Assembly (NCBI RefSeq): GCF_029227915.1
Contig: NC_079876.1
Coordinates: 18,908,001-18,972,000, forward strand
DNA length: 64,000 nt
Origin: Hydractinia symbiolongicarpus
Taxonomy: Eukaryota; Cnidaria; Hydrozoa; Anthoathecata; Hydractiniidae
Direction: 5' to 3'
Shown here: one piece after another, positions 1 to 64,000 of the stretch
How the letters are laid out: the number at the start of each line of letters is the position of its first letter
Position numbering within the stretch: position 1 is the first letter of the stretch
Made by a program: the position numbers and the translations under genes
The notes under the pieces: model-generated
The model's database searches: none
Told to the model about the DNA's origin: nothing
The model's input: the letters and a program-made list of their open reading frames with translations, nothing else

Positions 1-489
1 GTACCACATTTACAGAACGCCATTCAAGGAATAAAATAGCCGCAATAAATTTTTTGCTTATGTCACCACTTTTTCTGTGACTTTATCGGAAACTTGAAGT
101 TTGTGCAAAATACCACTACCTCCTGCTAGTTTAATAAATGAATTTTGACATTCTTTTTGAAGTTTCTGACATCCAAATAAAAGTTCCTAACATATTGTCC
201 AGTTTTTATATAATTTGTAAAAAAACCCGACAAAATGTGTGCCAAAGGTCGGTGACTCCCCTTTGTTAAAAACAAATGATAGGGGCAGTTTGAAACAGTG
301 GACTATATCTAGGGCTCTGAGAGGTACTAGGCCTAAGATTTGGATGCAGGTGTCTAATAGATAAATATAAAAACTCACAATGTAACATAACTGTAGAGCT
401 TAGCAAAAAGAGTTATTCCAAAAAACGGACAGGGGTAGTTTAAATGTAAATAATGCAATTTTCTCAAGCAAAACATGATTTGCCCATAG
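1..489 (+). other. Intron between NIDO 1 exons A and B (partial)
   Basis: No exon is visible. Parts (about 39-160, 312-440) resemble about 2753-2870 and 3040-3140 in the equivalent intron of NIDO 2, supporting duplication of the cassette with its intron. Confidence 0.6.
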
Positions 490-979
490 ATAAACAACGA
501 GGGTAGCATAAGATTAGATGTCTCCACAAAATTTGACAGCAGTACATTTTTGTCGACATATGGGATGGAATTCAACCTCACATTTGGTGGACATATATAC
601 TATAGTATCTCTCGCAGCCAGAGTATACTGAATAAGACCAACAAAGACGTTGAAGCAAGTGGAAATAAAAAATTTAACGCATCGCAAGCTATTATTGTCA
701 CGTACGTAAATGTATCAGCTCGTGATACACCTGAAGAAAAGAATACTTTCCAAACTGTGATAGCATCAGACGGTACAAAGACATATGCTATCCTTATATA
801 CAAAAAACTCGAATCTTGGAATGCATCTGTTAAATTTCGAGAACGTGACTGCATGTGGAAAAATTTTGTTAGATCAAGGGATGGTCGCTACAGGATTTCG
901 CATTCAAACGTTCATCATTTTTACGGTAAACATGTACATCTACTAACGACAAAGAGTTGTAGAGAAAAAAATGCAACAA
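490..979 (+). CDS. NIDO domain 1, exon B (first half outside window)
   Basis: The acceptor is TAG at 487-489 and the donor is GT at 980. The exon starts in phase 0 with INNEGSI, matching the ISTNGVI-type start of the other B exons, and ends in phase 1. It carries the NIDO core [11 protein letters not shown] followed by [10 protein letters not shown]. The usual YRE motif is changed to YYS. Its partner exon A is not found in bases 1-489, which resemble the middle of the equivalent intron of NIDO 2, so exon A should lie to the left of the window. Confidence 0.85.
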
Positions 980-3900
980 GTAAGTTATTCATTCAAATCT
1001 GCTTGGATCAGAAGGTAAGACTCTGACATAAAATCACACTCCATTTCAAATAAATATTTATCGGAAATTGGGTAGAGTGGGGAATGATTGTTCGCAACCA
1101 ATGATTTTTCACGACTATTTTTTAGCCAATGGACAATAATACCCCTCAACAATGTGTGTCCAAGGAAAAGCGTTAATTTTGCTTGAATAAAAAAGAATGA
1201 ATCGACAGTCTATAATTACGACGAGTATTTCCCTTTAAGCTACCATATTTTGAGTCCCGTTGTTTGGGGTATGAGCTAAACAGATTTGCGCTTGGACTTG
1301 TGTTATAAGAAGAAGGCACAATAAAAAATTGATCAATGAATAAGAATAAAAATAAATAATTTAAAAAAAGAAATGGAAACCAGCAAGAACCAAAGTTTCT
1401 GACTTGTGGACTGCAGATATGCGTGTATGTATATATGTAGGCAATATTTAATACAGTTTTCTTTTCTATCTAGACTCATGACTTTTTTAGTTCCTAATAT
1501 TGTATTAGGTACATATACAGTATAGTACATATATAGACTTCTTTTGTTTTATTTACATTAGTCTTATATCCCTACGGTGAGATGCACGGAGATGAGAAGT
1601 TCTCGTTAGACTTACCACTATCGGACGGGAGAAGACTTTTGTTAAGTACACCAATGCTACTCTTTTCAAAGCTAGCCAGCCGTTTATACGTAAGTAATGT
1701 ACAGAATTTTGTCAAAGAACAAATAAACGTCTAAAAAGCAAATGATTAGATTTCTAACTTTTACTTCTGGTTCTTGAAATGTTATTTGATTTTTCACAGT
1801 CCAACAGAAACGCTTTATACTCAGCATATTTCATTAAGAAGTCTGTTGTTACTGTTTAAAGCATTTTCTTTCAGGAACAAAAATGTGTATTCTTTTCGAA
1901 TCAAAGATTTAGTTGAATTTTTCTAATGTTACGCCATATTTATGAAAAACTGTTTTGTAAGCAACAGCCGGCTTAAAGAAAAGGCGAACTGCGCTGCAGC
2001 ACGGCTTTTGAATAAAAGTTCAAGATGCCACTATTGATTTCGAAGACCTATCATGATAAGAAAACAATCCTAAACAAAGTTTAAGAATGTCTTAATATTA
2101 TAAAAATTTGGTGATTTTCATATAAAACTTCCCAGAACGACAAGATAAACCAGTCTGTCATAAATACCTGTTTTGTTTACATCTTTGTTTACATTATGCG
2201 TCGATGCACAGATCGAAGGTAAGAGATAGATAAAAGAGTTTATATTGTATTAACTGATAGCCATTTTGTTTGGGCTTGTAGAAACCAAGACTATTTTCTA
2301 AAGATTTACTTGTGAAAAAGGTTGAACAAGCCATGTTTTGTTAAAGAAAGAAAACTTTAAATTTCATTGTATCAATTTTTTACATGTGCGAAAAAAAAAA
2401 CATTCGAATATCCATATAAAGGTTTTTTTAAACATTTTACCAACGTTGTGTGATAGACTTTTCTTCGTGCTTGTTGCTAATTGTTTCGATGAATATTGAC
2501 ATTAAAAACGCAGTGGATTTAAAATTATCAAAATCCCTTTTTTTTTTTTCTAGTAAAGTGATGCGAGGTTTGGGATTTACTTTAAGCTGATTTTTAAGTC
2601 TGTATGTAGCTAGCTATGTTACCAACTTTCTAGCAAAAGTTGTTCACATCAAAGGTTCAAAAACTCGCCATAGAGCTCAATAACTCTTCATAGACTTCTC
2701 CAAATTGATACAAATCTATCACACTTATAGTATATCACAAAAGAAACAAAATGACAGCAATAAATTTTTGCTTATGCTAGCACATTTTCTGTGATGTCAT
2801 TGAAAGCTTGACAGTTGTTCAAAATACCAGTACTTGCTAATAATTCAATTCTTTTTGTTCCAGAGCGAATTTCGCATTCTGTTTAAAGTTTTTTCACATA
2901 TCTTTTACAAAGTTCACATGAAAGATGCAAAAAAACAGTACAAAAATCCGTTGTTGTTTTTTAGTTTTAAGTATAATCTAAACAAATTAAAAAATATGAA
3001 TAATCACGTATCCAAAACATGCAGAATATCCAATATCAAACCTTTTGAAAGGTATGGGTCCTAAGCATTTGGCATGCAGGTGTCAAATAGATGCAACATA
3101 GCAAACAGCAGTTATTAAAAAAACCGTTAGGGGCAAATCGCCTCCCTTCTCCCCTAGTGTAAGAAAAAAGTGTGAATAAAAACAATGAAATGCAACATAG
3201 CAGCGATAAATGTTACCTACATTAACATCAATTTCACAAAACTTGTAAATTTTATTTTCATGGTTTTACATGACTCAAAAATTCTTCGTTGCTATGACAA
3301 CGAAAATATATTTTTTTATTTTGACAAATTGCTTCTAACAGGGTTATAAAATCACCAAACTTTAATGTTTAACCCATCATGGGCATAATAAGCAAGTGAC
3401 ACGGAACATTTTAAGCTTTTTCTTAATTCAGGAATGTTTATGTAGTTTTCAAAACAAAGTTTTCTGTAAAATCGGCACTACAATAAAACCAGTAGTAACG
3501 AGATGCAACTATTTTTTTCGTTTAAGGTAAGAGGAGGTGGTGAAATTTTAGTTGGAGACGACGGGGTTAACATAAACTTAGAAAAAACTAGTATCACATG
3601 GATAGCTGCCTATCGGAACCAATATTTCTTTAATCCAAGGAAGAGTGGAATATATTATCGTGAAACATTTGACAGCAGGATATTTTCTTTAGTGAATAAG
3701 GATTTAACACGTTACGGAATCAGAAACTTCACCTGCTTCCAAGCTGTCATTGTCACCTTTATGAACGCCTTAGGGCCATCGAGTAAATCAGATACCTTTC
3801 AAACTGTCATAGCCACAAATGGTAAAGAAACTTACGCCATTTTTAATTACAATCGCTTAGATAATCCTGATTGCATAGTCGCGGGATACGGCGAAATGTA

Positions 3901-6900
3901 TTGTTCTAAATACATAATGGATTGTAAAAATATGTCATATACTTCCAACGTCGGCATTCCTGGGCGACATGTTCTAAAGTTGACGTCAGATTGCCGTAAA
4001 GCAGGTAAGTCAAGTTAAACAGATATTTGAAATGAATGAATGGGACATGAAATAATGCAGTCGGGATTGTGGTAACAACTAAACGAGACGGAATAATTTT
4101 AATGTCTCAATTAACTGTGTCAAATATCTGTTTGATAATGTGTCTGTAATGTAGGCCCACACACACACACGCACAAAAACATGCAGGCATTTTATGTTTA
4201 GTTCTTTGTTGTTCTTATAGTCTGTCCTTTCCTGAGCACGGTAAACTTTTGTCTGTTATATTCAGTAGGTCTATCATAAGGATATTAAATATATTCCTTT
4301 GTTTACATAAATGCCGAATGGTATAAAAATAGAAGTAGCTATAATACCATCTGTAACGCATTTGTGGCAAATTTTGAGCGATTAATTTCGTCGGACAGAC
4401 CAAAAGTGCAGTCCTGCGTTTGTTAATTGCAAAATTATGGATAATTACCGGGAAAATAATTTGATCAAGTTAATTATTTTTTAATTTTCTCTAAAACAAA
4501 TAAACAAGCAATGGGTAACCGTAGATAACAGGCTAAGCTCTGGTGTTGTCCTTAAGAATTTTTCTTTCGCCCTTACCAACAAATCTTGTGCAAAATGCCA
4601 TGTGAGAAAGTTACTACGCGTAAAAATTACTACGACTAACTTATGAAATAAATCTTTGTTTAGCCTTGTATCCATATGGCATGCAAGTAAATGATTCAGT
4701 CATGCAACGTGGAGATGACCAAGGGGAAAAAATGCAGCTGAAAAGTCCTGTTCGTTTTCTAGCAGGACCGCCTACCCACAGCTTATACGTAAATAATTTA
4801 CGAAGTTATGTCTTCATATTAAATGGGGCAGTAATTTAAGTCTTTGCAGATCTTGTTCCCTAATTCATTTTCTATGTAACAAAATTAAGCGAGTTTGCAC
4901 ACAATAATATCAGTTTTAGAGAATCATTCTTCGACATTATAATTGGTTGATATTTTCTGAAACTTATCATTTTAGATATGAACAGCATATTTTTGACATT
5001 TGATAGAAAGAAATGTGATGAAAATTTAAAATCCTCGTTCAAATTTTGATGGATTTCACAAAACGTTCATTAAAGCAAAGTGTATATTGCTTTTATTGTA
5101 TTTATAGATCAGTAGCAATGGTTTCATTACATCCGAACACCCTGGCGATATGAAAAAGATAACATTGCCATCTCCATATATGATACTGGCACCATACAAC
5201 TTGGATTTTGACACAACAAAGGGTGGAAATATATTTTATAGGGAAAGTTATGAACCAGAAGTGCTTAATCAAGCCACAGTAGACATTCGGAAGCGCCTCA
5301 ATTCAGAATCATTTGTCGCCAAACAAGCAGCTGTTATCACTTACGAAAACGTTCCTCTACGAAGTAACATTTCGTTACTTCATACGTTTCAAGTGATTTT
5401 AGTTCGAGATCCATACTACACTTACGCTATACTCAATTATGTTCGACTCGACGCAAACGGAGCAATGTGCGGATATTCTATAAGATCCTGCGCATGTGAA
5501 AGTTTCGAATATTTTCCTGACAGCAAAAAATTAGCACAATCCTCAAATGTTGATATTGAAGGAAAGAGTATTTACACAATTTCTTCATACTCCTACTGCG
5601 CTGGACTCCCAGGTAAATGAAAATTAAAAATTTGTTTACTTTTGGCCAGCATAAATAGACTAGATATTTTGTTTATTTATTGAATTCATAGAGTGATATT
5701 ATCTCTATATCTCATAAAATACATACGATTTTTTTTTTATCATTTAGAATTGTTTTCGTGGGGTTATCCAGCTAGCGATTATCTTATAGACACTTACGAC
5801 ATAAATGCAAAGTATCAAACACTTAAACGGCCAATGCTGTTGTTTTCAAAACCTGAACGCCTGCTTGTTGTAAGTAATTCATTATGACAAGTTAATAACC
5901 GCAGACACTGAAAGATATTAAAAAATTAAAAATACATTAGAAAAAAATGAGTTTTTTCTTGTACTTTAGGTTTCTCAAATCGGGATATTTGTAGACAAAT
6001 ATGTGCCGTTGAGTGACATATTAGATGGAAAAATTGATACAACAAGCATATATCCGTATGCTAGGAAGTACTACTATACCACAGAAAAACTTGGTCGAGG
6101 TGACTTCAACGCTATATACGTACGAGAAACATTTAATATCGCTTTTTTAAATCTAACGAGTATGCACGTCCGTATCTATTCAAAGGATCAATTCGTTGCA
6201 ACACACGCCTTTGTGGTATCATATATACATCTGTCGATGAGAAGCAGTTCTAGAACCCATGGTGATACGTTCCAAGTAGTTTTGCTTAGTAATGGCACAC
6301 AAACGTATGCAATTTTAACATATCAACATCTACACTATCGAGCGTCTGTTGTTGGGTTTTACGAGAAATACTGCTTCTCTAAAGTTTTTGCAAATAAATC
6401 TTACAGCCGAGATCTGCAAAGAACTTCCAACATTGGAATTCCAGGCAGGCACGTGTTCTTACTTACAACTAACTGTCCGGTTCCTGGTAAGTTTTATTCT
6501 TATTGTTTTGTTGTTGTTGACAGGCTGGATAAAAGTCTAGAAATACTTGAATTGTTGTGTTGGTAAGAGCTACTTAAATAGTATAACCCTATCTATAATT
6601 ATACACCTACTATACACTTACATGCGTAGTTTAAATAAGAAGCGTTTACATTGCTCTCTACAGTACAGAACAATCCCCGTTAGCATAAAATACCCCATTG
6701 TGGGAGTTTAAATTTTTCAAATAACTTGAAATCCTAAGTCTTACGTCCATTGTGCACTTTAAGATCAAATTGCGTAAACGTAGCAAAAAATATCCTATAA
6801 AATTATCTTGGATACGAATTTCGATATTCACAGCCTTGCCTCAATATATTTTGTGCGACATTTTAGTTTTCTTACATGTCTGTAACAAATCTGAAATGTT

Positions 6901-9900
6901 GTTGTGTGGGCAGGAACGTTCTTTTAAGTTCAAATTTTGTAGGATTTCTTTTGTTTTAAGAAAAACAAAACAAAGTCTTTGAAACGATGAAGCCTATATC
7001 GGCACAGAAAACCTTCTTGAAAATAATAACAAGTTCGCCCGAATTCAGCAAAATTTCGGATAAATTAAAAAAATGAAAACAATGTTAAAACTTGTATTTG
7101 GGGTAGCCAATAAAATTCAAAATTTAAGTCTAATTAAAAAAAATTATTCATTGTCAAAAGTGTAAACCGGTCGTGACAAACCTTTAAGTTTAAGAGCATG
7201 TTTTTCTCCACAAAAAAGGCAAGAATTGTTTTAATTAAGTCGAATTTTGTCCTAATTTAATAAAATATGGAAACATCTTTATTTAAGAACTTTACCCATT
7301 TGGCGATGGAGTTCATGACACAGAATTACCGAGAGGTGACGAAATGCAACAAATATTCAATTTATCTCGCCCAATGCTCTTGTTTGGAACAGATGTTTCA
7401 AGCATCTTCGTAAGTTCAATAATTGATTTATAGATAATTTATGATCAGATGAAAAGTGCTAAGGTTCTTTATCAAAAATATAAATATACAAAACAATTTA
7501 TTCACGGTTTTAACCTTTTCTGCTGGTGGTAATTTTGATTGATACATACACTGCGTACGCTAGTGATCATGATGTTTATTATGAACCAAAACATTTAGAA
7601 AGACAAAATTATGGATACAATCTTGTTATTTTAAACTCACATTTTAAAAAGAAATTAATTTTACCCTATTAACTGCCAAGATATACCCATATTTCGTAGT
7701 CTAAAATGCTAGTTTAGTATTTGAATGTGAATGCAGCTCAACAGTTTTTGCTTTATTTCTAGATATACACCAATGGATATATAGCAAAATCTGCAGATAT
7801 ATCACTTAGTCATATTACAATTCCGTCATCACATCATTTTATTGCAGCATATGCAATGGACCTGGACACAAGCAAAAAAGGGAAAATACTATACCGCGAA
7901 GAATTTAACGTCACTTTATTAGACAAAGTCAGCAAACAGGTTTGCAAGTATTCAAAAGACTCCTTTCACGCAAATCACCTTGTAATTGTAACGTATGCAG
8001 ATGTTCCGAGACGTTACAACGATACTTCAACACATACCTTCCAGATAATCTTAGCCTCAAATGGGCATGTGACATACTGTATGTTTATTTATAAACACTT
8101 GAGTAATGGCGGTGCTTTTAGTGGATTCGCAGAAGGTCGTTGCAGAGCGAAATGGCTGACAAGCCGAGAAAGTAGCAACAAACTTATTACAAAATCTAAC
8201 ATCGGAATCATTGGACAAAGGGTTTATAAAGTTACATCGCCGTATTGTCGAGATGGTAGGACGGGTAAGGCTTGATTGAACGAAGTAATATGCTTTGTCC
8301 TTTAGGCGTATTTTCGTCGTTGGATTTTACCTTCCCTACGTTTTCTTTTGGTTGAAATTAAACCTAACCATAACGATGAATGGCTTGATTAAGAAGTACA
8401 CCTTGTTTCTTATACAAAAAAACAAATGAGTGTTATTATACATTTACTCTAAGATGGATTACTTCTCAAAGCTTACGTTCATTCTAACGCTCTCAAAATT
8501 TTTCCGTGATTGTGCTTTAACTACATGGAGAACAAAAGAATTTACCTTTCGTGGATACCAGTCTCGCCAATGATTGTTTATAAAACCTTTTGCGTGTATA
8601 AATTTCCAAACTTAAAAACGTTATCAGAATTTTTGGATAAAAACGTTTTCCTCAAAAAAACTTTCACAGAACACTCACACGTTTATAGGGTTTATATTAC
8701 GATTTTGGGGACAATGGTTTTTATTTATATGAACCAAATTGCCCTTTTTCACTTTAACACAGAAATTCATTAATTATTCTTTTGTTTTATTGTATTCTCG
8801 CTGCCGATATGATGTTGTAAATAGCTTTTTTGCCTGTAGCTAAAATCCGCAAAAAGAGCGAATAATTAGGTCTGCGAAAATTAAATTTAAATACACCATC
8901 ATGGCTTATCAAAATTTTATATTTTTCTTTTTTATATTTAGAGTTGTATCCATATGGGTATGAAAACGAGGACTTTATAATACCAGTCTCTATGACTTCT
9001 TTTATTCCACATAGTTTAGTGTTAACTAAACCTATGCTGTTATTTTCAAGTAAAGCGTGGGAGGTCGGTGTAAGTATGAATGATTTTGCTTCTTTATGAA
9101 AAATAGACAAATTTTGTGATCAAAAGGGTCGCAAATTAATTGCCCCGCTAAGTAATTTCATTATTCAATAGCAAACGAGAGATAAGAATGTACAAAATCT
9201 ATGGCTTCTTTTATGGGCTAACACCTGGTGTACACAATTGTTATTCGCTTTTTTCTGTCTATTTATATGCTTTAGCTTCAATGTTGACAACAGTAACAAA
9301 AATTTTATGTCTTTCATGTCTTTCTTACTGCATGAAGAAGAAAAACTGACGGGTGTTCTTTTAATTGACTTCAAGTTCGTCGGCTGACAAAGCAAATATG
9401 AATTCTCTTTAGATAGGAACGCATGGCTATGTTATTATGACCATAAATCACATTCCCAAAAATGAAAAACTACCATCTTATGTAACACATATTGAAATCT
9501 ATCGTATGCGCTATTATCCCGGAAATGTCTACTGTAGGGAAGTACTCAAGGAAAAAGACTTAAACCTAATCACCAATGATATTCGATTATACTCAAAAGA
9601 TAACTTCACTGCTACACAAGCTCTTCTCATCACGTATCTTAAGATGCGCGAGTTTCGAACTTCAAGGTACAATACATTTCAAGTGGCAATTGCATCTGAC
9701 GGAAATTTGACATATGCAGTGCTAAACTATATTCGTCTTGAGAGTAAAAATGCTAGAGTTCAATACCATGAACCCTATTGCACATCATCTACACTAGTGG
9801 CTCCTGAAGAAAGCCAAAAGCTTTTTTCGAGCACTAATACCAACAGACCAGGCCAACACGTCATAAAACTGACCAGCAAATGCCGAAAAGCAGGTAAGCA

Positions 9901-12900
9901 AGCTACATTATATCAGTGATCTGATTGTAGATAACCTGGAATCATCTTTTTATTAACGTTCTATTCCTCATATTTAATACTCTTCTAAAAACATGTCAAT
10001 AAATTTTCACAATCCTTTCTGGGGTGGAAATTACCCACTTTTTGTAAAGATTTTCACGATTTTAATAACAAATATGATATCTGATAAATTGGGCCTTACC
10101 TTCATCCCAGAATATACATATCTCTTAGAAATTCAGGGGCTGAATAGGCTAATAAAGAAGCGTGTAGCAACATATTTCGTTATACAGAGTATCTACTTTT
10201 TAGAACTTTATCCGTACGGATTAAATGTTGGTGATAAAAACTTCACAAGCAACCAAATCGAGCATTTGATTTTGCAAAAAGGAATGATGTTGTTCTCGCG
10301 GATTTCAAAGGACCTATATGTAAGTAATTTTATCTATTAGAGGTTTAGTAGCATTTAAATGGTGATTAATGACCTTGAAATACGTTGAAATAAAGGATTA
10401 AAGAGAAAGAAATATTATTTTACTCTAATAACGGAAAAAAATGACAGTTTTAGTATCAACTAGTTATTAAAACCCGTGGAAGAATCCACTGACATTGGTG
10501 TGCTTCTTATCAAAATAAGTTTTGAAGATAATTTAATTAAGAACGCTGAAAAAAAACGTTTTAAACGAAATCCCGTTGAGGAAACCACTCAAAAGCATTT
10601 AAAATATTTTGTATGCTTTCTATCACAAAATGATTTGTTGTCAATTTTATTTAACAAAGCACTCGTCACGGTAAATACAAAAAAACTTTCCAGCTAATTA
10701 ATTCGTTTTATATATCACATGATTTGTTTTAGCCAATTAAAAATGTAAACAAAAAGTTTATAAAATACAGAACAGGTTTTCAGAGGATGTTTTAAAGACA
10801 CTTTAAAATAAGATTGTAGAAAATTATCGACTTTGCCTGTTACAGACAGACAGACAGATACACTTAGCGTATTATTATATATAGACTAGCCGGGTTAAGC
10901 CACAAGTAAAGATGTGACTCGTCGTTGAACACTTTGTGGAGCGCTTAGTAACAGCTATAAACTGTGCCACACGATCAGGTCGAGCTTTAGTACAGGTATC
11001 CAGTATGTCGTAAATCAAGTGAATCGCATACATTATCATAGTGTTGCGAATGTGCACATACACCATTCTAGGTTTGCGACTGTAACATATTTTTAAAAAA
11101 ATAACTTAAAATTAATCGTGACACCGAGCTGATCGCTTAGTATCGTTACACAGTGTTTTACAGGCGTATGAGGATAATACCCTTTCGGAAAAAACTTTTT
11201 TGCTGATTCTGTTTAAAATAAGAAACATTCCATTGCTAAAACAGGGTTGAGGGGTTAGTGCAGGTAAACCGTGTTGCACATGCGCATATGCATAACAACC
11301 TTTTACAGAAAACAATCTGTTGTTAACACTGGGCTAACCCCTTAGTACAGTTAAACAGAGTTGAACAGGCCTAATACAATTTTCCCAAAAAACTTCATTG
11401 CAACTTCGGTTTAAATGAAAACACAGGGGACAGCCTGTTGTTACCCCTCCAGCTAAAGCAATTGCTGAGCCATTTTATTTGCAGAAAAAGTTTTCAGAAT
11501 AATAATAACAGATGTAGTTACCTAACCAACTGCATGTAGCTTAAGAATTATTGCTTAAGAATATTGTTGTAGCCAAACTGAATATTTATGCTTTCACTTT
11601 TTAGACAAATATAGGAGCTAGGTAAATGGCTACATTCTCAACATAAAAATAAATATTGGATATGATAAAAAGCTCTTATAACAAACAGAATAGTAAAACG
11701 TTTAAGATCTGTACGTAGCTAAAAAACGTGACAATATATTTATGTTAACATTGAAAGCAAACAGAAATATTAAAAAAAATACAAAGCTTTCACAAGATTA
11801 AAAAAAGGCCTGCAAATCTCACACAAATTTTCAAAATCAAAATGGCCTTCGTTTATTCAGCGGCGAAAATATCTTATATTATTTTTTTAAGCAAAAATTT
11901 TTTCTTTTTTGTCGCGAAAATCTTTGATTTTTTTTTAAAAAATCAGGCGTCATGATTGCTTTAGCGCAAGCCCCGTCACAATAAAGTGGATAAAAATACA
12001 TCGAATTTGATATTCGTGTTTCCGTAATACGATTTTCTAAATCAGCGGGGTCCGCGCAGACACAGACAGACGGAATACGGCTATTATTAAAGAGATTATT
12101 ATTGCTAAAAATCTCTAAATAAAACCCAACATCCTGTTAAAGCGTTTCAGAAATGTTTATAATAATTGTTTCTGTATTCAATCTAGATAAACGTGAATGG
12201 GGTAGTATCGATCGATGTACCTGTAGAAGGACCGGTTAATAAGCTTCTCGCTCAACACACTGTATTGGCAGTATTTTCTAAGGAGATGGATTTAACATTA
12301 GCTGGTAAAATATTTTACAGAGAAACATTTGACAAAGAAGTGTTACAAACAGCCACAGAGGATATTCGACTTTCTGCAACAACTCCTTTCGTGGCAAAAC
12401 ATGCCATTGTAGTAACCTTTGTCGACGTCCCTCCAAAAACGACAAAAATACTAAGGCATACATTTCAAGTCATATTGGCTTCCGATGGACGATCTACTTA
12501 TCTTATCTTCAACTTCATACAACTTGACAGCGACGACGGATACACGGGTTTTGCAGAGAAATTTTGCGAAGTTAAAAATGTAAAGCCATCCGAGGGAAGA
12601 CAGACATTAGCTGCAGATACCAACGTCAATATAAAGGGAAAATTTGTTTATTTAGCAACTGTACAAAACTGCAAGGGAGACAAAGGTATTCATTTCAAAC
12701 CAGGAAACTTTCATGAGTCAAAAATTCCCTAATCGAAGAAAAGGACTTGACTTTTTTCACAAAAAAAATCGAGATAAATAACTGCGATATATGTTAGTGG
12801 CGATTCTTATATTTCAAGAAGATCTTTATTTACAATAAAAAGTCCGAAAAGAAAAAGAAAACATACACATAAAATTGTATTAAAAACCTGAAACATTATT

Positions 12901-15900
12901 TTGCATCAATTCAGATTGTTGGTTAAGTATAGTTACATAAAAAAACAAAAACACGAAAGTGTCTTTTGCGAAAGTTATTTACATTATAAGCTGCTTTTAA
13001 TACCTAAAACTACATGGAACAAAGATAATTTAACAATACCGAGTTGCAGTTGTAAATAAATGGAAGATAATTCCATGTGGTGCGTACATGGATCCCATGA
13101 AATCGCTAGTCATTACGTATTGTAACCTTTGTTACTGCAAGATTATGTAAATATTACATTAAATGTGATGTTTATATAAATTGTCCATTTGCAATTAACT
13201 TTATTAAAAACAAAATTGTGTCTTTGTTTTTCAGGAATGTATCCATACGGTCCTCTTTATGGTGACAGAGAAATGCGTCGTGGTGATAATACTGCATATG
13301 GGTTTGCACTGAGCAAATCAATGCCATTGTTTACCAGAAAAGCAAAGAAAATGTTTGTAAGTTATAATAGAGGAATATACAAGCAACTTTCTGATGGTTG
13401 TTTTTTGGTCCTACACAAAAACAAAGAAAGTTAATGCCAAGAAACCATCCTGGAGATTTTAACTAAACGATCAAGTCAGAAGCATTAAGATAATGTTCCT
13501 TAATCCATATTTATATATATTTATAGATCAGCACCAATGGAGTTGTTGGCATCGACGCATACTTAAACATGAGAAAAGTCAAAATTCCAAATAGATACAC
13601 TCTTTTTGCAAGTTACAATGTCGACTTAGATGTTACACAGGGGGGAACAATATATTTTCGTGAAAGCTTTAACGTCACGCTTTTACAAAAAGCAAGCAAA
13701 GATATAAGGAAACTACCTGACAGCTCATCATTTGTTGCCAATCAGTGTGTTCTAATATCATATCTAAATGTTCCGGAACACGATCACCCTGAACGACGTC
13801 ATACATTTCAAGTCATCTTAGCTTCTGATGGAGTAAAAACCTACGTGATACTTATATATAAAACGCTATCAACAAATGGAGCTGTAGTTGGTATTTCGGA
13901 AAGATTTTGCGGTTGGAAGTACTTTGAGTCCCCGCAAAATAGTACATCGTTGGTTAAGAAGACAAACGTCGGTGAGATGGGAAAGCACGTATATCTGCTG
14001 ACGTCAGATAATTGCTCTATAACAGGTATCTATATAATAATACGCCAGTTCCGTGTGTCTGTAACAGGCAAAGTGGATATGTTCTTTTTCCTTTGATCTT
14101 ACCGAAATTTTCTTTGAAGTAACCGAAAAATGCATGTCTAATATGTTAAATTTCTGACGTTACGGCGCGAGGTCAATAACACTACTTTAACGTCAATATC
14201 CTATATTAAATTAATGAAGCCGTTACAGTGCACTTAAAATTTTGAGGCCAAATAACTTGGAAACGAGGTGCTGACGTCAATGATTTTTCACCGCGTGGGT
14301 AACTAGGGACCACCTAGGATCAATTTGGGATATTTTCCCAAACCTGGGTCCCCGAATTTGTTTTGGAATGGACGGGTTGATGACGTCATCAAAAAACCTT
14401 CAAACCCCAATATCTCTGCAACCGTTTATCAAAAGTACATGATCCTATACATTTTCTTGATCAGCGTTTCAAGATCTATACGATGAAGGCAACAGGTATA
14501 GAAATTTCTAAATAAAAATTTTTGGGTTTTGACGGGCCATTGCTGACGTCAGCGAAATTTTTAAACGTTATATCTCCTTAGGCGTTTGTCGAAAACATAT
14601 GATCCTACACATTATTTTGATCAGCGTTTTAACCTTTAAACATTACAGGCAACGAATAAACTAAACTTCACCAATTTTTTTTGTATCTGCACTGCTGACG
14701 TCAACAAAAAACATCTAAAACAACCTATTTTCCATTGTCCTTCTGACTAAGTGGATTTCTCCACGGGCCTTATCGACTAGTCTATATAATAATACGCCAG
14801 TTCTGTCTGTCTGTGACTTTAACAAAGTGGATAAAATTTCTTTGATAAAGTCTATAAAACATCGCCTATAAATTTGTTCTGTACATTACCAAACTTTGGC
14901 GTTAAGCAATATTGACGTCAAAGGAAAGTATATTAAGATTAGTGAAGCTATTGCATTGCACTTTTAAATTTAAGGCTTAATAACTTGGAAACGGTTGGAA
15001 ATAACTGACGTCATCTCCTGCATGGATAACTAGGGACTACCTGGGACCAATTTGGGCAAGTTTCCCAAACCTGGGTCTCCGAATCCATTTCGGAATGGAC
15101 GGGTTGATGACGTCACCAAAAAACCTTTAAACCCTAAAATCTCTGTAACCGTTTGTCAAAAGTACATAATCCTATACACTTTCTTGATCAGCGTTTCAAG
15201 ATCTATACAGTGAAGCCAGCAGGTATATAAATTTTTAAAAAAATTTTGGGGGGTTTGACTGGCCATTACTGACGTCAGCAAATATTTGAAACCCTTAGAT
15301 CTCATTAACCGCCTAACAAAAGCACATGATCATATACATTTTCTTGATCGACAGTTTACGCTCTACACAATAGTGGCAACGTGGAAACAAGGTTCTATTT
15401 TTTTTATGGATGGATTGCTGACGTCATCAAAGTTTAAATGACGCTTCCTTTTTATTTTTATCCTGCCTCAGGGGATTTTTCCACGGGCCTTATCGACTAG
15501 TATGTAACATAGTTACAGAGTAATCGAACATGGAACGTTAAACTACCCGTTAATAACATACATAATTACTATAGCATATTGTGAAAAGGGGAATACTTTT
15601 TTTGTTTCAGAATTATATCCTTATGGTGTCAAAAATGGTGATGTAAAAATCAAAAAGGGAGATAACTATGCCGAGAATTTTACACTCAACCAACCACTAC
15701 CATTGTTTTTTCATAACGTAACTCAAATTTATGTAAGTCAAATTGAAGTATGTGTTTATCGCAGAGTAACTCCTTTGATTTTTAATTAAATTGCTCAAAT
15801 GCTTATGGTTTTTTGGAAACATTTAATTTGGCTTTTTTATGCGGTTAAACGAAATTTTATTTATAAGAAACCTGTCTTATCCGGCGTACCCACCTTCCAA

Positions 15901-18900
15901 ACGGCATCTCTCATGACTTATCTGTTACGGAGCACTTATCAAACAATTCTGTAGGGCAGTTTCAAGAAATAACAGAGAAATGGATACGTTTTGAAATATC
16001 ATGAAGATGATAGCAAAAACTTTTGAAACCTAAAAAACTTTGTTTTCGTATATTCGTAAAAGTTAAGAAAGGATTAAGTAGCATTTAAAACCAAACACTT
16101 AGTATTTTAAACTCTAAACAACAAATTTTTAGACCTATGCCCTTTGTTAGATTTCTGATATAGACACGTCCTCATTAATGCAATAAAGACTGGTTTGTCT
16201 ATCTATACCGTGAAATATTACCCAAGGTCAAAAGTATTGACCGAACTTGCAAGAGGGTAATATTCCTCGGAACAGATAGATAGAACAGTTTATATTGTAT
16301 TTATTAACTGATAGCTATTTTGTTTTGGTTTGTAGAAACCAGGATTATTTTCTAAAGACTTAGTTCAAAAAAGGTTCTAAAAACCAGGTTTTGATAAGGA
16401 AAGAAAGCGTCCAAGTTCAATTCCATTGTATGAATTTTTCAAATACATTTGCAAAAAGAAAAAAACCATTAGAATATCCACATATAGAATTTTCTTAAAC
16501 GTTTTCGGTGGATTTTTGAGTTTTCTAGCAACCATTTTAATTGCTATGAGGTTAAAAGTTATATCACGATTAAAGCCTGTAGAAAGGAAATCAAAAAAGA
16601 AAACAACAAACAAAACATGATAAACTAAATTCAAAACAAATCAAAAGTTTTAATAGCAAGTAACCCTTTAATCCCGTTGAATGTTTAAAAAAGAAAAAGA
16701 AACGTGATGCAAATAACCATTCTATGTCTTTAACAATAGCCGTATTCCGTCTGTCTGTCTTTCCGCGAAAGCTGCGTCCTGTTACGGCAACACGAAATAT
16801 GCGATATATAAAGGACGGGCAAACCTGTGGATTTTTCTACGGGTTAACGGCTAGTGTCTATAATAATACCCGTATTCCGTCTGTATGTCTGTTCAAAAGG
16901 GTTACCGATATTCCTTTGATCTTTCAGCGATTTTTAGAAACCAGGGGGTTGTTTAATCGCAAATCTTATTATTGATTATAATAAATTCGAAAAATTAATT
17001 TATTTCTTTAATTAATTTAATTACTTTAATTTATTACCATAAGTAAGAAAAATAATTAAGTGAACAAAATGAATGCATTATTTTAATACGCTATTTAAAA
17101 AATAATTACCCGCGTGATTTCAATCGCCGATTTCGCTTAGGAGCCACAGAAAAAATGTTAGAAAATAAAATAAGCTGACCAGATGCATAATTAGTTAACA
17201 TAGATAAACAAAAGGTTGTCCATATCTAAGTCATTCTTCTCTACTGATAACTTTTTTGTTTAATTTAAACCCAAAAAGGCAATCAAACCTCTTGAATAGT
17301 TTGTGTTTATTTTTAAACAAAATTAGTATCGAATGTGTTTCGAGAATTCGACCACATCAATATGTAACTTGCCTTCCATCAATCTTTTTGTTTTCTTCAA
17401 AAAAAGGGCCTTATTTAAAAATATTTCTGGGGGCATTTAATGGGGCAATCAATGACTTATTAACCCTAAATGCGAGTCTACACGAAAATATATAGCACCT
17501 CTGTCTCGCAAGGACCTCACTGTGTTCAGTCCATACAACATGACCGTGGTCTATATTTTTCCGTATAGGCCGGCTAAGCGAATATTAATTTTTATAATAA
17601 ATCGCCCATTACATGCTGTAATTGTTTATTTGGCTTTTACAGATTAGTACGAACGGCCTAATATCTGTTCAAAATGGTATAACATTCAACATCAGTCTTC
17701 CATATCATGAAACAGTGATTGCACCGTATCATATGAATTTCGATACACTAAAAGGAGGTTCAATATTCTATCGAGAAACTAAAGAAAGAAACATCCTGTC
17801 ATTGATAAACAAAGATATCAAAAGAACTGGCTTGGAATTTGAATGTACACGAGTCATAATTGTAACTTACATTGACGTTGCTCATCATGACATACCAACG
17901 CAGAAACATACATTTCAAGTTGCCATCGTTACTAATGAAATTGACACATTCAGTATTTTCAATTATATTAGACTTGATCGAACTTACGCTGTGACTGGTT
18001 TCTCTGGACAACATTGCTACTGGATGACGTTTAATCGCTACACAGAATGGACACCCACTCTTAGTTATTACTTAGAGGATAGATCGAACATTGGAGTTAA
18101 AGGAAAATTTATATTCTCTATGAGCTCTTATATGTGTAACGATGAAGGCAATATAAATGGTAAGTATCGTGTACAATGTTACCTGCAAGGCATATGATTA
18201 GGAAAAATAAGGCAGCATGCAGTTTTCCTATAAGAAAGAAATTTGTAGAATAGCAAAGGAAAGGTACATTAATACATTTTACCTGTAGATCGATGGTTAT
18301 CAGATGCACCATATGATGTCAACGTTGCAACAATGACCTACACTGATGTTGGTATAAAATGGAGACACTTGGATAATATGTCAGATGCATACTTGATGGA
18401 ACATCCAAAAGATTTTGTCATTATCATAAACGCTGCAGAAATGTGGCATTCTTCAAAATATGTTTATAGATCCAAGTTCAGCATCCTTGGTCCTCTGGAA
18501 CAAAACATTACATATCAAGTTAACATATACACAAAAAGACGTGGTCTTTATTTTATGCCAGGAAAACCATCAATCATACATGTTGCGACTGTTCCGTTAG
18601 GTAACTTTGTCTATTATTTGGCGTTCGAGCTGTTGATAATTGACCATAAATTTCAAGATAATTATATTTGCAGACTGAAGATAAAAAGAAATGCGAAAAT
18701 AAATCCAATAATTTTCTGGAATCTAGAAAGTTATTTGTTTCTAGTCAGCGTTTTTAATAAGCTAACATTACTATCAGTAGCATTAGTAGTGTCATTCTAA
18801 TATTCTAGTTTTTAAAATATGTTAAAGCGGCGCCTACAAATAATTTCTGCAATCTCTCTTATTTTATTTAACAGAAATAAAAATTTTAAATCAAACATTA

Positions 18901-21900
18901 ATACAGGGTGAAGCTATAGCACTGGAACAAATAAGTGCAACTGAAATAATAATTTGGTTTTAGAATCTGTCCATAATTTAACTATAAAACAGACCATGTC
19001 AGAGAGAGCGATTGCGTATTGGAAAGTACCAGAGCACCTACTGTTAGATACGGTCATTGGAAAATTGATGATTGTTCATAAATACACACGAAATATGGAA
19101 ATGATAGAGGATGTTAATGTAACAAATATATGTCAAGAGCAATTCGAATTTTCTGGATTTGTGGGTTCTACGCATATTATAGAAGTGGTACCTATTATTG
19201 ATGACCGGTTGGGACCAGTCGCTAATTCTTCGCATACATTCACTAGTGGTAGGTATTTTTCTTCTTTCGATAGAATGTAGTGTGGTGCTAATACATTCGG
19301 TTTCGGCCGTTGCGTTTCAGTTTCGACTCCCCTATCCGCGCCCTTTAAATATAGTATTTTCAGCGCATTTGGTGGCGACTACTGACTACAAATAAGCTCA
19401 TGTGGCAGACAATTAAGTTAGAGCAATATTATACATATTACTAGTTGTAATTAAACATAGTTACAGTCTGAGGAGGGGAAGAACCAACCGTTAGAGTGGA
19501 GTCCCAATGGACGTTGATACTTCCCGTCACTTATTTAACTACTTACTAAGTTACTAATAAATTTTCTGCTATTTGGGGTCCTTTTCGGCTAAACACATTA
19601 TCTTTCTTATGATTGGTTTTCCTAGACCCTCTGCCCAATCACGATAACGATATCACAACTGAGCTGATCATCATTATCGCAATTGCAACTACACTAATTG
19701 GAATAATAAGCTTTGCATTTGTTTGGTATAAAAGAAGCCACAGACGGAAGTTTAATGCATACTTAATGCCAGCAAGTAATAAAGTGGTAAAGTTTGTATA
19801 TTTCTTTGTATTCTGAATGATTTAATTTGTTTGCAGATTTTTTTAACATGGTTTGTCGGTTGGGAAAGCAATTGTTAAAAGAGCATAAAACATTCCAGAC
19901 AAAATAAGGACAGCTTTCCATAACACAAAAGAAATACAAAAGTGAATCACTAAAATCAAATTTTCGTTTTAGTTCAGATAAAAAACGATTCAAATTTTTT
20001 TTAGGAACTAACAAAAGTTTCAATTCCAACATATCAAAATAGAGCATTTGTTTTTTCTTCCTTGGTGACTTGGGAATAACCTAAAAATTAGTTAACATTC
20101 TTTATTAGAACAGAAAATATCAGAAATACATAAGAGAGTGTATGCTTTAAATAAAATGCACTCAACCAATGAACTCTATAATACAAAACCCTCGTTCCAG
20201 GACACAGGAGATGCAAGATCCGTCTGAACTACTAAAGAAGTGGTATAGAAAAAAAACATTTTGGCAGCCACAAAATAAATTTAAGCGTACTATATTCATT
20301 ACACCTCTCTAAGAACTACTACAACTTCAGCTGTAATCTGGATAAAAGGTCCATAAAATGCGTAAAAATATTTCTCATACTTTATCGGGCAACAGCGAAG
20401 ATTTTTTTCAGAGTTAGAAGAACTCAGTTCAACTAACAGTTTTATTCGACAAAAGGTTTTTTCCATAAAGTATGTAATAAAATACACACTTTATTTATAT
20501 GACTAAAAACTATTACAGTGATGCCGTGTTGTTTATACTTTTGATACAAGTGGTGTTTTTGTTTAATCCGAAGTTGAGTTCTTTAAAAACAAAGCATTTC
20601 ATCATGAGTAATTTCTTCATTTCCTTCTTTTTCTTCGCCCTTTGGAGTATTTTGTATTTGACGATAAGAAATTTCATGAATTTTTAAATTTTCGTACCGT
20701 GCACAAATTGCTCTTACTGCGTTTTGGCAATTTTGTCAATATGACAAAAAAAAACTCGGGCTAAATAATCCTAAATAGCCTTCGAAACCATGTTACTACG
20801 ATACAAACTTTCTAGTCTTCTGTGTGATTTTAAGAAAAAAACGACACAGGTAAAAGAAATGATGTGAGTAGGAATATGTTGTGTAAAGAATAATTTAGAG
20901 TGTCCAAAATTTTCTTTGAGAATTTAGGGAATAAAGCAGTCACATAGAAATATGCAATTTAAATTTATATTTATCAAAGATCGACCCCGGGAAAACAATC
21001 CTGGAGCAATGTCACAATCTCAGCTACGATTTAAAATTCGAATTTCCAAGAAAGAAATTACACTTAGTTCGAACTATTGGTGAGGGTGCCTTTGGTCAAG
21101 TGTGGATGGCGACTGCTGAAGGGATGAATGCGTTTAAACCAAGGGAGACAAGAAAATCGAGAAATATACTTAAACATTTCAAAGGAGGTGGTCTCAAGAA
21201 GTCAGTGGTGGCTATAAAATGCTTAAAAGGTTAGTTATCTTGGACGTATTAATTTCTTTTATGTAAACTTCAAAATTAAAATTCGCGTATTAACAAATTC
21301 TATCCGCGCGTTCGTTTAAACGTATGCGCGAAAATTAGTATAAGGTATAGTTATAATGATCATTCTTGCGTTCTACTTTGGAAAAGTGATTTTACTTCGT
21401 GTGTAAAAATGAAAAGTCGTTTATAAAATTTACGATAAATAAGTTTTTCGAGAATTCTTTTCATGTTTTTTTATTTTAATTTTCTCTTATATAATTTGTT
21501 CGTATAATAAGTATAATAAATGTACAACAAATAGGAAGACTTAAACATTTTACATAAGAATAATTACAGATATTTCTTGTATAGCAGAAACATGCTTTTA
21601 AACATAGATGCTACGTTTAATTAGAACATTTTGCAGATGGAAAAATTTCAAAAATAAATACACAAATCTTTTTTCCAAATATTAACCGAAGTAATGTTTA
21701 TGTTTAAAGACGAGTCTATTATAACACTAAAAATGTTTACATGATGCAGTAAAGCTTGTATATTAAAAACAAGAGGAAACGCTCACCCATCCAGACTCTG
21801 GAATGACATCGACGTAAATGCTCTATGATATTAAGACTAGTTTTAATCACATACAATACCTAATTAATTAATACAGTAACTGATGCAAAATTACCGTTTA

Positions 21901-24900
21901 TATCTACACTAAAATGTGACATTCAAAAGAAATTGATAGAAAACATTGGAGAATCTAGCAGTTGTTAGAGTTGGATTTTTATAGAAAAGTAGAAAACGCT
22001 TTTTGTTTTTAATAGGTAATGCAGCCGAAAGCGACTACAAGGATCTAGCTAATGAAATAAAATTGCTTATCCATCTTGGTGAACATCCAAATATTGTTAA
22101 TCTACTCGGTGCTTGTACGAGAGGAGAAAGCCTGCTTGCAATTTTGGAATATTGCGGAAAGGGGTGCCTATTGGAATATCTTCGATTGAACAGAGATCAA
22201 TTCGAACCCACCTGGGTAAGACATGATGATGAAGATTTAAATCTGTATGATTTGACATGGATTGCTGTTCAAGTTGCTCATGGGATGGATTTTCTTGAAC
22301 AGAAAAAGGTGGTTCTTTCAAATTTCCTATGTTACAGTATAATTAATTAATTAATTAATTAATTAATTAATTAATTAATTAATTAATTAATTAATTAATT
22401 AATTAATTAATTAATTAATTAATTAATTAATTAATTAATTAATTAATTAATTAATTAATTCTTGTGTAGAAAACAAACCTTAGTTAAGTTAAGTCGTCCA
22501 AACTATTTTTATTTAGTGCGTTCACCGCGACTTAGCCGCAAGAAATGTTCTCTTAACAGAGCACACGAAGGTAAAAATATCAGATTTTGGACTAGCTAGG
22601 GATACTGACAATAAAAGTTTTTACCTGAAAGAAAGTGATGGTTTGCTTCCAGTCAAATGGATGGCACCAGAAGCAATTGTTGATCGAATGTATACTTCAA
22701 AAAGTGACAGGTATTGGCGTTTTTTTTAATTTATTTGTGACGGACAGAACTATTACGTCATAATCATCCGTTGAACGTCTGATGTTCAATAATATGGAAA
22801 CTGTAAAAAGCAACAGCATACTGTTTTGCCATAACCCAACCCTCAGACTAAATATAAAAATTAGTTCCATTAACCAGCTACCCTCTACTTTATGCTGTTA
22901 CATTATACTTTGCATTATAAACACAAAACAAGTTAATATCCATCACAAAGGCTGCCGGTATGTTGTAATAGAGAATACTGATGAAGACAAATCCCTTGTA
23001 AAATCTTCACAATATTTCATTGCAGTTTTGCATCAAAGCATTAGATGCATGATGTGAGCTTAGTTAGGGGTTGTATATATGGGAATTAGGAAAAAGGATA
23101 TGTTTTAGGAAAAAGGTATATGTTTCACCATAATTTTAGAATGAGATTTCGGGTAGCTAACAAACTAATTTTTCGTTAATATGACAAAATTATTTACCCT
23201 CTTCTCGAGATTTAGGGGCCGTATGATCGAGATTTCAGTAACAGGTAATTAATTTTTCATATAGAAAAACGATAAATTTGTATCACAATAAATCATAGAC
23301 GGTTATTACATAGTACTTTCCTACTTTTTACTCCGGGAATGGTTTTCTCGGCCATGAAACTAGCCCAGGAAATGTTCTTCATATAAACATCCCCACTAAA
23401 ATGTTATTTTTAATAATTTAAAGAGAGTGGGAAATTCATTACCCTCATTTTAATTTTCTATTTTCTCCTTAAGCTAAAAAACATTTTCGTCATTGACAAT
23501 TCTAAAACTTTTCATAAAGTGACTTTTTTTGCGAAAGTGATTATCAGTGACATTTCATCTCAACATTCAATTTACTCCAGGTCATATTTCTGATAAATTT
23601 GTTTCATAAATTTGTCACCATTATTATAGCGTTTTCTCTTTATTACGGGACAAAATTAAACAAAATGATCCACCCTCGTTTATACATACCATCGCTAGTT
23701 TTATTCCACTGGATTTTCTCAGCCCCTGTTTTTTACACCTTAGGTCCTTGCGTTTTTGGATTATGGCTTACATCAATTTGTCTTTTCTTTTCCCACTTTT
23801 CTGAAGTTATCTTAAAACACTAAAAAAGACTCGTCAATATGACAACAACTTCACAAGCTACTGACATAATTAAAAGTTAACCCCATTACTATATCTCTTG
23901 TTTCTTTGCAGTTGGTCATTTGGAATTGTGATGTGGGAAATCTATTCACTTGGTTCTGTGCCATACACTTTTTTAAAAAACTCAAGTGTAATGACATACC
24001 TCAAGTCTGGTCAGCGAATGGAAAGTCCGAAACATTGTCCTGCAGCAGTGCGCGAGTTGATGTTACAGTGTTGGTCCATCTTGCCAGATATGAGAATGTC
24101 CTTCGCAGAGTTGAGAAACAAACTGGATCAGATTCTTTTGAATAATGTATGTTTTTTTATACTTTCTCTATACTTAAAGTTAAGCCTTTTTCAAAATAGT
24201 GCAGTTGCATTTTTAATATTAACGACCTTACTAAACATGTGCAACGAAGAAATAGCAATGTATTTTAATGCGCATATAGAAATACTACTGAGAAAAGCTC
24301 GCAGAAAAAGCAAAGAATTTTGTGTGTGTGTGTGTGTGTTTAACGACTTGTTCACAGTTTCTTCTTCAGATTCATATTCATTATCAGTTTTGAATTTCTT
24401 TTAACAATTTTGACAGTAGTCATATCTGTTTTAATTTTATTTAACGTCATCACGTTCGTTAATTATTAGTAATCAATTTTTCGCACTTTTTTATATGACG
24501 TGCTTTCATAAAAAGCTATTGACAATGTCGCTGCAGGTACTGTCCGTTCTTGTTTCGCAACGACAGTTGTATTTAGTAACCCTCAATACAACTAAGTATG
24601 AAATAAAAGCGGAGTTATTAACAATTTTGTTTCTTATTGACTGTTGAATCATCAAGTTATATTTTACAGGAATAGAATCTATTTTTTTTATCTCTTTTGA
24701 AGCTTTTGGAATTTTGAATATTGTGAAAATACTTGCATTTAGGCCTACATGTTGCTCCCTTTGAGACAAAGAAGTCAAAAAAAAATATCCGTGAAAATAT
24801 TTAAATACACTGCACGTCATAGAGGCGATGTACAATACTGCACTTATTTGTTGAATGTTGTCAGTCTAGGAAATACAGCTGGCTTCAATTTGAATTAAGA

Positions 24901-26008
24901 CACGTGCTACTAAACCTGAGACATTGGGCACCAATATCTCCTTATGACAGCAACCTTTTTTCACAAAATAATTTTCCCCAAAACCTGATTTTGTAAACCA
25001 TCCATTCATAGCTAAACTGGGGACTATGTAGAATATGTAACATTTGTTTCTTAAAAAAAAATCAACTGTTACCTTTCTTCTTTTTCTGAAGTACGGCTGC
25101 TGCAATGAAATTACGCTATAATACGGCGATAAAAACCTCGAAACACACATTCAGTTCAATGTTTAATATTTGTATATAATAATGACGCCTGCAAGCATAC
25201 AATCTTTCTTGCGATTATATTTAAGGAAACAAGTGCATTGGGTGGCGTATCTATGGCAAGAATATTGGATTTTGAACAAGCTGAAACGAAACAGGAAGTG
25301 GAGTATGAACCAAAGGCGAGAAATAAGGAACAACAGTAAGTACAAACGCTCTTTGCTTTCCTCAAAAAACGTGACCACCGATCTTCAGCTTAAGGGCGAG
25401 ACTGTAAGTTCAAATTTCTTCTGTATAGTAAGTAAGTAACCAACGGGAAGTTTTAACGTCCTTGGAGATTCCATCCTAACGGTTGGTTCTTCCTCCCATC
25501 CGACTGTAACTATGTTACATTGCCGCCAGAGATATGGCATTGCTCTAACTTGCTGGCCTGCCACACAAGCCGGTTAGCGGTCAGTAGATGGCTAGCCTAC
25601 TAAGCTTCCAGATTCTTTAAAATGACTTTTAAATTCTAAGAGTACAGCAAATTGCACCGAAGAAGGCAAAATTAATACTTATATTGATCATTAAACAACC
25701 ATGTTTAGTCTAAATTTCGTGTTTGATATTTTTCTTTTTCACTTTTTTTGCGGGTGTGTAAATGTAATTAAACCTGGTCGTAAAAGAACTGGCATTGTGT
25801 GTTGTTTCCAAAACTTGAGACATTTGTTACTTTATTATTTAGAGATGAGACGACATCTGAAGTATCGTCTACAAAAGATTCAACTAGCGACATTATTGAT
25901 GCTGGTTCTTCCGAAGATTATCTCTTCTTAACCGTCGACACAAACGCACATAAAGGGATATATAACAACCTGAGGGAGATGCACAGTAGGATTGGAGTTG
26001 GAAGATGA
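490..26008 (+). CDS. Multi-NIDO receptor tyrosine kinase, 5' incomplete
   Basis: Spliced gene for a single-pass receptor tyrosine kinase. Exons: 490-979, 1562-1689, 3527-4004, 4664-4788, 5108-5612, 5748-5869, 5970-6486, 7288-7409, 7763-8264, 8942-9069, 9413-9893, 10204-10319, 12187-12685, 13235-13356, 13527-14025, 15611-15732, 17643-18159, 18289-18600, 18964-19248, 19626-19786, 20980-21229, 22016-22308, 22517-22710, 23912-24146, 25226-25335, 25843-26008. All junctions are GT-AG and the phases agree, giving 7,479 nt (2,492 residues plus stop). Order: nine NIDO domains, two FN3-like modules, transmembrane helix, tyrosine kinase, tail. The signal peptide and the first half of NIDO 1 lie upstream of the window. 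The ligand is unknown. NIDO domains are known from nidogen, tectorin and mucin-type extracellular proteins, so a matrix or adhesion ligand is a guess. The exon model is hand-made and needs transcript support. Confidence 0.88.
1562..4004 (+). CDS. NIDO domain 2 (exons A and B)
   Basis: Exon A is 1562-1689 ([12 protein letters not shown] at its start) and exon B is 3527-4004. The A-B intron is 1.8 kb. Exon B has [31 protein letters not shown] and the terminal [18 protein letters not shown]. It starts with VRGGGEI instead of the usual VSTNG-like turn. Total length and phases (1 to 1) match the other cassettes. Confidence 0.87.
1690..3526 (+). other. Large intron between NIDO 2 exons A and B
   Basis: No gene. 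It contains the two blocks shared with bases 1-489, and a block at about 2235-2450 shared with about 16275-16505 in the A-B intron of NIDO 9. The open frame at 2834-3064 has no recognisable product. Confidence 0.6.
4664..5612 (+). CDS. NIDO domain 3 (exons A and B)
   Basis: Exon A is 4664-4788 (ALYPYGM) and exon B is 5108-5612. Exon B opens with ISSNGFI and contains [29 protein letters not shown] and [11 protein letters not shown]. It ends in phase 1 before a gtaaat donor. The A-B intron is 319 bp and holds nothing recognisable. Confidence 0.9.
5748..6486 (+). CDS. NIDO domain 4 (exons A and B)
   Basis: Exon A is 5748-5869 and exon B is 5970-6486, with a 100-bp intron, the shortest in the array. 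Exon A reads ELFSWGY instead of the usual ELYPYGY, so the aromatic-proline motif has diverged. Exon B has [31 protein letters not shown] and [17 protein letters not shown]. Confidence 0.9.
7288..8264 (+). CDS. NIDO domain 5 (exons A and B)
   Basis: Exon A is 7288-7409 ([11 protein letters not shown]) and exon B is 7763-8264. Exon B opens IYTNGYI and contains [29 protein letters not shown] and [15 protein letters not shown]. Phases are 1 to 1. The preceding 801-bp intron (6487-7287) holds a short open frame with no recognisable product. Confidence 0.9.
8942..9893 (+). CDS. NIDO domain 6 (exons A and B)
   Basis: Exon A is 8942-9069 ([11 protein letters not shown]) and exon B is 9413-9893. Exon B begins IGTHGYV and contains [29 protein letters not shown] and a closing [15 protein letters not shown]. 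The FxG-containing loop before YCRE is shorter than in its neighbours. The open frame on the opposite strand across exon A is a shadow. Confidence 0.88.
10204..12685 (+). CDS. NIDO domain 7 (exons A and B)
   Basis: Exon A is 10204-10319 ([11 protein letters not shown], at 116 nt the shortest A exon) and exon B is 12187-12685. Exon B begins INVNGVV and contains [28 protein letters not shown] and a closing [18 protein letters not shown]. The 1.9-kb A-B intron carries reverse-oriented Helitron ends. Both splice junctions are intact. Confidence 0.88.
10460..10886 (-). mobile_element. Helitron, non-autonomous, reverse orientation
   Basis: Read on the minus strand, it starts TCTATATATAATAATACGC near 10886. 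It ends with a GTGGATTCTTCCAC hairpin, a short spacer and CTAG at 10460-10463, followed by T. A 5' TC, a 3' hairpin close to CTRR and insertion between A and T are the Helitron hallmarks. No coding capacity. It lies in the A-B intron of NIDO 7. Confidence 0.75.
11960..12095 (-). mobile_element. Helitron 5'-end fragment
   Basis: On the minus strand it begins TCTCTTTAATAATAGCCG and continues with the CGTATTCCGTCTGTCTGTG stretch shared by the other copies in the window. The 3' end is unclear. A CTAG at 10887, just beside the neighbouring element, could be the 3' end of a longer copy. Confidence 0.6.
13235..14025 (+). CDS. NIDO domain 8 (exons A and B)
   Basis: Exon A is 13235-13356 ([11 protein letters not shown]) and exon B is 13527-14025. 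Exon B begins ISTNGVV and contains [40 protein letters not shown] and a closing [12 protein letters not shown]. Its donor is GTATCT rather than GTAAGT. A Helitron begins at base +4 of the intron and supplies that unusual donor tail. Confidence 0.88.
14029..14780 (+). mobile_element. Helitron copy 1 of a head-to-tail pair
   Basis: Starts TCTATATAATAATACGCC and ends with the perfect hairpin GTGGATTTCTCCAC (14751-14764), a 12-nt spacer and CTAG at 14777-14780. It is 752 bp, non-coding and rich in TGACGTCA-like motifs. It is inserted between A and T, three bases into the intron after NIDO 8 exon B. Confidence 0.85.
14781..15500 (+). mobile_element. Helitron copy 2 of a head-to-tail pair
   Basis: Begins exactly where copy 1 ends (CTAG then TCTATATAATAATACGCC). 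It repeats the same internal blocks, such as CAATTTGGG followed by TTTCCCAAACCTGGGT. It ends with a hairpin carrying one mismatch (GGGGATTTTTCCAC) and CTAG at 15497-15500, followed by T. It is a diverged relative of copy 1. Confidence 0.85.
15611..18159 (+). CDS. NIDO domain 9 (exons A and B)
   Basis: Exon A is 15611-15732 ([11 protein letters not shown]) and exon B is 17643-18159. Exon B begins ISTNGLI and contains [28 protein letters not shown] and [15 protein letters not shown]. The usual TYAIFNY appears as [11 protein letters not shown]. The 1.9-kb A-B intron shares a stretch with the A-B intron of NIDO 2. This is the last NIDO before the FN3-like modules. Confidence 0.88.
15733..17642 (+). 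other. Large intron between NIDO 9 exons A and B
   Basis: Contains a block at about 16275-16505 shared with the A-B intron of NIDO 2, the miniature Helitron at 16727-16854 and a further Helitron 5' end at 16857. The open frames at 16377-16634 and 17256-17495 have no recognisable product. Confidence 0.6.
16727..16854 (+). mobile_element. Miniature Helitron, 128 bp
   Basis: Starts TCTTTAACAATAGCCGTATT and ends with a GTGGATTTTTCTAC hairpin, spacer and CTAG. It lies in the A-B intron of NIDO 9. Two bases later a second 5' end (TCTATAATAATACCCG) begins at 16857; its 3' end is not found. Confidence 0.75.
18289..18600 (+). CDS. Fibronectin III-like module 1
   Basis: Phase 1-1 exon between acceptor TGTAG and donor GTAACT. 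It has the FN3 pattern: proline-led start ([11 protein letters not shown]), strand-B tryptophan (VGIKWRHL), [20 protein letters not shown] resembling the GL-x-NTxYxVxV stretch, and a closing VATVPL. I identified it by pattern only; another immunoglobulin-like fold is possible. Confidence 0.7.
18875..18963 (+). pseudogene. Possible decayed FN3 half-exon
   Basis: Preceded by a good acceptor (TCTCTCTTATTTTATTTAAC then AG). In the phase set by the previous exon it reads open for 29 codons, ending SATEIIIWF, which resembles an FN3 strand A/B region. It meets TAG inside the acceptor of the next exon. It may be a disabled remnant or chance. Confidence 0.35.
18964..19248 (+). CDS. Fibronectin III-like module 2
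   Basis: Phase 1-1 exon after a TTTTAG acceptor. [19 protein letters not shown] gives the strand A/B pattern, and the module ends near SSHTFTSG. It is shorter and more divergent than module 1. Directly upstream, 18875-18963 reads open in the same phase and may be a lost or alternative FN3 half-exon. Confidence 0.6.
19365..19560 (+). repeat. Dispersed repeat, copy 1 (SINE/MITE-like)
   Basis: The stretch including AAGTTAGAGCAAT, AACATAGTTACAGTC and GAAGAACCAACCGTTAG matches the reverse complement of 25425-25620. It is about 195 bp, in the FN3-transmembrane intron, and no coding content is visible. Confidence 0.65.
19626..19786 (+). CDS. Transmembrane exon of the receptor kinase
   Basis: Encodes a short acidic stalk, then a hydrophobic helix [20 protein letters not shown] ending in [10 protein letters not shown], a clear stop-transfer signal placing the kinase inside the cell. 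The juxtamembrane part has one tyrosine (NAYLMP). The exon ends in phase 0 at a GTAAAG donor, matching the phase-0 start of the first kinase exon. Confidence 0.9.
19787..20979 (+). other. Transmembrane-kinase intron
   Basis: 1.2 kb, phase 0. The open frame at 20499-20687 is hydrophobic and low in complexity. I see no further exon, and the flanking phases join directly. Confidence 0.6.
20980..24146 (+). CDS. Tyrosine kinase domain, four exons
   Basis: Exons 20980-21229, 22016-22308, 22517-22710, 23912-24146. Motifs in order: glycine loop GEGAFGQV, catalytic lysine VAIK, helix-C glutamate ANEIKLL, catalytic loop [24 protein letters not shown], and the helix-F block. HRDLAARN and the [10 protein letters not shown] form place it among tyrosine rather than serine/threonine kinases, and the overall look is FGFR/VEGFR/RET-like. 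The kinase insert is short. Oddities: SDSWSFG replaces SDVWSFG, the activation loop has FY where FGFRs have YY, and the final motif is RMSF rather than RPSF. All catalytic residues are present, so I expect an active enzyme. Confidence 0.95.
22341..22460 (+). repeat. (AATT)30 microsatellite
   Basis: 120 uninterrupted bases of AATT, making up more than half of the 208-bp kinase intron 22309-22516. Confidence 0.97.
22711..23911 (+). other. Kinase intron 3, no gene seen
   Basis: 1.2 kb between the activation-segment exon (phase 2) and the SWSFG exon. The open frames at 22782-23057 and 23599-23823 are not recognisable. The next introns (24147-25225; 25336-25842 apart from the repeat at 25425-25620) are likewise empty, except for a short (TG)n near 24320. 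Confidence 0.5.
25226..26008 (+). CDS. Receptor kinase C-terminal tail, two exons and stop
   Basis: Exons 25226-25335 (phase 0 to 2) and 25843-26008, with TGA at 26006-26008. The tail is acidic and serine/threonine-rich. It has three tyrosine contexts: VEYEPK, EDYLFL and GIYNNL. YNNL fits the Y-x-N consensus for the Grb2 SH2 domain, which suggests Ras-MAPK coupling (inference). The phases close the frame exactly. Confidence 0.82.
25425..25620 (-). repeat. Dispersed repeat, copy 2 (SINE/MITE-like)
   Basis: Reverse-strand relative of 19365-19560, in the last intron of the receptor kinase. It shares CTAACGGTTGGTTCTTC and GACTGTAACTATGTTACA in inverted form. Class unknown; I cannot show a tRNA-like promoter. 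Confidence 0.65.
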
Positions 26009-26037
26009 CTAGCCTTCATTTACTTTCTTGAATTAAA

Positions 26038-26043
26038 AATAAA
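26038..26043 (+). terminator. Polyadenylation signal of the receptor kinase gene
   Basis: AATAAA 30 bp after the stop codon. If used, the 3' UTR is very short. Confidence 0.6.
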
Positions 26044-26959
26044 CATGTTTTCCTTTCGTTTAGTGGTCTACCTATATGCACTACGATCGTGCTATATGTC
26101 ACCAGGAATCTAAACACCTCTAAGGATAGAGCTATGTGCAGCGCTAAGTTGTGAACGCGTTCTTAGCAAACACTCATGCTTACATTGCAGAAGCAAATTC
26201 TCGCAGCTAAACTGAAGGATAAAGACCATTACAAAGGGTTAATGCACTAAAAGTTCGTGTTAAAACGATATTTGAGTTATCAAATGCATTTTAAGGATTG
26301 TTGAGGATACCCTAAGCGAACTTAAAAAAAAGGATGGGTGAAGAAGAGTTTAAATCATGCAGCGGCATACCTTTGGTATAACGTTATGCATAAATATAAC
26401 ATTTTGTTTATATTCAAAAATCATAAGCGTAGTTTTCATTAAAATTAGCAATTGTTGTAGGGATGGAAAAAACTCTATCTCAGCAACATTTGTTGCGCAA
26501 TATCTCTTGTGTTGTCAGTAGTAGAAGACAGGCCTTACATTCAAGGAAATAAGGTAGTTCAATTCTGCGTCGCAAAGATTTAAAAAATCAATCAGATCCC
26601 CACTGCGCTTGTCCCACACTACATTTTCTTAAATCTAAATCTAATCCATGAGAATAATTCCGTATCTTTCAATGGTTTGATACCTTGATGACAAGAGGGT
26701 TAAATCCACGCTAGGATTAGATATAATTTTTGTAGTCACGTAAACGCCTGCGGTTTGGTAAGATTAAGAAACCGTTATCACTTCTCTCGTCATATCTGAT
26801 GTCATCGTAAACTACGGGCGATTTAGCTGCTAAGGCAAGACAATACCGAATAACCATTGGAACATAGTTTGTTGATGGTGAAGTTATTTGCCAGCCATTC
26901 AATTTCAGCATACTGACTGGGGAAAAAACCTTTACAAAAAAGTGCGATAGAATTGCCCA
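26044..26959. other. Intergenic stretch, nothing recognised
   Basis: AT-rich sequence between the receptor kinase 3' end and the polymerase relic. No homology, repeat or RNA gene that I can recognise. Confidence 0.5.
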
Positions 26960-28875
26960 CATATATAAAAATCCAATGAAGAATGAAATAGTAACCATTC
27001 GAGAATTAAGAGAAATTAACAAGAGCCGTGCCATGACTACCTATCACCGACTACGCAATGCTCGTGTTATCTCTTTATTAGAGGCGACACAGAGATCAAT
27101 TAGATTGGTAAGACCAAGAAAGCTCAACAGGCCTGTGATGATGCTGCCAACATCCGAAGCCCCGGATCTGTTTGTGCAACAGCAGATGGCAACGAGTCGA
27201 CCAGTGTTTCAACGCGAGATGCAAAAATAGTATGACTGGTCGATCATCTTTGTACCGAAAACTGTACAGGAAAGCGTCAGAGGTGCCTACAAAGAATTTA
27301 AGAGCAAGGTGTACAACAAAGTAAACAAGGCCCTAAGACGACCCACGCATAATGATGAAATTGAAAAAGAAGCACAAGAAGACTACATCAGCGATATCCA
27401 GCGTCTATACAAAGACCTTCAGGAAGACAGACAAAGCGCGAATCCTGACCTTGCACCTACGGAACATAAGCACGCACTACACAAGACCATCAGAAGCTTC
27501 CGTATTCCTGGCAGCGACAAGGTCGACCTTAGCCGATTGTTAGACCCTGCGTGAAAACATTAATCAAAGAACAAGTGAAAGACATAGGGTTTGCCAAGGT
27601 ACAGCTATCCATGTGAATAATGTGGAAGAGAAAGATAGTGCCGGTCATCAAACTTACTCACAAAGAGATGGAAAAGCATAAGATATAGAGCAGAGCATCC
27701 GTACGAGTATATAAGAAACAGGAATACCATCCATTTTTCAAGGGAGTAACATAGATGATGTGCTCGATACCACGTTCGCCCAAATTAAGAAGCAAGTAGA
27801 GCACCCTTGCCGAAAATAGAATTTACAATATATCTTCAAATGGAGCGTTATAGCATCCTTGTATTGCGAGGAGATTAGTAAAGACCATCTAAGAATATCT
27901 AGACTGCGAGGGTTTGAAGATCGTTACTGTTAGAGAATGCAGTTCACAATCGGTATCGGGCGCATACCAAAGTTCGAGAAGACCCAGATGTAGCAGCAAA
28001 TGTGCTTAACATCACAGATGTAAAACACATCATACGATGCAAAGAAGTGAACCTACTGCTCATCACAGACGACAAGAAGACACACTACGCCAGCCTAAAA
28101 TGTCTATCAAAATTGTTGACAACTCACATGCTTGACACATTTCTGCCTAAACTGTAAGCACGCATTTATCACACCCGAGTCGAGAGACAAACACTAGGAG
28201 TGCTTCATAGACCACGAGGGAGTCAAAGGTTACCATTGCAAAGGATAGGGAAAAAAGGATTGAAGTACAACGATGGTCAGATGCAATTTAGAGTACCATA
28301 TGCTATCTGGCTGGTACACGTGCAACAGGTTTGCCGTGACAAAGACTGTGAAGACCAATTCTATCTGAAGGACAAGGTGAAGAGCTTGTACGATACATTT
28401 CCACAGCAAACAATGACTGAACTCACAAATGTGATGAAATAGGAAGTACAGCGAGGCAACAGAATGCCATATCTGCGTAAAGTCCTTCGACGATCCTGCA
28501 AAAAATCGCAAGGTACGAGATCACTGTCCAGGCCTCCATCGTTGTGCAGCACATAACAAATGCAACCTGAAGTACAAGATCCCCAAGCCTATCTATATCA
28601 TCCTCCACAGTATAAGCGGGTAGGACGCGCATGTTTACATTAGAGAGTTTGGAGAGATTTTTAGGCAAAATACAACACGCAAGACATTGGACAAATCACA
28701 GAGAACTCAGAGAAGTACATCAGCTTCAACATCAATGTTTAAATACCACTTGCAAAAGTAATCAAGAAATCAAGTGGGAAACAAGTGTACAAAAAGATAG
28801 AGTTCAGGTTCTTCAACAGGTGTAGATTTATGCGATCAAGTCAGGGCAAACTGTCAAGCAAACTGAGCGGTGCAG
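26960..28875 (+). pseudogene. Polinton/Maverick-type DNA polymerase B relic
   Basis: Many stops and frameshifts interrupt a once-coding region that is richer in GC than its surroundings. Pieces readable in changing frames include RIPKFEK, IRCKEVNLLLITDDKK, the cysteine-histidine stretch CKHAFITPESRDKH, a CHIC motif, DHCPGLHRCAAHNKCNLKY and, near 28830, FMRSS. These match the N-terminal half of protein-primed family B polymerases of Polinton/Maverick elements and related viruses. No palm-domain block follows, so the 3' half is missing. The first part (26976-27554) has open frames that may be the element's N-terminal region, but I cannot match it to a domain. Non-functional. Confidence 0.7.
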
Positions 28876-30119
28876 GTGCCGGCGGAAAGAAATGCAGAGG
28901 ATGCAAACAAGGTAGGAGTTTTAAGCACCAAGTTTTAGGCAGATGGAAGGAAAAGTGCTAAAGTTAAAACTCCTCTTAATGGCCTAACTTTTTAATAAGG
29001 ATGATACTTTTAGACTCATGTGCAAAATCCCAATGTATACATTGAGGATGTGCTGCAAAAATGAACATTTGTAAAAATAAAAATTTCTCCTTATCTTTTT
29101 CCACCATTATCTTTTTTTAATAACATTTATTTTTTTTTATTATTGTCCCTAAGAAATTATATTCAATTTATTGTTATCAAAAAATCATTTTCTGTTTCAA
29201 TATTTTTATATAAAGAGACATACAATTTTTCTTCACATCAGTTGTAACATGAATTTCAAAGACTAATTTTATAGCATTTGTCAAATCAACTTCAAACAAA
29301 TTCAATTTAAAATTAATTTGCACTGGGTACACTCAGTACTATTTACACTGACTACCTGGTAAGTTTTGTTTCAGTGTCGGCCATTGTTGTTTCTTAAGTG
29401 TGCCTTCTTAGGTTAAGTCAATTTTTAATTTTTTAAACTCAATATTATTGTCACTCTAGAATTTGTCAGTTCAACTTTAGTTTAATTAAAAATTTTGTAA
29501 AAAATTATTATAGTTTGAACGTATTTACAAGTTAAAAATAAGTCAATTCTTAATAACCCAGAGGTATCTGCAAAACTGGCTTTCTACAGCAACGCCAACA
29601 TGTCTGTATCCTCTAACATTGACTATCGTACTGATAGTCAATGTGAGAGGATACAGACATGTTGACGTTGCACAGCAAGTCTGAAATTCTATCACAGCTG
29701 AGGGTAATCAGTTTGTTGGTCCTGGCGGATGAGAATTATTGAATTTTAAAAAAAAAAGCACATTTTTACACTGCTTTATGATGGAAGGCGGCACTAAAGT
29801 ACACAAAAAGAAGCTGCAGCTTCTAACAAATCTCACACTTTACAACAACCGCTTGATTCCGATGCAAGTAAGGCGTAGACTTTTCTCGATAGCGCGACTG
29901 CTCCATAAATCCTTACCAAGGGAGCTTGGTGCTGCCCCAGGGTAATTTTTCCAGCTTCTAAGCTACTTTCGTTACGCCATTCTTGCTCAGCGTCAGGCAC
30001 TTTAAACTCATCACCCAGCTGCCGGAGTGTTTGTTAGTTAATGGGCTTACTTAGACGTCAAAATCGTTCCGACCTAGGTAGTGAAATGTCAGGTTGTGAT
30101 AGAATCATACGGATTTAAA
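28876..30119. other. Non-coding AT-rich stretch with one hairpin
   Basis: Apart from the hairpin at 29590-29670 I see only A/T-rich sequence and one short open frame (29739-29945) without a recognisable product. Confidence 0.45.
29590..29670 (+). repeat. Long near-perfect hairpin
   Basis: Two 38-bp arms (29590-29627, 29633-29670) pair with two mismatches around a 5-bp loop. The arms carry the inverted block ATGTCTGTATCCTCT. It could be a foldback element or a small-RNA precursor; the loop is short for a microRNA. Confidence 0.85.
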
Positions 30120-31040
30120 AGCATGTATGGACGCGATAGACAACACGAACCATTACAACTCAGAATTTAGATGCTTCTTTGAGATTTCACAAGCGGGGGT
30201 AGTGCAGTATATGGCAAAATTTAGTTAAGTGGACGAGAGGCTAAAAGGGTGGCTATTCCAGCTATTCACCAAAGTCGTGGCATGGGAATGGAATTTATAG
30301 TCGACAAATATGTCTAAAAATGTCTGCCTTAAGGCGTTCGAGATATTTTCAATGGCTTGATACGTACTGCGCCTTTGGGTTATAAGATAAATGTTTATCT
30401 TTTTTTATGCTCTATAAGAAACATGAAGCAACGTCATGGATATAATGAAACCTATAGTCTTTGACGACCACCTAGGGCCGTGCACGGGAATTCTTTTGCA
30501 AAGCCTTTGCCATCAAAATGCTAGGCAATAACTCCAACAAGAACGTTATCTGAATCCAAATCATGAACAGGCTATACAAAATCGAGGATTTAGCGGAGCA
30601 TATCAGCAAGAAAGCCGGTGTAAAGAGAATGGTCTTTGTGTTAAAGAACGGTATCTGTAGGTTACGTGCAGCTTAATGATTCACGGTGGTCATCAACCGA
30701 CCGCCGCAGAAACTTATGTGTCCGCCTAAGCCTTCTGACGGCAAGTATTTCACCTAGGGTGACTACGGCGGTTTCTACAACAGTGACGTTCACTTGTAGC
30801 TTTCGTTAAAATCAGTATGTAGGTTCTAATAGAGTAAAGAAGTGGATGCTATACCCGACATTACAGCCAACTGCGCTCGAGAATGTCAGGGTAAAAGTCA
30901 AATCTTCAGTTTGCGACAGATAGAGGACATTGAACAGTATCTTTGCAAGGAGATTAATGAGCGTGATAGTCTACCTTTACACTAAATCATTGGTCCAAAT
31001 ATGAGAAGTGCGTTAGCTTATTCAAGAAGATAATTTTTTG
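30120..31040 (+). pseudogene. Unidentified coding-like relic
   Basis: Richer in GC than its surroundings, with fragments such as FEISQAGVVQYMAKF, NRLYKIEDLAEHISKKAGVK and REIN-like KEINERD, separated by stops and frame changes. The look is of an old mobile-element gene. It lies between the polymerase relic and the Tigger-like relic and could belong to either. I do not recognise the family. Confidence 0.4.
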
Positions 31041-31053
31041 TATCTCAAATCAA

Positions 31054-31435
31054 AAAAGGATGAGCTTGGGTACCCAAAGGAGCAGTATTCATTAATTGTG
31101 ATGAATACTTTCAAAGGTCAAGATAACGCTGTTGTCCGGAACTTAGGTTATAAGTTCTAGCCTCTTGATATTTCCATCAATAAGTGTGTCTCTCATAAAT
31201 TCAATACGTGGTGCGCAGTCGTGTTAGCGAGCAGTTAAGAGAGGTATGCTCCTGGTGATATAAAAAAATCAATGGAGTTGTCCGATTTAAATCCATTACT
31301 TACGCGTTGGATTGTTGAAATGTTAGAATACAGAAAGTTGCAGAATAAATCGGTTGTTAATAAATTCAGCAACGCATGTATCACAGAGGGTGTTAAGTCA
31401 GACAATGAAGGCATTTCGACAATCGAAACACATTA
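31054..31435 (+). pseudogene. Tigger/pogo-type DDE transposase fragment
   Basis: Readable pieces are YPKEQYSLIVMNTFKGQD, QPLDIS with NKC after a stop (PLDISINK), DIKKSMELSDLNPLLTRWIV and FSNACITEGV. They match the C-terminal half of DDE endonucleases of the Tigger/pogo type, which are common in cnidarian genomes. The catalytic aspartate expected in the (I/V)MD-x-FKGQ motif is asparagine here, and a stop interrupts the piece. It is inactive. Confidence 0.65.
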
Positions 31436-32089
31436 ACTCAGAAACGACAATTATTGTTAATTTTATAACTAATTTATTGAATAAAAATCTTTAAAATCAT
31501 TTCAAACTTACGCATTCTATTTATCTTACTGCCAAATACAAAATGCTATACAAGTAAAAAAAAAATTATTAGTTGGTAAAAGAATTCTTCGTTAAAAAAT
31601 TTTGTCGGAGAAAGATTCGTTGGTAATAAATATTAGTCAACAAGGCAAAAATTCGTTACTTTTTACCGACATATTTTTTACCGTATGTATAAAATTGTGT
31701 ATTATATAACTAAGGATAAACACAAAACATTGTTATGAATTAACGAAAGCAAAACATGCTTGTCAAGAAGACTCCACATTTTTCTGTAAAAACCGTGTCA
31801 AAACTAACTTTTCATTCTCTCAAACTGACTTCCTAAGGGTAATTGTGACCCTTTAAAATACAACAATATTAGAAATCCTTAAAAATCCCGTTATTTGCGA
31901 AATTACAAAGGAATTCACGACGATCAAAAACTCTGGAAAAAACCAGTCATATAAAAATTAACAGTCACAAAGTCTCAAGAATTAACTTGTGGTCAACGAC
32001 TGCCCCTAACATATATGGAAATTATTTCAAAATCATGCAAGTACATCTAAAGTCGTCCTTTTTTATGTCTTCATATAATAAACTTCTTT

Positions 32090-33022
32090 TTATTCTTGAG
32101 ATGTACTGATCGAACGCACACCTGAAAACCTGATGAGCATTTGACTTTCAACATAAATACCATTCTTACGCAAATTTTCGATATTCAAGTTGTACACATT
32201 GCTGCTGCTCACGAAGCTCAAATTGAACTTTTTTATTTCCTTGTTATAGAGAAGGCATTCTATTCCTTCATTCCATTGTTTCATATGCAGTTTAACTAAA
32301 TTGCATCCGTCGTAGGAGCAAGAAAGAAAATCATCGTCTACTACGATATCGTTGATAATAAAATCAGGAGGAAATGATATCTTGTAAAAATTGCTTTCTC
32401 CTCGAACATATTTTTTGTTTTCTTTTAACGCGCTTAATAAAGCATTGAATCTTGTCTCTGTGGACAGGACAGTTTCAAAATATTCTTTCTTGTAATCTGC
32501 GACTAATTCTCCGAATTGCTTCCTGACTTCGGCTATTGCATTTTCGCATATAGCATCGGGAATATACACCTCCTTCTTCTGAAGTGAAATACTATCTGAT
32601 AACAATTTCTCTAAAACAATTCCTGTAGCAATTTCATCCAATTTTGACTTTAAATTAGAGAGTCCTTCAAAGACGAGCCCAAAAGTTGAATCAAATTCTT
32701 CCAGAACTTTTTTATAACAAAGCGCAAGTTCAGGCTTCTTGTCTGTTAAGATAACTTTTATCATGGCAAGAAGTTTTTCGGAGTACCAACTTGTTTCTTG
32801 CGCTTTTACGTCGTCGTATTCCTTTTTCATTATTTTCATTGCTTCAAATTCTTCTTTCATTGCTTGCATGCTTTTGAATTCCCTTCTCATGGTTTCGAAT
32901 TCCTGTTGCATTGATCTCATAATTTCCAATTCTTCTTCCAGCGCGGTGATTTTTGTCATAGTTGATGATAAATGACGATGACAATAATCTTGACCATGTT
33001 TTAATAGGTTTTTTCTGCAGCA
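32090..33022 (-). CDS. TRAF-like gene: last exon, coiled coil and C-terminal region
   Basis: Starts in phase 0 with CCRKNLLKHGQDYCHRH, completing the last zinc finger, then a coiled coil (ALEEELEIMRSMQQEFETM). The C-terminal part includes YKISFPPDF, DDDFLSCSYDGC and LIRFSGV. An internal ATG at 32957-32959 would give a 289-residue form without RING and fingers, but splicing from upstream is the better model. AATAAA overlaps the stop codon. Confidence 0.88.
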   Translation of the reverse strand, partial: CCRKNLLKHGQDYCHRHLSSTMTKITALEEELEIMRSMQQEFETMRREFKSMQAMKEEFEAMKIMKKEYDDVKAQETSWYSEKLLAMIKVILTDKKPELALCYKKVLEEFDSTFGLVFEGLSNLKSKLDEIATGIVLEKLLSDSISLQKKEVYIPDAICENAIAEVRKQFGELVADYKKEYFETVLSTETRFNALLSALKENKKYVRGESNFYKISFPPDFIINDIVVDDDFLSCSYDGCNLVKLHMKQWNEGIECLLYNKEIKKFNLSFVSSSNVYNLNIENLRKNGIYVESQMLIRFSGVRSISTSQE

Positions 33023-36000
33023 CTAAAAACAAAGTTTCAAAGTACTAAGGCTTCCTGTTATACTAAAATTTCCTTAGTATGATTATGACCTTTATGCGAA
33101 GTCTAAATGATCAGCGTTTTCATACTGAAATTGTTACATTATTTCTATTGGTCCTATATTGTGAGTAAGCCAATAACACAAAATCAATTATGAATCTCAA
33201 ATTTAGGGCAGTTTTTCTGTAATTATAAGGATGCCCTCGAATGTAAAATGTTTATTTTTTTTTTCACTTTTTTTAAAAATTTTCACGGAACAGACCGGAA
33301 CAGAAAAGAAGGTAAGCAAATGTACTTAAATGTTCATACCGATTCTATCTTATTCCGTTCCGGAAAAAGATAGAATCGAGTTCAATTTTTTCTTTGCGTT
33401 CTGTGTGGAAACAGCAGGTGAAAAATTGGTTAGCCAATACTAAATTTTTTTATTTTGTGAGAATTATGAAGTGGAAGTTACCAGCATAACATATTCTGTT
33501 CTCTTCCGTTCTTGTCTGTTCCATTCCGCGGAAAATATTCTTGAAGTGGGAAACACTTTTAAGTTTGCTGCAAGTTTTAGAAAAAATATTGTAAAAATGA
33601 TACTTAAGTGGGATATAACAAGGAAAAGGTTTTCTCTATAAAATTATATTTAACCATGCTTCGAAAAACGAATTTCATTTCTTCAGACACTCATAATCCG
33701 CATGGAAATTAAAGACTTTAAAGAAGAACTAACGATTGATAACAAGTTGTGTTTGCAATTTTTATGATAGTGCAAATATGAACCGTGTAAATTATTATAT
33801 TTGTGGGCTGTGATTCTTGAGATATTTAAGGTGAAAGTAGTCCTACTGTTGCCATCGCAGTGTCGATTAGGATTTCTGTTCCGTAAAATACAAACTTGTT
33901 TGACGTAAGTTCGCAGGGATGTAAACATATTCTGAAAAAATGAAGCGAACAAATGCTAAACTAGGTCTCCTGTGATTATCCAAGAGTAATTTTAATTATT
34001 ATTTTTGATATAAATATCTTTATCAGAATAAAATAATGTTTTACTGATGTAAATATAGTTTTAGAGTTTTAGACATAGTAATCACTTTGAAAAAATAAGT
34101 ATTTTTTTTGCGTTATTTTGGTATTAAAAAATCATGAAAGACAACAGCTGCTGTTTTGAAAATAACATTTCAATTGATTATGCGCAATAAAGCGAATTGA
34201 AAGTGATTTTGTGATAGCAAAACATAACAAAAATAGTCTCAAAGTTTTTCTTTGTTTACTTACCTAATGTCGTTGTTACATTGTTATAAATTACATTTTC
34301 TAGAATAATGTTGTTTTACTGGATTCGTCATTGGAAACGTCGCCAAAAGTAAATCTTCAGGTCCACGACATGATAAACAATTATATTGAAATAGAAAATA
34401 CTGAACTGACAAGTCAAAATATTTTTAGAATAACTTGTCTTCTTCATCGCATTGATAAATTATAATTTCTTATGGAATACCAAGAAGTGAGTGGATCTTC
34501 ACAAGTCCTGCTGATCTATGTACGCTGTGTTCACTCCAAAATTAACAAAATATGTCCGAACCAAGTTGGATTTGGTTCGATAATGGCAGCGACCGTTAAC
34601 GAAATTATGGCTTTTTGAGAAATTAATTTTTTATGGCATGTTGTTTTCGTGATATGTAAAATTGTTTTTATTACTTAATAACATTTAGGTAGTTTCTTTG
34701 GTTAGCTCTCCTTTAAACTACTAGAAATATAATTCCCCATTCACACTATCACTCTACTTTATAGGCCTTATTTACCCAAAATAGCTTGAGAATCATCAAA
34801 AAAGGTAAATTTGTTGATTATGTGGTACTTTAGAGCAAACTGCAATATAACTTGTGAAGAAATAATTTTGTTTGAAAGGATGTAGGAAGATATTACAGAG
34901 CTGAATGAGAGCAACACAACGAGTTAAAACTATGATTTAAGTATGATGGATGTTTTTTGTTTGCGCTTTTTTTTGTTTTGTTCCAGTTTTTTTTTACAGA
35001 TTTTTGTCTCACATACTCTTGTGTTAAAAAAGTCTACCATAATCTTAATTTAATGACGTCAAAAATGCTTACGTCAGCATTTTTGACGTTAACAAGTACA
35101 TTTTCAGTAAGGATGTAAACAAAACTTGTAGTAGTTTTCGTGTTCAAATGACTCCACGCCCCAACGAAGCATCAAGAAATTTTTTAAATAATATTTAAAT
35201 ATTATCTAGAAAACTGTTTAAGTAACTGCTGGTCAAATTATACTTCGGTTTGTCTAATTCCATTTCAGGCTTCCTCTGAGACCAGATTTAACGTGTTTTA
35301 AACATTTAAACATGCAAACGTGTTTATGTTAACATTTTCTACAAAATCTATATACAAAATATCTGGTATTGCGGTGGGAATTAAATTGCAACACGACACA
35401 GGTTAGTATCTAACCCCTTGCAATGCCTTTTTATGTCATACAACAAGCCACAGGGGCGTCATAACTGATTCACATTTGGATCACATTTGGGATTATCAAC
35501 AACTTAATTTAATTCAGGTATTTAAAAAAATTTCAAACTAAAATGGAACAGCAGTAAGAATAAAGCTTAATTAAAAATTTTTCTCGGTAACTTTCAATTT
35601 TGAAATACGGACTAAACATTGCACACGTGTACCCAACGTGTGTCGTCATGTTACATTAAGATATTTAAACAAGTACAAAATTACAAACAACAGACATAGT
35701 GAAAAGAATAAAATTTCTTATACCAGAACGCTGCAACCAAAGGAGGAAAATTCACACGAAATAACTTCTTCCTCACAAATACTACGGTGATATTCCACCT
35801 ATAAAAATAATATCGAAGTAAAATTACTTTCTTTGTACGTAAAGGTAAAACAATCCGGTTTCACTGTTTCTGTACCTGCTCGATGTTTACAGCTAGGTGA
35901 AAGTCTTAACATTTTATCCGAAAAGATAGGAATGTTGTGGCTCAATAAATTTATTCTTAACATTAGCTTCCATTTGATTTAACTATCACAGCTTCTTAAC

Positions 36001-39000
36001 ACTTTTATCAAAGTTTTTTTTGACTTTTGGAGTGTAAACGCAAAGAGGAAGAACTACGTGTATAGACTAAATTATATGTAATATTTTTTTCAACACCACA
36101 AACTGCAGCCAAAAGGTTGATAATTGTACGTGTAAAACACATTTGCGTTAATCTTTTTGTGATAGATGTCATACTGTGGAATGGTACTAGTTTTCCTTCG
36201 TAGCCATATGCTTAGCCTTAATACTTAACAGTTAAATACATCCGTTATACATTGTCGAGATTGTAATTATATGTAATTTGGCACGATCTAATTCGCTTTT
36301 TTATGTTTCCGGATCTGTCGTTTTTGTTTATAAAATCTAATTATAATTTAGGTATTCATAAAAAGATAAAATAGATGCCTTTTAATGTGCATTTGCCCTC
36401 CCTACATTATAAAAATACCACCTTAACCTCTTATCATCTGTAAAAAGTATAAACTTTGCGCTCTTAAGTAAAATGAAGTAGATTTTGCGAGGACGATAAA
36501 TGTGGTAGACATGACATTTCAAACCGCAGTTAAATGTCCTAGTGTTTACATGAACTTCATCGGGTTGTGAACATGCGCAATGACTTTTGACACATGCGCA
36601 ATACTTTCATATTAGATAAATCGTGTTTACATCAATAACTTAAAGGCAATAAGAAATTTTAATTCGGCCGCTTGACCGAATTGAAATCGAAATTGAAATA
36701 AGTAGCATTTCGAAAAGAACGAAAATGTAAATGCTGCCTAAAATGGCAAACTATTATTTTTAATAAGGAATATAATTTGGTTGAAAATAAGAAAGTTAAA
36801 GTTCTCTTACCAGTTCTCTCTCCATCAAATTGTTTGAACAGTTATTTGGACATTCCACAGGAAACTTACCACATGTGTTATAATGATCCTAAATTAAATT
36901 TAATTAGCTGAAGTGAGTGGTTTCAATTAAGAAGCTAGTGACAGGTATAATTTGATTAGCATTATTATTTGTTATGATTATTTGATTGTATTGCGGAAAT
37001 ATCACCTTTGAGTGATTGGGCAGTTAGGATAATTTTTACCTTCTTAACTTGTTTTTCTTTATAAGAATTACTTAAAAGGAGTTACTAACGTTCTCATGGT
37101 CAGATCAGAGAATAGGCCAAGTAGACTATAGCTCACATAAGAATTACTTCAAATTGAATTTTTTTCGCAAATTCTATCTATATGCGCGAAATTTTTTGTC
37201 TCTGCGGAAATATCTGTACGCGTGAATATGAAAAGATAAATATTCGAGAAATTATTAGAAATGACTTTTCGCTGAAACTAATTAGTTTTTATAAGTAAGT
37301 CTTCTTTGTTTGCAGTTGGTAAATTAATTCCAAGTCTTTATGATATGAGCAAGTTTAAGGCTACCTCAAATTTGCTCATAGACCTAAAATAAATTAAATT
37401 GCTAAAAAAATTCTAATCTTCATAAAAACCTTTCATTCGCGGAAAAAAAATCTTCGCGGGGTATCTCGACATGAATGATTCCCGCAAATTATTCACCCAC
37501 ACTATTTTTTCATCCCTCGTTCTTTTTAAGCAGTTGCAGAGAAAAATTATTCTTCCGAATAAAACTTTTTATATTTTGTATATACGGACTCCGGTAGACC
37601 AAAATATAATATTTCACTTAGTCGAACAGATGTAGTTAAAGGGGATAGTACTGAAATCTGAAAAATGGCTTAATCAAAAATGTGTTAAAATTCATAGTAG
37701 CCATTTATGTCATAATAAACCTGCTAAGATAATACTACCTTGACATAGTAGAACTTATGAAACAAATTTGCTTTCACTTCTTAAAAAAATTTGTAGGAAA
37801 TAAACCTTAAGGGAGTTAGTGTGATTGCAACAAAATTAATTTTCAAAACAAAATTAATTTTCGCCGGAAATTTTCAAGGCCATGTAATTTGTCAGAACTA
37901 AATTCGGTTAAAATAAATTTGATGACAATTTATTTTCATATTTTATGCAATTTTGTAGCAGGCCAAGAAAGACTATTAAAGTTGAGTATCACATATCCAT
38001 AAGCGTACTTCTAAATAAATTAAAAGGCAAAATTAGTGTATGTAATCAAATTTCACGAAAATTTTATTTTGCGAATTCGGCGAATAGCGAGTCTCCTAAA
38101 GCTACGCAACTGGTTGGGCGCCACTGGTAACTTTTTTATCAAAACGCAACACAAAAGCAGGAACTATTGTCGCCAAATTGACAAAAACTCGCGAAAATCA
38201 ATTTCCACAAAAAGTAAGCCCATGAAGGAAACCTAAGCGTCAGTTCTTAATTATGACAGGTATTTACTTTAATAACGGGTAGCTTACTATAAAATAACAG
38301 GTATATTTCCTTACCTGGATTTGGAAACTAAAAAACAAAACACTGCAATACTGGCAATTTTCCAGCTTGTAAGGACATTTTTTCTGGTGGTTTGTTAGCT
38401 TGTATCTTTCTATCATTTCTTCACAGTGTTCAAATGTACAACAAACAAGTTGAAATGCGCATCTCTTTTGTAAATGATCCTAAAGATTATAAGATTATAT
38501 GAAACCAGATATATAGAATCACAATTGCAAATCAAAGCTTTGGTCCTTTCTGTAATTATGTGTCCATGAAAAGATTGTCTAAAAAGTAGACAGGCAATAT
38601 TAATCGCAGGATGAAAAGGATAATTTATTGTTTAAGATGTTTATCTGCAATAACTAATGGCGTGTTACTTTGATGAAAACGAGCAAATTACAAATTCAAA
38701 ATTAGAAAACACATAGAAAATGATTTTTCGCATAACCAAATAGTTCGCTACCTCCAATAAACGCTTAGATGTGACCTACAGAAGGCAACAAATCAATAAA
38801 CGTTAAAAAGTATTACCACCTAGTAAACAAAAAATTTGAAAAGGTGTGCAAGAGAGCAAGTGGCAGATTAAGATTACTTCAAGAACCTCGTATACATGTG
38901 ACGAGAGAATCAGCATTTGAGATCTACATTACATATCTACATACGCAGTTCGGACATGCAACAAAAGAAAATCGGATGTCCTAAAATTCGAGAACTTTTT

Positions 39001-41260
39001 TTACCATCGGTCAGTACTTGAAATTATCCATCGAATTCCTATAAAAATCCTTGAAAAATTAGATATACGATAAAATCTTATTCAATGAAGATACGAACTT
39101 AAAATTTAAAACATGTCTTAGTTTTATTGAAAGAAACACTTCTGCAAAATTTGAACTCTAGATTTTCCCGATTTTGGCTTGAAAAACGCTAAGCGCCAAC
39201 CTCGCAGGTAATTTTTCAGTACCTGACAGTTAAAGTAATGAAGAATATGCAGATACTGAATATTCGAGAAACTGTGACAGCCGTGAATTTAATATCGGAG
39301 TAAAAAAGTGTTGAAGTGCGGTTTGTTTGCTGTGCTTATTTGCGTTTTTTTTACTCTTGTTCTTGTTTTGTCTCTACGTGCTCACTATTTTTGGTGTTAA
39401 ACTAATGTTTAATAATTTTTGTACAGGAGAAAAATTGATATCAACTGTATCTATATGTAAATAATATATTACGTAGCTAACGCTTTAAACCTATATTTTT
39501 ATTAATAATAACAAAGGGCCGTTTGCATGGTTTTACAAAAGAAATTTCAAAAATTACAGCTGAATAATAGGACAAGCAACATAATGTGAAGGTGTATTTA
39601 TGAAACACGTAAAGTTAGGAAAAAACAGTAACAACCTAAAACGTAGGCCTAGTTATAATGACTTGAAAAAGTGTTCTGTAAAATACACACGACGATTGTC
39701 TCAGCTTTCGTTTTTAATATGTTTTCATATGTTATGTAAATACCTCGTATATATGTGTGTATTGATTTGGTCATCTATTATTGCATTTTAAAATTAAACA
39801 AAATGAAAATGATGACACATGGTATAGGGTATGACTAACCAAAAAAACTTTATCTCACATTGCCTCGTCTTAAAACAGTCTTTCTATACTAGAGACGTTT
39901 ACAGATTCTACGAAACTCCATGAGGAATAAATATTCATTTTATAATAACAAACATGGTTAAGTGCACGAAAAAGATTTAAGAACAAATACTGCGCAAACT
40001 TTCGAATATTATTGTTGAACTAGTCGTCAATCCGTGGAAAAATTCACGGGGTCTCCCGTCCATTTTATATCACATTTCGTGTTTCCGTAGCAGAAAGACA
40101 AACAGGCGCACGAACAGCTATTATTAAAGAGAATCTAACTACGAGAGCACAAGTGAGTTAATAGCTTCCTGGGAGGAGAGTCAATTAAAATCTTTAGTTT
40201 AGTTTAAGTAAATAAGTTATTGTGCACACATTTTTGAGGTAAATCCATTAGGAAACAAACGTTTACTGTATTTATTTTAAATCTGGATGGTAAAATATTT
40301 GTCATAGGAAATTAAAGGTGTACCTAAACCACACTGTGCGTAACTTCAACTTCAACCAAAGACTGTTCCCAAATAGTTTTATCAATTGGTACTTAAACGG
40401 TTTTGCCTGCGTTAGAGTATCGAGGCTGGCGTAAAAAAGCTCTAAAATGATAAACCTTAGGTTGTGCACGGGCAAAAAATTTCTGACGATGTAAAGAGAA
40501 GTAGCAGCCACCAAAAAAGTATAAAATGTCGTGCAACAGAAAATGAACCTCACGAAAATTAAAAAAAAAATGTAACATTTATGATATTCCACAAAGCACA
40601 GCTGGATGATTTTGATGTCCTCTTTACCCGATCTTTGTATGGATGGGTGAAGCCAGTTTAGTATAAATAAGCTACTGAGAACACATCCCATAATTCTTTA
40701 AACAAAAAAAATTAAAAACAAAAACAAACAAATACCTCGATATTACTGAGCTCACCAATCCATTCACATCCTTTGTTCGAGTGTTCACATTTCACTTGCA
40801 CTGATAAAATGATTTTATTTATCATTCTAGCAGGAGTCACCTATGAATATCCGTAACCGTAAAAAAATGGTGAATAAAAAAGGGTAAGAAGTAATTTAGT
40901 CAAACTTACCATGTTCTTATCTATTCGTTTTCGACAAATTGGGCAGACAAAATCATAACCACTAAAAATGATACGAAAATAATATGTCATATTCTTGTTC
41001 AGCACTTGTGAGAACTATAAACTTTTTAAGTACTAATTTTCTTCCTTAGCAATTGAGTAGCAATCTGGGAAATATAGGCAAAAAACAAAACTCCTGAAAT
41101 ACCTTTCCTTTCTGGTTCTTTCCCAGCTTTCCAAACAGATCTTACACATTCCATGGTCACATTCTAGCTGCATAGCATCTCTCATTAGATTATGGCAAAC
41201 GACGCAATAAAAATCTTGTCTCACTTCTTCAGCGACTTCAAAATGGAACCCTCCAGACAT
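32090..41260 (-). CDS. TRAF-like RING/zinc-finger/coiled-coil protein
   Basis: Seven exons on the minus strand: 41103-41260, 40910-40961, 40736-40840, 38315-38479, 36811-36888, 35724-35798, 32090-33022. All junctions are GT-AG and every phase agrees: 1,566 nt, 521 residues, ATG at 41258-41260, TAA at 32090-32092. The C3HC4 RING spans residues 19-62. Five TRAF-type zinc fingers run from about 80 to 225, each with C-x(3-8)-C then H-x(3-5)-C, several completed only across an exon junction. A heptad-like coiled coil covers about 233-290. The last 230 residues show no MATH (TRAF-C) signature that I recognise. TRAF proteins are adaptors and E3 ubiquitin ligases beneath membrane receptors. The family call rests on the RING plus zinc-finger order; the C-terminal fold is open. 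Confidence 0.87.
33023..35723 (-). other. TRAF-like gene intron 6
   Basis: Contains a foldback-like stretch around 33270-33545, including a 12-bp perfect inverted repeat at 33340-33351/33367-33378, and an inverted repeat at 35055-35068/35077-35090 centred on ACGTCA-like motifs. The open frame at 33683-33952 (-) is not recognisable. Confidence 0.5.
35724..40840 (-). CDS. TRAF-like gene: zinc-finger exons 3-6
   Basis: Exons 40736-40840, 38315-38479, 36811-36888 and 35724-35798 are all phase 0-0. Motifs are VKCEHSNKGCEW, CTFEHCEEM with NHQKKC, DHYNTCGKFPVECPNNC, and YHRSIC with CEFSSFGC. The first zinc finger is completed by DHLQKRC at the start of exon 4 and the fifth by residues of exon 7. 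The introns hold no other gene. Confidence 0.88.
38480..40735 (-). other. TRAF-like gene intron 3
   Basis: Holds a 113-bp reverse Helitron (40020-40132). The long open frame at 40302-40691 (-) has no recognisable domain. Nothing else seen. Confidence 0.5.
40020..40132 (-). mobile_element. Miniature Helitron, 113 bp
   Basis: On the minus strand it begins TCTCTTTAATAATAGC and ends with a strong hairpin (CCGTG...CACGG), a short spacer and CTAG at 40020-40023, followed by T. It lies in a TRAF-like gene intron. Confidence 0.75.
40910..41260 (-). CDS. TRAF-like gene: RING finger, exons 1-2
   Basis: Exon 1 (41103-41260) gives C19-x2-C22, C34-x-H36-x2-C39-x2-C42. Exon 2 (40910-40961) adds C59-P-I-C62. 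The last codon of exon 1 is split (AG, then T). Loss of either exon would destroy zinc binding, so the pairing supports the splice model. Confidence 0.9.
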
Positions 41261-44180
41261 TTTGTTAGCTATTTTAATTTTTCTTTTGATATGCGTTTAT
41301 ACATTGGTAAGTTTTTTATCAAAGTAGTTAATATATACAAGACGAAATATATATTCTTATGCTTCTAAATATACTTTCATACCTGTTTGTGTCAAAGCTC
41401 TTGCGCGTGTCAAAGCTGGTTACTGGTGAACTTTTGCATTGTTTTATCACCCAACATTTATTTTACAAAGTAAGTTTTTTTTATAAGATACTGATCGTCA
41501 AGTTGACACAACTGTTGAAATAACTTTGACAACTTGATAACACATAAACACGTTACAATGATAAATACTTAGCTACTTAATTTTATTTTCACTATTATTA
41601 TTCCGAATATTTATACAGAATATAGCCACTTTAGTGAACTCTAAATGTAGTTTGATTTTTGTTGAATTACGTACTTGTGATTTCAAACATTATCAGAATG
41701 CAAAGATGTATATCGGAAAGTAATATTTACCCACTAAGCTATTTTTTCTTTCTCAATTATGAAACTCTTATAACTGGGCAATAAATGAGTAAACAAATCA
41801 AAAGTATAATTTAAATACGTTAATATTTGTTGGACAAAAAAGGTTCTTTGCTTATGGAAGATACTGAAAAAAACAGCAAGGACAAAGTCCTACGATGACA
41901 TGTATTACAAAAACTTCCTACCCAAAGTCGGCCGCACTTTTCAACAAAGCGACTTCTTTAAACTATCGTTTTTGTCTGCCAAATCAAAAGTTTACAAATA
42001 ATCATAACAAACTATTCCAATTACAAATAAACTCTCCTGCGCAGTTGTTGTTCAGCCTTCTTTAGGTATAAAAACAATGTATTTGCAATAAAATTGATCA
42101 ATTAGTTGTAAATCTAAGAGACTTCGCAAGTTATATTGATCAATTTGTCAATAACAAATGTTAAACCATTATTCACCTTCTATAAACTTAATATTATACA
42201 ACAACAAGAAAACAGGTATGGAAACCAGGTATTTCATGCAATAAAAATTATGACTTTATCAGCATATAATAAACCAGCGGCGGATTGGGAAAATAGCTAA
42301 CAAATCTCTGGATCTGCATCGACGAATTAAACATATTAGATTGCGGCACTTTCCTCCAACCTCTAATTTTTTAAGAAATTGTTCTTATTCTCTCTACAGC
42401 TCTCTATATTTGTGAGCTTTCAGAACAACATTCTTTTCTTTAGAAACAGATGATCTATATTTTTTTAATTCACTGACAACTTTACGTGGGTAGTTTTTGA
42501 AAGGCAACTGCGGGAACAAAATGTTTTTCGATAGCGCGCCGTTAATTCATTTTTGCGCAAAACGCGCTTCTTTTGCTTTTATAAGCCCAGACCTCGGCAC
42601 ATGCTTTACTAAAAGTTTACCTCATTTCCTTTGCCATTTTGAATCTTATAACACATGTGCTGGTTGTTGGTTGTTAAGAAAATATTATTCTAAAAATATT
42701 AATTAAAAACTGACAACTATAGAACCTGTTAAGATATTTCATAGAAACAAACTTACCCCAATTTTTCTTTGCTTACTTAAATTTTGTTTAAGCGATCACA
42801 AACGCACGAAAAAATCGATTATATAGTTGCTAGATACATGTTATGACAGAAACAAATAATGACGGAGGGCATCTGTCGTGTCTCCATCGTAATGCTTCTA
42901 TAAATATTAAGAATGTTCCAGCCATGAAAAAACAATGGTAGTTACAATGTTATTTTTTACGAATTAAACGTTTTAGCTTACTCAAGTAACACAGCGACTT
43001 TTTCTTGCGTTTGAAGAATACTTTCTCGCTGTTGCCTTACTTTTGACAGTTTCCTTTTATTTAAACAGTTGGTGCCTACTTTAAGAAGGAGGTAACAAAT
43101 TAGGTAGGTAACAGAGTTTGGGAATTTCCCCATATTTCCCTAACGCTTAACTATGTTCATCCATCAGAGGACACTCCAGCATTAAATGATTTTTTCTTCT
43201 TGTTTTGTTTTTCGCCTAATGTTTTGATTTTAAAATGGCAAATACACCAAAATTCGCCTTGGTGCTCGGCCTGCTTCTTAGACGGAAATAAGCGATTGGA
43301 AAATTTATTATTGAATTTAAAGCTTTTAAGTACATGTGCATCCAATGAAATCTGTTGAATTAACCAAAGAATGTGCCATAAATTTTTTCCTAAATTATAC
43401 CAAATTATGCTGGACAGTGTTGAGAAAACATTGACACGAAACAAACTAATTGCAGAAAAGCTAAGTTGACAGATTCATTAAAGTAAAGCTGGTCAAAATT
43501 CTTACTTTTATTACACGCAAAGTTTGCAAAGCGCCACATTTATACGAATTCATATTTCTAATTTATTTAAGTCCATCTGTACTTTCCAATAAAATTATGT
43601 GTTAATAATGCTAAGAGTTGGTCAAATTTGTTTATGTTAGGTCTCTTATAACCTTTTTTCTATTTTGGGTAATTTGAAAAAAATCAATGTGGACTGGTTA
43701 ATTTTACATATTAATTTAAACATAATAACTGCAATGGTGTTTTTTTAATGAACAATACAATGTTTGTTTATAAGAAAAATTTATTCTGTTGTTTTTCAGG
43801 TTTTTTATACTGATTTTAGTGTCCTCATAGGAATTCTTTTTTGCGCAGGTTGATGCAGGGCTATTAGTACTAAAACTGGTACCTGCAAAATAATTTCATG
43901 TGTTATTTTTCATCCGTAGTTTATATAAGCAAAAATTTTGTCGTACTACGGACTAAAATAATCGCTTATATAAACTTTTTATAAAAAATTGCACCATGTA
44001 ATTATTTCTACGAATTTAATTCGGCGGACATTCTAAAAACTTATTTTGGCAGGAATTTAATTAAGCAGATTTTTGTCAAATCCGCCTTGTTGAAATACCA
44101 CGGGAAATAAGAATTTACCAACCAATTATATGTAGAAATACCATTTTAAAACGAAAAACCTTAGGAATTATAGGATACAG
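41261..44180. other. Upstream of the TRAF-like gene, no gene seen
   Basis: AT-rich sequence. The short frames at 42497-42706 (+) and 43157-43444 (-) have no recognisable product. A 13-bp perfect inverted repeat lies at 43918-43930/43964-43976. The TRAF-like promoter should be here, but I see no distinct element. Confidence 0.5.
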
Positions 44181-44181
44181 A

Positions 44182-45300
44182 TGTAAACATCGATTTAAGT
44201 TTATTTACCTTTTTTTGTTTAGAATAACGTCATCACACAGTCTGTAGTGTTGAAAATAGTAACAACACAAAATTACTTTTTTTCAGTTTATATAAATTCA
44301 TGTGTTTTCGTTTCAGCCTCCATGTTCTTAACTTTTTTGACAAATACTATTGTCATTAGTTTTAATATTATAGCTAATCTACTCCATTGCTTGGACAGAA
44401 AAAAGTTTTCTAATCAATTTTGTGCATCATACAAATGTTTATATTTAGAACAAACAATCAAGCTTTGACATATTCCTAAAATATTCTGAACTTCTGCCCA
44501 TTGTTCAGGGTATATTCTTTCAAAAAAGTGTATAAAGAAAATATGTTCAGGCTCAAGACACAACAAGGAACTTAATATTTAAATGACAATTTAGCTCTGA
44601 AAGTTAAAGCGCCTAAGAAATCGTTATACACCCAAATTCTTTTCTCTACCATATAATTTAAACAAAACACCTGCTTTTCTTTCGCTTTTTCAGTAGGTAG
44701 TTTGCTAGCGTTCTTTGGATGAAAGTGTTTTTTACTTCTAATACTAAACTTCGCTTTATCCCAAAGAGAATAAATTGGAAGCGTATACAATTGTGTGATA
44801 CATTTTTAATGAATTCGTTATGTCATCTTACGTTTTTCTTTTTGCATTTTTTTTTAACTAACAGAACCAACTTCGTTCGACATTAACAGTTTGTTTTTTT
44901 ACATTTTAGATACGAATAACATTCATATTCGAATTCGACAGATTTACTGTAAAACGAAGCAACCTCGGTCCCAGAACACAAAATTGGAAAATATCAAGAA
45001 AACAGCGCAAACGTGATGTGCATGATAACAACGTAGTGTTTTCGAATTTAGGATATGGAATATATTTCAAAAGATTGTAACGTTAACAGACATACACATC
45101 AATTTAAGTGTTTACATTTTTTTTGTTTAGAATAATGACAACAACAGTGAATCACAACACTCTGTGCAACAGTACCAACAGAAAATTACTTTTTACAGTT
45201 TATTTAAATTCTTCTTTACGATATACACGCTGTTTGTATAAAAATAGTGCGATTTCTTTTCAGCCTCCATGTTCTTAGCTTTTTTGAAAAATACATGGAA
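44182..45300 (+). repeat. Diverged direct duplication
   Basis: 44182-44350 and 45090-45300 share CAGCCTCCATGTTCTTA, the AAAATTACTTTTT block and TTTGTTTAGAATAA, about 900 bp apart. Their order is the same and the spacing differs. No gene is recognised. Confidence 0.65.
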
Positions 45301-45739
45301 ATGCTACATGGGTACAGCTATAATTTATTCTTTACTTAGGGAATCACTTTTAAAATCTCAAGGATTCTCAATGTCTTTGAGAATACCGTCATTTAAAAAA
45401 ATTTTAAATTCTCATCACAAGTCATCTCAAATCTGACTTTATAATTAAGTGGCAAACCTGTTACAGAGCATTTCTAAATACAAGTTTTTTGAACTCACAA
45501 TTAATTCTGCCAAAAGTTCTGGCTTGGAAGATGTATTTTTTCCGTGCTGTGTGTTTAGGAAAAATAGAATTGTAAAATTTTAGCCTTGTCATTGTTCTTA
45601 TTTTGTTTTTATTTTTAGCAATTCATAGGACAAGCCATTCTCAATCAAAATTTGAATCGAGTTAACATTTGCAAAACTTACCAAAAAATGCTAGGAATTT
45701 TAACTAAAATGGCATCAAAGAATCTGATTTACGGGGATG

Positions 45740-46335
45740 TAAACATCTTGTTATATTTGAACATACATAGAGCTCTCTATCTTGCAAATCTCGCACATAG
45801 CACGCTCTATCTTGCAAATCACACACTTAGAACGTTCTATCTAGGAAATCACACACTTGAGCGTTCTATCTTAGAAATCACACACTTAGAGCGTTCTATC
45901 TTGGAAATCACAAACTTAGAGCGTTCTATCTTGGAAATCACACACTTAGAGCGTTCTATCTTGGAAATTACACACTTAGAGCGTTCTATCTTGGAAATCA
46001 CACACTTAGAGCGTTCTATCTTGGAAATCACACGCTTAGAGCGTTCTATCTTGGAAATCACACACTTAGAACGTTCTATCTTGGAAATTACACACTTAGA
46101 CCGTTCTATCTTGGAAATCACACACTTAGAGCGTTCTATCTTGGAAATTACACACTTAGAACATTCTATGCTGCAAATCACACACTTAGAACATTCTATC
46201 TTGCAAATCCCACACTCAGATTTTCCTAAGTTGCAAATCATATATTTGGATCTTCCTAAGTTGCATATCACACACTTATATATTCCTTAGCTACAAATCA
46301 CGCACATATGACGATCTATCTTCAAATCAAACACA
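45740..46335 (+). repeat. Left inverted array of a 30-bp repeat
   Basis: About 18 units of 30 bp with the core TAGAGCGTTCTATCTTGGAA, varying toward the ends. A stop-free frame through it is a by-product of the period (10 codons), not a gene. The outer edge (AACATACATAG) recurs in inverted form at about 52880. Confidence 0.93.
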
Positions 46336-46418
46336 TGAATGTTTAGTACATTTTACAGAAACACTTGTCAGTATGTCACGTGACTATTTAGCTCGATTAC
46401 GTAATTGTTTATTCCGTA

Positions 46419-46970
46419 ATGGCGGACAAGATAAATTTGATATCAAAATATTTTCACAGAAGTTTCGAGTATCGAAAAATTATTCATACTTTATCCTGTC
46501 TTCATGGAATATTGGTGAGCATTAGACAACTGCATCGTATCCTGCGAAATCATAATTTATTCCGAAATGGTCTCCGTCAGCAAAATCCTTGGAGACAAAG
46601 AAACAGGGAACGTTTATATCGCCGCGTCACAAAGATTTCTTAGCAGAATGCATACGGATTCGAATGTGGGTTTTGAAAGTTTCAAATGCAGAAGATCTAT
46701 TAGCAATCAACGCATCGAAGCACTTTGGTCCTTTCTCCGCAGATCATGTACTAATTGGTGGATGAACTATTTCAGGGACCTGATTAAAAAGGATAAGTAC
46801 GATAACACTTGCTCATTGGAAAAGGAATCAGTCTTTGCTTTCAAAAATTAGCATAAAAAGATTTGAATGAATTCAGAGATAACTGGAATGGCCACCGCAT
46901 ATGTTCTCCAGAACGTTCACATCCTATCGATCGTCCCTCGGGAAGACTAAATGTACTATGTAAACTCTAC
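46419..46970 (+). pseudogene. Integrase-type (IS3EU-like) transposase, internally deleted
   Basis: N-terminal helix-turn-helix region (ISKYFHRSFEYRKIIHTLS, then LHRILRNHNLFR), followed after a frame change by the C-terminal part (SISNQRIEALWSFLRR, NWWMNYFRDL, FRDNWNGHR). This matches a cnidarian integrase-core transposase family, probably IS3EU. The middle, with most of the catalytic DDE region, is missing, so it is inactive. It sits just inside the left 30-bp array, where an element's own gene would be expected. Confidence 0.65.
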
Positions 46971-47183
46971 CTTCAGTGATAGGTGGCTTTTTAAACACAT
47001 TTGAAGAGGTTGACCTTGTTCTGGTAGCAGCACCAGTCTCTATAATACTTTTGAGCTCTGCTTTTCTCGAGCTATGATTGCACTCTTGACACAAATATCT
47101 CAATCTTATAATATAACTGTCTGCTGTAACTCCAGTCTCTTTAAATACAGCCTCTGATGCATGCTGAATAGCAACTTCACCTA
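46960..47183 (-). CDS. Exon-like open frame, unknown
   Basis: After a TTTACTTAG acceptor on the minus strand, an open frame reads GEVAIQHASEAVFKETGV, RYLCQECNHSSRKAELKS and KKPPITEGRVYIVHL. The composition is protein-like, with a C-x2-C-x-H pattern. No family recognised. It converges on the transposase relic and could be a second element gene or a host exon. Confidence 0.35.
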
Positions 47184-47280
47184 AGTAAAGGAAAACAATG
47201 TAAGAGAAATAGATACAATACACAATAACAAGAAACGAGAGAATTTAAATCTTCCAGACCAAGTAACAAAGAAAAAATCC

Positions 47281-48038
47281 ACTAACATCTCTTTGTGATT
47301 TCATGGGCCAGCCACTTAATATTTACTATTATTACTATTACTATTATTATTATTGCTTGGATTTTACCGTTGTAACAAAGGGTTATGCAGATTATTGAAA
47401 AACCATAACATTAATATTGATAGATGTTACCAAAAAAATGGCTGAGTGCTCTTACGAGTCACAGTAATAGGAACACAGCTTGGGACAATGCAAATAGGTT
47501 ATCATCCTACTGATTAAACATTTGCACTGATGGGTGCTCACAAACGATTTCTGGTTTACCAGAGAAAATGGCTTTTACTTTTAAATATATAATTTACTAC
47601 ACAGAGTTATCGCAAATTAAAACTTTTGTTGAATCTTCAGCATCAAGCATCAATGAAACACTAACATCTCTTTGTGATTTCATGGGCCAGCCACTTAATA
47701 TTTACTATTATTACTATTACTATTATTATTATTGCTTGGATTTTACCGTTGTAACAAAGGGTTATGCAGATTATTGAAAAACCATAACATTAATATTGAT
47801 AGATGTTACCAAAAAAATGGCTGAGTGCTCTTACGAGTCACAGTAATAGGATCACAGCTTGGGACAATGCAAATAGGTTATCATCCTACTGATTAAACAT
47901 TTGCACTGATGGGTGCTCACAAACGATTTCTGGTTTACCAGAGAAAATGGCTTTTACTTTTAAATATATAATTTACTACACAGAGTTATCGCAAATTAAA
48001 ACTTTTGTTGAATCTTCAGCATCAAGCATCAATGAAAA
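47281..48038 (+). repeat. 379-bp tandem duplication, nearly identical copies
   Basis: Copies 47281-47659 and 47660-48038. I see one clear difference (AGGAACACAG versus AGGATCACAG). Each carries a short ACTATT-rich tract. No coding function recognised. Confidence 0.9.
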
Positions 48039-48347
48039 ACATTAGGGTGCGTGACTATCATCTGATAACGCACCTGCCCCACCACGAAACCGAACATGTG
48101 GAAACATGATGTCAACACGTACCCCTTTCTGACCTCAACCCGATTTGAGGTCAAATAATTAACTTGCAGCATCTGTGCCTATCAACAGTCTATAACAGGA
48201 AAACTAATCATACCAGAGAAAGATTTAAAGTTGCCTTTTTCGGAAGGAACTTTTCGAAGTGTTTTCTATGCCACTGGTATTAAAATATGTATGGAAAGTT
48301 TGTTATGCAGAAGAACAAAGACGGCCAGATAGTCCAATCATTAAATG

Positions 48348-48670
<323 letters not shown>

Positions 48671-49180
48671 GTAGGAAATCTTTTACAATTTTAACATGTA
48701 AAAGATGTCCTAAAGTATATAAGTTTATGTTTTGTTACTGTGTATGAAGATTTACCATATTCATTTAAGCCGTAAAAGCATGAATATGATTTGGTATACC
48801 ATCTGGTAATGTTTCTTTAAAGCAAAGACATATAGCTACTCCAAATCCCCACGAAAGTGTCTGCTTCCTTTTGAAATAGGGGAACCATGACATATGCAAA
48901 AATATCCCTGGATGAAGATCATAATTGTAATGTTTTAAACTTTGTAATTATTGTAAAGTAATGAACTGTAACCTTTTTTATATATATTCTGGAACGAGAC
49001 TCTTTTTGTACACCTGACGATAAAATGATCGAAACGTTGTTATAAATACTTGTTTTTTTTGACTCCATATACTTATATTTAAACTTACACGATGCTGCGT
49101 TAAGAATGAATATATATCTATCATGCAGTAAATTTATCCTGTGACCACTATAAAGGTAAAGAAGAGTCTCGTAGAAGGAA

Positions 49181-51828
49181 ATGTCGTCCGCAGAGCTGTT
49201 GTTTTTACCAAATGGTCTTTCAATTAAAAAACATCCTTGCGTTGGCAAAGTGTCCTCCAATTCTTTAAATCGTCGGAAGAATGTTTTGCGCTGTGGAGGT
49301 AACGCCTTTGTGAAAATTCTTGTCGATGAATATCTTAGAAAATGGAAAGAAAGCGAAATAATATTTTGGACAAAAATGGTTAAATTTCTTGAACGTGCTG
49401 TACCAGAAACCGCTTCCAAATACTTGGATTGCTTATTAAGAGATCTCAACTGTTTAATGTCGGAAATCCGCGGTAAGCGTAAAAGAAAGTTGCTGAAATT
49501 TGGCCTTTTAAAGACTGACATGGAGAAAGTAGAACTGGCATATTTGGAATCGTTTCAATTGATTAATGATTTGGTCTTCGTAAAATCCTCCTTTTCTTCT
49601 CCAAATGTATCAAAACAATAACGCAAAAAAATACCCGCACCCGAAATAAATGTGATTGCAGAAATTGAACAACCGTTTCCTGCTGAAGTTAAAGTTTGTC
49701 GAGAAAGAAATACCAACAATGTAGAAAGAAAAAATGACTCTGGAATAGAGGAAAATGAAAGTAGTAAAGAGGTGGAAGATGTGGTAAGAGATAATTCGAG
49801 TGATGGTCGTATTACAGGAAAATTTGTGTCTAGTAATGCTTTTAACCTATCTAAAAGAATACTTTCAGAGGCCGAAATTTCAGTTTTATCAAAAGGGCTT
49901 AAATTTTCATCCACTCCGAAGGAACTTGATAGAGCTCAATTAAAACAAGGCTTAGAAGCATTAGGTTGCGTTGGTATTTTCGGGTGGAAGAGGGTGAAGA
50001 AATTTCTAAATGCTTTAGGGTACCTTCTCAGTTTCATCCCAAAAATGTGGATACTGCTATTGAGATCTATCTAGGTGTTCTTGAGGAGAAGTTAATGTCT
50101 ATAAAAGCTGAGAAATTAAATTATAGTAATCTTTCAATAGCAGAACAAGAAGCGCTTAGAAATCTGCGTTCTGACATGTCTATTGTTATCAAACCAGCTG
50201 ATAAAGGATCTGGGGTAGTCGTGTGGGATAGGAAAGATTATCTTAAGGAGGCGGGGAGTCAATTATCCAATGAGAACGTGTACGAAAAGGGTAGCCAAGA
50301 TCCTTTACCTGGCCTGCAGAAACTGATTTCTAATGCACTTAAAAGTCTAAAGGCTAAAAGGGAAATTGATGATAAGACACTTCAGTATCTTATGGTTAAT
50401 GAACCCCGGTTAGGTGGGTTTTATTTATTACCTAAAATACACAAACGTTTATCTTCTGTCCCAGGTAGGCCAGTTATATCAAACTGTGGATATTTGACAG
50501 AGAGAATTTCTTCTTTTCTCGACTTTCACCTACAGCCTCTTTCTAGGAAAGTTAAATCTTACATCAAAGATACGAATGACTTTTTATGTAAATTGAGAGA
50601 TTTGCAACCTCTGCCTCACGACGCCATTTTCTGTACTATTGATGTTGTGGGACTTTATCCCAGTATTCCTCATGAGGACGGTTTGAAGGCCATGAGGAAG
50701 GCATTAGACGGTAGAGATGAAATATCTGTCAGTACTGATTCTTTAGTTAATCTAGCTGATATTGTTTTACAAAACAATTTTTTTGAACACAATAATAAGA
50801 CATTTAGACAAAAACAAGGTACAGCTATTGGGACTAAATTTGCTCTTCCATATGCTGTTCTTTTTATGGGAGATTTAGAAGAAGAAGGTTTAAAAAATTA
50901 CCATCTTAAGCCGTGGGTTTGGTGGCGCTATATTGATGATATCTTTTTAATTTGGGAGCATGGTGAAGAGCAACTGCAGGAGTTTATTCAATATCTCAAT
51001 AGCTTACACCCTACAATTAAATTCACCCATAAATTTTCCAGAGATTCGATAGAATTTTTGGATGTTTTAGTTATTAGAGAGGAACAAAACCTTCAAACTG
51101 ACCTTTTTGTTAAGGAAACTGATACGCACCAGTTTTTGCATTTTTCTAGCTGTTATCCATTTCATACTAAAAAGGGAATACCTTATAGTCAGGCTCTTAG
51201 GTCAAGGCAAATTTGTTCCACGGATGAGTTTTTTAAAAATCGTATTTTCAGCTTAAAGGAATGGCTTTATTATAGAGGGTATGAAAAGAAACTTGTAGAT
51301 TCGCAAGTTAGTAGAGCGTTTACATTAGATCGAAATGAGATCTTACTGCCAAGTTCAACGACAGACAGGGGTTTAGGTAAGGAGGTTTTCTCCACTACTT
51401 TTCATCCTGCTTTAAGTAAGAATATCTATAACATCTTCAGGGAGGCACAGATTATTTTAGAATGTGACGAGGAACACAAAACTCTGTTCCCATCTGTCCC
51501 CCTAATTTCATTTCGTCGGGCTAAGACTTTAAAAGATACTTCAGTAAGATCTAAGTTACCAAGTGAGGGAGATACAGGTTCTTGCCAAAGCTGTAATAAG
51601 CCTAGATGCCAAGTTTGCAGTGTTCTAATTAAGAGTGGAAATTTTTCTAATTCAGATAACAGTAGGGATTTTAATATCCGTCGAGGTCATTTTAATTGTG
51701 ACTCAAATTTGATTATTTACAGGCTTGTCTGGTCTATCAAGACTTCTTGCTCTCCAAGCGTACTGTGGGAAATTCTTTCCCATAAAATTAAAAATTTCTT
51801 TTCTGGTGAGATAATGGCCGACATGTAA
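49181..51828 (+). pseudogene. Penelope-like retroelement reverse transcriptase
   Basis: Two parts in one frame (49181-49621, 49652-49960) are separated by a TAA at 49619. A frameshift near 49960 leads into the long frame ending at 51828. The N-terminal part has LSEAEISVLSKGLKF. The RT core has IVIKPADKGSGVVVWDRKDY, PGRPVISNCGYLTERISSF, TIDVVGLYPSIPHE, QKQGTAIGT and catalytic WRYIDDIFLIW. The C-terminal zinc motif is CQSCNKPRCQVC. This order is typical of Penelope-like elements. The expected GIY-YIG endonuclease after FNCDSNLIIY is not readable, so it is eroded or frame-shifted. Near-intact, probably recently lost. Confidence 0.85.
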
Positions 51829-52634
51829 ACATAGCGCAATTTTTAAAAAACCATCATCTTTCCACCTGTCGATATGAATTCGACTGGACGCCATGTTTGT
51901 TTGTGTTTATATTTTCTGGGCGAGTTGTCTGTTAACCGACTAGCAAAAGCGGGCCACAGACTTTTTTAAATCAAAATTTCTTTTTTGTTTTATGTGAGTA
52001 TTGTTTTAGTTATATCATTATTTTCAGTTATGGCAATAAAATCACACAGCTACACTATATCATAACCTACTTAAAAACAAATACATATATCTAGATAGTT
52101 GTAGCTAGCCAGTTAGTTAACAAAATCGACACTAGCTTTTTGTCAACACTAGCGTCTTATATCTGGGTCGACAATTCTTGCTGGGAAAGTGAGAAGAAGA
52201 AAAAGAAGAGAGAAACGAAGACAAAGTTCCTCAGTAGACTAAACAACAACTATCTTTCCAAGAACATATAACCAAAGTCATATTATATACCTACAATACT
52301 GGCCAAAACTATTGGAATTTAGCTGTCCTTCCCCCCTACCCCCATACACAATGTTGATTTGTGTTAAATTTTGAGCATTCAAGGAACAGCCAAAGTCAAC
52401 ACTGTTTAAGAGGGGGAGGGGGCAGGTTTCTTTAGTTTAACAAGAAGGAATTCCATTATATATTGGCCAGGATTGTAGCTAAGCAAATTAAACAGCTGTG
52501 CACTTACCACTCGCTACTGCTACGCTACCATATTTGTTGTTTGGTGAGTCCGACTAGAAATCTTTCAACGATGGAGAGCGGAAAACAATAGCGCCCAGCA
52601 TGGAAACTACGTTTTAATTGCTTGCAACACAGAC
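51829..52634. other. Between the Penelope-like element and the right array
   Basis: No gene seen. The 3' part of the Penelope-like element and the inner flank of the composite are expected here, but I cannot place the boundary. A polyC run and a polyG-rich run at about 52330 and 52410 stand out from the AT-rich background. Confidence 0.45.
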
Positions 52635-52910
52635 AGGACGTTATGTGTGTGATTTCAAGATAGACTGTTCTATTTGCGTCGTGATTTGCAAGATTTTTTT
52701 AAGTGCGTATTTTGCAAGATAGAACGTTCTAATTGTGTCATTTCGAAGATAGAACGTTCTAAGTGTGTCATTTTGAAGATAGAGCGTGCTACGTGCGCGA
52801 TTTCGAAGATAGAGCGTGCTATGTGCGTGATTTGCAAGTAGATCGTGCTAAGTGTGTGATTTGCAAGATAAAGAGTTCTATGTATGTTTTCCAATTTGAT
52901 GTTTATTATA
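52635..52910 (-). repeat. Right inverted array of the 30-bp repeat
   Basis: About eight diverged units, such as AGATAGAACGTTCTAAGTGT, forming the reverse complement of the left array, with matching inner and outer flanks. The two arrays act as long terminal inverted repeats of a 7.2-kb composite. Confidence 0.88.
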
Positions 52911-53809
52911 GGACTTGCTCCTTTGGTTGTGACTACTACTGTGTAGACTATCTTATTTCGTGCTGTCGACACTTCAGTTTTTATGTGTTGCACAATTCTG
53001 ATGGCAAATAGGAACCACCGTATGTTTGTGTCGCTTTCTTTTCTCTAAAAATGTTTTTTCACAAACCACGTAGTGAATACATTATCGGTTGGCGTAAAAA
53101 AATACCAACATCAACAGAACAAATCATAAAGATGCTGGGCAGTGGTGCGAAGAATATGTCTGGAATCCACTCTGAAATTGAAACTTCTTCTGTTGAATAA
53201 GTAAGTGAAAACTACTTTTTAGCAAGCTATGAAACATAATCACTGATAAAGTTTTGATTTTAGTAATTTTTCGCCTGTTTCGATTTAAAAAAATAAATGT
53301 GCCAGTATATATGAACAAACAAAGCACCACTCATATATTCAAACTTTAAGTGTTTCTTTCTGCTCACGGTATATTAAGTTTGCATATTTTTTGGTATAGA
53401 TATGTGAATTCTTGGTTGAAACGGGTGTATCAATTGTTGCGGTTCAAAATGTTAAAGATAACAAGGTATGTCGTGACAGTGTGTTGTTGTGACTGTTCTC
53501 TGAAGATAAATAATGCATATCAACTATCTCTACTAAAAAGCTACCTACTGTATACAAAAGTGCATCAATTTTTGAAAATGTACCATCTGTAAAACTTCAG
53601 TTTTTACACATCACATTCAAACATAATCTAAATAGGTCACCAGTTCAAGTTTTATAGCCAAGCTACTACTTCGCGGGTGTGCCCACAAGTGTGCAAAGAA
53701 TTTCAGGTAGCTATTTTTTATAGCTATGCATAATTGCATATCAAGATGGATGTCAATGCAGTCCTTGAAGCGGCATCTTAAGAATTACAGGTCTTGTTGA
53801 AAAGGACAA

Positions 53810-53848
53810 CACAAAACCTTGACACGTATTATGTGTTAAGGTTTTGTG
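53810..53848 (+). repeat. Short hairpin
   Basis: Arms 53810-53825 and 53833-53848 (16 bp, one mismatch) around a 7-base loop. It could form a stable stem; function unknown. Confidence 0.75.
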
Positions 53849-53989
53849 CAAAAAAAAATATGTAACTGAGAATGAACATGGTGTAAAGAAGGTTTATTAG
53901 CGACTTTTGTGAAGAGCACCAGGAAAGAGCGACTTGCTCCTAATGTGAGAAACGTAAAAGGACATGTTCCTCGGATTTGCTATTTAAGG

Positions 53990-55220
53990 TCAATTTAGAA
54001 TGAGCAAAGGTGGAGGTGTAAGACAAGAATCATCAAATGTTACGCAACACTGAAAGAAATTCAAGAAGCTATGGAAGCAATTTTTTTCCCTGATGGAAAA
54101 GCTACTTTTGGTAATGTTGAAAAAGCTAGTAAAACTTTTCATAAAACAGTTGCAAATTGCAATAAAGTGACAATCTTTGAAGTTGAAAAAATCACACTTC
54201 AAGATTACATTAATCAAGATAACCTTGCCAAGAGATCTCAATATACGATTGAGCTGTCGCACACAACTTTAAAATTATGCTGTACTTCTAAGAAACTGAT
54301 TACGAAAAACATCCCCCAAAAAACCCTGCTACATCTCCCTCATGGATAATTTTTTTAAAAAAAAAGTAATTAAAACACGACTACCTTTATCAGAAGACAT
54401 TTTTTTTCAAAAAAAAAAATTATGTAAGATTTTTTTTAAAAAAAGAGTCAAAATTGCATGTCACCTTTAATCCACAGTAAAAATGCCATGAATTTCTTCC
54501 TACAAAAAGGTTTTTTCGTTGAAGTGAGCTACATTTGAATCACTTGCAACTATTTTTATATAGGACAGCATTTGTTCATAATGTTTCGCCGGTCGAAAAA
54601 AAAAATCTGAAAAAATAGCTACGTCAACATGATGGGTCTAACATAGAAAGAAAAGTTTTCGCACCGTCAGTTTTCATAAAATTATACCCAACTTTTCAGT
54701 CAGCCTGCAGTGGAAAATCGACTGTGAAATTACAAAAGTTAAGGATTGTGGAGATTAGGCTTAACCGGGCACTCCAGGATCTTCAAATCTATCAACAATT
54801 GATCGTAAATGAAACGGAAGTGTCCTTTGTACGTGGCTTGCCTGGCCTTAGTGTGGCTTCGGAAATGTCAGTAACAGATACTGCAAAATCTTCTTAAGAT
54901 AAACAGCTGTGTCGTGTGCCTTGTGCATGTGTGTTGACGATCGTACAATCGTAACAACATCAAGCCCGTATCACAATTTACCCGTGCTAAAGGAAGAAGT
55001 ACTTGGAAACGAAAAGGAGAAGGTCATAAAAGTGGTTTTGTGGAACAACAAGGTGCATGTTGTTCAGGAAAGTGGAGTCTATAAGATCGAAAATAAAACC
55101 GTAAAAATATATTCAAAGGGTGGGTGGGCACATTGTCCATGTAGGAAAGGGTGCAGGATTACTCCACTAACCGACGACACTATTGTTAAGTTGGCAAGTC
55201 CATCATTTTCTGAATAAAAG
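53990..55220 (+). pseudogene. Decayed retroelement 5' region, unassigned
   Basis: Contains interrupted coding-like frames, the longest at 54071-54349 (ATFGNVEKASKTFHKTV) and 54909-55217 (VIKVVLWNNKVHVVQESGVY, HCPCRKGCR). They precede a zinc-knuckle and RT relic on the same strand and may be its gag-like part. I do not recognise a family. Confidence 0.3.
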
Positions 55221-55559
55221 AACAAAAGAGATGGTTTTACCAAAAAAATTCAATCAATGCATCTACCGTTTCTTCCGTACTTTATGCAAGACGGATGTTA
55301 ATTAGAAAAATGATGTGAGAAAAGTGTATCATTCCCTACCTGCCAGATGACAAACTTGATAGAAAATATCATCTCTACAATGCAAAGCTTTATTTCGATA
55401 ACGAAGTTGTTTATATGTATCGTTTTCAACTTCAGCTTTATTATGATAAACGACAAATGGACAACCAAGAACAATATAATGATGCAGCGAAAATCCTGGA
55501 TACCATCAACGATTCCTTGAAAGCCCTTTGAAAAAAACAGCAAGCACAGCAAAAGAGTG

Positions 55560-56230
55560 CTTACAATAAAGGTAAGACACTAGTCTTATCACGAATTAAA
55601 GTGATAAGGATTGCGGACAGGGAGGAGTGGTTCACAGCTCGAGAATTCGAGAACAACGATTTTGTATCTGGCTCTAATAAAGAAAAAAGACTTAAAACAG
55701 CTGTGTAATTTGGGACAAAGCTGGGATATAAGGGACAAAATCAAAAAGGCCAAAGCCAACGATAATAAAAGTCATAAATCTCTGGCGAACGATATTCTAT
55801 GGACAGAGTGACTTGCTATAAATGTAAATTCGTAGGGCATTATTTCACACATTGCCCATTCCATCTAAATGGAACTTCAGCATCAATATCTTTCTGCATT
55901 CACTGCGATTCCTAAAGATAGAAAGAAATAAAAACATTTTTGTAACTTTCTATTCTTTTTATAAGATATTCAACTTGTTCACAGTAAATTGAAAATGTTG
56001 GTATTTCATATTGGTATAATTCCCCTCGAAAAGATTATTATTTTAATACTTTTGACCTCAAAAGCGGTTATCATCATATCCCAATTTCTGAAGACGACTG
56101 GGAATATTTAGGATTTTCATGGATTTTTGCAGACGAAACAATTAAATATTATGTTTTCTTGGTGTTACCATTCGACTTAGCAGCACATGTTTCCTTTTTA
56201 CGAAAACTCTAAAACCGCTGGTTAAAATTA
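55560..56230 (+). pseudogene. DIRS/Ypsilon-type retroelement relic (zinc knuckle and RT)
   Basis: A zinc knuckle CYKCKFVGHYFTHC (C-x2-C-x4-H-x4-C) at about 55813-55854 follows REEWFTAREFENNDF, a pattern seen in gag-like proteins of DIRS-type elements. About 200 bp later an RT block reads FDLKSGYHHIPISEDDWEYL and LGFSW, then LVLPFDL, where functional copies have LPFGL. Stops and frame changes break it. The RT block could also be gypsy-like; I favour DIRS from the DLKSGYHH and LGFSW forms. Confidence 0.55.
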
Positions 56231-57290
56231 TGCCTCCATTTTTGTATTTTCGACATGAGAGTAAGGGAGAATGAACTTGGTATGTTTTAAACCAAGTTGA
56301 ATAAGTTAATGTGATTCTTTGAATCTGGTATGTTTGATATAATTATCTGATCAATAAACCAACTATACAGGTGCATCAGTAACCCATAAAAAGAATATGA
56401 GGACTTCCTCCTACTTGAAATTTTACACGAAAAGCATGGTATTTACCTTATTCTAGAGACCCCTCAACAACTATTGCTTTAAAATACATATTAACTTGAT
56501 ATCGAAAATGCCTGGCCAGCTATTGAGCAGCATACATCTATTTACAGTTCGTTTGAAGAATTTCCTTACCTGATTTTTGAGTACCACTTAATTTAGATAT
56601 GACTGACGGTATTTCTGGCCATCGTAAGTCAGCACACGACAATGTCCTAAAAAAGGTAGGTAAGCTTTATTGTTTAACCTTAGCAAGTACTTCAAACAAA
56701 ATTTTTTTCTAGTATGCTGGTCGTTATCATTGCTCATGAGGCTGTACGCTTGGTCATTGACTATAAATAACTTTCCATACCGTTTATAATTTTAACTTAG
56801 CATATCAGTAGTTAATCGATTTGAACAAACTTTTTGCATGGCCATTATATGACTTGTCACACTCATTTGCTGATAAACAGAATGTGCATAAAATATATAG
56901 TCTGACTCAGAAGCAAATGCTTGCTTATAATTTAGTAACCTGATTAAAATATTTATTTGGAGTAACTTTACTTCTCTTTAAATCTGATATCCAAATTTTC
57001 CAGTAGGAAACAAATATGGATGTGCCATGTCTTTGCAGTTTTTATCTGTTAAAAGAGATAGAGGCTTTTTTTCGTTACATGAGGCTATAGATAGAGTTTC
57101 ATCATTGTATTAATGTGGAATAACAGATATTAGGGATATTTTATCGGCACCAACCCTATGTTCATCAACAGAATTCTCTGAATGATGACGAGGATTCACC
57201 AATGTCGTCAAAAAAAGATAAAAATAATGAAAAAAAATGTTCACTCTATACTGTTTCTGTACCTTATAAGTGTATTTTTCCAGGCACCAT
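56231..57290. other. Non-coding stretch after the DIRS-like relic
   Basis: Stops in all frames. A few coding-like pieces such as FLSVKRDRGFFSLHEAIDRV (about 57030-57090) suggest further element debris. I cannot assign them. Confidence 0.35.
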
Positions 57291-57363
57291 GTCTACCACG
57301 GAGTAAGTTCATAACAGGTTTGCGAAATAACGGTACACCAGATAATTACGAGGCGAAATTCCG

Positions 57364-57660
57364 TGGATATTTCTACGGGCCAACGACTAGTCTCTATAAT
57401 AATAGCCGTTGTCTGTCTCTGCGCAGACCTTCCGCTGAGTTAGAAAATGATGTACGTACCCATATACGTTTGTCTGTCTGTCACGCAAAATGGTAGCTTA
57501 GCTGCGCGTGATGCGGTATAAAAAGGACGGGCGAACCTCTGGGTTTTTCCACGGGCGAACGCATGGATTTTTTCACGGGCAACGGCTAGTCTCTTTAATA
57601 ATAGCCGTGGTCTGTTTGTCTGTGTGTCCGCGAAAGCTGCGTCTCGTTAGGGGAACATGA
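57364..57660 (+). mobile_element. Cluster of Helitron ends in tandem
   Basis: One 3' end (GTGGATATTTCTAC hairpin, CTAG at 57387-57390) abuts a 199-bp copy starting TCTCTATAATAATAGCCG at 57391 and ending CTAG at 57586-57589. That copy abuts a third 5' end TCTCTTTAATAATAGCCG at 57590. Two copies here are partial. Same family as the copies in the receptor kinase introns. Confidence 0.75.
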
Positions 57661-58014
57661 AATTTTGTAAATTACGCACCGATGCCAAATGCGATATATT
57701 TTTGCCGACCTTGTTTTCACCGCCCGCGCATGGTATACTAAAGCCGGTTTTGCACTAGGCGGATTATTTTGTTGGGAGCGTTCAGCGCAGAGGATATTTT
57801 CCGTACCACAGAACGCATTTATTTTTCCACTAAGCACGGTGCTATTATGCAAACAACACCATGAAGTTCATGCGCCGATTAGTTCTTCTTAAAGTAGTTA
57901 AACTATTGAAATTGTTGGCATTTGAAAATGAAATAAATAATAAGAAATATAACAAAATAAAACAAAACAAAAGCAGAAGGGGGAGTTTTATTTAGTAAAA
58001 CAGGATTTGAAGCT

Positions 58015-58375
58015 ATATGATCATCAACTGTTTTTCAATACTTTCGTATGTCTCCTTCTGATTTGGAAACGTTACTGTCTTGGGTAGCTCCCCTTGTTGT
58101 ACAGAAAGAAACAAGAATGCGAGAATCGATCAAACCAAGTGAAAGATTATGTGTTACTATCAGATACAATTGCCTCAAACTTTCGAATGAGCCCAACTGT
58201 TGTAGGAAGGATTATCCTTGAAAGGGCCATATCGGATGCTCTGTCTGAAAAAACTACCTTAAACCTCCAAACTCTCCAGAAGAATGGCAACATGTAGCTC
58301 AGGAATTTTATAAAAAATGAAACTTTCCAAATTGCTTAGAGGAAAATCGATGGAAAGCATGGATGGAAAGCAAGA
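58015..58375 (+). pseudogene. PIF/Harbinger transposase fragment
   Basis: Pieces in shifting frames are FRMSPSDLETLLSWVAPL, RESIKPSERLCVTIRY, FRMSPTVVGRII and PPNSPEEWQHVAQEFYK followed by NFPNCL. They match the N-terminal half of PIF/Harbinger nucleases. Part of the segment between TIRY and FRMSPT is deleted, and the gene stops just where a LINE fragment begins. Inactive. Confidence 0.75.
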
Positions 58376-58398
58376 TCAGGTTGAATGGCAGTGTGCAA

Positions 58399-60150
58399 TG
58401 CACACAAAAATGAACACCAGAAAGAGAAGCTCTCTACCGAAATGCTAGAAACGATTACAAGAAAACTTTAAAAACCAAGAAAGCATCCGTCATTAAAAAA
58501 TCCTTGAGGTCGAAAAATACCAAGGAGGTGTGGAAAACAATCCACAAGATACTTAAACCAGCAACGAAACGGATCAAAATACATCCGAGTGACTTCAACA
58601 AATACTACACGAACCTTGCAGCTGAACTTTGCAACAAAGTAAATGAACCGTTCGATCAAAATCACTTCATAAATAACCTTCGGATTGATCAGAGAAACGA
58701 CGCTTTTGTTCTGCAACATACAAACTTTTCTTAAGTGAAGAGAATCATTACCAGTCCCGGGAACGACTGCTCCACCGGATACGACCAAATACCAGTAAAA
58801 TTCCTGAAACCAGTTACTGACAATATTACGTCACCTATTGTCCACATCATTAACAATTCCATCGACCAACAGATCTTTCCTGACAGCTGGAAAACAGCGC
58901 GAGTCTGCCCAATACCAAAGGTTGACAACCCGCTGCATCTGAAGGACTACAGGCCAATCTCCATTCTGCCAGTACTGTCAAAGGTCTACGAAAAGGTGAT
59001 TTTGCATCAGCTCAACGAGCACATTTAACGAACAGCCATCTACAACAACACACAATCAGATTTCAGAAAAGGACACTCAACCACCACAATTCTCTTAAAA
59101 TTCAGAGACGAAATCTAAAAAGCCTTAAACAGAAAAGAGGTTACAGCAGCAGTATTAATTGATTACTCAAAAGCATTTGACACTAATGACCACCGTATTT
59201 TGTTACAAAAACTCGCTGCTTTAAACTTTGACAAAAGCACGATCAAAATCCTATCGAGCTATCTTGCTAACAGGAAGCAGTTCGTACAAATTGACGACAA
59301 AACATCATCTTACCTTCCCATATGCTTTGGCGTTTTGGGTCCTGTTCTTTATAACATCTACGTAACCGAGTTACCTACAAATATTCAGTCTGAATCCATC
59401 CAGTACGCTGATGACACAACAATTCACAGATCATGCAAAGTCGATGATATTTCTCGTACTATACAAAGTCTCGAATCCGACATCCAATCACTTTCGCAAT
59501 GGGTAGTTGAAAACAGTCTTGTATTCAACAGTGATAAACTGAAAGCAATTGTATTCTCCTCGTCCAGAATGAAACAAACAAAAGAGAAGAGCTACCTTAT
59601 TCGATCCAAAGGTAGATCCATTCCACAAGAACAATCTGCAAAGCTACTAGGTGTAAAGGTCAATAAGCATCTAGCTTGGACAGAACAAGTTAACTCTCTT
59701 CTCAAGTCAGTATATGGTACCCTTCGAGCACTTAAAAGCTTCAAACGGTACACGCCGTATAAGGTACGTAAATTCTTAGCAGAAGCTCTCATCCTATCGA
59801 TTCTCAAGTATGGTAACGTTGTGTATGGAAGATCTCCAATCTACCTTCAAACACGGTTACAGCGGCTTCAAAACTGTGCTGCTGGATACGTTCTTGGTCG
59901 TCACGCCAAGCTTCCTGAAGTATTGTCCCTCAATTGGTTGCCAATTCGAGAAAACATTGATTTTAATGTCGTTAAACTGGCGTTACGCCAAGCTTCCTGA
60001 AGTATTGTCCCTCAATTGGTTGCTAATTCGAAAAAACATTGATTTTAATGTCGTTAAACTGGTGTATCGTGCGCTTAACGACGAGCTTTGGCTAGGTTAC
60101 CTCAAACTAAAAAATCTTCTGCGTTTGCAAAATTTCGATAACTCATGATT
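58399..60150 (+). pseudogene. Jockey/CR1-like LINE reverse transcriptase relic
   Basis: Readable in two main frames with stops. Blocks are GYDQIPVKFLKP, WKTARVCPIPK, YRPISILPVLSKVYEKVI, VLIDYSKAFDTNDH, then LGPVLYNIYV, catalytic YADDTTIH and LLGVKVNKHLAWTEQV. The usual GVPQGSILGP block reads GVLGP, so five residues around the conserved PQGSI are deleted. It lies inside a PIF/Harbinger unit. Inactive. Confidence 0.82.
59903..60066 (+). repeat. 82-bp tandem duplication in the LINE relic
   Basis: Two copies starting ACGCCAAGCTTCCTGAAG at 59903 and 59985, with a few differences. It occurred after the LINE lost function, or helped to break its 3' end. Confidence 0.88.
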
Positions 60151-60344
60151 CAGCCAAATTCCTTCGCTAAAAATTGCAAACAAGATGGCAGGAAACCAGC
60201 AGCTAGATGCCTGCACAAGGTTTATGCAAAATAAGCAATAACAACAGCTTTTGCAGCAATGACAGCTGTTCCTGCAGCAACAAAAACAACAAGTACAGCA
60301 GAGTGTAGTTACTGCAACAAACCATAGCGAATATGATGATGGTG

Positions 60345-61235
60345 GAATGAATGAATACATTCAAGAGTCCCTGGAAATTGCTCATACATTAAGAGAGCAG
60401 GCAAGACAGCATGAACAACAACAACAGCAAAATTCACTTGTAGTTTCTGATTTTTTTAGTCTTAGATTTGAAAATTATGACACAATTGATGATGAGTGTT
60501 TCGTAGAAGCTGTGAAGAAGTATAGATGTTTATGGGACACATCAAGTCGATCCTTCAGGGAGTTAAGCAGAAAAGCTAAAGCATGGAAAATTATTTCGTT
60601 GGAATTCAAAAAGTGGTAAATGTTAACTCATATATACAGTTACACTGTTATTATAGGATAAAATACTAAAGAGATATACAGAAGTACTTCTAACTCAGAA
60701 GTTTTTAGTTTTTAATTTTTTAGAAGCATTGAAAAAAAGATGGAAACGTTTGCATGATGGGTTTTATAAGTGCTTGAAAAAGATTGTTTACAGACTCGTA
60801 GTGGCGCAGCTGCAGGTAAAACACCAACTTGCCGATGCTTTGTACAGTTGCAGTTTCTGAGAGACAGTGTTAGTAATAAACCGACAGAAACAAATTTACT
60901 CAGAAGTAATTTTGTTACTTCTGAAACATTTGAAGACGATTCAATGCTTTCAGATACGTCCGAACCAACCAACTCCATTGACAACACCTTCTTTTGATTC
61001 TACACGTTCTGTTGGAAAACGAAAACGAAATAACATGGAACGGAAAGACCAAATAGACTTCATGCTTATCAATGCGTTAAGCAAAGAAAGTGACACGCGC
61101 ACCAGTAATAATGATGACAATATAGATGCAGACATGCTAATTTTGATAAGTATGGCACCTCCTTTAAGAAAATTACCACCAAAGAAAAACAGGCTTCTCA
61201 AAATTGAAATGCAGAATTTATTGATTATGAGATAA
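60345..61235 (+). pseudogene. MADF-BESS protein of a Harbinger element
   Basis: Exon 1 (to about 60619) has a Q-rich stretch and a MADF domain (FVEAVKKYRCLWDTSSRSFR, KAWKIISLEF). After a TTTTTTAG acceptor, exon 2 (from about 60724) continues ALKKRWKRLHDGFYKCLKK. The frames then change twice (about 60778, about 60970) before KRKRNN and a BESS-like ADMLILISMAPPLRKLPP. MADF proteins are the usual second gene of PIF/Harbinger elements and bind DNA. The frameshifts make it a pseudogene, or else exons have been mis-drawn. Confidence 0.65.
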
Positions 61236-61990
61236 CAAAAACAACAAGCTATAGTGATTCGACTAGTCTAATGACTCTTATTTTAAGTGGTAGAGGTTAA
61301 ACCCTCTAAAGATCTCTATGCAAAGCAAGATCACCCTTTTACAAGGATGGTCTGTACAACCAAGTTAATTGAAAAAGCAACCCTCTGGACAATACAAATA
61401 TTGCAACAACAAAACAAAAAAAACAACAACATTTATTGACATAAAACGTATATATATACAAATAAATAAAAACTATAAAAAGGGGGCAAACAACTACCTA
61501 TGCACCAGGACTTGTGAACCTGGCTTTACACGTGTTACGGGATCCCAAAACTCAACCTTACACAGGTGATTGATGCTTAGGACCAGCCTTGGTCAGGACC
61601 ACCCTGAAGTTACTGGGGTGATGTGCGTGGGCGTAAAACCACGAAGGTATGAAAGAGAAATTTCACACCCCCTTGCAGAGCTTCTTACAAGAATAACTAT
61701 GGGTACAGCAGGATAGTTAACCCTGTAGATCGGTAACCCTGTAGATCAAGTGAGCAAACTTGGCCTCCCTACCGGACTGGAGTAAAAAATGGGGTCGTCG
61801 CACCCAAAGACAAGACATAGTCGAAACCCCTTGCTATGCTTCTTATGATTACTCTATAAGAGAGTGAAGAATGAGCAAACTCTAGGTTAGTGTAGCGTAC
61901 TCTAGATTAGTGTACCGTACACTGCTTGAGACAGAAACAGCCGGGGTAATACAAAGATAACCCTCCTTCTTTTATGTGAATGTTAATCAG
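61236..61990. repeat. Repeat-rich stretch with internal copies
   Basis: No gene. Related units with CTTGC(A/T)(A/G)(A/T)GCTTCTTA recur at about 61670 and 61840. 61747-61860 resembles 63858-63965 (AGTGAGCAAACT..TGCCTCCCT, ACCCAAAGACAAGACA), in the same orientation. Repeat class unknown. Confidence 0.6.
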
Positions 61991-62005
61991 ACAATTTTTA
62001 CATTT

Positions 62006-62335
62006 TCACAAAAACAACACATACACAGAAGAGTTTTTTAAATCGGATGGTGCAACTCTAACAACTGCTTTATCGTCACATCTTAACCATGAGCCACAGC
62101 TGCGTTCTTTAATGAATGCCCAATAGTGACCTGCTCCTAGGGTGCCCGAATGAATAATAGTGGCAGCTAACGAATATTTGTTGTTAAATGATATGTCATC
62201 CGTTGGCTGAGAGCGAACTCTAAAAATGTCGTCATTTGAAGCAAGGCAGGTAACAAATTTGTTATTTTTTGGGGTTCTTCCATCAAGAAACGTAAACCTC
62301 TTCAGTTGGATAATTAGAATGTCTCCACACTGGGT
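62006..62335 (-). pseudogene. Ubiquitin-specific protease C-terminal half
   Basis: On the minus strand: GDILIIQLKRF, then NNKYSLAATIIHSGTLGAGH containing the catalytic histidine (GHYWAF), and RCDDKAV with the acidic residue, ending SSVYVLFL. This is the C-terminal half of a UCH/USP peptidase domain, with intact active-site His box. The frame is lost upstream where a Tc1-like sequence begins on the other strand. The Cys box is not in the window. It could be the last exon of a host gene disrupted by insertion, or a captured fragment. Confidence 0.75.
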
Positions 62336-62675
62336 GAAAACCGTTTCTACAGACATTCAAAGAGAGGCGGGCATACCTGAAGAAGAAATTAGCAACAAGA
62401 CTGTGAGGCGTGCTCCGAATCGCATAGGCTATCGTTTCAGCCGGTTCGTTGTAAAGGACAATTACTAGATTCAGACTTGAAAAGACGTTTGGAATTTGCA
62501 AAGCAATGCAAGAGGTTGCCGTGTAATTTTTGGAAAGAAGGCATATCGTTCTATTTGGACGGCACTGGGTGCACAAGACTAACCCTAGTTAGCACGCCAG
62601 AACCACAAGAAGACGAACGTGGAAAGAGAGAGGTGAAAGTTTGACGGAACACTGCACGGAAAAGGTAATAAAAAG
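62310..62675 (+). pseudogene. Tc1-like transposase fragment
   Basis: STDIQREAGIPEEEISNKTV and RIGYRFSRFVVK give the helix-turn-helix region. After a frame change LLDSDLKRRLEFAKQCKRL and FWKEGISFYLDGTG follow, with HKTNP in another frame. This matches Tc1-like transposases with an FYLDG catalytic block. Frameshifts and missing ends make it dead. It overlaps the place where the USP frame breaks. Confidence 0.65.
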
Positions 62676-64000
62676 GCCTTGCGGGCTTAAAGATTTCTCG
62701 TCCACTTCCATCGAACCTTCTGTACATTTTTTACAATTTAAAGTCAAAAATGTTCGTGAATATGGCCAAAAGTGAGGTCTTAGCCTGTCCTAAATTACAT
62801 CTTCACTATATATTCATACATATATATATATATGAAATGAGAACTTTAAAACATTATATCATGCTGAGGGTACAAAATATATTTAATAAACCTTTTTTTT
62901 TAAATTATCATATAGAGGGAAAATACTAAGAGGGTGAAATTTGCCATCGGGATGACAATGTAGGCTTTAGCTCATACATTTGAAACAAGCCAAACATTAA
63001 ATAGTTGATTGTTAATCTATTTAGTATCAATTAAGCATTTACTGAGAGTATATAGTGGCTGTTCACTTTTAGTTCATTTTTTCCAAGTTTCATCGACGAT
63101 ACGACAGCGTACAACCAGGTAAATCAGTGTTCGCAACAATGATCTAAAAACGCACTTCTTTCCTGCAACATGACGGAACAAATTCCAACATACGAGATCG
63201 ACAGTTGTCAACACCATTTTGTGTACATACTGGTGTATGAAACTAAAGCTTGTCCGAATTTAACAGTAAAACTTTGACTGCTTGTTCAGTTTCAATGAAG
63301 CTCTTTCCATCGCTATTGCATTGCAATGGTATTGGAATATGCATGTGGAACTATTGGATGAATTCAACAATGGTATTAAATTATGATTGAAGAACAAGGA
63401 CGTGTGTTGTATATGTGTTGTAGATATTCAAGAACCTCGGGGACGTCGTGCTGAGCAAAGATATTAAATGCACTTCCCTTCGCAGCTGAGATATGGTGTT
63501 TCATAGCACGCAAAAAATGGGAGGGATCAACTGGACTTCTAGAAACAGCCAAACTTTGAAAAACACCTACAAATGCTTCGCCTAACTTTGAGGTTGTTTA
63601 GATTACAGAAATGGCTTCTTTAACTTTTGGAAGGTTATAAAAACATTGTAAGATATGTTATTTACTTTATTTCACGACTTTTTCGTTTGTATTTTTACGC
63701 TGCAGTTAGACTGCATGTTTGTTTACAATTTTTACATTAAAATGAGGCTTCATGTTGTTTGTTTACATTTTAACATCAAAGTAAGGTTGTTTGTTGTTTG
63801 TTTACAACTTTTACATTAAAGTGAGACAACATCTAAAATGACTCAGGGCAGCAGGCAAAGTGAGCAAACTCTGCCTCCCTCTTGGACTGGGGCAACAAGT
63901 GGGACCGTCAAACCCAAAGACAAGACAAAAAGTCTAGCCCTCTTGCTATGCTTCTTACAGGATCTCAAGAGAGAGAAGGAGGTGACAAAACTCCTATATC
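62676..64000. other. Right end of window
   Basis: Apart from the possible USP exon (63376-63581) and the repeat at 63858-63965, I see no gene. A short (TA)n lies near 62822. Confidence 0.4.
63376..63581 (-). pseudogene. Possible N-terminal USP exon
   Basis: After a GTTAG acceptor on the minus strand the frame reads GEAFVGVFQSLAVSRSPVDP, FLRAMKHHISAAKG and NIFAQHDVPEVLEYLQHIYN. The F-x2-FAQHD-x-PE pattern matches the region of USPs that follows the Cys box. It lies on the same strand and upstream of the USP C-terminal half, so both may derive from one gene. No good donor is seen at its 3' end. Confidence 0.5.

Follow-up and report, generated by a model that had tools for sequence, protein, structure and literature searches.

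The window analysed here, a 64,000-nt stretch of contig C2 of Hydractinia symbiolongicarpus (C2:18,908,001-18,972,000; exon positions are counted within it), very probably holds the 3′ part of a single gene that encodes a single-pass, type-I receptor tyrosine kinase (RTK) whose ectodomain is a rod of NIDO domains, and which would belong to a lineage-expanded family, descend from a receptor that exchanged immunoglobulin (Ig) domains for NIDO domains and signal by ligand-driven pairing. We know of no named receptor kinase family with a NIDO array; the parts are of known kinds, and we can put no name to their combination.

The gene model was rebuilt from open reading frames (ORFs), splice signals and exon phases. 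It occupies positions 490-26008 of the plus strand and consists of 26 exons separated by 25 GT-AG introns, with matching phases throughout and without an internal stop, as an earlier note on the same DNA had described for all 25 junctions. The open frame comprises 2,492 codons, closes with a stop codon at 26006-26008 and would be expected to be transcribed as one mRNA. It encodes nine NIDO domains, the modules F1 and F2, a transmembrane (TM) helix, and on the inner side a complete tyrosine kinase with a tail that carries tyrosines, distributed over the following exons:

490..979 (+): NIDO exon B0, the A exon of this domain lying upstream of the window (PF06119, E 8.3e-17; splice model)
1562..1689 (+): NIDO exon A1, the LYPYG..GD half-domain, phase 1 to 0 (splice model, HMM)
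3527..4004 (+): NIDO exon B1, phase 0 to 1 (PF06119, E 3.7e-13; splice model)
4664..4788 (+): NIDO exon A2 (splice model, HMM)
5108..5612 (+): NIDO exon B2 (PF06119, E 1.5e-22)
5748..5869 (+): NIDO exon A3 (splice model, HMM)
5970..6486 (+): NIDO exon B3 (PF06119, E 1.1e-14)
7288..7409 (+): NIDO exon A4 (splice model, HMM)
7763..8264 (+): NIDO exon B4 (PF06119, E 2.6e-23)
8942..9069 (+): NIDO exon A5 (splice model, HMM)
9413..9893 (+): NIDO exon B5 (PF06119, E 9.7e-13)
10204..10319 (+): NIDO exon A6 (splice model, HMM)
12187..12685 (+): NIDO exon B6 (PF06119, E 4.9e-21)
13235..13356 (+): NIDO exon A7 (splice model, HMM)
13527..14025 (+): NIDO exon B7 (PF06119, E 2.8e-19; AlphaFold2 model)
15611..15732 (+): NIDO exon A8 (splice model, HMM)
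17643..18159 (+): NIDO exon B8, the membrane-proximal NIDO (PF06119, E 1e-23)
18289..18600 (+): F1, fibronectin type III (FN3) module, phase 1-1 exon (PF00041 via paralogues; PDB profile)
18964..19248 (+): F2, a further module common to the family, on a phase 1-1 exon (paralogue comparison)
19626..19786 (+): single TM helix and inner stop-transfer residues (splice model; hydrophobic stretch in paralogues)
20980..21229 (+): K1, juxtamembrane region, P-loop GEGAFGQV and beta3 lysine VAIK (splice model, Pfam, kinase alignment)
22016..22308 (+): K2, alpha-C glutamate to alpha-E (Pfam, splice model)
22517..22710 (+): K3, activation loop (splice model, kinase alignment)
23912..24146 (+): K4, C-lobe (splice model, Pfam)
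25226..25335 (+): tail exon C1, cytoplasmic, with one tyrosine (EYEP) (splice model; 29 of 36 codons align with the inverted twin described below)
25843..26008 (+): tail exon C2, last coding exon, with tail tyrosines EDYLFL and GIYNNL and the stop at 26006 (splice model; 34 of 54 codons align with the twin)

Each NIDO domain is encoded by two exons, an A exon of 116-128 bases (phase 1 to 0, LYPYG..GD) and a B exon of 478-517 bases (phase 0 to 1). HMMs derived from these window exons placed nine B and eight A exons in strict alternation on the plus strand, and detected no further copy of either on either strand of the window below E 0.1. The earlier count of at least nine tandem NIDO domains is borne out by Pfam, in which all nine of these large ectodomain exons lie above the PF06119 cut-off (E 1e-23 to 9.7e-13) and the spliced protein contains NIDO stretches of five and four (E 1.6e-88 and 4.6e-77). 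The window edge cuts the gene, leaving the first NIDO without its A exon, and the array runs on upstream on the same strand with three more B exons (C2:18,900,595; 18,901,818; 18,904,722, the last a partial match) and two A exons, giving 12 NIDO domains in all. No convincing signal-peptide exon was found in the 8.7 kb 5′ of the first NIDO A exon, where three weak candidates were seen. An AlphaFold2 model of NIDO B7, with the nine B exons of the window aligned as input, reached a pLDDT of 87 and a pTM of 0.85 and had no clear match among solved structures; a phage search with one NIDO exon also gave no match. Within its residues 1-2,030, the window protein has 30 N-glycosylation sequons.

Two FN3-like modules had been proposed to follow the array, of which the first can be retained. 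PF00041 was matched by F1 of all five members tested (best E 7.4e-5), whereas the window copy reached only E 0.1, below the cut-off, and all eight matches listed in a PDB profile search with F1 were FN3 proteins (best E 0.08); the assignment of F1 to FN3 is thus supported through the paralogues rather than through the window copy. An FN3 identity for F2 was not supported. Pfam searches of the window-encoded ectodomain at E values up to 10 detected no Ig domain and no EGF, G2F or LDL-receptor-b module. The borders B8-F1, F1-F2 and F2-TM are all of phase 1. The single TM helix (19626-19786), assigned by its hydrophobicity, joins the ectodomain to a kinase that matches positions 1-258 of the 258 in PF07714 (E 7e-87), the connection to a complete tyrosine kinase that had been read from the letters alone.

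Elsewhere in the window, a reverse transcriptase fragment (PF00078) lies at 59119-60000 and a ubiquitin carboxyl-terminal hydrolase exon (PF00443) at 62006-62356 on the minus strand. ORFs of 150 and 631 amino acids at 49622-51828 resemble mobile-element reverse transcriptase by eye and have no Pfam match, and 45619-46290 and 48284-48747 are occupied by a coding-like sequence repeated in tandem (ERSILEITHL) and an extended TA-rich repeat with YIYI frames. Within the gene, an AATT tandem run (22333-22468) fills most of the short K2-K3 intron, and the B7-A8 intron contains imperfect direct repeats at 14293-15256 (237 bases, 86%). Rfam and tRNA scans of the window returned no matches.

To place the gene among its relatives, searches were run over the 480,894,487-base genome (76 contigs). 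At least 125 matches to NIDO (150 of 158 candidates scored) and at least 137 to the window kinase (128 of 296 scored) were obtained, both totals being lower bounds because the candidates were only partly scored. Counted by eye, 18 kinase loci, the window gene and one partial match included, have a K2-exon match of 50% identity or more, and in 13 of them, again with the window gene, NIDO exons occur in the 15 kb 5′ of the kinase, in the same orientation. The layout was compared in 11 of these 13 (the window gene and ten others; C8:5.40M and C14:6.63M were left out), and in every one the NIDO exons, F2 and K1-K4 occur in one order on one strand. F1 is clear in five of the 11; in the other six its match is weak (E 0.0016 to 0.13) and falls after the last NIDO and before F2. 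The interval from F2 to K1 contains a hydrophobic stretch with basic residues behind it in the window gene, its twin and all nine others, the paralogue stretches having been picked by hydrophobicity without a chance control. Twelve NIDO B exons are present in each of four genes (the window gene, the twin, C2:17.94M and the C4 paralogue), and between one and five were seen at the other seven loci (one at C2:18.39M; two each at C14:14.59M and C2:24.95M), counts that may be low where a fetched stretch stops short of the 5′ end. Array length nevertheless probably varies between members, since the whole-genome NIDO search also lists few matches at the short-array loci, and a long array is evident, on these exon counts, in some but not all of the family.

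The recurrence of this layout bears on whether the model wrongly joins two neighbouring genes, one for a secreted or membrane NIDO-array protein and one for a separate receptor kinase. Kinase-less NIDO arrays do exist in the genome, such as the 11 B exons on contig C10 considered below, and a scan of positions 1-19700 found four hydrophobic Met-starting stretches, one of them in the F1-F2 intron. Against such a division, the NIDO-F1-F2-TM-K1 to K4 order is kept on one strand in all 11 sequenced loci (with F1 weak in six), B8 and F1 are only 129 bases apart and in phase, and the inverted twin retains the whole exon set, all of which makes two genes extremely unlikely. The earlier note had dismissed a chance fusion of neighbouring ORFs. 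Against chance, positions 1-26100 contain 11 ORFs of 150 codons or longer on the plus strand, where 100 first-order Markov shuffles averaged 0.02. The exons have a GC content of 0.38 and the introns of 0.31. One NIDO-array RTK gene, as originally suggested, is the best reading, given the 13 loci of the same genome with NIDO exons followed by a kinase and the duplicate that keeps the exon set.

The catalytic motifs of the window kinase are intact. Of the 60 best PDB matches, among 812 at E 1e-30 or better, 59 are FGFR1-4, and the top match is a tandem EGFR construct with a score summed over its two copies. A BLAST comparison with human kinases ranked FGFR1 first (261 bits, 43.5%), followed by RET (233) and KDR (231). 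The kinase-domain tree that the earlier note had called for comprised 11 kinases of the family and, as its only other sequences, 10 human ones. The 11 family members form one clade (100/100), which is joined with KDR and KIT (93/93) and then with FGFR1 (81/88). The beta3 lysine, alpha-C glutamate, HRDLAARN and DFG are kept in ten of the 11 members. The exception is the C15 gene (C15:8,721,265-8,738,071, minus strand), which has DLG for DFG and HRDLAART for HRDLAARN; in this gene and in C2:18.39M, alanine replaces the third P-loop glycine. These substitutions suggest that some members may lack kinase activity, and the C15 receptor is possibly a weak or dead one. The activation-loop tyrosine is kept in the window kinase (SFYLKESDG) and absent from the C4 paralogue. 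The tail has three tyrosines (EYEP, DYLFL and IYNNL), of which we take DYLFL to resemble the PLC-gamma site of FGFR, and the YNN motif presumably fits the preference of the GRB2 SH2 domain.

One relative is an inverted twin at C2:18,776,102-18,814,769 on the minus strand, about 82 kb from the first NIDO exon of the window gene. It is a near-complete duplicate with 12 NIDO exons and a tail, and all 26 exons of the window gene align with it, the tail exons in part. In the twin, the acceptor AG coincides with the aligned position for 24 of 26 exons, and for F2 and TM an AG lies three bases upstream of the position checked; the donor GT is exactly aligned in 18 exons. Seven of the remaining eight have a GT in phase no more than 30 bases away, and the eighth, being the last exon, lacks a donor. 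That the twin is an uncollapsed haplotype is unlikely, given a pooled dS of 0.17-0.22 in NIDO, F and K exons and its inverted position on the same contig. The best hit falls at the same array position for all 12 window domains in the twin, for eight of 12 in C2:17.94M and for seven of 12 in the C4 paralogue, with the four proximal NIDO domains only 41-55% identical to the latter two. This correspondence of array positions between paralogues indicates, from sequence comparison, that the array is older than the split of these receptors. A recent tandem expansion was rejected as an explanation of the array, since its units are only 25-40% identical to each other and their positions are common to the paralogues.

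Selection was assessed on this one duplicate pair by the Nei-Gojobori method. The dN/dS ratio is 0.34 in the NIDO exons (1,812 codons), 0.16 in F1 and F2 and 0.23 in the kinase, and 0.54 and 0.55 in the tail and TM, where few codons are available (63 and 52). On these ratios, the exon set shared with the twin is under purifying selection. The same values bear on a reading in which the gene is unchanged but, through alternative ends, mainly yields a soluble NIDO decoy, the kinase form being minor. Soluble receptor forms are common among RTKs, and A[AT]TAAA occurs in 20 of the 25 introns, a motif that is frequent by chance in AT-rich DNA; however, purifying selection on the kinase exons is at least as strong as on the array (0.23 compared with 0.34), and a mainly soluble product is very unlikely.

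Constraint also differs along the array, with dN/dS at 0.41-0.57 in the distal exons B0, B1, B3, B4 and B5, and in the proximal exons at 0.28 in B6 and 0.13 in B7 and B8. This gradient, together with the length and repetitiveness of the rod, would suit an array that serves adhesion or spacing rather than ligand sensing, with an active kinase that signals upon clustering at cell contacts. B2, however, is distal and lies off the gradient at 0.18, and the array as a whole is constrained, which suggests specific contacts, so that a purely adhesive or spacing role seems the less likely one, though it is a real possibility.

The closest known receptors and NIDO proteins each share part of this layout. 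VEGFR, PDGFR and KIT (class III/V) and FGFR have kinases like that of the window gene by PDB matches and tree, and their ectodomains consist of Ig domains, whereas the window gene has 12 NIDO domains, one FN3 and a second module, and no Ig domain in the part encoded in the window. Set beside human sequences, its YD.KFEFPR motif resembles the juxtamembrane region of KIT and VEGFR, its beta2-beta3 loop is longer than those of FGFR1, KDR, KIT and RET, and its kinase insert is short relative to KDR and KIT. Nidogen, alpha-tectorin and MUC4 share PF06119 with it, but these and similar proteins have one NIDO accompanied by EGF, VWD or AMOP domains and are not known to carry a kinase.

Related kinases and NIDO arrays of other layouts are present in the same genome. 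The five kinase loci of the 18 that are NIDO-less all lie on contig C8 and are 50-55% identical to the window gene in the K2 exon. The Ig result below concerns one of them, at C8:26,775,384-26,782,500 (minus strand), which has a K2 exon 55% identical, a TM stretch and a juxtamembrane motif like those of the family. Its ectodomain is Ig rather than NIDO: all five pieces tested match Ig Pfam models at E<=0.01, four of them above the curated cut-off, and no NIDO exon occurs in about 5.5 kb upstream of the kinase. The other four kinases, at C8 5.467M, 6.230M, 26.791M and 26.936M, share 50-54% identity with that of the window and have no NIDO match listed in their vicinity. The NIDO-less relative with Ig domains suggests that the NIDO array probably replaced an Ig array, and the simplest account that agrees with the tree is that a VEGFR/FGFR-like Ig receptor probably swapped its ectodomain for a NIDO-FN3 array. 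As to direction and mechanism, phase-1 exon shuffling probably brought the NIDO array into the place of the Ig ectodomain, helped by the phase-1 borders on either side of F1 and F2, with gene duplication afterwards.

A possible donor type is represented at C10:15,008,066-15,028,740 (plus strand), where 11 NIDO B exons like those of the window form an array. A 30-kb stretch around it, which includes 12 kb on its 3′ side, contains no kinase exon. The last NIDO of the array and a Kazal domain lie in one open frame, and 2.2 kb beyond, in the same orientation, is a C-type lectin exon that may belong to a separate gene; an EGF-like exon, recognised by eye, also lies 3′ on that strand. Array positions are poorly matched, with the best hit at the same position for two of 12 window domains and for one of 11 in reverse. 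A kinase-less array of this type is a possible donor and also a possible partner of the receptors.

The long, sequon-rich rod, single helix and intact kinase lead us to expect signalling by ligand-driven pairing. The ectodomain would form a rod of 12 NIDO domains and more than 2,000 residues, followed by FN3 and a second small module, and the rod would bind an extracellular ligand, either a matrix component or another NIDO protein. The ligand would bring two receptors together, the paired kinases would phosphorylate each other, and the tail tyrosines in DYLFL and YNN would then recruit SH2 proteins. NIDO-rod receptors probably sense matrix or NIDO-type ligands.

The gene joins a domain of the matrix and mucin type to signalling of the growth-factor type, and because related kinases in one genome carry either Ig or NIDO ectodomains, the swap of a receptor ectodomain could be traced exon by exon. 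More speculatively, and on balance unlikely, the lineage-specific radiation of at least 13 NIDO receptor kinases, with arrays of up to 12 domains whose distal members, B2 excepted, evolve faster than the proximal ones in the one duplicate pair measured, would constitute a diversified recognition system, for matrix identity or for self/non-self contact, wired to FGFR/VEGFR-type signalling, with secreted arrays like that on contig C10 as possible partners. With at least 13 members, the family provides a set of receptors for which to look for ligands.
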